From contig OU015524.1 in assembly GCA_907165065.1 (NCBI GenBank), positions 62,001-126,000 of the forward strand: a stretch of DNA of 64,000 bases, written 5' to 3'. Below are positions 1 through 64,000 of this stretch, piece by piece (position 1 is the stretch's first letter; each line of letters opens with the position of its first letter). This DNA comes from Caprimulgus europaeus (Eukaryota; Chordata; Aves; Caprimulgiformes; Caprimulgidae). The position numbers and the translations under genes were made by a program. The notes beneath the pieces are model-generated. The model saw only the letters and a program-made list of their open reading frames with translations. It did no database searches and had not been told where the DNA came from.

Positions 1-1250
1 AACTCGGGCCTCAGTCCTTTGCCTGGCTTGCCAGGAGCGTTTTCGTTCCCCGGGAGCCACACTGCCGAGAGAGCCCGGCAGGGCTCTGAAACTGCGAATG
101 AACGCTGCCTGCTCCAAGGCCAAAGGAGCCAGGCTTGAAAGCTGCTGCTGGATCTTTTCTCCAACCGCCCACGCACTTATAGCCCCATTCAACTCGGGCC
201 TCAGTCCTTTGCCTGGCTCGCCAGGAGCGTTTTCGTTCCCCGAGAGCCACACTGCCGAGAGAGCCCGGCAGGGCTCTGAAACTGCGAATGAACGCTGCCT
301 GCTCCAAGGCCAAAGGAGCCAGGCTTGAAAGCTGCTGCTGGATCTTTTCTCCAACCGCCCACGCACTTATAGCCCCATTCAACTCGGGCCTCAGTCCTTT
401 GCCTGGCTTGCCAGGAGCGTTTTCGTTCCCCGGGAACCACACTGCCGAGAGAGCCCGGCAGGGCTCTGAAACTGCGAATGAACGCTGCCTGCTCCAAGGC
501 CAAAGGAGCCAGGCTTGAAAGCTGCTGCTGGATCTTTTCTCCAACCGCCCACGCACTTATAGCCCCATTCAACTCGGGCCTCAGTCCTTTGCCTGGCTCG
601 CCAGGAGCGTTTTCGTTCCCCGGGAGCCACACTGCCGAGAGAGCCCGGCAGGGCTCTGAAACTGCGAATGAACGCTGCCTGCTCCAAGGCCAAAGGAGCC
701 AGGCTTGAAAGCTGCTGCTGGATCTTTTCTCCAACCGCCCACGCACTTATAGCCCCATTCAACTCGGGCCTCAGTCCTTTGCCTGGCTCGCCAGGAGCGT
801 TTTCGTTCCCCGGGAACCACACTGCCGAGAGAGCCCGGCAGGGCTCTGAAACTGCGAATGAACGCTGCCTGCTCCAAGGCCAAAGGAGCCAGGCTTGAAA
901 GCTGCTGCTGGATCTTTTCTCCAACCGCCCACGCACTTATAGCCCCATTCAACTCGGGCCTCAGTCCTTTGCCTGGCTCGCCAGGAGCGTTTTCGTTCCC
1001 CGAGAGCCACACTGCCGAGAGAGCCCGGCAGGGCTCTGAAACTGCGAATGAACGCTGCCTGCTCCAAGGCCAAAGGAGCCAGGCTTGAAAGCTGCTGCTG
1101 GATCTTTTCTCCAACCGCCCACGCACTTATAGCCCCATTCAACTCGGGCCTCAGTCCTTTGCCTGGCTCGCCAGGAGCGTTTGCGTTCCCCGGGAACCAC
1201 ACTGCCGAGAGAGCCCGGCAGGGCTCGGAAACTGCAAACAAACGCTGCCT
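1..1250. repeat. 190-bp satellite, array 1 (cut by window edge)
   Basis: Six full 190-bp periods run from position 1 to 1140, followed by a partial monomer. The monomer is GC-rich. It carries short dyads, for example CCTGGC facing GCCAGG near its start. The array ends inside a monomer at about 1250, where the usual continuation 'gctccaagg' is replaced by 'tctcacgag'. Monomers differ mainly at a few diagnostic sites: C/T in 'ggctcgcc', G/A in 'cgggaaccac', and T/G in 'gttttcg'. The length equals that of a 190-bp HaeIII centromeric satellite reported from duck. I could not compare the sequences, so identity is not claimed. Confidence 0.97.
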
Positions 1251-1470
1251 TCTCACGAGTTTCACCTGGGGTGCCCCAACCCACTGCTGAAGCCATTCAG
1301 GATTGGGGAACCATCTATCTTGCCCCACAGTAGCCCAAAGGCAGCAGTACCAAAGCAAAATGGAGAAGAGGAAAGCAGGAGGAAAGACAGGTGGACAAAG
1401 AGAAGAAATGTGGGACAAGGAGACAAAAAATGAGATGTTGCAAACGAGACATATTAGCAAACAGAGACCC
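1251..1470. other. Satellite-to-spacer junction segment (S1)
   Basis: This 220-bp single-copy-like block recurs after the end of each 190-bp array (also 8031 and 25453) at very high identity. Its second half is purine-rich and resembles the 79-bp purine satellite found elsewhere in the window. No coding or RNA signal is seen. Confidence 0.8.
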
Positions 1471-3345
1471 TAGTTCCAAACCAGAAGTCCTTGGGAGTAC
1501 CCCTGGTTTTGGTGTGGAACCCTAATTGTAGCCTGGAAGTCCCTGCGAGTACCCCTAGTTCCAGGGGAAAAAAAACCCTAACTCCAGAGTGAACATCCCT
1601 CGGGGTACTCTGAGGTCAAAGTGGAACCCTAATTCCACACCAGAAGTCCCTAGGGGAACCCTTTGTGGCAGAACTGAACCCTAATTCCATACCAAGATTC
1701 ACTGGGGGCACCCGAAGTTGCAGGGCAGATCTCTAATTCCATACCGAAAGTCCCTAGGAGTACCCCTGGTTTCAGTGTGGAACCCTAATTGTACCCTGGA
1801 AGTCCCTGGGGGTACCCCTAGTTTGAGGGATGAACCCTAATTCCACCCTGGAAGTCCATGAGGGTACCTCTAGTTTCTTGGCGGAACCCTAATTCTTCCC
1901 AAGAAGTTCCTGGGGGTACCCCTAATTCCAGGGCAGAATCTTAATTCTTCACCGGAAGTCTTTAGGGGTACCCCTAGCTCCGGGGAGAAACCCTAATTCC
2001 ACCCTGGAAGTCTGTGAGGGCACCTCTAGTTTCTTGGTAGAACCCTAATTCTGCCCTGGAATTTCCTGGGGGTAACCCTAGTTCCAGGGCTGAACCCTAA
2101 TTCCATACCTGAAGTCTCTAGGAGTACCCCTCGTTGCAAGGAGGAATCCTAATTCCACACCGAATGTCCTCGGGGGTAGCCCTGGTTTCGGAGTGAAACC
2201 CTAATTGTACCCTGGAAGTCCCTGGGGGTACCCCTGGTTGCAGGGCGGAACCTGAATTCCACATCAGAAGTTCCTTTGGGTACTCCTAGTTTCAAGGTGG
2301 AACCCCAATTCTACCCTGGAAGTTACTGAGGGTACCCCTAATTCCAGGGCAGAATCCTAATTCCACACTGGAAGTCCCATGGGGAACTCCCTATTCCATC
2401 CTGGAATTCCCTAGGGGTACCCCAAGTTCCAGAGCAGAATCCTAATTCCACAGCGGAAGTCCCTGGGGGTACCCCTACTTCCAGGACGGAATCTTATTTA
2501 CAGTCCAAAAGTCTCTTGGGGAATCCCAACTTCCCTGGCAGAACCCTAATTCTACTCCCAAAGTCCCTAGGGGTACCCATAGTTCTGGGGCAGAATCCTA
2601 ATCCCACTCCCAAAGTCCCTAGCAGTACCCCTACTTCCGGGGTGGAACCCTACTGCCACTCCCAAAGTCCCTAAGGGTATCAATACTTCTGGGGCGAAAC
2701 CCTAAGTCCACTCCTGAAGTCCCTAGGCGTAACCCTACTTCCAGGGCAGAACCTTAATTCCACTCCCGAAGTGCCTAGAGGTAACCCTACTTCTGGGGCG
2801 GAACCCTAATTCCACTCCCGAAGTCCTTACAGGTAACCCTACTTCCAGGACAGAAACCTAATTCCACTCCCAAAGTCCCTAGGGGTACCCCTACGTCCGG
2901 GACAGAACTCTAAATCCACACTGGAAGTCCCTGGGGATGTTCGTAGTTGCGAGGTGGAGCCCTACATCTAAAAGGGAACTCCCTAGGGATAAACCTACTT
3001 TAGAGGACAAAACCCTAACTCCACTCCTGAGCTCCCTAGGGGTATCCCAACATCCGTGGCGGAACACTAATTCCACATTGGAAGTCCCTAGGGGTACCCC
3101 TGCTGGCGAAGCAGAACCTTAATTCCACTCCCAAAGTCTCTACGGGTACCCATAGTTCTGGGGCAGAACCCTAAATCCACTCAGGAAGTCCCTAGGGGTA
3201 ACCCTACTTCTGAGGTGGAACCTTAATTCCACTCCCAAAGTCCCTAGGGGTACGCCTACTTCCGGGACGGAACCCTAATTCCACACTGGAAGTCCCTGAG
3301 GGTACCCCTATGTGTGGGGCAGAACCCCAATTCCACTCCAAAAGT
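1471..3345 (+). repeat. 52-bp tandem repeat, forward arm of S1
   Basis: About 36 degenerate copies of a 52-bp unit. The core reads roughly 'ggaagtccctaggggtaccc' followed by 'ggcggaaccctaattccac'. Spacing between successive 'ccctaattcc' words is 50-54 bp. Each unit contains an AACCCTAA-like word that resembles the C-rich telomere strand. Copies differ enough that specific units can be matched between modules. Short open frames here are by-products of the repeat. Confidence 0.95.
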
Positions 3346-3525
3346 CATAAAAAAAAACAAAAATGGAAAAAAAAAACAACCCAGAGGAATAACAAAAAAA
3401 AAAGAGAAAAAATATTTTTAAAATTTAGAAAAATAAAAAAAGGAATAAAATTAAAAAAGAAAAAAAAAAGGGAAAAATAATGCGGAAAAAAATATATTAA
3501 AAAAAAGAGCAAAAAACCCCCCTCC
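3346..3525. repeat. A-rich tract at the centre of S1
   Basis: About 180 bp of nearly pure A with scattered G and T, between the forward 52-bp arm and the 55-bp array. Homopolymer lengths differ slightly between the three module copies, as expected from slippage. It has no clear target duplication or tail structure that would mark a retroposon. Confidence 0.9.
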
Positions 3526-3895
3526 AGTCCGACCAGAACTAGTGAGCCGGCACTTTGGTTCCGCTGCCGTCACCGAAATGGGTCCGGCTGGAACTAGTGA
3601 GCCGGAACTTTGGTTCCGCTGCCGTCACCGAAATGGGTCCGGCTGGAACTAGTGAGCCGGCACTTTGGTTCCGCTGCCGTCACCGAAATGGGTCCGGCTG
3701 GAACTAGTGAGCCGGCACTTTGGTTCCGCTGCCGTCACCGAAATGGGTCCGGCTGGAACTAGTGAGCCGGAACTTTGGTTCCGCTGCCGTCACCGAAATG
3801 GGTCCGGCTGGAACTAGTGAGCCGGAACTTTGGTTCCGCTGCCGTCACCGAAATGGGTCCGGCTGGAACTAGTGAGCCGGAACTTTGGTTCCGGG
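3526..3895 (+). repeat. 55-bp tandem repeat, 7 copies (S1)
   Basis: The word 'agtgagccgg' recurs exactly every 55 bp at 3541, 3596, 3651, 3706, 3761, 3816 and 3871. Each unit contains 'actttggttccg' and 'ccgtcaccgaaatgggtc'. Copies are nearly identical, differing mainly at one A/C site, so they have been recently homogenised. Confidence 0.97.
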
Positions 3896-4731
3896 GCAGA
3901 ACTTTTGTTCCTCCTTGGAATTTGGGGTACCCCCCAGGGACTTCGGGAGTGGAATTAAGGTTCCGCCCCGGAAGTAGAGGTAGCCCTAGGGACTTTGGGA
4001 GTGGAAGTAGGGTTCCATCCTGGAAGTAGGGTTGCCCCTAGCAACTTTGGGAGTGGAATTAGTGTTCCGCCCCAGAAGTTTGGACACCTCTAGGGACTTC
4101 AGGAGTGGAATTAAGGTTTCGCCCCAGAAGTTGGGATACCCCTAGGGATTTCAGGAGTTGAATTAAGGTTCCACTTCAGAATCAGGGTTACCCCTAGGGA
4201 CTTCGGGAGTGGAATTAGGGTTCAGCGCAAAAAGAAAGGTTATCCCCAGGGACTTCGAGAGTGGACTTAGGGTTCCGCCCGGGAAGTTGGGTTACCCCAA
4301 GGGACTTCCAATGTGGAATAAGTGTTCCGCCACGGACGTTAGGATACCCCTAGGGAGCTCAGGAGTGGAATTAGGGTTCCGTCCTCGAATGTAGGTTTAC
4401 CCCTAGGGACTTACCTTTTAGATGTAGGGTTCCACCCCACAATTAGGAACATCCCCAGGGACTTCCAGTGTGGATTTAGAGTTCTGTCCTGGAAGTAGGG
4501 TTACCACTAGGGACTTTGGGAGTGGAATCAGGGTCCCACCCTGGAAGACGGGTCACCTTGAGTGACTTCCCAAGTGCAATTAGGGTTCCACCAGGGAAGT
4601 TGGGATACCCCTTGGGACTTCTGGAGTGTAATTAAGATTCCATCCCGGAAGTAGGGTTACGCGAGGGACTTTGGGAGTGGATTTAAGGTTGCACCCCAGA
4701 ACTAGGGTTACGCCTAGGAACTTCAGGAGTT
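3896..4731 (-). repeat. 52-bp tandem repeat, inverted arm of S1
   Basis: About 16 copies of the same 52-bp repeat as 1471-3345, but reverse-complemented: words such as 'ttagggttccgcccc' replace 'ggcggaaccctaa'. With the forward arm it makes a large imperfect inverted repeat around the A-rich and 55-bp core. The arm stops abruptly at 4731, where 190-bp satellite begins. Confidence 0.94.
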
Positions 4732-7700
4732 GCGTTCCCCGGGAGCCAAAATGCCGAGAGAGCCCGGCAGGGCTCTGAAACTGCGAATGAACGCTGCCTG
4801 CTCCAAGGCCAAAGGAGCCAGGCTTGAAAGCTGCTGCTGGATCTTTTCTCCAACCGCCCACGCACTTATAGCCCCATTCAACTCGGGCCTCAGTCCTTTG
4901 CCTGGCTTGCCAGGAGCGTTTTCGTTCCCCGGGAGCCACACTGCCGAGAGAGCCCGGCAGGGCTCTGAAACTGCGAATGAACGCTGCCTGCTCCAAGGCC
5001 AAAGGAGCCAGGCTTGAAAGCTGCTGCTGGATCTTTTCTCCAACCGCCCACGCACTTATAGCCCCATTCAACTCGGGCCTCAGTCCTTTGCCTGGCTCGC
5101 CAGGAGCGTTTTCGTTCCCCGGGAACCACACTGCCGAGAGAGCCCGGCAGGGCTCTGAAACTGCGAATGAACGCTGCCTGCTCCAAGGCCAAAGGAGCCA
5201 GGCTTGAAAGCTGCTGCTGGATCTTTTCTCCAACCGCCCACGCACTTATAGCCCCATTCAACTCGGGCCTCAGTCCTTTGCCTGGCTCGCCAGGAGCGTT
5301 TTCGTTCCCCGGGAACCACACTGCCGAGAGAGCCCGGCAGGGCTCTGAAACTGCGAATGAACGCTGCCTGCTCCAAGGCCAAAGGAGCCAGGCTTGAAAG
5401 CTGCTGCTGGATCTTTTCTCCAACCGCCCACGCACTTATAGCCCCATTCAACTCGGGCCTCAGTCCTTTGCCTGGCTCGCCAGGAGCGTTTTCGTTCCCC
5501 GGGAAGCCACACTGCCGAGAGAGCCCGGCAGGGCTCTGAAACTGCGAATGAACGCTGCCTGCTCCAAGGCCAAAGGAGCCAGGCTTGAAAGCTGCTGCTG
5601 GATCTTTTCTCCAACCGCCCACGCACTTATAGCCCCATTCAACTCGGGCCTCAGTCCTTTGCCTGGCTCGCCAGGAGCGTTTTCGTTCCCCAGGAACCAC
5701 ACTGCCGAGAGAGCCCGGCAGGGCTCTGAAACTGCGAATGAACGCTGCCTGCTCCAAGGCCAAAGGAGCCAGGCTTGAAAGCTGCTGCTGGATCTTTTCT
5801 CCAACCGCCCACGCACTTATAGCCCCATTCAACTCGGGCCTCAGTCCTTTGCCTGGCTTGCCAGGAGCGTTTTCGTTCCCCGGGAGCCACACTGCCGAGA
5901 GAGCCCGGCAGGGCTCTGAAACTGCGAATGAACGCTGCCTGCTCCAAGGCCAAAGGAGCCAGGCTTGAAAGCTGCTGCTGGATCTTTTCTCCAACCGCCC
6001 ACGCACTTAAAGCCCCATTCAACTCGGGCCTCAGTCCTTTGCCTGGCTTGCCAGGAGCGTTTTCGTTCCCCGGGAACCACACTGCCGAGAGAGCCCGGCA
6101 GGGCTCTGAAACTGCGAATGAACGCTGCCTGCTCCAAGGCCAAAGGAGCCAGGCTTGAAAGCTGCTGCTGGATCTTTTCTCCAACCGCCCACGCACTTAT
6201 AGCCCCATTCAACTCGGGCCTCAGTCCTTTGCCTGGCTCGCCAGGAGCGTTTTCGTTCCCCGGGAACCACACTGCCGAGAGAGCCCGGCAGGGCTCTGAA
6301 ACTGCGAATGAACGCTGCCTGCTCCAAGGCCAAAGGAGCCAGGCTTGAAAGCTGCTGCTGGATCTTTTCTCCAACCGCCCACGCACTTATAGCCCCATTC
6401 AACTCGGGCCTCAGTCCTTTGCCTGGCTCGCCAGGAGCGTTTGCGTTCCCCGGGAACCACACTGCCGAGAGAGCCCGGCAGGGCTCTGAAACTGCGAATG
6501 AACGCTGCCTGCTCCAAGGCCAAAGGAGCCAGGCTTGAAAGCTGCTGCTGGATCTTTTCTCCAACCGCCCACGCACTTATAGCCCCATTCAACTCGGGCC
6601 TCAGTCCTTTGCCTGGCTCGCCAGGAGCGTTTTCGTTCCCCGGGAACCACACTGCCGAGAGAGCCCGGCAGGGCTCTGAAACTGCGAATGAACGCTGCCT
6701 GCTCCAAGGCCAAAGGAGCCAGGCTTGAAAGCTGCTGCTGGATCTTTTCTCCAACCGCCCACGCACTTATAGCCCCATTCAACTCGGGCCTCAGTCCTTT
6801 GCCTGGCTCGCCAGGAGCGTTTTCGTTCCCCGGGAGCCACACTGCCGAGAGAGCCCGGCAGGGCTCTGAAACTGCGAATGAACGCTGCCTGCTCCAAGGC
6901 CAAAGGAGCCAGGCTTGAAAGCTGCTGCTGGATCTTTTCTCCAACCGCCCACGCACTTATAGCCCCATTCAACTCGGGCCTCAGTCCTTTGCCTGGCTCG
7001 CCAGGAGCGTTTTCGTTCCCCGGGAACCACACTGCCGAGAGAGCCCGGCAGGGCTCTGAAACTGCGAATGAACGCTGCCTGCTCCAAGGCCAAAGGAGCC
7101 AGGCTTGAAAGCTGCTGCTGGATCTTTTCTCCAACCGCCCACGCACTTATAGCCCCATTCAACTCGGGCCTCAGTCCTTTGCCTGGCTCGCCAGGAGCGT
7201 TTTCGTTCCCCGGGAACCACACTGCCGAGAGAGCCCGGCAGGGCTCTGAAACTGCGAATGAACGCTGCCTGCTCCAAGGCCAAAGGAGCCAGGCTTGAAA
7301 GCTGCTGCTGGATCTTTTCTCCAACCGCCCACGCACTTATAGCCCCATTCAACTCGGGCCTCAGTCCTTTGCCTGGCTCGCCAGGAGCGTTTTCGTTCCC
7401 CGGGAGCCACACTGCCGAGAGAGCCCGGCAGGGCTCTGAAACTGCGAATGAACGCTGCCTGCTCCAAGGCCAAAGGAGCCAGGCTTGAAAGCTGCTGCTG
7501 GATCTTTTCTCCAACCGCCCACGCACTTATAGCCCCATTCAACTCGGGCCTCAGTCCTTTGCCTGGCTTGCCAGGAGCGTTTTCGTTCCCCGGGAACCAC
7601 ACTGCCGAGAGAGCCCGGCAGGGCTCTGAAACTGCGAATGAACGCTGCCTGCTCCAAGGCCAAAGGAGCCAGGCTTGAAAGCTGCTGCTGGATCTTTTCT

Positions 7701-8030
7701 CCAACCGCCCACGCACTTATAGCCCCATTCAACTCGGGCCTCAGTCCTTTGCCTGGCTTGCCAGGAGCGTTTGCGTTCCCCGGGAGCCACACTGCCGAGA
7801 GAGCCCGGCAGGGCTCTGAAACTGCGAATGAACGCTGCCTGCTCCAAGGCCAAAGGAGCCAGGCTTGAAAGCTGCTGCTGGATCTTTTCTCCAACCGCCC
7901 ACGCACTTAAAGCCCCATTCAACTCGGGCCTCAGTCCTTTGCCTGGCTCGCCAGGAGCGTTTGCGTTCCCCGGGAACCACACTGCCGAGAGAGCCCGGCA
8001 GGGCTCTGAAACTGCAAACAAACGCTGCCT
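4732..8030. repeat. 190-bp satellite, array 2
   Basis: About 17.3 monomers. The array opens mid-monomer with a variant first copy ('gagccaaaatgcc' instead of 'cacactgcc'). The marker 'aactcgggcc' recurs from 4880 to 7921 in sixteen steps totalling 3041 bp, so one monomer has a 1-bp insertion ('gggaagccac' near 5503). It ends at the same half-monomer boundary as arrays 1 and 3. Open frames of 76 and 181 codons inside the array simply repeat because each monomer lacks stops in some frames; they are not genes. Confidence 0.97.
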
Positions 8031-8250
8031 TCTCACGAGTTTCACCTGGGGTGCCCCAACCCACTGCTGAAGCCATTCAGGATTGGGGAACCATCTACCT
8101 TGCCCCACAGTAGCCCAAAGGCAGCAGGACCAAAGCAAAAAGAGAGAAGAGGAAAGCAGGAGGAAAGACAGGTGGACAAAGAGAAGAAATGTGGGACAAG
8201 GAGACAAAAAATGAGATGTTGCAAACTAGAGATATTAGCAAACAGAGACC
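8031..8250. other. Satellite-to-spacer junction segment (S2)
   Basis: Near-identical copy of 1251-1470, offset by 6780 bp. It differs from the S1 copy by a few substitutions and a 1-bp length change. No coding signal. Confidence 0.8.
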
Positions 8251-10125
8251 CTAGTTCCAAACCATAAGTCCTTTGGAGTACCCCTGGTTTTGGTGTGGAA
8301 CCCTAATTGTAGCCTGGAAGTCCCTGCGAGTACCCCTAGTTCCAGGGGAAAAAAAACCCTAATTCCAGAGTGAACATCCCTCGGGGTACTCTGAGGTCTA
8401 AGGTGGAACCCTAATTCCACACCAGAAGTCCCTAGGGGAACCCTTTGTGGCAGAACTGAACCCTAATTCCATACCAAGATTCACTGGGGGCACCCGAAGT
8501 TGCAGGGCAGATCTCTAATTCCATACTGAAAGTCCCTAGGAGTACCCCTGGTTTCAGTGTGGAACCCTAATTGTACCCTGGAAATCCCTGGGGGTACCCC
8601 TAGGTTGAGAGATGAACCCTAATTCCACCCTGGAAGTCCATGAGGGTACCTCTAGTTTCTTGGCGGAACCCTAATTCTGCCCAAGAAGTTCCTGGGGGTA
8701 CCCCTAATTCCAGGGCAGAATCTTAATTCTTCACCGGAAGTCTTTAGGGGTACCCCTAGCTCCGGGGAGAAACCCTAATTCCACCCTGGAAGTCTGTGAG
8801 GGCACCTCTAGTTTCTTGGTAGAACCCTAATTCTGCCCTGGAATTTCCTGGGGGTAACCCTAGTTCCAGGGCTGAACCCTAATTCCATACCTGAAGTCTC
8901 TAGGAGTACCCCTCGTTGCAAGGAGGAATCCTAATTCCACACCGAATGTCCTCGGGGGTAGCCCTGGTTTCGGAGTGAAACCCTAATTGTACCCTGGAAG
9001 TCCCTGGGGGTTCCCCTGGTTGCAGGGCGGAACCTGAATTCCACATCAGAAGTTCCTTTGGGTACTCCTAGTTTCAAGGTGGAACCCCAATTCTACCCTG
9101 GAAGTTACTGAGGGTACCCCTAATTCCAGGGCAGAATCCTAATTCCACACTGGAAGTCCCATGGGGAACTCCCTATTCCATCCTGGAATTCCCTAGGGGT
9201 ACCCCAAGTTCCAGAGCAGAATCCTAATTCCACAGCGGAAGTCCCTGGGGGTACCCCTACTTCCAGGACGGAATCTTATTTGCAGTCCAAAAGTCTCTTG
9301 GGGAATCCCAACTTCCCTGGCAGAACCCTAATTCTACTCCCAAAGTCCCTAGGGGTACCCATAGTTCTGGGGCAGAATCCTAATTCCACTCCCAAAGTCC
9401 CTAGCAGTACCCCTACTTCCGGGGTGGAACCCTACTGCCACTCCCAAAGTCCCTAAGGGTATCAATACTTCTGGGGCGAAACCCTAAGTCCACTCCTGAA
9501 GTCCCTAGGCGTAACCCTACTTCCAGGGCAGAACCTTAATTCCACTCCCAAAGTGCCTAGAGGTAACCCTACTTCTGGGGTGGAACCCTAATTCCACTCC
9601 CAAAGTCCTTACAGGTAACCCTACTTCCAGGACAGAAACCTAATTCCACTCCCAAAGTTCCTAGGGGTACCCCTACGTCCGGGACAGAACTCTAAATCCA
9701 CACTGGAAGTCCCTGGGGATGTTCGTAGTTGCGAGGTGGAGCCCTACATCTAAAAGGGAACTCCCTAGGGATAAATCTACTTTAGAGGACAAAACCCTAA
9801 CTCCACTCCTGAGCTCCCTAGGGGTATCCCAACATCCGTGGCGGAACACTAATTCCACATTGGAAGTCCCTAGGGGTACCCCTGCTGGCGAAGCAGAACC
9901 TTAATTCCACTCCCAAAGTCTCTACGGGTACCCATAGTTCTGGGGCAGAACCCTAAATCCACTCAGGAAGTCCCTAGGGGTAACCCTACTTCTGAGGTGG
10001 AACCTTAATTCCACTCCCAAAGTCCCTAGGGGTACGCCTACTTCCGGGACGGAACCCTAATTCCACACTGGAAGTCCCTGAGGGTACCCCTATGTGTGGG
10101 GCAGAACCCCAATTCCACTCCAAAA
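8251..10125 (+). repeat. 52-bp tandem repeat, forward arm of S2
   Basis: Near-identical copy of the S1 forward arm, with individual units in the same order. The identity across unlike neighbouring units shows that the whole 6.78-kb block was duplicated, rather than each repeat expanding independently. Confidence 0.95.
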
Positions 10126-10300
10126 GTCATAAAAAAAAACAAAAATGGAAAAAAAAAGCAACCCAGAGGAATAACAAAAAAAGAAAAAGAGAAAAAATAT
10201 TTTTAAAATTTAGAAAAATAAAAAAAGGAATAAAATTAAAAAAGAAAAAAAAAGGGAAAAATAATGCGGAAAAAAATATATTTAAAAAAAGAGCAAAAAA
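10126..10300. repeat. A-rich tract at the centre of S2
   Basis: Copy of the S1 A-rich tract with small homopolymer length differences. Confidence 0.9.
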
Positions 10301-10680
10301 CCCCCGTCCAGTCCGACCGGAACTAGTGAGCCGGCACTTTGGTTCCGCTGCCGTCACCGAAATGGGTCCGGCTGGAACTAGTGAGCCGGCACTTTGGTTC
10401 CGCTGCCGTCACCGAAATGGGTCCGGCTGGAACTAGTGAGCCGGCACTTTGGTTCCGCTGCCGTCACCGAAATGGGTCCGGCTGGAACTAGTGAGCCGGC
10501 ACTTTGGTTCCGCTGCCGTCACCGAAATGTGTCCGGCTGGAACTAGTGAGCCGGCACTTTGGTTCCGCTGCCGTCACCGAAATGGGTCCGGCTGGAACTA
10601 GTGAGCCGGCACTTTGGTTCCGCTGCCGTCACCGAAATGGGTCCGGCTGGAACTAGTGAGTCGGAACTTTGGTTCCGGGG
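10301..10680 (+). repeat. 55-bp tandem repeat, 7 copies (S2)
   Basis: The marker 'agtgag' recurs every 55 bp at 10325, 10380, 10435, 10490, 10545, 10600 and 10655. The copy number equals S1, but the A/C site pattern differs between the two modules: S2 carries 'gccggcac' in the first six copies and 'gtcggaac' in the seventh. Confidence 0.97.
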
Positions 10681-11515
10681 CAGAACTTTTGTTCCTCCTT
10701 GGAATTTGGGGTACCCCCAGGGACTTCGGGAGTGGAATTAAGGTTCCGCCCCGGAAGTAGAGGTAGCCCTAGGGACTTTGGGAGTGGAAGTAGGGTTCCA
10801 TCCTGGAAGTAGGGTTGCCCCTAGCAACTTTGGGAGTGGAATTAGTGTTCCGCCCCAGAAGTTTGGACACCTCTAGGGACTTCAGGAGTGGAATTAAGGT
10901 TTCGCCCCAGAAGTTGGGATACCCCTAGGGATTTCAGGAGTTGAATTAAGGTTCCACTTCAGAATCAGGGTTACCCCTAGGGACTTTGGGAGTGGAATTA
11001 GGGTTCAGCACAAAAAGAAAGGTTATCCCCAGGGACTTCGAGAGTGGACTTAGGGTTCCGCCCGGGAAGTTGGGTTACCCCAAGGGACTTCCAATGTGGA
11101 ATAAGTGTTCCGCCACGGACGTTAGGATACCCCTAGGGAGCTCAGGAGTGGAATTAGGGTTCCGTCCTCGAATGTAGATTTACCCCTAGGGACTTACCTT
11201 TTAGATGTAGGGTTCCACCCCTCAATTAGGAACATCCCCAGGGACTTCCAGTGTGGATTTAGAGTTCTGTCCTGGAAGTAGGGTTACCACTAGGGACTTT
11301 GGGAGTGGAATCAGGGTCCCACCCTGGAAGACGGGTCACCTTGAGTGACTTCCCAAGTGAAATTAGGGTTCCACCAGGGAAGTTGGGATACCCCTTGGGA
11401 ATTCTGGAGTGTAATTAAGATTCCATCCCGGAAGTAGGGTTACGCGAGGGACTTTGGGAGTGGATTTAGAGGTTGCACCCCAGAACTAGGGTTACGCCTA
11501 GGAACTTCAGGAGTT
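10681..11515 (-). repeat. 52-bp tandem repeat, inverted arm of S2
   Basis: Near-identical copy of the S1 inverted arm, ending at the same jump into 190-bp satellite ('ttcaggagttg' then 'cgttccccggg'). Confidence 0.94.
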
Positions 11516-14500
11516 GCGTTCCCCGGGAGCCAAAATGCCGAGAGAGCCCGGCAGGGCTCTGAAACTGCGAATGAACGCTGCCTGCTCCAAGGCCAAAGGA
11601 GCCAGGCTTGAAAGCTGCTGCTGGATCTTTTCTCCAACCGCCCACGCACTTATAGCCCCATTCAACTCGGGCCTCAGTCCTTTGCCTGGCTTGCCAGGAG
11701 CGTTTTCGTTCCCCGGGAACCACACTGCCGAGAGAGCCCGGCAGGGCTCTGAAACTGCGAATGAACGCTGCCTGCTCCAAGGCCAAAGGAGCCAGGCTTG
11801 AAAGCTGCTGCTGGATCTTTTCTCCAACCGCCCACGCACTTATAGCCCCATTCAACTCGGGCCTCAGTCCTTTGCCTGGCTCGCCAGGAGCGTTTTCGTT
11901 CCCCGGGAACCACACTGCCGAGAGAGCCCGGCAGGGCTCTGAAACTGCGAATGAACGCTGCCTGCTCCAAGGCCAAAGGAGCCAGGCTTGAAAGCTGCTG
12001 CTGGATCTTTTCTCCAACCGCCCACGCACTTATAGCCCCATTCAACTCGGGCCTCAGTCCTTTGCCTGGCTCGCCAGGAGCGTTTTCGTTCCCCGGGAAC
12101 CACACTGCCGAGAGAGCCCGGCAGGGCTCTGAAACTGCGAATGAACGCTGCCTGCTCCAAGGCCAAAGGAGCCAGGCTTGAAAGCTGCTGCTGGATCTTT
12201 TCTCCAACCGCCCACGCACTTATAGCCCCATTCAACTCGGGCCTCAGTCCTTTGCCTGGCTCGCCAGGAGCGTTTTCGTTCCCCGGGAGCCACACTGCCG
12301 AGAGAGCCCGGCAGGGCTCTGAAACTGCGAATGAACGCTGCCTGCTCCAAGGCCAAAGGAGCCAGGCTTGAAAGCTGCTGCTGGATCTTTTCTCCAACCG
12401 CCCACGCACTTATAGCCCCATTCAACTCGGGCCTCAGTCCTTTGCCTGGCTCGCCAGGAGCGTTTTCGTTCCCCGGGAACCACACTGCCGAGAGAGCCCG
12501 GCAGGGCTCTGAAACTGCGAATGAACGCTGCCTGCTCCAAGGCCAAAGGAGCCAGGCTTGAAAGCTGCTGCTGGATCTTTTCTCCAACCGCCCACGCACT
12601 TATAGCCCCATTCAACTCGGGCCTCAGTCCTTTGCCTGGCTCGCCAGGAGCGTTTTCGTTCCCCGGGAGCCACACTGCCGAGAGAGCCCGGCAGGGCTCT
12701 GAAACTGCGAATGAACGCTGCCTGCTCCAAGGCCAAAGGAGCCAGGCTTGAAAGCTGCTGCTGGATCTTTTCTCCAACCGCCCACGCACTTATAGCCCCA
12801 TTCAACTCGGGCCTCAGTCCTTTGCCTGGCTCGCCAGGAGCGTTTTCGTTCCCCGGGAACCACACTGCCGAGAGAGCCCGGCAGGGCTCTGAAACTGCGA
12901 ATGAACGCTGCCTGCTCCAAGGCCAAAGGAGCCAGGCTTGAAAGCTGCTGCTGGATCTTTTCTCCAACCGCCCACGCACTTATAGCCCCATTCAACTCGG
13001 GCCTCAGTCCTTTGCCTGGCTCGCCAGGAGCGTTTTCGTTCCCCGGGAACCACACTGCCGAGAGAGCCCGGCAGGGCTCTGAAACTGCGAATGAACGCTG
13101 CCTGCTCCAAGGCCAAAGGAGCCAGGCTTGAAAGCTGCTGCTGGATCTTTTCTCCAACCGCCCACGCACTTATAGCCCCATTCAACTCGGGCCTCAGTCC
13201 TTTGCCTGGCTCGCCAGGAGCGTTTTCGTTCCCCGGGAACCACACTGCCGAGAGAGCCCGGCAGGGCTCTGAAACTGCGAATGAACGCTGCCTGCTCCAA
13301 GGCCAAAGGAGCCAGGCTTGAAAGCTGCTGCTGGATCTTTTCTCCAACCGCCCACGCACTTATAGCCCCATTCAACTCGGGCCTCAGTCCTTTGCCTGGC
13401 TCGCCAGGAGCGTTTTCGTTCCCCGGGAGCCACACTGCCGAGAGAGCCCGGCAGGGCTCTGAAACTGCGAATGAACGCTGCCTGCTCCAAGGCCAAAGGA
13501 GCCAGGCTTGAAAGCTGCTGCTGGATCTTTTCTCCAACCGCCCACGCACTTATAGCCCCATTCAACTCGGGCCTCAGTCCTTTGCCTGGCTTGCCAGGAG
13601 CGTTTTCGTTCCCCGGGAACCACACTGCCGAGAGAGCCCGGCAGGGCTCTGAAACTGCGAATGAACGCTGCCTGCTCCAAGGCCAAAGGAGCCAGGCTTG
13701 AAAGCTGCTGCTGGATCTTTTCTCCAACCGCCCACGCACTTATAGCCCCATTCAACTCGGGCCTCAGTCCTTTGCCTGGCTCGCCAGGAGCGTTTTCGTT
13801 CCCCGGGAGCCACACTGCCGAGAGAGCCCGGCAGGGCTCTGAAACTGCGAATGAACGCTGCCTGCTCCAAGGCCAAAGGAGCCAGGCTTGAAAGCTGCTG
13901 CTGGATCTTTTCTCCAACCGCCCACGCACTTATAGCCCCATTCAACTCGGGCCTCAGTCCTTTGCCTGGCTCGCCAGGAGCGTTTTCGTTCCCCGGGAAC
14001 CACACTGCCGAGAGAGCCCGGCAGGGCTCTGAAACTGCGAATGAACGCTGCCTGCTCCAAGGCCAAAGGAGCCAGGCTTGAAAGCTGCTGCTGGATCTTT
14101 TCTCCAACCGCCCACGCACTTATAGCCCCATTCAACTCGGGCCTCAGTCCTTTGCCTGGCTCGCCAGGAGCGTTTTCGTTCCCCGGGAAGCCACACTGCC
14201 GAGAGAGCCCGGCAGGGCTCTGAAACTGCGAATGAACGCTGCCTGCTCCAAGGCCAAAGGAGCCAGGCTTGAAAGCTGCTGCTGGATCTTTTCTCCAACC
14301 GCCCACGCACTTATAGCCCCATTCAACTCGGGCCTCAGTCCTTTGCCTGGCTCGCCAGGAGCGTTTTCGTTCCCCGGGAACCACACTGCCGAGAGAGCCC
14401 GGCAGGGCTCTGAAACTGCGAATGAACGCTGCCTGCTCCAAGGCCAAAGGAGCCAGGCTTGAAAGCTGCTGCTGGATCTTTTCTCCAACCGCCCACGCAC

Positions 14501-17500
14501 TTATAGCCCCATTCAACTCGGGCCTCAGTCCTTTGCCTGGCTCGCCAGGAGCGTTTTCGTTCCCCGGGAACCACACTGCCGAGAGAGCCCGGCAGGGCTC
14601 TGAAACTGCGAATGAACGCTGCCTGCTCCAAGGCCAAAGGAGCCAGGCTTGAAAGCTGCTGCTGGATCTTTTCTCCAACCGCCCACGCACTTATAGCCCC
14701 ATTCAACTCGGGCCTCAGTCCTTTGCCTGGCTCGCCAGGAGCGTTTTCGTTCCCCGGGAACCACACTGCCGAGAGAGCCCGGCAGGGCTCTGAAACTGCG
14801 AATGAACGCTGCCTGCTCCAAGGCCAAAGGAGCCAGGCTTGAAAGCTGCTGCTGGATCTTTTCTCCAACCGCCCACGCACTTATAGCCCCATTCAACTCG
14901 GGCCTCAGTCCTTTGCCTGGCTCGCCAGGAGCGTTTTCGTTCCCCGGGAACCACACTGCCGAGAGAGCCCGGCAGGGCTCTGAAACTGCGAATGAACGCT
15001 GCCTGCTCCAAGGCCAAAGGAGCCAGGCTTGAAAGCTGCTGCTGGATCTTTTCTCCAACCGCCCACGCACTTATAGCCCCATTCAACTCGGGCCTCAGTC
15101 CTTTGCCTGGCTCGCCAGGAGCGTTTTCGTTCCCCGGGAACCACACTGCCGAGAGAGCCCGGCAGGGCTCTGAAACTGCGAATGAACGCTGCCTGCTCCA
15201 AGGCCAAAGGAGCCAGGCTTGAAAGCTGCTGCTGGATCTTTTCTCCAACCGCCCACGCACTTATAGCCCCATTCAACTCGGGCCTCAGTCCTTTGCCTGG
15301 CTCGCCAGGAGCGTTTTCGTTCCCCGGGAACCACACTGCCGAGAGAGCCCGGCAGGGCTCTGAAACTGCGAATGAACGCTGCCTGCTCCAAGGCCAAAGG
15401 AGCCAGGCTTGAAAGCTGCTGCTGGATCTTTTCTCCAACCGCCCACGCACTTATAGCCCCATTCAACTCGGGCCTCAGTCCTTTGCCTGGCTCGCCAGGA
15501 GCGTTTTCGTTCCCCGGGAACCACACTGCCGAGAGAGCCCGGCAGGGCTCTGAAACTGCGAATGAACGCTGCCTGCTCCAAGGCCAAAGGAGCCAGGCTT
15601 GAAAGCTGCTGCTGGATCTTTTCTCCAACCGCCCACGCACTTATAGCCCCATTCAACTCGGGCCTCAGTCCTTTGCCTGGCTCGCCAGGAGCGATTGCGT
15701 TGCCTGAAGCCACACTGCCGAGAGAGCCCGGCAGGGCTCTGAAACTGCGAATGAACGCTGCCTGCTCCAAGGCCAAAGGAGCCAGGCTTGAAAGCTGCTG
15801 CTGGATCTTTTCTCCAACCGCCCACGCACTTATAGCCCCATTCAACTCGGGCCTCAGTCCTTTGCCTGGCTCGCCAGGAGCGTTTTCGTTCCCCGGGAAC
15901 CACACTGCCGAGAGAGCCCGGCAGGGCTCTGAAACTGCGAATGAACGCTGCCTGCTCCAAGGCCAAAGGAGCCAGGCTTGAAAGCTGCTGCTGGATCTTT
16001 TCTCCAACCGCCCACGCACTTATAGCCCCATTCAACTCGGGCCTCAGTCCTTTGCCTGGCTCGCCAGGAGCGTTTTCGTTCCCCGGGAACCACACTGCCG
16101 AGAGAGCCCGGCAGGGCTCTGAAACTGCGAATGAACGCTGCCTGCTCCAAGGCCAAAGGAGCCAGGCTTGAAAGCTGCTGCTGGATCTTTTCTCCAACCG
16201 CCCACGCACTTATAGCCCCATTCAACTCGGGCCTCAGTCCTTTGCCTGGCTCGCCAGGAGCGTTTTCGTTCCCCGGGAACCACACTGCCGAGAGAGCCCG
16301 GCAGGGCTCTGAAACTGCGAATGAACGCTGCCTGCTCCAAGGCCAAAGGAGCCAGGCTTGAAAGCTGCTGCTGGATCTTTTCTCCAACCGCCCACGCACT
16401 TATAGCCCCATTCAACTCGGGCCTCAGTCCTTTGCCTGGCTCGCCAGGAGCGTTTTCGTTCCCCGGGAACCACACTGCCGAGAGAGCCTGGCAGGGCTCT
16501 GAAACTGCGAATGAACGCTGCCTGCTCCAAGGCCAAAGGAGCCAGGCTTGAAAGCTGCTGCTGGATCTTTTCTCCAACCGCCCACGCACTTATAGCCCCA
16601 TTCAACTCGGGCCTCAGTCCTTTGCCTGGCTTGCCAGGAGCGTTTTCGTTCCCGGAAGCCACACTGCCGAGAGAGCCCGGCAGGGCTCTGAAACTGCGAA
16701 TGAACGCTGCCTGCTCCAAGGCCAAAGGAGCCAGGCTTGAAAGCTGCTGCTGGATCTTTTCTCCAACCGCCCACGCACTTATAGCCCCATTCAACTCGGG
16801 CCTCAGTCCTTTGCCTGGCTCGCCAGGAGCGTTTTCGTTCCCCGGGAACCACACTGCCGAGAGAGCCCGGCAGGGCTCTGAAACTGCGAATGAACGCTGC
16901 CTGCTCCAAGGCCAAAGGAGCCAGGCTTGAAAGCTGCTGCTGGATCTTTTCTCCAACCGCCCACGCACTTATAGCCCCATTCAACTCGGGCCTCAGTCCT
17001 TTGCCTGGCTCGCCAGGAGCGTTTTCGTTCCCCGGGAACCACACTGCCGAGAGAGCCCGGCAGGGCTCTGAAACTGCGAATGAACGCTGCCTGCTCCAAG
17101 GCCAAAGGAGCCAGGCTTGAAAGCTGCTGCTGGATCTTTTCTCCAACCGCCCACGCACTTATAGCCCCATTCAACTCGGGCCTCAGTCCTTTGCCTGGCT
17201 CGCCAGGAGCGTTTTCGTTCCCCGGGAACCACACTGCCGAGAGAGCCCGGCAGGGCTCTGAAACTGCGAATGAACGCTGCCTGCTCCAAGGCCAAAGGAG
17301 CCAGGCTTGAAAGCTGCTGCTGGATCTTTTCTCCAACCGCCCACGCACTTATAGCCCCATTCAACTCGGGCCTCAGTCCTTTGCCTGGCTCGCCAGGAGC
17401 GTTTTCGTTCCCCGGGAACCACACTGCCGAGAGAGCCCGGCAGGGCTCTGAAACTGCGAATGAACGCTGCCTGCTCCAAGGCCAAAGGAGCCAGGCTTGA

Positions 17501-20500
17501 AAGCTGCTGCTGGATCTTTTCTCCAACCGCCCACGCACTTATAGCCCCATTCAACTCGGGCCTCAGTCCTTTGCCTGGCTCGCCAGGAGCGTTTTCGTTC
17601 CCCGGGAGCCACACTGCCGAGAGAGCCCGGCAGGGCTCTGAAACTGCGAATGAACGCTGCCTGCTCCAAGGCCAAAGGAGCCAGGCTTGAAAGCTGCTGC
17701 TGGATCTTTTCTCCAACCGCCCACGCACTTATAGCCCCATTCAACTCGGGCCTCAGTCCTTTGCCTGGCTTGCCAGGAGCGTTTTCGTTCCCCGGGAGCC
17801 ACACTGCCGAGAGAGCCCGGCAGGGCTCTGAAACTGCGAATGAACGCTGCCTGCTCCAAGGCCAAAGGAGCCAGGCTTGAAAGCTGCTGCTGGATCTTTT
17901 CTCCAACCGCCCACGCACTTATAGCCCCATTCAACTCGGGCCTCAGTCCTTTGCCTGGCTTGCCAGGAGCGTTTTCGTTCCCCGGGAACCACACTGCCGA
18001 GAGAGCCCGGCAGGGCTCTGAAACTGCGAATGAACGCTGCCTGCTCCAAGGCCAAAGGAGCCAGGCTTGAAAGCTGCTGCTGGATCTTTTCTCCAACCGC
18101 CCACGCACTTATAGCCCCATTCAACTCGGGCCTCAGTCCTTTGCCTGGCTCGCCAGGAGCGTTTTCGTTCCCCGGGAGCCACACTGCCGAGAGAGCCCGG
18201 CAGGGCTCTGAAACTGCGAATGAACGCTGCCTGCTCCAAGGCCAAAGGAGCCAGGCTTGAAAGCTGCTGCTGGATCTTTTCTCCAACCGCCCACGCACTT
18301 ATAGCCCCATTCAACTCGGGCCTCAGTCCTTTGCCTGGCTCGCCAGGAGCGTTTTCGTTCCCCGGGAACCACACTGCCGAGAGAGCCCGGCAGGGCTCTG
18401 AAACTGCGAATGAACGCTGCCTGCTCCAAGGCCAAAGGAGCCAGGCTTGAAAGCTGCTGCTGGATCTTTTCTCCAACCGCCCACGCACTTATAGCCCCAT
18501 TCAACTCGGGCCTCAGTCCTTTGCCTGGCTCGCCAGGAGCGTTTTCGTTCCCCGGGAACCACACTGCCGAGAGAGCCCGGCAGGGCTCTGAAACTGCGAA
18601 TGAACGCTGCCTGCTCCAAGGCCAAAGGAGCCAGGCTTGAAAGCTGCTGCTGGATCTTTTCTCCAACCGCCCACGCACTTATAGCCCCATTCAACTCGGG
18701 CCTCAGTCCTTTGCCTGGCTCGCCAGGAGCGTTTTCGTTCCCCGGGAACCACACTGCCGAGAGAGCCCGGCAGGGCTCTGAAACTGCGAATGAACGCTGC
18801 CTGCTCCAAGGCCAAAGGAGCCAGGCTTGAAAGCTGCTGCTGGATCTTTTCTCCAACCGCCCACGCACTTATAGCCCCATTCAACTCGGGCCTCAGTCCT
18901 TTGCCTGGCTCGCCAGGAGCGTTTTCGTTCCCCGGGAACCACACTGCCGAGAGAGCCCGGCAGGGCTCTGAAACTGCGAATGAACGCTGCCTGCTCCAAG
19001 GCCAAAGGAGCCAGGCTTGAAAGCTGCTGCTGGATCTTTTCTCCAACCGCCCACGCACTTATAGCCCCATTCAACTCGGGCCTCAGTCCTTTGCCTGGCT
19101 CGCCAGGAGCGTTTTCGTTCCCCGGGAACCACACTGCCGAGAGAGCCCGGCAGGGCTCTGAAACTGCGAATGAACGCTGCCTGCTCCAAGGCCAAAGGAG
19201 CCAGGCTTGAAAGCTGCTGCTGGATCTTTTCTCCAACCGCCCACGCACTTATAGCCCCATTCAACTCGGGCCTCAGTCCTTTGCCTGGCTCGCCAGGAGC
19301 GTTTTCGTTCCCCGGGAGCCACACTGCCGAGAGAGCCCGGCAGGGCTCTGAAACTGCGAATGAACGCTGCCTGCTCCAAGGCCAAAGGAGCCAGGCTTGA
19401 AAGCTGCTGCTGGATCTTTTCTCCAACCGCCCACGCACTTATAGCCCCATTCAACTCGGGCCTCAGTCCTTTGCCTGGCTCGCCAGGAGCGTTTTCGTTC
19501 CCCGGGAGCCACACTGCCAAGAGAGCCCGGCAGGGGTCTGAAACTGCGAATGAACGCTGCCTGCTCCAAGGCCAAAGGAGCCAGGCTTGAAAGCTGCTGC
19601 TGGATCTTTTCTCCAACCGCCCACGCACTTATAGCCCCATTCAACTCGGGCCTCAGTCCTTTGCCTGGCTCGCCAGGAGCGTTTTCGTTCCCCGGGAACC
19701 ACACTGCCGAGAGAGCCCGGCAGGGCTCTGAAACTGCGAATGAACGCTGCCTGCTCCAAGGCCAAAGGAGCCAGGCTTGAAAGCTGCTGCTGGATCTTTT
19801 CTCCAACTGCCCACGCACTTATAGCCCCATTCAACTCGGGCCTCAGTCCTTTGCCTGGCTCGCCAGGAGCGTTTCCGTTCCCCGGGAACCACACTGCCGA
19901 GAGAGCCCGGCAGGGCTCTGAAACTGCGAATGAACGCTGCCTGCTCCAAGGCCAAAGGAGCCAGGCTTGAAAGCTGCTGCTGGATCTTTTCCCCAACCGC
20001 CCACGCACTTATAGCCCTATTCAACTCGGGCCTCAGTCCTTTGCCTGGCTTGCCAGGAGCGTTTTCGTTCCCCGGGAACCACACTGCCGAGAGAGCCCGG
20101 CAGGGCTCTGAAACTGCGAATGAACGCTGCCTGCTCCAAGGCCAAAGGAGCCAGGCTTGAAAGCTGCTGCTGGATCTTTTCTCCAACCGCCCACGCACTT
20201 AAAGCCCCATTCAACTCGGGCCTCAGTCCTTTGCCTGGCTCGCCAGGAGCGTTTTCATTCCCCGGGAACCACACTGCCGAGAGAGCCCGGCAGGGCTCTG
20301 AAACTGCGAATGAACGCTGCCTGCTCCAAGGCCAAAAGAGCCAGGCTTGAAAGCTGCTGCTGGATCTTTTCTCCAACCGCCCACGCACTTATAGCCCCAT
20401 TCAACTCGGGCCTCAGTCCTTTGCCTGGCTCGCCAGGAGCGTTTTCATTCCCCGGGAACCACACTGCCGAGAGAGCCCGGCAGGGCTCTGAAAATGCGAA

Positions 20501-23500
20501 TGAACGCTGCCTGCTCCAAGGCCAAAGGAGCCAGGCGTGAAAGCTGCTGCTGGATCTTTTCTCCAACCGCCCACGCACTTATAGCCTCATTCAACTCGGG
20601 CCTCAGTCCTTTGCCTGGCTCGCCAGGAGCGTTTTCGTTCCCCGGGAACCACACTGCCGAGAGAGCCCAGCAGGGCTCTGAAACTGCGAATGAACGCTGC
20701 CTGCTCCAAGGCCAAAGGAGCCAGGCTTGAAAGCTGCTGCTGGATCTTTTCTGCAACTGCCCACGCACTTATAGCCCCATTCAACTCGGGCCTCAGTCCT
20801 TTGCCTGGCTCGCCACGAGCGTTTTCGTTCCCCGGGAACCACACTGCCGAGAGAGCCCGGCAGGGCTCTGAAACTGCGAATGAACGCTGCCTGCTCCAAG
20901 GCCAAAGGAGCCAGGCTTGAAAGCTGCTGCTGGATCTTTTCTCCAACCGCCCACGCACTTAAAGCCCCATTCAACTCGGGCCTCAGTCCTTTGCCTGGCT
21001 TGCCAGGAGCGTTTTCGTTCCCCGGGAACCACACTGCCGAGAGAGCCCGGCAGGGCTCTGAAACTGCGAATGAACGCTGCCTGCTCCAAGGCCAAAGGAG
21101 CCAGGCTTGAAAGCTGCTGCTGGATCTTTTCTCCAACTGCCCACGCACTTATAGCCCCATTCAACTCGGGCCTCAGTCCTTTGCCTGGCTTGACAGGAGC
21201 GTTTTCGTTCCCCGGGAACCACACTGCCGAGAGAGCCCGGCAGGGCTCTGAAACTGCGAATGAACGCTGCCTGCTCCAAGGCCAAAGGAGCCAGGCTTGA
21301 AAGCTGCTGCTGGATCTTTTCTCCAACCGCCCACACACTTATAGCCCCATTCAACTCGGGCCTCAGTCCTTTGCCTGGCTTGCCAGGAGCGTTTTCGTTC
21401 CCCGGGAGCCACACTGCCGAGAGAGCCCGGCAGGGCTCTGAAACTGCGAATGAACGCTGCCTGCTCCAAGGCCAAAGGAGCCAGGCTTGAAAGCTGCTGC
21501 TGGATCTTTTCTCCAACCGCCCACGCACTTATAGCCCCATTCAACTCGGGCCTCAGTCCTTTGCCTGGCTCGCCAGGAGCGTTTTCATTCCCCGGGAACC
21601 ACACTGCCGAGAGAGCCCGGCAGGGCTCTGAAACTGCGAATGAACGCTGCCTGCTCCAAGGCCAAAAGAGCCAGGCTTGAAAGCTGCTGCTGGATCTTTT
21701 CTCCAACCGCCCACGCACTTATAGCCCCATTCAACTCGGGCCTCAGTCCTTTGCCTGGCTCGCCAGGAGCGTTTTCATTCCCCGGGAACCACACTGCCGA
21801 GAGAGCCCGGCAGGGCTCTGAAACTGCGAATGAACGCTGCCTGCTCCAAGGCCAAAGGAGCCAGGCTTGAAAGCTGCTGCTGGATCTTTTCTCCAACCGC
21901 CCACGCACTTATAGCCTCATTCAACTCGGGCCTCAGTCCTTTGCCTGGCTCGCAAGGAGCGTTTTCGTTCCCCGGGAACCACACTGCCGAGAGAGCCCAG
22001 CAGGGCTCTGAAACTGCGAATGAACGCTGCCTGCTCCAAGGCCAAAGGAGCCAGGCTTGAAAGCTGCTGCTGGATCTTTTCTCCAACCGCCCATGCACTT
22101 ATAGCCCCATTCAACTCGGGCCTCAGTCCTTTGCCTGGCTTGCCAGGAGCGTTTGCGTTCCCCGGGAGCCACACTGCCAAGAGAGCCCGGCAGGGGTCTG
22201 AAACTGCGAATGAACGCTGCCTGCTCCAACGCCAAAGGAGCCAGGCTTGAAAGCTGCTGCTGGATCTTTTCTCCAACCGCCCACGCACTTATAGCCCCAT
22301 TCAACTCGGGCCTCAGTCCTTTGCCTGGCTCGCCAGGAGCGTTTTCGTTCCCCGGGAACCACACTGCCGAGAGAGCCCGGCAGGGCTCTGAAACTGCGAA
22401 TGAACGCTGCCTGCTCCAAGGCCAAAGGAGCCAGGCTTGAAAGCTGCTGCTGGATCTTTTCTCCAACTGCCCACGCACTTATAGCCCCATTCAACTCGGG
22501 CCTCAGTCCTTTGCCTGGCTCGCCACGAGCGTTTTCGTTCCCCGGGAACCACACTGCCGAGAGAGCCCGGCAGGGCTCTGAAACTGCGAATGAACGCTGC
22601 CTGCTCCAAGGCCAAAGGAGCCAGGCTTGAAAGCTGCTGCTGGATCTTTTCTCCAACCGCCCACGCACTTATAGCCCCATTCAACTCGGGCCTCAGTCCT
22701 TTGCCTGGCTTGCCAGGAGCGTTTTCGTTCCCCGGGAACCACACTGCCGAGAGAGCCCGGCAGGGCTCTGAAACTGCGAATGAACGCTGCCTGCTCCAAG
22801 GCCAAAGGAGCCAGGCTTGAAAGCTGCTGCTGGATCTTTTCTCCAACCGCCCACGCACTTATAGCCCCATTCAACTCGGGCCTCAGTCCTTTGCCTGGCT
22901 CGCCAGGAGCGTTTTCGTTCCCCGGGAACCACACTGCCGAGAGAGCCCGGCAGGGCTCTGAAACTGCGAATGAACGCTGCCTGCTCCAAGGCCAAAGGAG
23001 CCAGGCTTGAAAGCTGCTGCTGGATCTTTTCTCCAACCTGCCCACGCACTTATAGCCCCATTCAACTCGGGCCTCAGTCCTTTGCCTGGCTCGCCAGGAG
23101 CGTTTTCGTTCCCCGGGAACCACACTGCCGAGAGAGCCCGGCAGGGCTCTGAAACCGCGAATGAACGCTGCCTGCTCCAAGGCCAAAGGAGCCAGGCTTG
23201 AAAGCTGCTGCTGGATCTTTTCTCCAACTGCCCACGCACTTATAGCCCCATTCAACTCGGGCCTCAGTCCTTTGCCTGGCTCGCCAGGAGCGTTTCCGTT
23301 CCCCGGGAACCACACTGCCGAGAGAGCCCGGCAGGGCTCTGAAACTGCGAATGAACGCTGCCTGCTCCAAGGCCAAAGGAGCCAGGCTTGAAAGCTGCTG
23401 CTGGATCTTTTCTCCAACCGCCCACGCACTTATAGCCTCATTCAACTCGGGCCTCAGTCCTTTGCCTGGCTCGCCAGGAGCGTTTTCGTTCCCCGGGAAC

Positions 23501-25452
23501 CACACTGCCGAGAGAGCCCGGCAGGGCTCTGAAACTGCGAATGAACGCTGCCTGCTCCAAGGCCAAAGGAGCCAGGCTTGAAAGCTGCTGCTGGATCTTT
23601 TCTCCAACTGCCCACGCACTTATAGCCCCATTCAACTCGGGCCTCAGTCCTTTGCCTGGCTCGCCAGGAGCGTTTCCGTTCCCCGGGAACCACACTGCCG
23701 AGAGAGCCCGGCAGGGCTCTGAAACTGCGAATGAACGCTGCCTGCTCCAAGGCCAAAGGAGCCAGGCTTGAAAGCTGCTGCTGGATCTTTTCTCCAACCA
23801 CCCACGCACTTATAGCCCCATTCAACTCGGGCCTCAGTCCTTTGCCTGGCTCGCCAGGAGCGTTTTCGTTCCCCGAGAACCACACTGCCGAGAGAGCCCG
23901 GCAGGGCTCTGAAACTGCGAATGAACGCTGCCTGCTCCAAGGCCAAAGGAGCCAGGCTTGAAAGCTGCTGCTGGATCTTTTCTCCAACCGCCCACGCACT
24001 TATAGCCCCATTCAACTCGGGCCTCAGTCCTTTGCCTGGCTCGCCAGGAGCGTTTTCATTCCCCGGGAACCACACTGCCGAGAGAGCCCGGCAGGGCTCC
24101 GAAACTGCGAATGAACGCTGCCTGCTCCAAGGCCAAAGGAGCCAGGCTTGAAAGCTGCTGCTGGATCTTTTCTCCAACCGCCCACGCACTTATAGCCCCA
24201 TTCAACTCGGGCCTCAGTCCTTTGCCTGGCTTGCCAGGAACGTTTTCGTTCCCCGGGAACCACACTGCGGAGAGAGCCCGGCAGGGCTCTGAAACTGCGA
24301 ATGAACGCTGCCTGCTCCAAGGCCAAAGGAGCCAGGCTTGAAAGCTGCTGCTGGATCTTTTCTCCAACCGCCCATGCACTTATAGCCCCATTCAACTCGG
24401 GCCTCAGTCCTTTGCCTGGCTTGCCAGGAGCGTTTTCGTTCCCCGGGAGCCACACTGCCAAGAGAGCCCGGCAGGGCTCTGAAACTGCGAATGAACGCTG
24501 CCTGCTCCAAGGCCAAAGGAGCCAGGCTTGAAAGCTGCTGCTGGATCTTTTCTCCAACCACCCACGCACTTATAGCCCCATTCAACTCGGGCCTCAGTCC
24601 TTTGCCTGGCTCGCCACGAGCGTTTTCGTTCCCCGGGAACCACACTGCCGAGAGAGCCCGGCAGGGCTCTGAAACTGCGAATGAACGCTGCCTGCTCCAA
24701 GGCCAAAGGAGCCAGGCTTGAAAGCTGCTGCTGGATCTTTTCTCAACCGCCCACGCACTTATAGCCCCATTCAACTCGGGCCTCAGTCCTTTGCCTGGCT
24801 CGCCACGAGCGTTTTCGTTCCCCGGGAACCACACTGCCGAGAGAGCCCGGCAGGGCTCTGAAACTGCAAATGAACGCTGCCTGCTCCAAGGCCAAAGGAG
24901 CCAGGCTTGAAAGCTGCTGCTGGATCTTTTCTCCAACCGCCCACGCACTTAAAGCCCCATTCAACGCGGGCCTCAGTCCTTTGCCTGGCTCTCCAGGAGC
25001 GTTTGCGTTCCCCGGGAACAACACTGCCGAGAGAGCCCGGCAGGGCTCTGAAACTGCGAATGAACGCTGCCTGCTCCAAGGCCAAAGGAGCCAGGCTTGA
25101 AAGCTGCTGCTGGATCTTTTCTCCAACCGCCCACGCACTTATAGCCCCATTCAACTCGGGCCTCAGTCCTTTGCCTGGCTCGCCAGGAGCGTTTTCGTTC
25201 CCCGGGAACCACACTGCCGTGAGAGCCCGGCAGGGCTCTGAAACTGCGAATGAACGCTGCCTGCTCCAAGGCCAAAGGAGCCAGGCTTGAAAGCTGCTGC
25301 TGGATCTTTTCTCCAACCGCCCACGCACTTATAGCCCCATTCAACTCGGGCCTCAGTCCTTTGCCTGGCTCGCCAGGAGCGTTTGCGTTCCCCGGGAACC
25401 ACACTGCCGAGAGAGCCCGGCAGGGCTCTGAAACTGCAAACAAACGCTGCCT
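11516..25452. repeat. 190-bp satellite, array 3 (about 73 monomers)
   Basis: The marker 'aactcgggcc' runs from 11664 to 25343, a distance of 13679 bp. That is 72 monomers with five single-base length changes: +1 near 14187, -1 near 15700, -1 near 16650, +1 near 23038 and -1 near 24743. Monomers from about 14.3 to 19.3 kb are almost identical. Those from 19.5 to 25 kb carry many more substitutions, some repeating at 1330-bp and 2660-bp spacing. The first monomer has the same 'aaaatgcc' variant as array 2, and the array ends at the shared half-monomer boundary. Confidence 0.97.
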
Positions 25453-25672
25453 TCTCACGAGTTTCACCTGGGGTGCCCCAACCCACTGCTGAAGCCATTC
25501 AGGATTGGGGAACCATCTACCTTGCCCCACAGTAGCCCAAAGGCAGCAGGACCAAAGCAAAAAGAGAGAAGAGGAAAGCAGGAGGAAAGACAGGTGGACA
25601 AAGAGAAGAAATGTGGGACAAGGAGACAAAAAATGAGATGTTGCAAACTAGAGATATTAGCAAACAGAGACC
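25453..25672. other. Satellite-to-spacer junction segment (S3)
   Basis: Third copy of the 220-bp junction. It is closer to the S2 copy than to S1 (both read 'ccatctacct', while S1 reads 'ccatctatct'). Confidence 0.8.
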
Positions 25673-27548
25673 CTAGTTCCAAACCATAAGTCCTTTGGAG
25701 TACCCCTGGTTTTGGTGTGGAACCCTAATTGTAGCCTGGAAGTCCCTGCGAGTACCCCTAGTTCCAGGGGAAAAAAAACCCTAATTCCAGAGTGAACATC
25801 CCTCGGGGTACTCTGAGGTCTAAGGTGGAACCCTAATTCCACACCAGAAGTCCCTAGGGGAACCCTTTGTGGCAGAACTGAACCCTAATTCCATACCAAG
25901 ATTCACTGGGGGCACCCGAAGTTGCAGGGCAGATCTCTAATTCCATACTGAAAGTCCCTAGGAGTACCCCTGGTTTCAGTGTGGAACCCTAATTGTACCC
26001 TGGAAATCCCTGGGGGTACCCCTAGGTTGAGGGATGAACCCTAATTCCACCCTGGAAGTCCATGAGGGTACCTCTAGTTTCTTGGCGGAACCCTAATTCT
26101 GCCCAAGAAGTTCCTGGGGGTACCCCTAATTCCAGGGCAGAATCTTAATTCTTCACCGGAAGTCTTTAGGGGTACCCCTAGCTCCGGGGAGAAACCCTAA
26201 TTCCACCCTGGAAGTCTGTGAGGGCACCTCTAGTTTCTTGGTAGAACCCTAATTCTGCCCTGGAATTTCCTGGGGGTAACCCTAGTTCCAGGGCTGAACC
26301 CTAATTCCATACCTGAAGTCTCTAGGAGTACCCCTCGTTGCAAGGAGGAATCCTAATTCCACACCGAATGTCCTCGGGGGTAGCCCTGGTTTCGGAGTGA
26401 AACCCTAATTGTACCCTGGAAGTCCCTGGGGGTTCCCCTGGTTGCAGGGCGGAACCTGAATTCCACATCAGAAGTTCCTTTGGGTACTCCTAGTTTCAAG
26501 GTGGAACCCCAATTCTACCCTGGAAGTTACTGAGGGTACCCCTAATTCCAGGGCAGAATCCTAATTCCACACTGGAAGTCCCATGGGGAACTCCCTATTC
26601 CATCCTGGAATTCCCTAGGGGTACCCCAAGTTCCAGAGCAGAATCCTAATTCCACAGCGGAAGTCCCTGGGGGTACCCCTACTTCCAGGACGGAATCTTA
26701 TTTGCAGTCCAAAAGTCTCTTGGGGAATCCCAACTTCCCTGGCAGAACCCTAATTCTACTCCCAAAGTCCCTAGGGGTACCCATAGTTCTGGGGCAGAAT
26801 CCTAATTCCACTCCCAAAGTCCCTAGCAGTACCCCTACTTCCGGGGTGGAACCCTACTGCCACTCCCAAAGTCCCTAAGGGTATCAATACTTCTGGGGCG
26901 AAACCCTAAGTCCACTCCTGAAGTCCCTAGGCGTAACCCTACTTCCAGGGCAGAACCTTAATTCCACTCCCAAAGTGCCTAGAGGTAACCCTACTTCTGG
27001 GGTGGAACCCTAATTCCACTCCCAAAGTCCTTACAGGTAACCCTACTTCCAGGACAGAAACCTAATTCCACTCCCAAAGTTCCTAGGGGTACCCCTACGT
27101 CCGGGACAGAACTCTAAATCCACACTGGAAGTCCCTGGGGATGTTCGTAGTTGCGAGGTGGAGCCCTACATCTAAAAGGGAACTCCCTAGGGATAAACCT
27201 ACTTTAGAGGACAAAATCCTAACTCCACTCCTGAGCTCCCTAGGGGTATCCCAACATCCGTGGCGGAACACTAATTCCACATTGGAAGTCCCTAGGGGTA
27301 CCCCTGCTGGCGAAGCAGAACCTTAATTCCACTCCCAAAGTCTCTACGGGTACCCATAGTTCTGGGGCAGAACCCTAAATCCACTCAGGAAGTCCCTAGG
27401 GGTAACCCTACTTCTGAGGTGGAACCTTAATTCCACTCCCAAAGTCCCTAGGGGTACGCCTACTTCCGGGACGGAACCCTAATTCCACACTGGAAGTCCC
27501 TGAGGGTACCCCTATGTGTGGGGCAGAACCCCAATTCCACTCCAAAAG
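25673..27548 (+). repeat. 52-bp tandem repeat, forward arm of S3
   Basis: Near-identical to the S2 forward arm, unit by unit. Confidence 0.95.
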
Positions 27549-27725
27549 TCATAAAAAAAAAAACAAAAATGGAAAAAAAAAGCAACCCAGAGGAATAACA
27601 AAAAAAGAAAAAGAGAAAAAATATTTTTAAAATTTAGAAAAATAAAAAAAGGAATAAAATTAAAAAAGAAAAAAAAAAGGGAAAAATAATGCGGAAAAAA
27701 ATATATTAAAAAAAAGAGCAAAAAA
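27549..27725. repeat. A-rich tract at the centre of S3
   Basis: Third copy of the A-rich tract; homopolymer lengths vary from the other two. Confidence 0.9.
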
Positions 27726-28000
27726 CCCCCGTCCAGTCCGACCGGAACTAGTGAGCCGGCACTTTGGTTCCGCTGCCGTCACCGAAATGGGTCCGGCTGG
27801 AACTAGTGAGCCGGCACTTTGGTTCCGCTGCCGTCACCGAAATGGGTCCGGCTGGAACTAGTGAGCCGGCACTTTGGTTCCGCTGCCGTCACCGAAATGG
27901 GTCCGGCTGGAACTAGTGAGCCGGAACTTTGGTTCCGCTGCCGTCACCGAAATGGGTCCGGCTGGAACTAGTGAGTCGGAACTTTGGTTCCGGGGCAGAA
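27726..28000 (+). repeat. 55-bp tandem repeat, 5 copies (S3)
   Basis: The marker 'agtgag' occurs at 27750, 27805, 27860, 27915 and 27970. Two copies fewer than in S1 and S2, so the copy number is polymorphic between modules. Confidence 0.97.
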
Positions 28001-29250
28001 CTTTTGTTCTTCCTTGGAATTTGGGGTACCCCCAGGGACTTCGGGAGTGGAATTAAGGTTCCGCCCCGGAAGTAGAGTTAGCCCTAGGGACTTTGGGAGT
28101 GGAAGTAGGGTTCCATCCTGGAAGTAGGGTTGCCCCTAGCAACTTTGGGAGTGGAATTAGTGTTCCGCCCCAGAAGTTTGGACACCTCTAGGGACTTCAG
28201 GAGTGGAATTAAGGTTTCGCCCCAGAAGTTGGGATACCCCTAGGGATTTCAGGAGTTGAATTAAGGTTCCACTTCAGAATCAGGGTTACCCCTAGGGACT
28301 TTGGGAGTGGAATTAGGGTTCAGCACAAAAAGAAAGGTTATCCCCAGGGACTTCGAGAGTGGACTTAGGGTTCCGCCCGGGAAGTTGGGTTACCCCAAGG
28401 GACTTCCAATGTGGAATAAGTGTTCCGCCACGGACGTTAGGATACCCCTAGGGAGCTCAGGAGTGGAATTAGGGTTCCGTCCTCGAATGTAGGTTTACCC
28501 CTAGGGACTTACCTTTTAGATGTAGGGTTCCACCCCTCAATTAGGAACATCCCCAGGGACTTCCAGTGTGGATTTAGAGTTCTGTCCTGGAAGTAGGGTT
28601 ACCCCTAGGGACTTTGGGAGTGGAATCAGGGTCCCACCCTGGAAGTAGGGTTACCTTGAGTGACTTCCCAAGTGCAATTAGGGTTCCACCAGGGAAGTTA
28701 GGATACCCCTTGGGACTTCTGGAGTGTAATTAAGATTCCACCCCGGAAGTAGGGTTACGCCTAGGGACTTTGGGAGTGGAATCAGGGTTCCGCCCCAGAA
28801 GCTGGGACACCTTTAGGGACTTTGGGAGTGGATTTAAGGTTGCACCCCAGAACTAGGGTTACCCCTAGGAACTTCAGGAGTTGAATTAAGGTTCCACTTC
28901 GGAAGCAGGGGTACCCCTAGGGACTTTGGGAGTGGAATTAGGTTTCTGCTCCGGAAGTAGGTATACCCATAGGAACTTCAGAAGTCAAATTGTGGTTCAA
29001 CCCCAAAAGAAGGGTTACCCCCATGGACTTTGGAAGTGGAATTAGGGTTCCACCTCACAGTAGGGTTAATCCTACAGACTTCCAGTGTGGAATAAGGGTT
29101 CCGCCCAGCACTAGGTATATCCCCAGGGACTTCCAGTGGAATTAGGGTTCTGCCCTGGAACTAAGAATACCCTCAGGGACTTTAGGTGTGGAATTAGGAT
29201 TACGCCCCGAAAGTAGGGGTACCCCCAGGGACTTCCAGAGTGGAATTAGG
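28001..29250 (-). repeat. 52-bp tandem repeat, long inverted arm of S3
   Basis: The first 830 bp match the S1/S2 inverted arms. S3 then continues for about 400 bp of further 52-bp units, where S1 and S2 jump into 190-bp satellite. S3 also keeps about 60 bp near 28.77 kb that S1 and S2 lack. S3 therefore appears to show the uninterrupted form of the arm. Confidence 0.93.
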
Positions 29251-29355
29251 GAATTAGGGACAGAGAAATGCAAAAATAGTGGTGGGGTCCAGGGCAAAGA
29301 TGGAAGAATTATAATGTGAGGACAGTGAGACAGATACAGAGATGGAGAAAAACTA
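29251..29355. repeat. Fragment of the 79-bp purine-rich satellite
   Basis: 'gacagagaaatgcaaaaata' and 'gaggacagtgagacagatac' also occur at 47.25-47.34 kb inside the large purine-rich array. Roughly one unit is present here. Confidence 0.8.
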
Positions 29356-29860
29356 CAAAACTGTTTTGATAGTACCATTTCATAGCAAGCACACAAAAAG
29401 ATTATGCTTTCAGGAAGAGAAAACCAACAGAGGGAAGTAATCTTTGCCTAGGTGTAACATGCTCCACAATAGGCCTTGGTTTTGGTGTTTGTGTTAAAGT
29501 ACTTCATCCAAAAAAAACCCAAAAAACTCGCACCTTGATCTTGCAGACCACCACAGATTCTTTCCACTTGTCTTGTACTTTCATGTACTTTCATGGCAGA
29601 AGAAAGAGCAACCATGGTGAAACGGTGGCAGTTGACATCCAGCTGCGAAAGGAAAAAATCATTTAGCGTGAAGCTGGGTAGAAATCTAAGGCTTTTTTTT
29701 TTTGTGAAGACTACACCTGAGTAGCAGAAAAAGTACTTTGCATCATCTTTGGTACAGTTGTCGGTACAGGCCACTAGCGCTTCTGAATTTTTGAGCCGGC
29801 CCTGCTCTTTTTTTTTTTATTTTATTACACATCAACAGCTGTAGTTTCACTTCTGGTGCG
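29356..29860 (-). other. Duplicated gene-fragment segment, copy 1
   Basis: About 500 bp match 50060-50620 at moderate identity, including exon-like and intron-like parts. Both copies lie in the same orientation. The parent gene is not recognised and lies outside this window, if it still exists. Confidence 0.75.
29543..29642 (-). pseudogene. Exon-like block, broken copy (unidentified gene)
   Basis: On the minus strand a pyrimidine tract and 'cag' precede a block that begins CTGGATGTCAACTGCC. The paralogous block at 50328-50419 is 92 bp, open in that frame, and followed by a GTACAAG donor. This copy is about 8 bp longer because a short word (tgaaagtaca) is repeated, which shifts the frame. The donor is also changed to 'caagatcaag'. 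I see a decayed exon of an unknown gene. A chance open frame is possible, but flanking sequence is conserved between the copies. I do not recognise the protein. Confidence 0.45.
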
Positions 29861-29864
29861 ATAC

Positions 29865-30432
29865 CGTACTTCAACTTCCAAAGTCCCTTAGAGAAACACT
29901 AGTTCCAGGGTCGAACCCTAATTCGACACCGGAAGTACCTGGGGGTTCCCCTCCTTCTGGGGAAGAACCTTAATTCCACTCCAAAGGCCCTAGGGGTGCC
30001 CATATTTTTAGAGCGGAACCCTAATTCCACTCCTGAAATCCATAGGCGTAACCCTACTTCCAGGGCAGAACCTTAATTCCACTCCAAAAGTCCCTTGGGG
30101 TATCGCAACTTCTGGGAAGGAAACCTAAATCCACTCCCAAAGTCCCTAGGGGTAACCCTAGTTCCAGGGCAGAACCCCAATTCCACTCCCAAAGTCCCTA
30201 GGGATAACACTACTTCCAAGGCAGAAACCTAATTGCACTCCCAAAGTCCCTAGGGGTAACCCTACTTCCAGTGTGGAACCTTAATTCCACTCCCAAAGTC
30301 CCTAGAGGTATCCCAACTTCTAGGACAGAACCATAATTCCACTCCCAAAGTCCCTAGAGGTAACCCTACTTCCAGGGTGGAACCTTAATACCACACCCAA
30401 AGTCCCGAGGGGTATCCCAACTTCGGGGCAGA
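29865..30432 (+). repeat. 52-bp tandem repeat, isolated forward block
   Basis: About 11 degenerate units of the same 52-bp family as the S modules, starting after a T-rich run and ending at the palindrome at 30436. No A-rich tract or 55-bp repeat is attached. Confidence 0.92.
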
Positions 30433-30435
30433 ACA

Positions 30436-30462
30436 TATATGAGTCACCCTGTGACTCATATA
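30436..30462. other. Perfect 12-bp inverted repeat with two AP-1-like sites
   Basis: 'tatatgagtcac', a 3-base loop 'cct', then 'gtgactcatata'. The arms are perfect complements. Each contains an AP-1 type word (TGAGTCA at 30440-30446 and TGACTCA at 30452-30458). It sits exactly at the edge of a 52-bp repeat block. Function is not shown. Confidence 0.85.
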
Positions 30463-30772
30463 CCCTAGGCTGTCCCACCAGCCTTCTCAAGATGACCTGG
30501 GAAAGGAGAGGAGCAGCAACTTATTTTCTGCAGAAAATCAGTACTTAAGTATATTTTTATAGGGATGAGTGCAAGTCTTTACTTAAACAGCTAAAGATCA
30601 TCCAAGCTAAGCAGAAAAAGTGCTTGTTAAAAGGAATCAGGGCAAGGCAACAGCGAGGGGGGCAGCAAGACAAAGGCGAAGAAAGGGGGGACACGGTAAA
30701 GGCGAGGAAAGAGGGGGGCGGGGAAAGGGTGGGGGGGGGGGGGGGCGGAAAGGGCGGGGAGGGGGGCAAGGC
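30463..30772. other. Non-repetitive stretch with G-rich run
   Basis: No gene or known repeat recognised. The second half is strongly purine-rich and includes 15 consecutive G at 30731-30745. Small open frames here reflect the base composition. Confidence 0.6.
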
Positions 30773-32460
30773 TTACCTGGCCCTGCTCACCTTCTTCACG
30801 GGTGCAACCACAGCCCTGGTAAGTGCTCCCTTGTTCCAGACCAGCCCCTTCACAGACACAGCTCAACCACCACCTACAGCCATGCCCTGCCAAGCCCCTT
30901 TATACTAAGAGGCTGCTCACCCCCTCCATCAGCAGCACCGGCTGCACCTGGGGCTAATTCAGCCCCCGGCCCCAGCTGTAGGCCATCTGACACACCAGAC
31001 AGTTACCGACCCCCAGGACATGTAAACTCCTTCCTTGGGCTCCATGGCAGCCTCTGACTGAGTGCAAAGGGACTGCAGGCAGAGCCATGAGTGCAAAAAG
31101 AAAGCTATCATTTATTAATTAATGTGTATAACTCCTGGGAGTGAGTCTGCTAAGGGGCTCTGTTCCTGTACGCTCCCTCTTCTCCTTGGACACCTCAGAA
31201 GTCATTCCTGGAGCAGCATTCATCAGTCCGGTGGTGAATGGTCAGCTCTTGTAACAATGAGCTACAAAGGTAGAAAAAATAAGGCAGAAAAAAAAAAAAC
31301 AACCAACCTGTGATGGGCAGCAGGACAGAGAGATGGAGAAAGAAAAAACACTGAGGAAGAAAGGGACAGCTGGATGGATGGGGGACTGCGGCAGACCAAG
31401 CTTAGCATGTCTGTCTCAAACACCGCTTGGACATTGTCCAGAACAAGATGAGAAATCCTGTACAGCAACTTGCAATGTCCCGTACAGCCGCTTGCAGTTT
31501 CTATTCTGTAACAAAAGGCTTCTGTGCCTGCACAAATACCAGATCAACCAAAGGACACCCACGTTATGTGGGCACCCGACAAGTAACGACCCCCAAAAGG
31601 TATCGATGTATGCGCACAAGGACCGGAAGCAACATACAATTGTCATGTGCAGACCCATGATGTGTTGCTGTCATAGAAACCACTGGTGTTAGAAGGGGGT
31701 TTTTTGTTGTTGAAAATGAGAAACAGACTATTTAAGAACCACTAAAACCTAAGATGGAGAGTATCCTCCCCCACTGGAATACAGGCACTGGATCCACGAG
31801 CTGTCTTTGGATCCGCAGTGGTCACTCTCTCTTGCTTACCTATTTCTTTGCATTTTCTTTCCTTTTTCTTTCTTGCTTCTATCCTTGTTGCTTAATAAAG
31901 ATTACAGGCTCTCCTGACCATGTTTGCGTCTTAATTCTGTTCCTGTGAGAGCTGCAAAGAATCCTCAGAACACCAGGCTCTGACAGCGATATAGCAAGAA
32001 ACAATGGGACAGAGCAAGCCAGAAAAGATAGGAACAAGAAGAAGGACAGAATGTCAAAGAGGGAAAAAAGGGGACATGGAGCAGGATAGAGATATAAGCA
32101 GGAGGAACAGAGGAATAAAAAGAGAAATAGGAAGAAGGACAGAGGAAGAGAGACAGAACGGGACAGGAAGCAGGACAGAGACAGGGAAAGAAAAAAGAAT
32201 TACAGAAAGCAGGATTGTCCAAGGAAGGGAGCAGGACAAAGTGACAGAGAGAAAGAAAAAAATAAGAATAGAGAACAGGACAGAGACAGAGGAAATAAAA
32301 ATACTGGTGGAAAGCAGAATGGAAGGCTATTGAGAGAAAGAAAAGCACAGACAGAAGAACCGAGGAATAGCAAAAAAAAAAAAAAAAAGAAAGACAAGAG
32401 GAATAAAAAAAAAAAAAAGATGAAGGACACAGCCAGAAAATTAAATACGGGGAGTGAGGG
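30773..32460 (+). repeat. 1.7-kb segmental duplicate, copy A
   Basis: From 'cctggccctgctcacc' onward this segment matches 41881-46625, once the 3025-bp retrovirus in the second copy is removed. It includes a GC-rich part, an AT-rich part with 'tttattaatta', an LTR-like end (31.7-31.97 kb) and the first part of a purine-rich satellite block. Open frames in the two copies differ by frameshifts, so no protein is supported. Confidence 0.9.
31729..31970 (+). promoter_or_regulatory. LTR-like end: TATA-like word and polyadenylation signal
   Basis: 'ctatttaag' near 31729 is followed about 165 bp later by 'ttaataaag' (AATAAA) near 31893, then a terminal stretch ending 'ctctgaca'. This spacing and order suit an LTR U3-R-U5 or the 3' part of a retroviral LTR. 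The same layout is in copy B. I cannot place both LTR ends, so a non-LTR origin remains possible. Confidence 0.4.
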
Positions 32461-32640
32461 GGGAAGAGAGAGTGGCAGCAAGCAGGACAGGCATGGGGAG
32501 AGATGGCAGTGAGGGGCAGACAGGGAGAACAACTGAAAATTGGATGGGGGGAAAGATGGGGGCATGAAACAGCACAGAGGGAAAGAGAGAAAAAAAGAGG
32601 AGCAGAGAGATGGAGCTAGAAGTGCATGGTAACCTCATTT
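31965..32640. repeat. 79-bp purine-rich satellite, block 1
   Basis: Degenerate repeats rich in 'ggacagagagagatggagaa' type words, with runs of A. They match the start of the block at 46145. The minus-strand open frames are pyrimidine-rich artefacts. Confidence 0.88.
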
Positions 32641-35600
32641 AAAAGCAAAAGCCTCATTCCACACTGGAAGTCCTTGTGGGTACCCCTAGTTGTAAGAAGA
32701 ACCCTAATTCCACACCAGAAGTCCTGAAGGGAACCCCTTTGTGCAGGGCAGAACACTAATTCCACACCGGAATTCCCTGGGGGTACCCCTAGTTGCAGGA
32801 TGAAACCCTAATTCTACCCTGGAAGTTCCTGAGAATATCCCTACTTCCAGGGCAAACCCTAACTCCAGACTGGACTTCCCTAGGGGTACTCTTAGTTCCA
32901 AGGTGGAAGCCTAACTCCATACCAGATGTCCCTGGGGCTACCCCTAGTTCCGGGGTAGAACCCTAATTCCAAAACAAAAGTCCCTAGGGATACACCTCGT
33001 TTAAGGATGGAAGCCTAATTCCACACTGGAAGTCCTTGTGGGTACCTCTAGTTGTGGGGAAGAACCCTAATTCCACACCAAAAGTCCCGAAGGGAACCCC
33101 TTTGTGCAGGGCAGAACCCTAATTCCACACCGGAATTCCCTCGGGTACCCCTAGTTGATTAGTGAAACCCTAATTCCCAACTGAACGTCCCTAGGGGTAC
33201 AACTAGATCCGAGATGGAACCCGAATTTCACCCCAAAAATCCTTGGGGGTACCCCTGTTTCGGTGTGGAACCCTAATTGTACCCTGGAAGTCCCTAGGGG
33301 CACCCTTAGTTGCAGTGCAGAACCCTAATTCCACACCAGAAGTCCCTTTGGGAACTCCTCATTTCAGGTTGGAACCCTAATTTTCCACCACAATTCCCTG
33401 AGGGTACCCCTAATTGCAGGGTGAAACCCTAATTCAACCCTGGAAGTTCCTGAGAATACCCCTAGTTCCAGGGCAAACCCTAACTCCAAACCGGAATTCC
33501 CTAGGGGTACTCTTAGTTCCAAGGCGGAAGCCTAATTCCATAACGAATGTCCCTGGGGGTACCTCTAGTTCCGGGGTGGAACCCTAATTCCACCCCAAAA
33601 AGTTCCTAGGGATACACCTCGTTTAAGGACGGAAGCCTAATTTCACACTGAAAGTCCTTGTGGGTACCCCTCGTTGTGGGGAAGAACCCTAATTCCACTC
33701 CAAAAGTCCCTTGGGGTATCACAACTTCTGGGAAGGAAACCTACTTCCACTCCCAAAGTCGCTAGGAATAACCCTGGTTCCAGGGCAGAACACTAATTCC
33801 ACTCCAAAGTCCCTAGGGATAACTCTACTTTCAGGGCAGAACCCCAATTCCACTCCCAAAGTCCCTGTGAGTAACCCTGGTTCCAGGGCAGAACCCCAAT
33901 TCCACTCCCAAAGTCCCTAGGGATAACACTACTTCCAAGGCAGAAACCTAATTGCACTCCCAAAGTCCCTAGAGGTAACCCTACTTCCAGCGTGGAACCT
34001 TAATTCCACTCCCAAAGTCCCTAGAGGTATCCCAACTTCTAGGACAGAACCATAATTCCACTCCCAAAGTCCCTAGAGGTAACCCTACTTCCAGGGTGGA
34101 ACCTTAATACCATTCCCAAAGTCCTGAGGGGTATCCCAACTTCGGGGCAGAACCCTACTTCCACTCCCGAAGTCCCGAGGAGTACCCATAGTTCTGCGGC
34201 AGAATCCTAATTCCACTCCCAAAGTCTCTAGGGGTAACCCTACTTCCGGGGTAAAACCTTAATTCCACTCCAAAAGTCCCTTGGGGTATCCCAACTTCTG
34301 GGAAGGAAACCTAAACCCACTGCCAAAGTCCCTAGGTGTAACCCTAGTTCAAGAGTGGAACGCTAATTCTACTCCAAGTCCCTAGGGGTACCCATAGTTC
34401 TGGAGCAGAACACTAATTCCCTAGGGGCAACTCTACTTCCACGGTGGAACCTTAGTTCCACTCCCAAAGTCCCTAGAGGTAACTCTACTTCCAGGGCAGA
34501 ACCCTAATTCCACACCCTAAGTCCCTAGGGGTACTATAGTTCTGGGGCGGAATCCTAATTCCACTCCCAAAGGCCCTAGGGGTACCCACATTTCTGGGGC
34601 AAAACCCTAATTCCACTCCTGAAGTCCTCAGGGGTAACCCTACTTCCAGGGTGATACTGTAATTCCATTCCCAAAGTCCCTTTAAGGTAACTCTACTTCT
34701 GGGGTGGAACCCTGATTCCACTCCCAAAGTCACTAGGGGCACCCCTGCTTCCGAAGCGGAAAACTTAATTCAACTCCTGAAGTCCCTAGGAGTAATCCTA
34801 TTTCCGGGACGGAATCTTAATTACACTCCCAAAGTCCCTTGGGATATCCCAGCTTCTGGGAAGGTAACCTAAATCCACCCCCAAAGTCACTAGGGGTAAT
34901 CCTAGTTACAGGGTGGAACATTAATTCCACTCCAAAGTCCCTAGGGGTACCCATAGTTCTGGAGCAGAACCCTAATTCCAATCCCAAAGTCCCTATGGGT
35001 AACCTTACTTCCAGGGCAGAGCCCCAATTCCATTCCAAATGTCCCTAGGTGTGACTCTACTTCCAGAGCAGAATCCTAATTCCACACCAAAAGTCCCTAG
35101 GGGTACCCCTACTTCCAGGACGGAATCTTATGTACAGTCCAAAAGTTTCTTGGGGAATCCCAATTTCCCTGGCAGAACCCTAATTCCACTCCCAAAGTCC
35201 CTAGCAGTACCCCTACTTCCGGGGTGGAACCCTACTGCCACTCCCAAAGTCCCTAAGAGTATCAATACTTCTGGGGCGAAACCCTAAGTCCACTCCTGAA
35301 GTCCCTAGGCGTAACCCTACTTCCAGGACGGAAACCTAATTCCACTCCCAAAGTCCCTAGGGGTACCCCTACTTCCGGGACAGAACTCTAAATCCACACT
35401 GGAAGTCCCTGGGGATGTTCATAGTTGCGAGGTGGAGCCCTACATCTAAAAGGGAACTCCCTAGGGATAAACCTACATTAGAGGACAAAACCCTAACTCC
35501 ACTCCTGAGCTCCCTAGGGGTATCCCAACATCCGTGGCGGAACACTAATTGCACATTGGAAGTCCCTAGGGGTACCTCTGCTTCCAAAGCAGAACCTTAA

Positions 35601-36070
35601 TTCCACTCCCAAAGTCTCTACGGGTCCAGTCCAGACTGGACTTCCCCAGGAGTACTCTTAGTTCCAAGGTGGAAGCCTAATTCCACACCGGATGTTCATG
35701 GGGCTACCCCTAGTTCCGGGGTAGAACCCTAATTCCAAACCAAAAGTCCCTAGGGACACACCTCGTTTAAGGGTGGAAGCCTAATTCCACACTGAAAGTC
35801 CTTGTGGGTACCTCTAGTTGTGGGGAAGAACCCTAATTCCACACCAAAAGTCCCGAAGGGAACCCCTTTGTGCAGGGCAGAACTCTAATTCCACACTAGA
35901 ATTCCCCAGGGGTACCTCTACTTGTCGGTAAGAATCCTAATTCCACCCCAAAAGTCCTTGGGGGTATGCCTGTTTTGGTGTGAAACCCTAAATGTACCCT
36001 GGAAGTCCCTAGGGGTATCCTTAGTTGCAGGGCGGAACCCTAATTCCACACCAGAAGTCCCTGGGGGTTC
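32640..36070 (+). repeat. 52-bp tandem repeat, forward arm of diverged module S4
   Basis: About 65 degenerate units. Positions 35.10-35.62 kb match particular units at 2.49-3.14 kb in S1, including the unusual unit with 'gggatgttcatagttgcg'. This block is therefore a diverged relative of the S modules and not just the same repeat. No 190-bp satellite is attached. Confidence 0.93.
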
Positions 36071-36400
36071 CATGACCAGACTACCAGAACCATCGAGACA
36101 GACTTCCAGAAAGACTCTCTGATATTCTCCACGGAACACAAAAAAACTCCCAATCCAACCGGGAGGAGAGCGCGCAACTTTGGTTCTGCTTCCAGTACTG
36201 AAAAGCGCCCGACCGGAAACCGTGGCCCTGAACTTTGGTTCCGGGGAACTTTGGTTCCGGTCCTTCACTGAAAAGCGCCCGACCGGAAACCGTGACCCTG
36301 AACTTTGGTTCCGGGGAACTTTGGTTCCGGGTCCGTCACTGAAATAGGACCGGCTGGAACTAGTGAGCAGGAACTTTAGTTCCGGGGCTGCACTTTAGTT
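36071..36400 (+). repeat. Diverged 55-bp-type core of S4
   Basis: 'gaactttggttccgg' recurs with 'ccgtcactgaaa' and 'ggctggaactagtgagc', related to the 55-bp repeat of S1-S3. Here the unit is rearranged into longer variants of about 80 bp. The A-rich tract of the other modules is absent or reduced to a few A. Confidence 0.85.
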
Positions 36401-37330
36401 CCACCCCAGAAGCTGGGGAACTCCTGGAACTTCCGGTGTGGAATTAGGGTTCACGCCCCAGAAGTACAGTTACCTCCAGGGACTTCCGGTGCGGAATTAC
36501 CGTTCCCTCCCCGAAGTAGGGTTACCCACAGCAACTTCCGCTGTGGAATAGGGGTTCCGCCCCAGAAGTCGTCTTACCCTGGGGGACTCCCGGTGTGGAA
36601 TACAGGGTCCACCCTAAAGCTAGGGTTATCCCGGGGGACATCTGGTGTGGAATACGGGTTCTGTCTCAGAAATAGGGTTACCCCAGGAGACTTCTGGTGT
36701 GGAATCAGGGTTCCGTCCCAGAAGTAGGGTTACACCCAGGGACTTCCACTGTGGAATAGGGTTCTGCCCCAGAAGTAGGGTTACACCCGAGGAATTCCGG
36801 TGTTGAATAAACGGTAAGCCTCAGAAGTAGGGTTACCTTGGAGGACTTCTGGTGTGGAATAGGGGTTCCGCTCCAGAAATAGGGTTACCCCGAGGGACTT
36901 CCAACGTGGAATAGGAGTTCTGGCCCGGAAGTAGGGTTACCCACGGGGACTTCCGGTGTTGAATAGGGCTTTTGCTCCAGAAGTAGAGTTACCATGGGGA
37001 ACTTTCAGTGTGAAATAAGGGTTCCACCCTGGAAGTAGGGTAACTCTGGGAGACGTCTGGTGTGTAATATTAATTCCGCCTCAAAAGTAGGGTTACCCCA
37101 GGAAACTTCCAATATGGAATAAGGATACCGTACCAGAAATATGGTCACTAAGGGGGACTTGTGGTATGAAATAAAGGGTACGCCCCGGAGAAAATGTTAA
37201 CCCTGACACCTTCCAGTGTGGAAGAGAAGTTCTGTCCCAAAGGTAAGGTAAACCCAGAGGACTTAGTGTGAAACAAGGGTTATGCCCAAAAACTAGGGTT
37301 CCCTCTGGTTTGGACATAAGCTTTAGTCCT
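36401..37330 (-). repeat. 52-bp tandem repeat, inverted arm of S4
   Basis: About 17 units in reverse orientation ('ggaagtagggttacccc'), completing the same forward arm, core, inverted arm order as S1-S3. It degrades toward 37.3 kb. Confidence 0.9.
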
Positions 37331-40300
37331 TAGAGATAGGGTAAGGAGTTTCTCAATGAGCCAAAGCATTCATAGACCCAGACTCCTTGAAGCTCTGTGT
37401 GCACTGTTCTCCGACTTCGTACAATCTCCCAGGGACCTTGTGCAAAGCATCAACATCTCTGTCTACCTCCCACAGTCCTGTACAACTTCTCACGTTTGCT
37501 TAAAAAAAAAAAAAAAAAATCTCACAGACTCTGTCTATTTCCTATGCCTTTGTGCAACATTCTACAACCTTGTACAATATCCCAGTCACGTCATGGAATG
37601 CCACACGACCTCTGGCAACGCTGCAGGAACCTGTACAAAATTCCACAGTCTTCTACAAACTTTTACAAACTCTGAAGACCCTCTCCGGCTTTGGGTAATG
37701 TTCTACGACTTAGAAAAATCTCCTACGGACCTCATGCAAAGCATCAACGTCTCTGTCCATCTCCCACAGTCCTGTACAACATCTCATGGTTGCATAAAAA
37801 ATATCTCAGACTGTCTATTTTCTGTGGCTTTGTGCAACATCCTACAACCTTGTACAATGTTCCAGCGACGTCATGGAATGCCACACGACATCTGGCAATG
37901 CTGGACAAAACTGTACATAATTCCAAGGTGCTGTACTAAGTCTGAAGACCTCCTCTGGCTTCGGGCCATGTCCTATAACTTCGTACAATCTCACAGTGAC
38001 CTTGTGCAAAGCATTCAAGTCTCTGTCCAAGTCCCACGATCCTGTACAATATCTCACCATTACGTACAAACCCTCATAGACACTTTCTATGTCCTTCGTC
38101 TTTGTGCAACATCCTACGACCTCGTACAATGTTCCAGTGATGTCATGGAATGCCATGACATCTGGCAACACTGTAGGAACCTGTATAAAATCCCACAGTC
38201 CGGTAGAAACTCTCAGACTCTGAAGACACACTCCAGCTTCGGGCAATTCCCTGCAACTTCGTAGAATCACTCCTGGACCTCGTGGAAGTTATTAACATCT
38301 CTGTCCATGACCCACGGTCTTGCACAACATCACACAGTTGCGTATGAATTCTCCCAGATTTTGTCTATTTCCAAAAGCTTTTTGCAACATACTACGACCT
38401 TGTAAAATGTTCCAGCGATGTCATGGAATGCCACACGACCACTGGCAATGCTGTAGGAACCTATACTAAATCTCAGTCTTGTACAAACTCTGAAGACCCT
38501 CTCTGGCTTCGGGCAATGTCCTACAACTTCTTAAAACCTCCCAGGGACCTCACACAAAGCATCGTCATCTCTGTCCATCTCCCACAGTCCTGTACAACAT
38601 CTCACAGTAGCTTAAAAAAAAAAAAAATCTCACAGACTCTTTCTATTTCCTCTGGCTTTGTGCAACATCCTGCAATCTCGTCCAATATTCCAGTGACATC
38701 ATGCAATGCCACACGACCTCTGGCAATGCTGCAGAAACCCACAGATTTGTACAAACTCTTACAAACTCTGAAGACACTCTCCGGCTTCAGGCAGTGCCCT
38801 ACGACTTCATACAATCTCCTAGGGACCTTGTGCAAAGCATCAAAGTCTCTGTCCATGTCCCACGGTCTTGTTCAACATCTCGCGCTTCCATACAAATGCT
38901 CATGGACTCTTGCTAAGTCCTTCATCTTTGTGCAACATCCTATGACCCAGTACAGTGATCCAGTGACATCATGCAATGCCACACGACCTCTGGCAATGCT
39001 GCAAGAACCTGAACAAAATCCCAAAGTCCTGTACAAACTCTGATGACCCTCTCCGGCTTCAGGCAATGTCCTCCAACTTCGTACAATCTCCCAGGGACCT
39101 TGTGCAAAGCATCAACATCTCTGTCCGTGTCCAACAGTCCTGTACAACATCTCACGGATGCATAAAAAAGTCTCACAGATTCTGGCTCTTTCCTATGGCT
39201 TTGTGCAACATACTACAATGTGCAACTTTGTACAATGTTCCAGTGACTTCATGGAATGCCACACGACATCTGGCAACGCTGCAGGAACCTGTACAAAATC
39301 CCACAGTATTGTACAAACTCTCACAAAGTTTGAAGACACTCTCCGGATTCAGGCAATGCCCTATGACTTTAAGCAATCTCCCAGGGACCTTGTGCAAAGC
39401 ATCAACGTCTCTGTCCAAGTCCCACAGTCCTGTACAACACGTCACGGTTGCATAAAAAACTCTCACAGACTCTATTTCCTAGGGCTTTGTGCAACAACCT
39501 ACGACCTCATACAATGTTCCAACCACCTCACGCAATGCCACGTGACCTCTGGCAACACCTAAGGAACCTCAAAAAATCCCACCGTCCTGCAGAAAAATCT
39601 CACAACCTCTGAGGACATTCTACGGCTTCGGGTAATGTCCTACGATTTCGTAATATCTCTCAGAGACTTTGTCAAAAGCCTCATATGTTCTGGCAAAGTC
39701 CCACAGTCCTGTACAACATCTCACAGTTAGATACAAAATCTCACAGTCTCTGGCAAAATACTACAGCATCGTGCAACATCCTACGACCACTTACAATGTT
39801 CTAATGACATTGTGCTACACCTCAATTCCTCTGAAGGCACCCCACAAATCTCCAAAAAATCCCATGGTCCTGTACAAATTCCACACACTCTAGAAACATC
39901 CTACGGCTTCATACAGAGTCCTACAACTTCGTACAATCTCCCAAGAATCTTGTGCAAACCCTCACAACCACTTGCAACTTCCCACGGTCCTGTACAAGAT
40001 CTCACGGTTACCTACAAAGTCTCACAGACTCTTGCAACATCCCACGGGATCTAGCAATGTGCTATAACCTCATCCAATGTTCCAACAACATTGTGCAATG
40101 CCTAACAACCTCTGGAAGTGCCACAGGATTCTATACAAAATCCCACAGTCCTATACAAACTCTCACGGACTCTGAAGACATCGTAGAGCTTTTTTCAATT
40201 TCCCAAGGACCTCGTGCAAAGCATCGAAGTCTCTGTCCAAGTCCCACGGCACTGTAAAACATCTCACAGTTACGTACAGAATCTCACAGACTCTGGCTAT

Positions 40301-41115
40301 ATCCTATGGCTTTGTGCAACCTCCTCCAACCTCGTACAACGTTTAACCGACCTTGTGCAATACCTCACGACACCTTGAAACACCACAGGAACCTGTAAAA
40401 AATTCCACAGTCCCGTACAAACTCTCATGGACTATGAAGACACTGTATGTCTTCGTGCAAAGTCCTACGACATCATACAATCTCTCAGGGACCCCGTCAA
40501 AAGCCTCAAACTCTCTGGCAAAGTCCCATAGTCCTGTTAAATATCTCACAGTTAGATACAAAATCTCATGGACTCTGGCTATATCCTATGGCCTTGTACA
40601 ACATCCTATAACCTCATACAATGTTCCAATGGCCTTGTGCAACGCCTCATGGCCTCTGAAAATACCGCAGAAACCTGTACAAAATCCCACAGTCCTATAT
40701 AAACTCTCACAGACTCCGAAGACAACGTACAACTTCGTGCAATGTCCTGTGACTTCATACAATTTTCCAAGGACCCTGTGTAAAGTTTTAAACTCCCTGT
40801 CCAAGTCCCACGGTCCTGTACAACATCTCAGGGTAAACATACAAAGTTTCACTGACTCTTGGTATATCCTGTGGCTTTGTACAACGTCCTACAACTTCAT
40901 TCAATATTCCAACGACCGCATGCAATACCACATGACCTCTAGCAATGCCAATGGAACCTGTACAACATGTAACAGGCCTGTAAAAAGTCTCATGGATTCC
41001 GAAGAAACCGTATGGCTTCATACGATGATTTAAAACTCCGTAAAAATTCCCAAGGGCCTCGTACAAAGCATCAAACTCTCTGACCAAGTCCCAAAATCCC
41101 GTACAACATCTCAAA
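37331..41115. repeat. 278-bp degenerate satellite, about 13.5 copies
   Basis: The block 'gtgcaaagcatcaacatctc' recurs at about 37441, 37736, 38005, 38556, 38831, 39102, 39392 and so on to 41062, an average of about 278 bp. Inside each unit, words of the type 'tgtacaacatctcacag' recur about every 20-24 bp, so the unit probably grew from a much shorter one. Copies on the right are more diverged. A 302-codon open frame at 37356-38264 is a by-product: 278 is not a multiple of three and the frame does not persist across copies. Confidence 0.9.
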
Positions 41116-41480
41116 AACCCCAGTTATATCCTATGACTTACCACAAAAATAGGACACCATCACCTGCACCGCAAGAGAATTCAAAACCAAACACCAGCGC
41201 AGAACCAAACACCACCATGCAGCATCTGATACAGAACAATGCAACGCAAAACACACCACAGAGCTCTGCAAAGAAAGGCAGGCTCATACGGCACTCCATA
41301 CAACAACAGAGCATTGCCAGGCAAGACAAAAAAATACAGGGTCACATAATGGAAGGCAGTCTTATACAGCAGTCGATAAAACTCCAGACCTGGACAACGC
41401 CATACAAAGTCCAACACAGAGCTGTACAAGATGTAACACGACACCAAGCGTTGTCTAGCTATGCAGTCTTAGACAGTAGT
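41116..41480. other. A- and C-rich unique stretch
   Basis: Rich in 'cacaacaa' and 'acagagc' words, loosely like an inverted short-period repeat, but no clear period could be fixed. No gene recognised. Confidence 0.5.
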
Positions 41481-41880
41481 CAATACAGAGATGCGGCTGA
41501 GCGCAAGGGCTCGGGCTACAGACTGCAGCTCCCGGCGGGCGGCGTCCTGGTCCCGCGGGGACGCTGCTCCCCCCGCGGCCGCTCCGGTTCCGGTAAAACA
41601 CGCCGCTCCCCGCGTCCCCGGAGCCGCTCCGGCCCCGACTAGCACCTCCACCCCCCCCGCCTAGCCTTCCCCGGGACCCGCCCTTCGCGCACCCCGTCCC
41701 GCCTTAGACCCAGAGCCTTCCCCGCCCCTCAGGGTCTCTCCCCTGCCGGTCAAGCCGCAGTCCCCCGGCCCTGCACCGCTCCCATTCCCAGCTCCGGGAT
41801 GCTGCTACCGGAGCTTCGTGCCGGTGCGGCCCGGACTCTTCTCCCGCCGTTTCCATTACAGTGCTCGCAGTTCAAAAGAC
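41481..41880. promoter_or_regulatory. CpG-rich patch
   Basis: About 400 bp of very GC-rich sequence with many CpG (for example 'cccgcggggacgctg' and 'cccgcggccgctccgg') in otherwise CpG-poor surroundings. It ends where the 1.7-kb duplicate copy B begins. It may be a relic promoter or simply GC-rich duplicated DNA. No start codon with a credible exon was found. Confidence 0.5.
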
Positions 41881-43007
41881 ACCTGGCCCTGCTCACCTTC
41901 TCCACGGGTGCAACCGCAGCCCCGGGGAGTGCTCCCTTGTTCCAGACCGGCCTCTCCGCAGCCACACCACGCAGCTCAGCCACAGCCTCCGTCTTTCCCA
42001 GAACCTGTAGCCACGCCCGGCCAAGCCCCTTTATACTGAGAGGCCGCCCACCCCACCCCCCCCACCTCCATCAGCCGCACCGGCTGCACCTGGGGCTAAT
42101 TCAGCCCCGGCCCCAGCTGTAGGCCATCTGACACACCAGGCAGTTACCCGACCCCCAGAACATGTAAACTTATTCCCTGGGCTCTGTGACAGCCTCTGAC
42201 CGAGTGCAAAGGGACTGCAGGCATATCCGTGAGTGCAAAAAGAAAGCAATCCTTTATTAATTAACGTGTAAAACTCCTGGGAGTGAGCCTGCTAAGGGGC
42301 TCTGTTCCCGTATGCTCCCTCTTCTCCTTGGACACCTCAGAAGTCATTCCTGGAGCAGCATTTATCAGTCCGGTGGTGAATGGTCAGGTCTTGTAGCAAT
42401 GATCTATGAAGGTAGAAAAAATAAGGGAGGAAAAAAAAAAACTCTAATGGGCAGCAGAATAGAGAGATGGAGAAAGAAAAAACACTAAGAAAGGGACAGC
42501 TGGCTGGATGGGGGACTGTGGCAGACCAAGCTTAGCATGTCTGTCTCAAACACCGCTTGGACATTGTCCAGAACAAGATGAGAAATCCTGTACAGCAACT
42601 TGCAATGTCCCATACAGCCACTTGCAGTTTCTACTCTGTAACAAAAGGCTTCTGCACCTGCACAAATACCAGACCAACCAAAGGACACCCATGTTATGGG
42701 GGCACCCAACAAGTAATGACCCCCAAAAGATATGGGTACATGCGCACAAGGACTGGGAGCAACATACAGTCGTCGTGAGCATACCCAAGACATGTTGCTG
42801 TCATAGAAACCACTGTTGTTAGAAGGAGGAAGTTGAAAACCAGAAACAGACTATTTAAGAACCACTAAAACCTAAGATGGAGAGGATCTTCCCCCACCAG
42901 AACACAAAGGCACTGGATCCACGAGATGTCTTTGGATCCGCAGTGGTGACTCTCTCTTGCTTAGCTATTTCTCTGCATTTTCTTACCTTTTTCTTTCTTT
43001 CTTCTAT

Positions 43008-43012
43008 CCTTG
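43008..43012. other. Target-site duplication (left), CCTTG
   Basis: Five bases immediately outside the element's TG end. The same five bases lie immediately outside the CA end at 46038-46042. Copy A at about 31.89 kb has a single 'ccttg' at the uninterrupted site, confirming the duplication. Confidence 0.9.
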
Positions 43013-43652
43013 TGTGGTAGTTTAACTGGGCTGGCCCTTGGCTAGCAGCTAACACAGCCGTTCACCCACTTCCCCCCACCCCCAGGGGATAGGGGAGAGG
43101 ATTGGGGGGGCAAGGATAAGGAGGCTTGTAGGTTGAGATAAGAACAGTTTAATAATAGAGAGAAAACTTGAAATAATACTAATATTAAAATAGTAGTGAT
43201 AATGATAACACTAACAAAATATGCAAATGAGTGACACCCAATGTTATAGCTCACCCCCCTCCTGACCGAGCCCGGCCTGTTCCCAGATAACGATCCCGGA
43301 GAAGCGACAATCCCGAACTGAAACCGCAATCCCAGAAGAATGAGAGCCCGAGCAAAAAGCCAGAGAGAGCTGAAAGAGGAAGAGACTCTCACGTCATGAC
43401 GTGATATGATATGGAATACCCCATTGGCATATCTAACTGTCAATTAAGTTTATCAATTTAAATATTCTTCACTCCCCTTAAATCTTGTGCTTGTGGACTA
43501 ACAGAACACAAAGTCCTCCACTTCCAGTGACAAAAATGTAAATATTGTTATGTTATCAGTGTCTCTCTCAGAGCAAGTCTGAAAGCAAAACACAGCACAA
43601 CTCCAGCTACTGAAAAAGAAACCAAGCTCTATTTCAGCTAAAAACCAGGACA
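43013..43652 (-). repeat. Retroviral LTR (3' LTR of the minus-oriented element)
   Basis: 640 bp bounded by TG and CA. On the minus strand it starts 'tgtcctggttttt', a start typical of a common avian ERVL LTR type. It is immediately preceded, on that strand, by a purine-rich tract (aaggggtgga) as expected for plus-strand priming. The segment holds only one LTR, so age cannot be estimated from LTR divergence. Confidence 0.88.
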
Positions 43653-44256
43653 ATCCACCCCTTATTCCATACCATTTACGTCATGCTGAGGTTTTCATAC
43701 GTCTAATGGATTTAGATTAATTACTACTACCTTTTTTAAAAAAAGAACAGAAATAAAAATAAATACATATATATATATCTATATACACACACTTATATAT
43801 ATACACATATGCGACTATCATACCCTTAGTTCATGGATTGTCTCATCAATATATATATATATTGAGTTCATTTAGTCCATAACTACAGGTTTCATCTGTT
43901 GTAATAGTTTTTTGGTTTTGTTTTTAAAAAAAGACTAAAACACGATGTAAACTTGTGTAGCTAATGGGAGCTGATGTCATTGAATTTTGTACAGTTAATG
44001 GAATTGATGTCATCAGGTGTAATAGGGGGGTAGTGTATAGTCTCTGTTGTACGCTGTATCTGGAATTCGTGTTTGGTTTTATTCGGTACAGTCACTGCCC
44101 AGGGTTGCTGATGGTGATCTTAAAGAAGTCATTAAGCACCAATTCTGGTCCAATCAGGGTTCACACCTTGTTAACCTGGGAATATACTTAATAGAAAACT
44201 GTTAGTGTGATACACAACAACTATAATAATGATGATATGCAATTCATTGTCTAGTT
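43653..44256 (-). other. Retroviral 3' non-coding region with AT-rich microsatellite
   Basis: Between the integrase end and the LTR. It contains TA/CA dinucleotide runs at about 43760-43812 and 43850-43862. No env-like frame is visible. Confidence 0.65.
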
Positions 44257-46009
44257 TCACCTAAAATCAAGTCCCCTGAGGTACACATCAAACTTCTCTT
44301 TCTGCATCACCCACCAGGTACATCCAGGTCCTTGAGCAAAAGTAATCCCATGAATGGGCTTACCTTTACCTGAGGCAGGAATAACCCACACTGTTTTCCC
44401 AAGCAAATTCTTAATGTGCACTACAGGGACTTTGTCCCCTTCCACAGTACGTAAAAGTTTTGACTGGGCAGGGCCAGCTCAATTGGCTGATCCTCTGGTG
44501 TTGACTAACCAGGTAGCTTTTGCTAAGCGTGTATCCCAGTGTTTAAAAGTTCCACCACCCATTGCTTTGAGCGTGGTTTTCAGCAGCCCATTGCATCGTT
44601 CGACTTACCCAGAGGCTGCTGCACGATAGGGAATGTGGTACACCCACTCAGTGCCATGTTCTTTGGCCCAATTATCTATGAGATTGTTTCAGAAATAGGT
44701 CCCGTTGTCTGACTCAATTCTGTCTGGAGTGCCATGTCGCCACAAGATTTGCTCTTCAAGGCCCAGTATAGTGTTCCGGGCAGTGGCATGGGGCACAGCA
44801 TAGGTCTCCAACCATCCAGTAATTGCTTCCACCATTGTGAGCACATAGCGCTTACCATTACAGGTTTGTGGGAGTGTGATATAGTCAACCTGCCAGGCTT
44901 CCCCATATTTATATTTTAACCATCATCCTCCATACCAGAGAGGTTTCAACCTCTTGGCTTGTTTGATCGCAGCACATGTTTCACATTTATGAATAACCCG
45001 TGCGACAGTGTCTATGGTTAAGTCCACCCTTCGATCACAAGCCCATCTATATGTTGCATCTCTTCCTTGGTGACCTGAGGCATCATGGGCCCATCGGGCT
45101 AAAAATTTTTCACCCTTCTGTTGCCAGTCCAAGTCTACTTGAGACACTCCGATCTTAGCAGATTTATCTACCTGTTGGTTGTTTTGATGTTCTTCAGTAG
45201 CTTGACCCTTGGGCATCTACATGACGTACTTTTACAGCTAGCTTTTCTTGCCAAGCAGCAATGTCTTGCCATAATTCAGCAGCGCAGATGGGTTTGCACC
45301 TACACTGCCAGTTGCTCTTTTTCCATTGTTGTAACCACCTCCACAGGGCATTTGCCACCATCCATGAGTCCGTACAGAGGTAGAACATCCTTCTCGTTCA
45401 GCAATGTCTAAGGCCAGCTGGATTGCTTTTACGTCTGCAAACTGGCTTGATTCACCTTTTCTGTTGGTAGCCTCAGCGACTCGTCGGGTGGGACTCCACA
45501 CAGCAGCTTTCCACTTTTGATGTTTTCCTACAATACAACAGGAGCCATCAGTAAACAGAGCACACTGTTTTTCATTATCTGGTAGTTCATTGTACGATGG
45601 AGCCTCATTAGCTCACGTTACCTCTTCCTCAGGTGACATCCTGAAATCTTTGCTTTCTGGTCAGTTCGTGATCACTTCTAGGGTTCCCAGGCAAACAGGG
45701 CTTCCTGTCCGAGCCCATTGTGTGATCAGTGCGACCCACTTACTCCATGTGGCATCAATAGTGGTGTGTAGAGGGAATGTTCCCGTTGAACATCCAGCCA
45801 AGCATGGGCAATCGGGGCACCAGGAGGAGCTGTGTTTCAGTACTGATCACTTCTGAAGCAGCTCGAACTCCCTCATACGCTGTCAATATCTCCTTTTCAG
45901 TGGGAGTATAGTGGGCTTCAGATCCTTTGTACCCACGACTCCAAAACCCAAGGGGTCAACCTCAAGTTTCCTCTAGTGCTTTCTGCCAGAGGCTCCAGGT
46001 TGGTCCGTT
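44257..46009 (-). pseudogene. Retroviral pol remnant (RT end, RNase H, integrase), disabled
   Basis: Minus-strand pol fragment. The end of reverse transcriptase lies at about 45880-46005 and RNase H at about 45220-45600. One catalytic-type Asp (in TDG) is at 45547-45549. Another (in TDS) is at 45368-45370, in a different frame, so a frameshift lies near 45385. The integrase zinc-binding part (two His, then C-x2-C) is at about 44980-45095. The integrase core has Asp at 44884-44886, Asp at 44707-44709 and Glu at 44599-44601, with 35 residues between the last two, the expected DD35E spacing. The integrase domains share one frame, interrupted by stops at 44923, 44689, 44605 and 44479. The gene cannot make an enzyme. 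Confidence 0.88.
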
Positions 46010-46037
46010 AGCTATATGTTAGCTAAAAAACAGGACA
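46010..46037 (-). repeat. 28-bp remnant of the second LTR
   Basis: Positions 46010-46037 match the inner end of the intact LTR (43625-43652) at 24 of 28 bases, then similarity stops at pol sequence. The terminal CA and the target-site duplication are retained. Confidence 0.75.
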
Positions 46038-46042
46038 CCTTG
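46038..46042. other. Target-site duplication (right), CCTTG
   Basis: Right partner of 43008-43012; the duplicated segment's 'ttgcttaataaag' resumes directly after it. Confidence 0.9.
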
Positions 46043-46144
46043 TTGCTTAATAAAGATTACAGGCTCTCCTGGCCCGATACTTGACCTTGTTTGTGTCTTA
46101 ATTCTGTTTCTATGAGAGCTGCAAAGAATCCTCAGAGTACTGGC

Positions 46145-48665
46145 TGTTCCAGGCTCTGACAGTGATATAGCAAGAAACAATGGGACAGAGCAATCCAGAA
46201 AAGATAGGAACAAGAAGAAGGACAGAATGTCAAAGAGTAAAAAAAGGGAAATGGAGCAGGATAGAGATAGAAGCAGGAGGAACAGAGGAATAAAGACAGA
46301 AGAAGAACTACAGAGGAAGAGAGACAGAAAGGGACAGGCAGCAGGACAGAGAGACAAGGAAAGAAAAAAGACTTACGGAGAACAGGATTGTCAGAGGAAG
46401 GGATCAGGACAGAGTGACAGAGAAAAACAGGAATAGAGAACAGGACAGAGAAAATAAAAATACTGGTGGGAGGCAGGATGGAAGGCTATTGAGAGAAAGA
46501 GAGGGACAGACAGAAGAACAGAGGAATAGCAAAAAAAAATAAGGGCAAGAGGAGTACCAAAAAAGATGAAGGGGACACAGCCAGAAAATTAAATACTGGG
46601 GGGGGGGGGGGGGGGGGGGGGCGGGGAAAGAGTGAGGGGCGTTGGATAGGGGTGAAGGACAGGGGCACAGAACAGCACAGAGGGAGAGAGACAGAAAAAG
46701 AGGGGCAGAGAGATAAAGCAGGAGAAAAAAAAATAGGGATGGGGACCAGAACCAAAGAATAAAGAGAGGAACAGGGAGTTAGATGCAAGAGAAGAGAGAA
46801 GAACAGGAGTACAGCAAAGTGGGAAAAAAAAGACAGAAAGGCGAAAAAGAGAGGGTCAGGGAGGAAAAAACCCTTTAACACAAAGCTGGGTAGGAATCTA
46901 GCCAGAGAGACATGGAGAAGGAAAAAAACAAAACAACCCACTAAAAAAACAGTGACAGGCTACAAGACAGATAGGGAGGAAATAAAAAATAGCAGCAGGG
47001 AGCTGGACAGAGAGAGATGGAGAAACACGGATAAATAGCGCGGGGCTATGGGACAGAGGATAATGGAATTAAAAAACCAAGGCAGGAAGCCTGACAGAGA
47101 GAGAGACTGAGGGAAAGATACAGACAAGCTATGGCGGGGCAGAGGGAGGAATTAGAAACTGGGGACAGGGAGCCAGACAGAGAGAGATAAAGATGCCAGG
47201 GAACAGGAAGAAGAGGGAGGGATTACTAAACAAGTTCAGGCAGCTGGACAGAAAGGGTCAGAGAAATGCAAAAATAGTGGCAGGGTACGGAGCAGAGAGG
47301 GAAGAATTAAAAAATGAGGACAGTGAGACAGATACAGAGATGAAGAAAAAGGTACTGGTCTATGCGTCAGAGAGGGAAGAACTGAAAAATAGGGACGGAA
47401 ATCAAGAAAAAGTGCAGTAGAGAAAGAAGAGACACGGATTAACAGTGAGGGATGGGGAGCAGGAAAAAGAGAGGAGGAGAAAGAAACAGAATTGCAACAC
47501 ACGACAGGGCCAAGAAGGAAGAAACTGAACAACAGGAACAGGGAGCCAGAAAAAAAGTGCCAGAAAAAGAAAAAATACCAATGGGCTACAGGACAAAGAG
47601 GGAGGAATGAAAAAATAGGGATCTGGAACCAGGCAAAGAGACAGGGAGAAAGAAAAAATAGCAAGGGGCAACAGGGCAGAGAAAGGAAGGAAGGGAAAAA
47701 TGGGGATCCGGAGCCAAACAGAGAGACAGTGGGAAAAAAATGATAGCGACGGGCTACAGGGAGAAGAGGAAGGAATGAAAAGACAGGGACAAAGACCCGC
47801 ACACAGCATAACACACACACAGGAAGTGCAGCAACAGCCAGAGGGTAGAGATGGGGGAATTAAAACACAGGGACGGCGAGCCAGAGGTGGTGGGGGGAAG
47901 ATGGGCTACAGAGACGGGAAGGAGCAATTAAAAAATTGGTATCCAGAGCCAGATAGAGAGATGGAGAAAGATGACACTGAAAAATACCAGAGAGAAACAG
48001 AGAAATAAAAAACCACAATGGGCTCCAACATAGGAAGGGACTGGGAACCACACAGAGAGAGATGGAGAAAGGGGAGAGAGCAACAGGCTGCACGGCAGCA
48101 AGGGAAGAATTAAAACACAAGTACAGGGAGCTGAACAGAGTGACTGAGAAGAGGAAAAGTCCTGACATGCTTCCAGAGAGAGAGAGGGGGAATAATTAAA
48201 AATTAGAGACAGGGAGATAGACAGAAAGACAGAGGGGGGGAAAAAAAAACAAAACTGCGGTGGGATACCCAGGAGAGAAAGAAAGTTTAAAAATGGGGAC
48301 AGCGAGATGGATGGATAGGGAGGGAGAAAGCAAAGGAGCAAGAGGCGATGTGGCAGAGAGGGAGGGACGAAGAAAGAGGGACAGGGAGCCAGACAAACCA
48401 AGACAGGGGAAGAAAAATAGCAAAGGGCTACTAGGTAAAGAGACAAAATTTTGAAAAGTAGAGAGGGAGGAACGCGAAAATAGCGGCCAGGAGCTGGACA
48501 GAGAGAGATGGAGAAGGGAAAAGTAGCCATGGGCTACAGGGCAGAGAGAGGGAAAAACTAAATGATGGGGATAGGGATCCACACGGAATAAGATGGAGAA
48601 AGGAAGCACAGGGGAACAGCAAAAAACCAACCCAAAACCAACAACAACCAAAAAAAAAAGCCACT
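46145..48665. repeat. 79-bp purine-rich satellite, block 2
   Basis: About 32 degenerate units. 'gagccagacagagagagat'-type words at about 46999, 47085, 47171, 47242, 47324, 47399, 47457, 47540, 47624 and 47711 give a mean period near 79 bp. Each unit also has 'gggctacaggacagag' and 'gaggaattaaaaa' segments. The top strand is strongly purine-biased, so opposite-strand frames stay open by composition. Confidence 0.9.
46598..46621 (+). repeat. G homopolymer, 24 bases
   Basis: Uninterrupted G run inside the purine-rich satellite, at a point where copy A has only mixed G-rich sequence. Likely quadruplex-prone and prone to sequencing error in length. Confidence 0.85.
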
Positions 48666-49475
48666 GAAAAAAAATCATGCGAGAAAGAGCAGGCCGGGGG
48701 AGAGGCAGGGAGGGACCAGGACACACAAGACGGGCACCAAGGCCCTGAGACTCACCGCAGCTCTCGCTCTTGGTGCTGCCAGGAGAATTTGCCAGTTCAG
48801 ACGCTTTTTTCTCCTTCTCCCCTCCCTTCCTCTTCTGGAACTCCAGCTGCCTGGTTGTCCTTTACCTAAGAGGACACACGGATGTCTTACACCTCTGACA
48901 AGACCAGGATCCCTAGACACATAGCCTGGCTCACTCCTGCACTACGCAGCCACACCGCGCTGCTGGTGACGCGTATGGACCCCGCGCTGCACGCTGGCAG
49001 TCTGGCCTGCTGCCGACTACGGAGACACTTACAACAGCACATCTGGAAACACAAAAATCCCAAACTGTATTTCAGCATATTAAAAAAATAACGGAGAATA
49101 AAGTAGAGAAATTCAGACAGAAGAAGGGATTGAAGAGTAGTTGAGCTAGAAGAGGAGTCTAGGTAAACAGGCCAGCTGAAAATGCAACACACATCCTTTA
49201 AAAGCTTGAGTGATTGGAACACTTAAAAGCAATATTAAAACTAATCTACAAGACTTTGGACACATTCTTAACATAAAAGTAAACACTCTCACTGGTGTTG
49301 GAAAGTGTCTACACCCTTCCTTACAGCACTGCTGCAGGGAGATCGCCCTGTGAGGCTGTAGGACGAGGTTGGACCGTCGTCAGCATCTACACTGACAGAT
49401 CCAGCGCAACAGCCACAGCCCTTGCGCTGCTTCTGCGGCTGCACACCTTGCTCGCTTGGGAAATAAAATTGGAAG
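48666..49475. repeat. Segmental duplicate (~750 bp), copy B
   Basis: Matches 63276-64000 throughout, including an exon-like block, 'acagcacatctggaaacaca', the run around 'aaagcttgagtgatt' and the end at 'gacagatccagcgcaacag'. Purine-rich satellite precedes both copies, so the duplicated unit includes the satellite edge. No intact reading frame is shared by both copies. Confidence 0.88.
48756..48865 (-). pseudogene. 110-bp exon-like block with broken frame (unidentified)
   Basis: On the minus strand a pyrimidine tract ending 'cctcttag' precedes the block and 'gtgagt' follows it. The paralogue at 63361-63470 is also exactly 110 bp. In the frame rich in Lys, Glu and Arg, ending roughly SELANSPGST, this copy has TAA where the other has TGG near the start. 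The other copy has TAG where this one has AAG near the end. Each copy is thus disabled at a different codon of one shared frame, which suggests a former coding exon. The protein is not recognised. Confidence 0.5.
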
Positions 49476-49476
49476 T

Positions 49477-49650
49477 TGTCCTGGTTTTGCTAGCATAGAG
49501 TTTATTTTCTTCTTAGTAGTTAGAATAGCTGTGTTTTCGTTTCTGTGTAAGACTTATTATGAGAAGAACGTTGATAGAAGTACTAATGTTATTCGTAGCT
49601 GCTGGAGCTGAAGGCCAGTGGAAAGTCTCAATGCTGATGACTTCTACTGC
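49477..49650 (+). mobile_element. ERVL-type LTR fragment, plus orientation
   Basis: Begins 'tgtcctggttttgctagcat' and continues 'agagtttattttcttctta', a start very like that of common avian ERVL LTRs and of the LTR at 43013-43652 read on the minus strand. It lies directly after the segmental duplicate. The right end is not defined. No internal retroviral sequence follows. Confidence 0.55.
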
Positions 49651-50059
49651 CAAGTACATCATCTCTAAAGACCCACTCTGATGGGAAGTTCGCAAAATGA
49701 AACTTCTTTGAATCTCTTTCCTACTGAAGTCCAGATTACACACTCTAAGGGAAAAGAACATTATTGAAAATGTAACTCACAAAAAACCACATCACAACTC
49801 ACTGTCACTAGTTACAAGGCTGATAATGCTTCTTGGGAAATCTCTGAAAAACATGTGAAGGAATGCTGATTTGTCCTATTTTGTTCATGACTCTCCTTTG
49901 ACCTGGACTGCTTTTAGAACAGATGTTAGTATCTCAGTAAGGGGTTTGAGTACTCTATTTTAAAAGCTAATTTACTGAAAAAAGCATAAAGCTTTTGTCA
50001 TAAAAACAACGTCTGTTTGTTCTGAACATCTGAACCCTTACAAACGGTTTCTTTCCTCT
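49651..50059. other. No recognised feature
   Basis: Moderately AT-rich sequence without repeats, credible exons or RNA genes that I can identify. Confidence 0.5.
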
Positions 50060-50620
50060 CTTGCTTCAAAACTATTTTCACAGTATCATTTCATAGTAAG
50101 CACACAGAAAGATTATGCTTTTGGGAAGAGAAAACTGACAGAAGGAAGCAAGCTTTGCATAGGCGTAACATGCTCCAGAATGGACCTTGGTTTTGGTAAT
50201 TGTGATAAAATACTCCATATTTTTTAAAAATATAGGAGAGTTGGCACACTCTTAATGCTAACTTTAAAGTCCATACTACACGTACCTGAGGAAAAACGCA
50301 GACACACGTCGTAGATTCACCTTGTACCTGCAGACCACCACGGATTCTTTCCACCTGTCACGTCCTTTCATTGCAGAAGAAAGGGCAACCACAGTGAAAC
50401 AGTGGCAGTTGACATCCAGCTGCAAAAGGAAAAAAAACCTTTAGCATGAAGCTGGGTAGGAATCTAAAGCTTCCTTTTTCCTGAAGACTATACGTGAGAG
50501 GAGGAAAAAGTACTGTGCACCATCTCTGGTGCAGGTGTCGATACAGGTCACTAGAGTTTTTGCATTTTTTAGTCAACTGTGACTTTTTTTTTTTGACTCA
50601 TCATCAGATGTAGTTTCACC
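50060..50620 (-). other. Duplicated gene-fragment segment, copy 2
   Basis: Matches 29356-29860. This copy keeps better splice-like signals. It ends in a T run followed by 'gactcatcatcag', as copy 1 ends in a T run followed by 'acacatcaacag'. Confidence 0.75.
50328..50419 (-). pseudogene. 92-bp exon-like block, better-preserved copy (unidentified)
   Basis: Minus strand: 'ttccttttgcag' acceptor, then a 92-bp block open in a frame beginning LDVNCH and ending VVVCR, then a 'gtacaag' donor. About 77 bp upstream is another short open stretch (TCIDTCTRDGAQYFF) followed by 'gtatag', which would fit a very short intron. If real, this is part of a multi-exon minus-strand gene or its remnant. Neighbouring exons are not found here and I do not recognise the protein, so I call it a gene fragment. 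Confidence 0.45.
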
Positions 50621-51189
50621 AGAGCTCACTTTCCCAGATGCACGCAGATGACAGACACAGATACCTAGGGACGTTTTCTGATGCCTAATTACAGAGAAGA
50701 TTCCTTTAACCTATATGTCCCAAGTTGAATATTTTTGTTAAAGGGTACAGCAACACATCTGTCCTTCTGAACTCGTCGCAAAAATGGAATTCTTTTCTCC
50801 AAGTCATTTCTCTAAACAGCCAAGATCTTTTAAAACTGCACTTGTGCCACCAAACCTGCTTAAGGTTCCTTCCAGCTTTTAACTAAGAAGGAGAGGTCAG
50901 GCAGCAAAATTGCTCTGCACACCACCACCAGACACCATTGGTCTCAGGAAAAAAAAAACAAAACAAATACAAACCTCCACACAAAAAAAAACCCAAACAA
51001 CAACAAAACAAAACCATCACCTTGTATCTTTTCTTTCTTTTGGAGCTCATCCCTGTCTCAGCATAGTATTTTGTCAGAGCATGACATGCAGATGATTCAT
51101 ATCGTGTTGAGCACATGTTGAGAAACAGTCCGGATTTGTATGACTGGTGTCATTTTCATATGGTTTTACTTACCATAAAGCCAACGTTA
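50621..51189. other. No recognised feature upstream of the CR1
   Basis: AT-rich unique sequence with A/C-rich runs near 50.95-51.01 kb. No gene found. Confidence 0.5.
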
Positions 51190-52697
51190 GAGGCAATGTA
51201 GGCCCACTGATAAATGAGGTGGGTACCCTGGTGAGAGAGGATACAGAGAAGGCAGAGCTATTGAATGCCTTCTTTGCCTCTGTCTGCTCTGCCGGAAGCT
51301 GTCTTGAGGAGCTCTGTACCCTGGAGACCCCAGATGGAGACAGGACAATGGAGGAGATTGCCTCAGTTGATGAGGATCGGGTCAGGGACCAATTAAGCAA
51401 TCTGGACATCCATAAATCTATGGGTCCAGATGGGATGCACCCACGAGTGTTGAGGGAGCTGGCTGAAGTCATTGCTAGACCACTCTCCATCATCTTTGCT
51501 AAGTCATGGGGAACGGGAGAGGTGCTTGAGGACTGGAGGAAAGCAAATGTCACTCCAATCTTCAAAAAGGGCAAGAAGGAGGACCCGGGTAACTACAGAC
51601 CGGTCAGCCTCACCTCCATCCCTGGAAAGGTGATGGAACGACTTATCCTTGGTGCCATCTCTAGGCATATCAAGGATAAGAGGGTCATTAGGGGCAGTCA
51701 GCACGGCTTCACCAAGGGGAAGTCGTGCTTGACCAACCTTCTAGACTTTTATGAAAACACGACCAGGTGGCTGGATGATGGCAGAGCAGTGGATGTGGTC
51801 TATCTTGATTTCAGCAAAGCATTTGACACGGTCTCCCACAGCATCCTCGCTGATAAATTGAGGAAGTGTGGATTAGATGAGCAGGTAGTGAGATGGATTA
51901 TTAACTGGCTGGTGGGAAGAAGCCAGAGAGTAGTGGTCAATGGGGCGGAGTCTAGTTGGAGACCTGTGTCCAGTGGAGTCCCCCAAGGGTCGGTACTAGG
52001 ACCAGTATTATTCAATATATTCATAAATGACCTGGATGAGGGAATTGAATGCACTGTCAGCAAGTTTGCTGATGATACAAAGCTGGGAGGAGTGGCTGAC
52101 ACTCCAGAAGGCTGTGCTGCCACCCAGAGAGACCTGGACAGGCTGGAGAACTGGGCAGGGAAAAACTTGATGAAATATAATAAGGGCAAGTGTAGGGTGT
52201 TGCACCTGGGCAGGAACAACCCCAGGTTCCAGTATAGGTTAGGAAATGATCTCCTAGAGAGCAGTGTAGGGGAAAGGGATCTGGGAGTCCTGGTGGACAG
52301 CAGGATGACCATGAGCCAGCACTGTGCCCTTGTGGCCAGGAAGGCCAATGGCATCCTGGGGTGCATTAGAAGGGGTGTAGTCAGTAGGTCAAAAGAGGTT
52401 CTTCTTCCCCTTTACTCTGCCCTGGTGAGGCCACATCTGGAATATTGTGTCCAGTTCTGGGCCCCACAGTTCAAGAAGAACAGGGAGCTGCTTGAGAGAG
52501 TCCAGCGAAGAGCCACCAAAATGATTAAGGGAGTGGAGCATCTCCCTTATGAGGAAAGGCTGAGGGAGCTGGGCCTCTTTAGCTTGGAGAAGAGGAGACT
52601 GAGGGGGGACCTGATTAATGTTTATAAATATTTGAAGGGTGAGTGTGAGGAGGATAGGGCCAGGCTCTTCACAGTAACGACCGATGATAGGGTGTAA
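51147..52697 (+). pseudogene. CR1 ORF2 fragment: reverse transcriptase domain
   Basis: A 516-codon frame; the first dozen residues lie upstream of the CR1 homology and are not CR1. Reverse transcriptase motifs are all visible: NYRPVSLTS near residues 149-157; the first catalytic Asp region YLDFSKAFD near 219-227; SGVPQGS near 276-282; and the FADD box near 307-310 with both Asp residues. The N-terminal endonuclease domain is missing because of 5' truncation. The C-terminal end is lost through a frameshift near 52690; the continuation reads on in another frame to about 52850. The copy is young-looking but cannot retrotranspose autonomously without the endonuclease. Confidence 0.9.
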
Positions 52698-52935
52698 GCT
52701 GGAACACAGGAGGTTCCGCTTAAATTTGAAAAAGAACTTCTTTACAGTAAGGGTGACAGAGCACTGGAACAGGCTGCCCAGGGAGGTTGTGGAGTCTCCT
52801 TCTCTGGAGACATTCAAGACCCGCCTGGACGCCTTCCTGTGTGAACTCATCTAGGTGTTCCTGCTCCGGCAGGGGGATTGGACTAGATGATCTTTCGAGG
52901 TCCCTTCCAATCCCTAATATTCTGTGATTCTGTAA
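51190..52935 (+). mobile_element. CR1 LINE retrotransposon, 5'-truncated
   Basis: About 1.75 kb of a chicken-repeat-1 type non-LTR element. The 5' side is cut: similarity to CR1 begins near 51190 in the region before the reverse transcriptase domain. The 3' end, near 'aatattctgtgattctgt', has the short ATTCTGTG-type direct repeat typical of avian CR1 instead of a poly-A tail. No target-site duplication was identified, as is usual for CR1. This is the strongest evidence that the window is avian. Confidence 0.93.
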
Positions 52936-53093
52936 TTTTATTGACTCATGCATTTGTTTCCCTTTCCTTGGGAAAAACAAAATGTTAGAGACTGAAAAAA
53001 TTATGATTTTTTTCATGAGCGAATGCTGGGGAAATTAATGAAAGTGAAGACCAACAGCAAGAACATCAAACATTGCTTGATCAACAAACTCAC
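52936..53093. other. Unique sequence between CR1 and exon-like block
   Basis: Short AT-rich interval. It holds the sequence that would be the intron side of the donor at 53093 on the minus strand. Confidence 0.5.
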
Positions 53094-53271
53094 CCTCTCC
53101 AGCTTCAGCCACAGCAGCTCCTGTCCATGGTCACCCAAGTGCTCCAGTTGTCCCTTTTTGCCCACGCCGCCGGGAAAATGAGGCAAAGGCAGCCCACGTA
53201 AACCCGAGCCAGATGCAGCCAACAACATCCCCGGAGACGAAGCGACAAGTTCCGAGTCCTCGGCGCTGCCG
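53094..53271 (-). other. Candidate internal exon, 178 bp (unidentified)
   Basis: On the minus strand 'tctttttctctcccag' is followed by 178 bp that is GC-rich and open in a frame ending in LER, then 'gtgagt'. Both splice signals are good. It lies about 750 bp downstream of the candidate first exon at 54025-54058. The simple join of the two is out of frame: the frame set by that start codon meets a stop near the end of this block. Either an intervening exon is missing, or this is a non-coding or decayed transcript. Confidence 0.35.
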
Positions 53272-53439
53272 CTGGGAGAGAAAAAGAACAAGAAACCGCT
53301 AACCACACTGATGACCATTGCACTCTTCAGACAGGACCCCTCCTTCTGCAGAAGCTCCTGGAGACACTGCGCCTTCCCCTCATGGCACCAGCACTTACAA
53401 AGAAAGCATTTTCAAGGGCCAGCATGCTGCCATGAGGAC

Positions 53440-54240
53440 AGGGCTTGGGGGCCGTTGGTGGCTGTGGGACAGGCTTTGGGGGAGGTGCTGGAGCTGGGGG
53501 CAGCTGCACGGGGCGAGCGGGGCCAGGGGAGTTGTGCTGAGCTGGGGAGGCAGCCAGCGCCTTTTCCAGGGGCAAGAAAGCCTCCAGGCAGGTAGACAGA
53601 TGGGGGCAGCCATCTCTCGCCCCTCTTCCTGCTTAGGAAAACCCAGTGAAAGAGAGAAGGACTCTTGCTTCCTCCCCTCGGCTTCCCGAAGAAGCTCCCT
53701 TCCTCTCCCAAAGGCGAGCAGAGCAGAGCACGGGCAGCAGAGCCAAGCACAGGAGGAAAAGCCGCGGGTTCCTGCGGGAAGGTGGGAGAGCAGAGCAGGC
53801 AGCAGAGCCGAGCGAAGGGCACGGGGCATGGGGAAGGAGGCGGGGGGGAGAGCGGCAAGAGCAAGGGGGGTCCCGAGGGGGCAGAGAGCCGAGCAGAGCG
53901 CAGGCGGGCGGAGGGAGAGGGGACGCCCCGGGGCAGAGCGCACCGATGCGCAGGGCGAAGCATGGCAGTGGCTGCAGAGCGGCCCCGGCCAGGAACCCTC
54001 TTACCGCCCCCGCACTCATCTTACCTGCGGATTGGAACCTGCCAATTGCCACCTCCATCGTGCCGTCCTCACAGCCGCCGGGAACCGTCGGGTTCCGCCC
54101 CGATCCGAACCGGAAAAGAGATGGGAACTTCGGTTCCGCCTCTCTATCCCGCCCCCCTCGCCTCCGCCTGCCGCCCTACTCCCGGACATTTACACTACGA
54201 AGCAGAAGCGAGCACCCGCCGGGCGGCAGGGGGGGAAGCG
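53440..54240 (-). promoter_or_regulatory. CpG-rich promoter-like region
   Basis: Rising CpG density, strongest at 53.8-54.24 kb, with several CCGGAA/TTCCGG words, GC boxes (ccgcccc, ggggcgg) and no TATA box. It looks like a broad housekeeping-type promoter, most plausibly firing leftward because a start codon followed by a splice donor lies on the minus strand. The 102-bp repeat begins at its right edge. Confidence 0.5.
54025..54058 (-). other. Candidate first coding exon (MEVAIGRFQSA)
   Basis: Minus-strand ATG at 54058 in good context (gcacgATGG). It is followed by 34 coding bases to a strong donor (GCAG|GTAAGA) inside the CpG-rich region. Only eleven complete codons are present. The next exon is not certain (see 53094-53271). 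I do not recognise the N-terminus. Confidence 0.35.
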
Positions 54241-55170
54241 GCGTTTCCTTGATGGTTTTTCGGTTCTCCGGGGCACTTCCACATCATAGAGTCGCTCCGG
54301 GGAGGCGGGCTAGCCACTTCGCGGCATGTTTGTGCCACCGGGAGGTCTTCTCGATGGTGTCCCGGTCCTCCGGGGCACTTCCGCACCATAGAGTCGCTCC
54401 GCAGAGGCGGGCTAGCCACTTCGCGGCATGTTTGTGCCACCGGGAGGTCTTCTCGATGGTGTCCCGGTCCTCCGGGGCACTTCCGCACCATAGAGTCGCT
54501 CCGCGGAGGCGGGCTAGCCACTTCGCGGCATGTTTGTGCCACCGGGAGGTCTTCTCGATGGTGTCCCGGTCCTCCGGGGCACTTCCGCACCATAGAGTCG
54601 CTCTGCAGAGGCGGGCTAGCCACTTCGCGGCATGTTTGTGCCACCGGGAGGTCTTCTCGATGGTGTCTCGGTCCTCCGGGGCACTTCCGCACCATAGAGT
54701 CGCTCCGCGGAGGCGGGCTAGCCACTTCACGGCATGTTTGTGCCACCGGGAGGTCTTCTCGACGGTGTCCCGGTCCTCCGGGGCACTTCCGCACCATAGA
54801 GTCGCTCCGCAGAGGCGGGCTAGCCACTTCGCGGCATGTTTGTGCCACCGGGAGGTCTTCTCGATGGTGTCCCGGTCCTCCGGGGAACTTCCGCACCATA
54901 GAGTCGCTCCGCAGAGGCGGGCTAGCCACTTCGCGGCATGTTTGTGCCACCGGGAGGTCTTCTCGATGGTGTCCCGGTCCTCCGGGGCACTTCCGCACCA
55001 TAGAGTCGCTCCGCGGAGGCGGGCTAGCCACTTCGCGGCATGTTTGTGCCACCGGGAGGTCTTCTCGATGGTGTCCCGGTCCTCCGGGGCACTTCCGCAC
55101 CATAGAGTCGTTCCGGGGAGGCGGGCTAGCCTCTTCGCGGCATGTTTTTTGCCAACGTGAGGCCTTCTCG
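54241..55170. repeat. 102-bp CpG-rich tandem repeat, about 9 copies
   Basis: 'gagtcgct' recurs every 102 bp from 54289 (54391, 54493, 54595, and so on to 55105). Copies are nearly identical and contain several CpG. Because 102 is 34 codons exactly, frames on both strands stay open (504 codons on plus, 302 on minus) and give a 34-residue repeating peptide. I see no conserved start, no codon-bias evidence and no homology, so I treat it as a minisatellite. A degenerate part-copy continues to about 55275. Confidence 0.95.
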
Positions 55171-55640
55171 ATGGTTTTTCGGTTTTCCGGGGCCCTTTTG
55201 TATCGTGGAGTCGCTCGAGAGGGCTGACTGGCCAGTTCGAGCTAATAGGAGGTGTTTTCTGTGGTGTCTAGGTTCTCACTTGTTTTATTATGCCTTTTAG
55301 GTTCTGGTTTTTAATTTATGTTTTGTTTCGTTTGTATTTTTCTGTTTTATGTGACTTTTTTTTTAATGTTGTATTAATTTTAGTGGGTTTTTTATTTTGT
55401 GGTTTATGTTTAGTTTGGGATGAGGGGGGTTTTATTCTTCATTTTTAAATTTCTTTTTTATTTTAAGGATTTTTGACTTTGGGCTTAATTATCACTTAGT
55501 GGAAAAAAAAATGCATGTATTTTACATGTTTAATAGATTTGCATAATTGGGTGCTATTTAATTTCCATATTACATTTGGTATTATCATCTTCAACTTTTT
55601 TCAACTCTACTTGGTACTTACTGCAAGATTCCTGGGAGGC
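55171..55640. other. T-rich stretch
   Basis: After the decayed last 102-bp copy, the sequence becomes strongly T-rich on the plus strand ('ttttattttgtggtttatg'). Nothing coding is recognised. Confidence 0.6.
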
Positions 55641-56320
55641 AGCGACAGCGTCAGTACCCTGCAGGCACCGTAGGATCGCGTTGCCGGTAGCCACAGATGG
55701 CACGATGGAACACGGGGGCGTCACCGCGCATTCGCGGCAGTGAAGCTGCAGTACCAAAATTTGACCACCGGGTGGCAACAGCGAGCATGCACCATTAAAA
55801 GCGCTACTGCGCATGCGCCAGTCCCTAAGAGTAGTCGGTTAGCAACAGCCTAGCGCGTGTAAACAATGCTACTGCGCATGTGCCAATAAAGAGCTGCAGT
55901 GCTGAAATTTAGTCGCCGAGTGGCAGTAGCGAACGAGTCAAAACGCTGCTGTGCGTGCTCCCGTCTGTAAACATAGTCGCTAGGCAACAGCCGCGCATGT
56001 AAACATTGCAACGGCGCATGCGCTACTCTCTAAGAGTAGTTGCTATGGAACCAGACATGCACGCCTGTAAACAACGCTACTGAGCATGCGCAGATAGAGC
56101 TGCAGTGCCAAACCCCAGTCGCCGAGTGCCTTGGAACGATGCTACTGCGCATGCGACAGTCCGTACACGCAGTCGCTAGGCAACAATTTTGCTCGCGTAA
56201 ACAACGCTACTGCGCCTGCGCCGATAAAGGAGCTGCGCTGCCCCACCTCGATCGCCGAGTGGCAGTGGCGAGCACTAAAGGCGCTACTGAGCCTGCGCAC
56301 AAACAAAACCACTGACGGGG
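55641..56320. repeat. Degenerate tandem repeat rich in NRF-1-like motifs
   Basis: 'gctactgcgcatgcgc' or close variants occur at about 55802, 55862, 55933, 56005, 56076, 56142, 56206 and 56280, roughly every 60-74 bp. They alternate with 'agtcgctaggcaacag' (about 55836, 55975, 56170) and 'gccgagtggcagtagcgag'. The full unit is about 135-140 bp. GCGCATGCGC matches the NRF-1 binding consensus. 'gctaggcaac' resembles half of an RFX X-box. Open frames in it are incidental. Confidence 0.75.
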
Positions 56321-56327
56321 AAAAAAA

Positions 56328-56328
<1 letters not shown>

Positions 56329-56378
<50 letters not shown>
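56329..56378 (+). repeat. (TAGA/GATA)n microsatellite, about 12.5 copies
   Basis: Fifty bases of perfect tetranucleotide repeat right after the NRF-1-motif array. Confidence 0.98.
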
Positions 56379-56379
<1 letters not shown>

Positions 56380-56830
56380 AAGGAGTTCGCCCGGCCCCTC
56401 TCCCCAAGGCCATCCCAGGCAGGACTTCCAGCACCAGCCCCTTACAGTGAGGGACCTTCACCATCCAACCCACTGCCTGCCCCTGGGGCTCAGTCACAGC
56501 CCCCGCCCCGCGTGTGTGAGTGCAGACGCAGCTGGGACCGCAAAGGAAGTGGCAAGTGTTTCTTCAGTCACGCACAGAACAAATCCCGAGAGGGAGGAAG
56601 TCTGCTCTGGGGCTCGGGGCCCCCGACACCCCCTCTCCCCTGGGACGTCTTGCCCATCATTCCTAGAGCCACCCTGCTCGGCTCGGTGCAGAACGGATGG
56701 TCCATCGTTCAGCTCCCGAAGCCACGGGCTGACACGCAGTGCTGGAGGCTGTCAAAAACCAGGAGCACGGTGCAAGACGCTAGGAGAGAGAGAAGAAAAA
56801 AAGCGGCAGTTTGCTGGGCAGCACGGGTGT
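56379..56830. other. GC-moderate unique stretch
   Basis: No recognisable exon, repeat or RNA gene. It is the only non-repetitive sequence between the GATA run and the purine-rich satellite. Confidence 0.5.
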
Positions 56831-58627
56831 AGCAAGAAAGCATCAAGCAAGAGAAGGATGGAGACCAGAAGCCCAACAGAGAGGGAGAAAGAAGCAGCAG
56901 GGACAGAGGAAGAGAGGCAGCACAAAGAGGGAGAGGGAGCAGGGCACAAAGGAACCAAGGACAAGGAGCAGAAGGGGAAGATGCAGAAAAAACCTGGCAT
57001 GGGCAGCACAATAGAGAGAGCGGGGGGAAATAGGGGCAGGGAGCCGGACCGAGAGAGATGGAGGGAAACAAAAAGTGATAAAGAACAGGGCAGAGAGGGA
57101 GCGATGAAACAACAGGGGCAGGGAGCCAGGGCAGCGAACAATGGAGGGAAGAAGTGGGATGGGGAACACAAAACAAACCCCATCGCTACACCTTACAGGG
57201 CAGGGAGGGAAGAATTAAGTAACAGGGGCAGGGACCAAGAAAAAAAGAGAGCTGAAGTGGAAAAAGAATAGCTCTGTGTCCAGAAATAAGAGGCAGGAAT
57301 TTCTAAAACGGGGTCATCGGGGAGCCAGAGACAGTGAGATGGAGAAAGAACAAAAGCCACAGGCTACAAGGCAGAGAGGCAAAAATGAATGAATAGGGAC
57401 AGAGAGCCGGCCAGCGAGAGATGACAGAGAAAGGCAAAAGATCGCGCAGGCGACAAAGACAGGGGAGGAATTTTAAAAAGCAGGGAGAGGGAGCCAGACA
57501 GAGGGAGAGGCAGAAAGAAAATGGAAAAAAACCCAACAGGCCACAGGACAGAGAGGGAGACACTGATAAACAGGGAGAGGGGACCAGACAGAGCGTGATG
57601 GACAATGGAAAAAAAAAAAATCAGCAGCAGGCAACAGGGAAGGGGGAGGAATTAAAGAACACAGACTGGGAGCCAGACAGAGACACATGGAGAAAGAAAA
57701 AAAACAAAGCCAAACAAACAAACACAAAAAACCCCAGCGATGGGCTACAAGACAGATCAGGAAGAAATAAAAAATAGCAGCAGGGAGCTGGAAAGAGAGA
57801 GACGGAGAAAGACGGATAAAACAGCGCGGAGCTATGGGACAGAGAATAATGGAATTGCAACACAGAGAGAGGGAGCAGGGGGGAGCAAGGGGTGGGGGGA
57901 GAGAGATGGGGCAATCCAGACAGGCTATGCAGGGCAGAGGGAGGAATCAGAAACTGAGGACAGGGAGTCAGACAGAGAGATGGAGATCACAAGGAATAGC
58001 AGCAGTTGCAGGAAAAAGGGGGAAGGATTAATAAATAAGGTCAGGCAGCTGGACAGAGAGGGACAGAGAAATGCAAAAATAGCAGCAGGTCCACGGCAGA
58101 GAGGGAAGAATTAAAAAGTGAGGACAGTGAAACAGACGTAGAGATGGAGAAAAGCAAAAAGTAACGGTCTATGTGGCAGAGAGGGAAGAACCGAAGCTAG
58201 CAGGGGGTGGGAAGATGGATAAAGGGCTGGGACGGGGGGAGAATGGGCTACAGAGAAGGGAAGGAGGAATTAAAAAATTGGTATCCAGAGCCAGACAGAT
58301 GGAGAAAGAAGATGCCAGAGAACACCAGAGAGAAACAGAGAAAGAAAAAAAACGCAGTGGGCTCCAACACAGGAAAGAACTGGGGGCCCTACAGAGAGAG
58401 GTGGTGAAAGGGAAGAGAGCAACAGGCCGCACGGCAGAAGGGAATAATTAAAAAACAGGTACAGGGAGCTGAGCAGAGCGACTGAGAAGGGGAAACGTCC
58501 TGACAGGCTTCCAGAGAGAGAGGGAAAGAATTAAAAATTAGAGATGGGGAGGTGGACAGAGAAAGAAGAAAAAAGCTGCGGTGGGCTACCCAGGAGAGAA
58601 GGAAAGTTTAAAAATGGGGATGGCGAG
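56831..58627. repeat. 79-bp purine-rich satellite, block 3a
   Basis: Degenerate units of the same family as 46145-48665. The order of particular units (for example near 57970-58460 against 47160-48100) is partly conserved, so blocks 2 and 3 are paralogous copies of one array. Confidence 0.88.
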
Positions 58628-61600
58628 ACGGAGAGGGAGGAAGGGAGGAAGGGAGGGGAAAGGAATGGGAGGGGAAGGGGAAGGGGAGGGGAAGGGGAAG
58701 GGGAGGGGAAGGGGAAAGGGAAGGGGAAGGGGAAGGGGAAGGGGAAGGGGAAGGGGAAGGGGAAGGGGAAGGGGAAGGGGAAGGGGAAGGGGAAGGGGAA
58801 GGGGAAGGGGAAGGGGAAGGGGAAGGGGAAGGGGAAGGGGAAGGGGAAAGGGAAGGGAAAGGAAAGGAAAGGAAAGGAAAGGAAAGGAAGGGAAAGGAAG
58901 GGAAAGGAAGGGAAAGGAAGGGAAAGGAAGGGAAAGGAAGGGAAAGGAAGGGAAAGGAAGGGAAAGGAAGGGAAAGGAAGGGAAAGGAAGGGAAAGGAAG
59001 GGAAAGGAAGGGAAAGGAAGGGAAAGGAAGGGAAAGGAAGGGAAAGGAAGGGAAAGGAAAGGGAAAGGAAAGGGAAAGGAAAGGGAAAGGAAAGGGAAAG
59101 GAAAGGGAAAGGAAAGGGAAAGGAAAGGGAAAGGAAAGGGAAAGGAAAGGGAAAGGAAAGGGAAAGGAAAGGGAAAGGAAAGGGAAAGGAAAGGGAAAGG
59201 AAAGGGAAAGGAAAGGGAAAGGAAAGGGAAAGGAAAGGGAAAGGAAAGGGAAAGGAAAGGGAAAGGAAAGGGAAAGGAAAGGGAAAGGAAAGGGAAAGGA
59301 AAGGGAAAGGAAAGGGAAAGGAAAGGGAAAGGAAAGGGAAAGGAAAGGGAAAGGAAAGGGAAAGGAAAGGGAAAGGAAAGGGAAAGGAAAGGGAAAGGAA
59401 AGGGAAAGGAAAGGGAAAGGAAAGGGAAAGGAAAGGGAAAGGAAAGGGAAAGGAAAGGGAAAGGAAAGGGAAAGGAAAGGGAAAGGAAAGGGAAAGGAAA
59501 GGGAAAGGAAAGGGAAAGGAAAGGGAAAGGAAAGGGAAAGGAAAGGGAAAGGAAAGGGAAAGGAAAGGGAAAGGAAAGGGAAAGGAAAGGGAAAGGAAAG
59601 GGAAAGGAAAGGGAAAGGAAAGGGAAAGGAAAGGGAAAGGAAAGGGAAAAGGAAAGGGAAAGGAAAGGGAAAGGAAAGGGAAAGGAAAGGGAAAGGAAAG
59701 GGAAAGGAAAGGGAAAGGAAAGGGAAAGGAAAGGGAAAGGAAAGGGAAAGGAAAGAAAGGAAAGGAAAGGAAAGGAAAGGAAAGGGAAAGGAAAGGGAAA
59801 GGAAAGGGAAAGGAAAGGGAAAGGAAAGGGAAAGGAAAGGGAAAGGAAAGGGAAAGGAAAGGGACAAGGAAAGGGAAAGGAAAGGGAAAGGAAAGGGAAA
59901 GGAAAGGGAAAGGAAAGGGAAAGGAAAGGGAAAGGAAAGGGAAAGGAAAGGGAAAGGAAAGGGAAAGGAAAGGGAAAGGAAGGGAAAGGAAAGGGAAAGG
60001 AAAGGGAAAGGAAAGGGAAAGGAAAGGGAAAGGAAAGGGAAAGGAAAGGGAAAGGAAAGGGAGAAAGGAAAGGGAAAGGAAAGGGAAAGGAAAGGGAAAG
60101 AAAGGGAAAGGAAAGGGAAAGGAAAGGGAAAGGAAAGGGAAAGGAAAGGGAAAGGAAAGGAAAGGAAAGGGAAAGGAAAGGGAAAGGAAAGGGAAAGGAA
60201 AGGGAAAGGAAAGGGAAAGGAAAGGGAAAGGAAAGGGAAAGGAAAGGGAAAGGAAAGGGAAAGGAAAGGGAAAGGAAAGGGAAAGGAAAGGAAAGAAAGG
60301 GAAAGGAAAGGGAAAGGAAAGGGAAAGGAAAGGGAAAGGAAAGGGAAAGGAAAGGGAAAGGAAAGGGAAAGGAAAGGGAAAGGAAAGGGAAAGGAAAGGG
60401 AAAGGAAAGGGAAAGGAAAGGGAAAGGAAAGGGAAAGGAAAGGGAAAGGAAAGGGAAAGGAAAGGGAAAGGAAAGGGAAAGGAAAGGGAAAGGAAAGGGA
60501 AAGGAAAGGGAAAGGAAAGGGAAAGGAAGGGAAAGGAAAGGGAAAGGAAAGGGAAAGGAAAGGGAAAGGAAAGGGAAAGGAAAGGGAAAGGAAAGGGAAA
60601 GGAAAGGGAAAGGAAAGGGAAAGGAAAGGGAAAGGAAGGGAAAGGAAAGGGAAAGGAAAGGGAAAGGAAAGGGAAAGGAAAGGGAAAGGAAAGGGAAAGG
60701 AAAGGGAAAGGAAAGGGAAAGGAAAGGGAAAGGAAAGGGAAAGGAAAGGGAAAGGAAAGGGAAAGGAAAGGGAAAGGAAAGGGAAAGGAAAGGGAAAGGA
60801 AAGGGAAAGGAAAGGGAAAGGAAAGGGAAAGGAAAGGGAAAGGAAAGGGAAAGGAAAGGGAAAGGAAAGGGAAAGGAAAGGGAAAGGAAAGGGAAAGGAA
60901 AGGGAAAGGAAAGGGAAAGGAAAGGGAAAGGAAAGGGAAAGGAAAGGGAAAGGAAAGGGAAAGGAAAGGGAAAGGAAAGGGAAAGGAAAGGGAAAGGAAA
61001 GGGAAAGGAAAGGGAAAGGAAAGGGAAAGGAAAGGGAAAGGAAAGGGAAAGGAAAGGGAAAGGAAAGGGAAAGGAAAGGGAAAGGAAAGGGAAAGGAAAG
61101 GGAAAGGAAAGGGAAAGGAAAGGGAAAGGAAAGGGAAAGGAAAGGGAAAGGAAAGGGAAAGGAAAGGGAAAGGAAAGGGAAAGGAAAGGGAAAGGAAAGG
61201 GAAAGGAAAGGGAAAGGAAAGGGAAAGGAAAGGGAAAGGAAAGGGAAAGGAAAGGGAAAGGAAAGGGAAAGGAAAGGGAAAGGAAAGGGAAAGGAAAGGG
61301 AAAGGAAAGGAAAGGGAAAGGAAAGGGAAAGGAAAGGGAAAGGAAAGGGAAAGGAAAGGGAAAGGAAAGGGAAAGGAAAGGGAAAGGAAAGGGAAAGGAA
61401 AGGGAAAGGAAAGGGAAAGGAAAGGGAAAGGAAAGGGAAAGGAAAGGGAAAGGAAAGGGAAAGGAAAGGGAAAGGAAAGGGAAAGGAAAGGGAAAGGAAA
61501 GGGAAAGGAAAGGGAAAGGAAAGGGAAAGGAAAGGGAAAGGAAAGGGAAAGGAAAGGGAAAGGAAAGGGAAAGGAAAGGGAAAGGAAAGGGAAAGGAAAG

Positions 61601-62737
61601 GGAAAGGAAAGGGAAAGGAAAGGGAAAGGAAAGGGAAAGGAAAGGGAAAGGAAAGGGAAAGGAAAGGGAAAGGAAAGGGAAAGGAAAGGGAAAGGGAAGG
61701 GAAAGGAAAGGGAAAGGAAAGGGAAAGGAAAGGGAAAGGAAAGGGAAAGGAAAGGGAAAGGAAAGGGAAAGGAAAGGGAAAGGAAAGGGAAAGGAAAGGG
61801 AAAGGAAAGGGAAAGGAAAGGGAAAGGAAAGGGAAAGGAAAGGGAAAGGAAAGGGAAAGGAAAGGGAAAGGAAAGGGAAAGGAAAGGGAAAGGAAAGGGA
61901 AAGGAAAGGGAAAGGAAAGGGAAAGGAAAGGGAAAGGAAAGGGAAAGGAAAGGGAAAGGAAAGGGAAAGGAAAGGGAAAGGAAAGGGAAAGGAAAGGGAA
62001 AGGAAAGGGAAAGGAAAGGGAAAGGAAAGGGAAAGGAAAGGGAAAGGAAAGGGAAAGGAAAGGGAAAGGAAAGGGAAAGGAAAGGGAAAGGAAAGGGAAA
62101 GGAAAGGGAAAGGAAAGGGAAAGGAAAGGGAAAGGAAAGGGAAAGGAAAGGGAAAGGAAAGGGAAAGGAAAGGGAAAGGAAAGGGAAAGGAAAGGGAAAG
62201 GAAAGGGAAAGGAAAGGAAAAGGAAAGGGAAAGGAAAGGGAAAGGAAAGGGAAAGGAAAGGGAAAGGAAAGGGAAAGGAAAGGGAAAGGAAAGGGAAAGG
62301 AAAGGGAAAGGAAAGGGAAAGGAAAGGAAAGGAAAGGAAAGGAGAAGGAAAGGAAAGGGAAGGAAAGGGAAAGGGAAGGAAGGGGAAAGGAGAAGGAAGG
62401 GAAAGGGAAGGAAGGGGAAAGGAGAAGGAAGGGAAAGGAAAGGGAAAGGAAAGGGAAGGAAGGGGAAAGGAGAAGGAAGGGAAAGGAAAGGAAAGGAAAG
62501 GGAAGGAAGGGGAAAGGAGAAGGAAAGGAAAGGAAAGGAAAAGGAAAGGAAAAAGGAAAGGAAAAGGAAAGGAAAAGGAAAGGAAAAGGAAAGGAAAAGG
62601 AAAGGAAAAGGAAAGGAAAAGGAAAGGAAAAGGAAAGGAAAAGGAAAAGAAAAGGAAAGGAAAAGGAAAGGAAAAGGAAAGGAAAAGGAAAGGAAAAGGA
62701 AAGGAAAAGGAAAGGAAAAGGAAAGGAAAGGAAAGAA
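58628..62737 (+). repeat. 4.1-kb polypurine microsatellite
   Basis: From 58667 to 62737 the top strand is purine only, except a single C at 59865. Sub-blocks: GGGGAA hexamers (about 58676-58855), GGAAGGGAAA decamers (about 58885-59055), AAAGGAAAGGG 11-mers (about 59055-62330), a mixed zone, and GGAAAAGGAAA 11-mers (about 62530-62735). With no T on top and no A on the bottom, no stop codon is possible, so the open frames of about 1400 codons on both strands are artefacts. Length in the assembly may be unreliable. Confidence 0.98.
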
Positions 62738-63275
62738 GCCACAGGCGATACGGCAGAGAGGGAGGACTGAAGAAAGAGGGACAGGGAGCCAGACAAACCG
62801 AGACAGGGGAAGAAAAATCACAATGCACTAGAAGATAGAGAGGGGAGACTCTGAAAAACAGGGACAGGGAACAAGAGAGAGCAAGACAGAGAAAGGAAAA
62901 AAATCCCGAGCAGCGACAGGACAGAAAGGCAGAAATTCAAAATGAGGGGCAAGGAGCAGGATAAAGGGAGACAGAAAAAGAAACAGATTCGCAACATGCT
63001 ACAGAGCCGAGAAGGAAGACCTTGAGCAACAAGGACAGGGAGCAGGACAGAGAGAACCAGCCACAGCAAAAATACTGACAGGCTACAGGACAGAGAGGGA
63101 GGAATGCAAAAATAGTGTCTGGGAGCTGGGCAGAGAGAGATGGGGAAGGAAAAAGTAGCCTCGGGCTACAGGGGAGAGAGAGAGAAAAACTAAAAGATGG
63201 GGACGGGGAGCAGCTCAGAACGAGATGGAGAAAGGGAGCACAGGGGAACAAAACAAAACAAAAATTTGCAGCAGT
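62738..63275. repeat. 79-bp purine-rich satellite, block 3b
   Basis: The satellite resumes with 'gccacaggcgatacggcaga'. It is the counterpart of 'gcaagaggcgatgtggcaga' at about 48336 in block 2, so the polypurine tract lies inside what is one continuous satellite block in the paralogue. Confidence 0.88.
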
Positions 63276-64000
63276 GCGAGAAAGAGCCGGCCAGGGGAGA
63301 GGCAGGGGGGGACCAGGACACACAAGATGGGCACCAAGGCCTCGAGGACCCGGGACTCACTGCGGCTCTCGCTCTAAGTGCTGCCAGGAGAATTTGCCAG
63401 TTCAGACACTGCTTTCTCCTTCTCCCTTCTCTTCCTCTTCTGTAACTCCAGTTGCTTGGCTGTCCTCCACCTAAGAGGACACACGGGTGTCTTACACCTC
63501 CGACAAGACCACGATTCCTAGACACACAGCCTCGCTCACTCGTGCGCTACGCAGACGTACCGTGCTGCACGCCGGCGGCCTTGGCCTGATGCCGACTATG
63601 TAGAGGCTTACAACACTACATCTGAAAAAACAAAATCCCAAATTATACTTCAGCATATTAAAAAATAACAGAGAAGAAAGTCAAGGAATTCAGACAAAAT
63701 AAGGGATAGAGGAGTAGTTGAGCTCGAGGAGACTAGGAAAACTAGACTAGAGCAGTCTAGCTGAAAATGCAACGCACGTCCTTTAAAAGCTTGAGTGATT
63801 TGAACACTTAATGTTAAGAGGAACCGACAGGATTCTGAACACATACTTAGCATAAAAGCAAGCACTCTTGCTGGTGTTGGAAAGTGTCCACTTTTCGTCC
63901 TTACAGCACAGCTGCAGGGACACCGCCCTCCGAGGCTGCAGGACGAGCTTGGACCGTCATCATCATCTACGCTGACAGATCCAGCGCAACAGCAACAGCT
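63276..64000. repeat. Segmental duplicate (~750 bp), copy C (cut by window edge)
   Basis: Paralogue of 48666-49430; it continues past the end of the window. Substitutions and small indels are spread evenly. Confidence 0.88.
63361..63470 (-). pseudogene. 110-bp exon-like block, second broken copy
   Basis: Paralogue of 48756-48865 with the same acceptor ('cctcttag') and a 'gtgagt' donor. The shared Lys/Glu/Arg-rich frame begins with TGG here, but is ended by TAG three-quarters of the way through, where the other copy has AAG. See 48756-48865. Confidence 0.5.

What the first reader, a model, noticed from the sequence alone, without database searches (positions are those of the whole stretch)
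1..29250. Composite higher-order repeat: 190-bp satellite alternating with a 3.5-kb multi-repeat spacer
Junctions are offset by 6780-6784 bp between the first two periods (1251 to 8031; 4732 to 11516). Array length varies greatly (about 3.3 kb, then 13.9 kb) while the spacer stays at 3.48-3.49 kb. Satellite expansion seems to occur inside a fixed frame of spacers. A centromere-type satellite interspersed with an elaborate structured spacer is unusual.
Basis: seen in the sequence. Interest (0 to 1): 0.75.

Follow-up and report, generated by a model that had tools for sequence, protein, structure and literature searches.

The report
Bird satellite array with captured flank
This looks like the edge of a very uniform 190-base bird satellite array in which a 3.5-kb piece of the neighbouring repeat-rich DNA was copied back into the array and is now present twice; it is a clear small example of a known kind of satellite turnover, not a new kind of centromere.

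Summary
The repeats are real. Three 190-bp arrays (1-1254, 4733-8034, 11517-25456) alternate with two 3.48-kb spacers (1255-4732, 8035-11516); the junction offsets of 6780 and 6784 bp are confirmed. The third 'spacer' is not one: from 25457 the same sequence begins, but where both spacers switch back to satellite its 52-bp repeat runs on to 29251, with more 52-bp arrays to 37138 and no 190-bp satellite found after 25456. It is the array's flank, and the spacers look like copies of its first 3.4 kb. Both spacer-to-satellite joins are identical, at a 3-bp TTG overlap. Spacer 2 matches the flank on its left and spacer 1 at its last 230 bp. Best reading: one rearrangement joined flank to satellite, then unequal exchange or conversion made the second copy, while array length varied. 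No multi-monomer higher-order repeat survives correction for the lags tested, and no CENP-B box is present. The window is probably avian by its CR1 retroelement. Species, centromere identity and extent beyond the window could not be tested. Ordinary mechanism, nicely recorded.

The parts
1..1254 (+). Array A1: 190-bp satellite, 6.6 copies, open at the window's left edge
   Evidence: TRF; monomer cutting
1255..4732 (+). Spacer 1 (s1), 3478 bp: best read as a copy of the array flank
1255..1465 (+). Spacer lead, about 210 bp, partly purine-rich, without 52-bp repeats
   Evidence: sequence; TRF start of the 52-bp array in spacer 2 (8248)
1466..3346 (+). 52-bp repeat arm in forward orientation, units about 70% alike (TRF rows in spacer 1 begin at 1624)
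   Evidence: TRF; sequence
3347..3530 (.). A-rich core segment
   Evidence: sequence; TRF
3536..3893 (+). 55-bp tandem repeat core, 6.5 copies at 99%; CpG observed/expected 0.99
3931..4730 (-). 52-bp repeat arm in inverted orientation; 688 bp are 81.1% identical to the complement of the forward arm of the same spacer
4724..4740 (+). Right junction of spacer 1: flank ...CAGGAGTTG joined to satellite ...TTGCGTTCCCC; 3-bp TTG overlap with the satellite variant TTTGCG
4733..8034 (+). Array A2: 17.4 copies of the 190-bp satellite
8035..11516 (+). Spacer 2 (s2), 3482 bp: left part matches the flank, last ~230 bp match spacer 1
11508..11524 (+). Right junction of spacer 2, identical to that of spacer 1
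11517..19399 (+). Array A3, homogeneous left part: 42 monomers, mean pairwise difference 1.13 alignment columns
19400..25456 (+). Array A3, more diverged edge: 31 monomers, mean pairwise difference 4.22; weak 7-monomer periodicity (not significant after correction)
25457..29251 (+). Array flank ('s3'): same lead, 52(+), A-rich, 55-bp x4.7 and 52(-) order, but the 52(-) array runs on with no satellite after it
29863..30434 (+). Further 52-bp array in the flank
32652..37138 (+). Second module in the flank with the same order: 52(+) arrays, 70-bp ACTTTGGTTCCGG repeat (36176-36387), inverted 52(-) (36398-37138)

Best explanation
This is the edge of a 190-bp avian satellite array shaped by ordinary illegitimate and unequal recombination. 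Step 1 (inferred from the shared breakpoint): a rearrangement with 3-bp microhomology joined a point inside the 52-bp repeats of the array's flank, about 3.4 kb from the array edge, back to a satellite monomer, so that a piece of flank became a spacer inside the array. Step 2 (inferred from shared junctions and the mosaic): unequal exchange, or duplication followed by conversion, between a spacer and the flank gave two spacers. Step 3 (pattern shown, process inferred): the number of monomers between spacers changes by exchange among near-identical monomers, while the spacers keep their length. The structure records how a satellite array takes in its own flank; no separate function of the spacer is needed.
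For: The join sequence is the same at 3 of 3 left junctions and 2 of 2 right junctions. The flank lacks the right junction and continues in its own repeat. The last complete monomer before each of the three left junctions carries the variant TTTGCG, a word (CAGGAGCGTTTGCGTTCCCC) found 7 times in the window. Relative to the flank, s1 and s2 share the absence of 53 bp, two more 55-bp units and 8 substitutions in the last ~293 bp. On the left (1255-3348) s1 is the odd one at 20 of 23 variable sites, s2 at 2, s3 at 1; on the right (3901-4728) s1 at 3, s2 at 3, s3 at 10 of 16. s1-odd to s3-odd, 20:1 against 3:10, p = 2.1e-5; a scan over all split points with 20000 permutations gives p = 1e-4. Mean pairwise monomer difference rises from 1.13 to 4.22 toward the array edge. 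All arrays and spacers have one orientation.
Against: The mosaic signal sits in the last ~230 bp, plus two indels: without the 8 tail sites the contrast is 20:1 against 3:2, p = 0.085, and the split-point scan gives p = 0.26. So conversion, or mutations made when the join formed, could replace the crossover in step 2. s1 and s2 differ at 36 of 3362 gap-free columns, so step 2 is not one very recent clean event. Which of flank and spacer is ancestral is inferred from the flank's continuity, without an outgroup. No reads, second haplotype or sequence left of position 1 were available.
Confidence: 0.7

Rival explanations
1. A true composite higher-order repeat: the block [190-bp array + 3.48-kb spacer] is repeated many times through a functional centromere, and the spacer has a role such as boundary, transcription or replication origin.
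For: Two spacers share junctions; the window begins inside an array, so more may lie to the left; inverted 52-bp arms around a CpG-rich 55-bp core look organised.
Against: Only two spacers are seen; the third is the flank. The two complete arrays differ fourfold in length, so there is no fixed period. The same arms-and-core order stands outside the satellite at 32652-37138, so the design does not depend on the array.
Confidence: 0.13
2. The spacer is a mobile element that inserted into the satellite.
For: It is a discrete 3.48-kb block within a tandem array.
Against: All junctions are shared; satellite phase is not continuous across the spacer (it leaves near monomer column 30 and resumes near column 153), so there is no simple short target duplication; the flank copy continues past the supposed end. 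The spacer's reading frames were not scanned with Pfam.
Confidence: 0.04
3. Assembly artefact: false tandem duplication of haplotypes, or a misjoin.
For: Divergence among copies (about 0.1-1.6% by segment) includes the range of allelic differences; long satellites are hard to assemble.
Against: Each copy has its own variants (s1 odd 29, s2 odd 7, s3 odd 11 of 3362 gap-free columns); the same flank-to-satellite join occurs twice in distinguishable copies with different array lengths, which a single misjoin would not give.
Confidence: 0.11

Closest known systems
Duck 190-bp APL-HaeIII / RBMII centromeric satellite (PMC6435179, abstract and passages; used as centromere marker in PMC7787181, passages, and PMC11745021, passages)
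   Same: 190-bp monomer in tandem array, bird
   Different: Reported GC 51.6% and clone identities 78.2-89.4% there; here 60% GC and about 99% identity. Sequence homology could not be tested.
Chicken CNM 41-bp centromeric HORs (PMC9974502, passages)
   Same: Avian satellite with block-level organisation
   Different: CNM HOR units hold 26-98 monomers and occur 5-162 times per cluster; here two blocks of unequal length and another monomer
Human alpha-satellite layering (PMC9859433, passages)
   Same: Homogeneous interior, divergent monomers at the edge, unequal crossover and gene conversion named as drivers
   Different: No proven HOR here; a flank piece lies between monomeric arrays
Composite repeats that pair a satellite with other sequence, such as human LSau-beta-satellite composites (recalled, from no call)
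   Same: Satellite and non-satellite DNA amplified as one block
   Different: Only two blocks seen, derived from the adjoining flank

Membership tests
Satellite higher-order repeat (alpha-satellite sense) | Monomers n apart more alike than neighbours, at a fixed n | tested here: not met
   Best uncorrected permutation p: A2 0.043 at lag 5 (12 lags), A3 left part 0.005 at lag 23 (37 lags), whole A3 0.013 at lag 7 (68 lags); none survives correction. Power is low because monomers differ at about one position; A1 not tested
Satellite higher-order repeat (alpha-satellite sense) | Same, in the array edge | tested here: inconclusive
   A3 right part (31 monomers): lag 7, uncorrected p 0.0042 among 26 lags
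Block tandem duplication including satellite and non-satellite DNA | Identical junctions in every copy | tested here: met
   3 of 3 left and 2 of 2 right junctions; one substitution (1227) lies 28 bases before the first left junction
Block tandem duplication including satellite and non-satellite DNA | A source copy adjoining the array | tested here: met
   25457-29251 continues past the breakpoint in its own repeat
Transposon insertion | Uninterrupted target apart from a short duplication | tested here: not met
   Satellite phase leaves near column 30 and resumes near column 153
Avian 190-bp centromeric satellite (APL-HaeIII/RBMII) | Monomer length 190 bp | tested here: met
Avian 190-bp centromeric satellite (APL-HaeIII/RBMII) | Sequence homology | not testable with these tools
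   Published sequences were not at hand; three 15-base words of the monomer, both strands, found no satellite paper
Centromere | CENP-A occupancy | not testable with these tools
   no chromatin data
CENP-B-binding satellite | CENP-B box (pattern TTCGNNNNANNCGGG, recalled) | tested here: not met
   0 matches on either strand of 64000 bases

The most novel reading that the evidence does not exclude
Flank capture is a repeating process at this locus: array edges are rolled back into the satellite again and again, so spacers are dated markers of array growth from its edge, and the palindromic 52-bp module with its CpG-rich 55-bp core acts as a boundary or transcription unit that is carried along.
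Probability: 0.1. Interest if true: 0.55.

Novelty: new member of a known kind. Interest (0 to 1): 0.25.

Why it matters
Satellite arrays are thought to grow and homogenise by unequal exchange, but in monomeric arrays exchanges leave little visible trace. Here a captured flank segment works as an internal marker: its shared breakpoint, microhomology and mosaic variants suggest that flank DNA entered the array, that it was then duplicated, and that monomer number between markers changes freely. The same markers could be used to read array-edge dynamics across individuals of this bird.

Tried and rejected
Whole-genome search: the same request to the genome search 'own' did not complete five times because the machine was busy; copy number and place in the genome stay unknown. 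Protein search with a chance reading frame of the satellite: 225 candidates, none at E<=0.001. Rfam at gathering thresholds: 0 matches in 64000 bases. Satellite words in papers: 2 papers, both unrelated by title. Paper search for a 52-bp bird satellite with unequal crossing-over: 45 papers, 12 listed, none naming such a satellite in its title; other satellite paper searches were used for context from their listings only, apart from five papers read in passages. Single-strand folding: one satellite monomer z = -1.06; four 55-bp units z = -3.34, but shuffling destroys the tandem repeat, so I give it no weight. CENP-B box: rejected. Transposon insertion: rejected by phase and by the flank copy.

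Species: the CR1 reverse-transcriptase frame has 7988 hits of which 120 are listed; all but one of those (P0063, unnamed) are named as birds or turtles. BLASTP against the 120 fetched proteins puts little spotted kiwi first, 74% over 512 aa. This favours a bird and does not give a species.
Full report
What is there. Tandem Repeats Finder places 190-bp arrays at 1-1254, 4733-8034 and 11517-25456. An anchor scan of 1-29300 gave 99 hits, 189-191 bp apart inside arrays, and 96 full monomers. The monomer consensus is 190 bp, 60% GC, with 11 CpGs. Between the arrays lie two spacers, 1255-4732 and 8035-11516, 98.7% identical over 3488 columns. Each has the order: lead of about 210 bp, 52-bp repeats forward, A-rich stretch, 55-bp repeats, 52-bp repeats inverted. 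Within spacer 1 the two 52-bp arms match each other's complement over 688 bp at 81.1%.

The third period is the flank. The stretch from 25457 begins as the spacers do, and the join to satellite is the same in 3 of 3 cases. But where both spacers return to satellite (4733 and 11517), the third copy carries on in its own repeat...CAGGAGTTG followed by AATTAAGG, not by CGTTCCCC. Its inverted 52-bp array extends to 29251, and more 52-bp arrays follow at 29863-30434 and 32652-37138. A satellite dimer finds nothing better than E=1.8 in 25461-64000. The simplest reading is that 25457 onward is the native neighbour of the array and the spacers are copies of its first 3.4 kb.

How the spacers arose (inferred). 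The satellite does not resume where it left off: it leaves near monomer column 30 and resumes near column 153, so this is not a simple insertion. The join shows TTG shared by the flank and by the satellite variant with TTTGCG; the longer word with this variant occurs 7 times, once in the last complete monomer before each left junction. With the commoner TTTTCG monomer there would be no overlap. Both joins are identical, so they probably go back to one event.

How they multiplied (inferred). In 3362 gap-free columns s1 is the odd copy at 29 sites, s3 at 11 and s2 at 7. They are not spread evenly. In 1255-3348 (s1 coordinates) the counts are s1 20, s2 2, s3 1; in 3349-3900 s1 6, s2 2, s3 0; in 3901-4728 s1 3, s2 3, s3 10. 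s1-odd against s3-odd, first against last part, gives Fisher p = 2.1e-5, and a scan over all split points with 20000 permutations p = 1e-4. s2 and s3 differ at 3 of 2091 columns on the left and 13 of 827 on the right, p = 1.6e-5. s1 and s2 also share 110 bp (two 55-bp units) absent from s3 and lack 53 bp present in s3. The best single-gap alignment of the last 293 bp of s1 to the flank has 8 mismatches, at two adjacent gap positions only, and all 8 are shared by s2. So spacer 2 is flank-like on the left and spacer-1-like at its right end, which is what an unequal crossover between a spacer and the flank gives. Against this, 8 of the 10 right-hand s3-odd sites lie in 4506-4712. Without them the contrast is 20:1 to 3:2 (p = 0.085) and the split-point scan gives p = 0.26. 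Conversion is a fair alternative, and the changes next to the join may date from its formation.

The arrays. Monomers differ on average by 1.8 columns in A1 (6 monomers), 1.65 in A2 (17), 1.13 in the left part of A3 (42) and 4.22 in its right part (31). The right part adjoins the flank, so homogeneity falls toward the edge. No lag survives correction; the edge has a weak 7-monomer pattern, uncorrected p 0.0042 among 26 lags. Of variant cells against the consensus, 15 of 51 in the 65 monomers before 19400 and 29 of 71 in the 31 edge monomers are CpG-to-TpG/CpA changes, although CpG positions are 22 of 190. This suggests germline methylation, but shared variants are not independent: by distinct site-variants the counts are 5 of 15 and 9 of 36.

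Age layers. Spacer copies are about 0.1-1.6% apart by segment, whereas 52-bp units within an arm are about 70% alike. The module at 32652-37138 has the same order of parts; its forward arm aligns at 72% over 1932 bp and its core and inverted arm at 68.5% over 905 bp. Because any two 52-bp arrays here align at about 70%, the kinship of the two modules rests on the order of parts more than on identity. Either way, the inverted design stands outside the satellite and looks older than its capture.

What it is. The window carries a CR1-type reverse transcriptase frame (PF00078, E=2.2e-33; 'CR1' is my naming from recall). Its listed relatives are birds and turtles, the best BLASTP score being kiwi. 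A 190-bp repeat is reported at centromeric regions of almost all duck chromosomes (PMC6435179, abstract and passages), so a centromeric or pericentromeric place is plausible, not shown. Centromeric satellites change by unequal crossover and gene conversion, with older layers at the edge (PMC9859433, passages), which fits the pattern here. I file this as a new member of a known kind.

Noticed in passing
32652-37138: A second module with the spacer's order of parts (52-bp forward arm, ACTTTGGTTCCGG repeat, inverted 52-bp arm) outside the satellite.
   Followed up: partly
37401-40965: Degenerate 278-282-bp tandem array, about 70% matches, next to the 52-bp region: perhaps a dead older satellite.
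   Followed up: no
58649-62735: About 4.1 kb of an 11-bp repeat AAGGGAAAGGA, almost purely purine on one strand.
   Followed up: no
54261-55197: 102-bp GC-rich array, 9.2 copies at 95%, CpG observed/expected 0.94 against 0.33 (46-54 kb) and 0.58 (55.2-58.6 kb) beside it.
   Followed up: no
30775-32611, 41881-43013, 46038-49419, 57199-58195, 62752-63999: Dispersed purine-rich segments that match one another at 67-87% in pairs, in the same orientation.
   Followed up: partly
51144-52697: Open CR1-type reverse transcriptase frame (517 codons from stop to stop), best BLASTP score to little spotted kiwi.
   Followed up: partly
45238-45612: Fragment with a weak RNase H match below Pfam's cut-off, perhaps from a retrovirus-like element.
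   Followed up: no
19400-25456: Weak 7-monomer periodicity and more CpG-decay variants at the array edge.
   Followed up: partly
3536-3893: The 55-bp core of spacer 1 has CpG observed/expected 0.99 while its 52-bp arms have 0.25 and 0.38.
   Followed up: no
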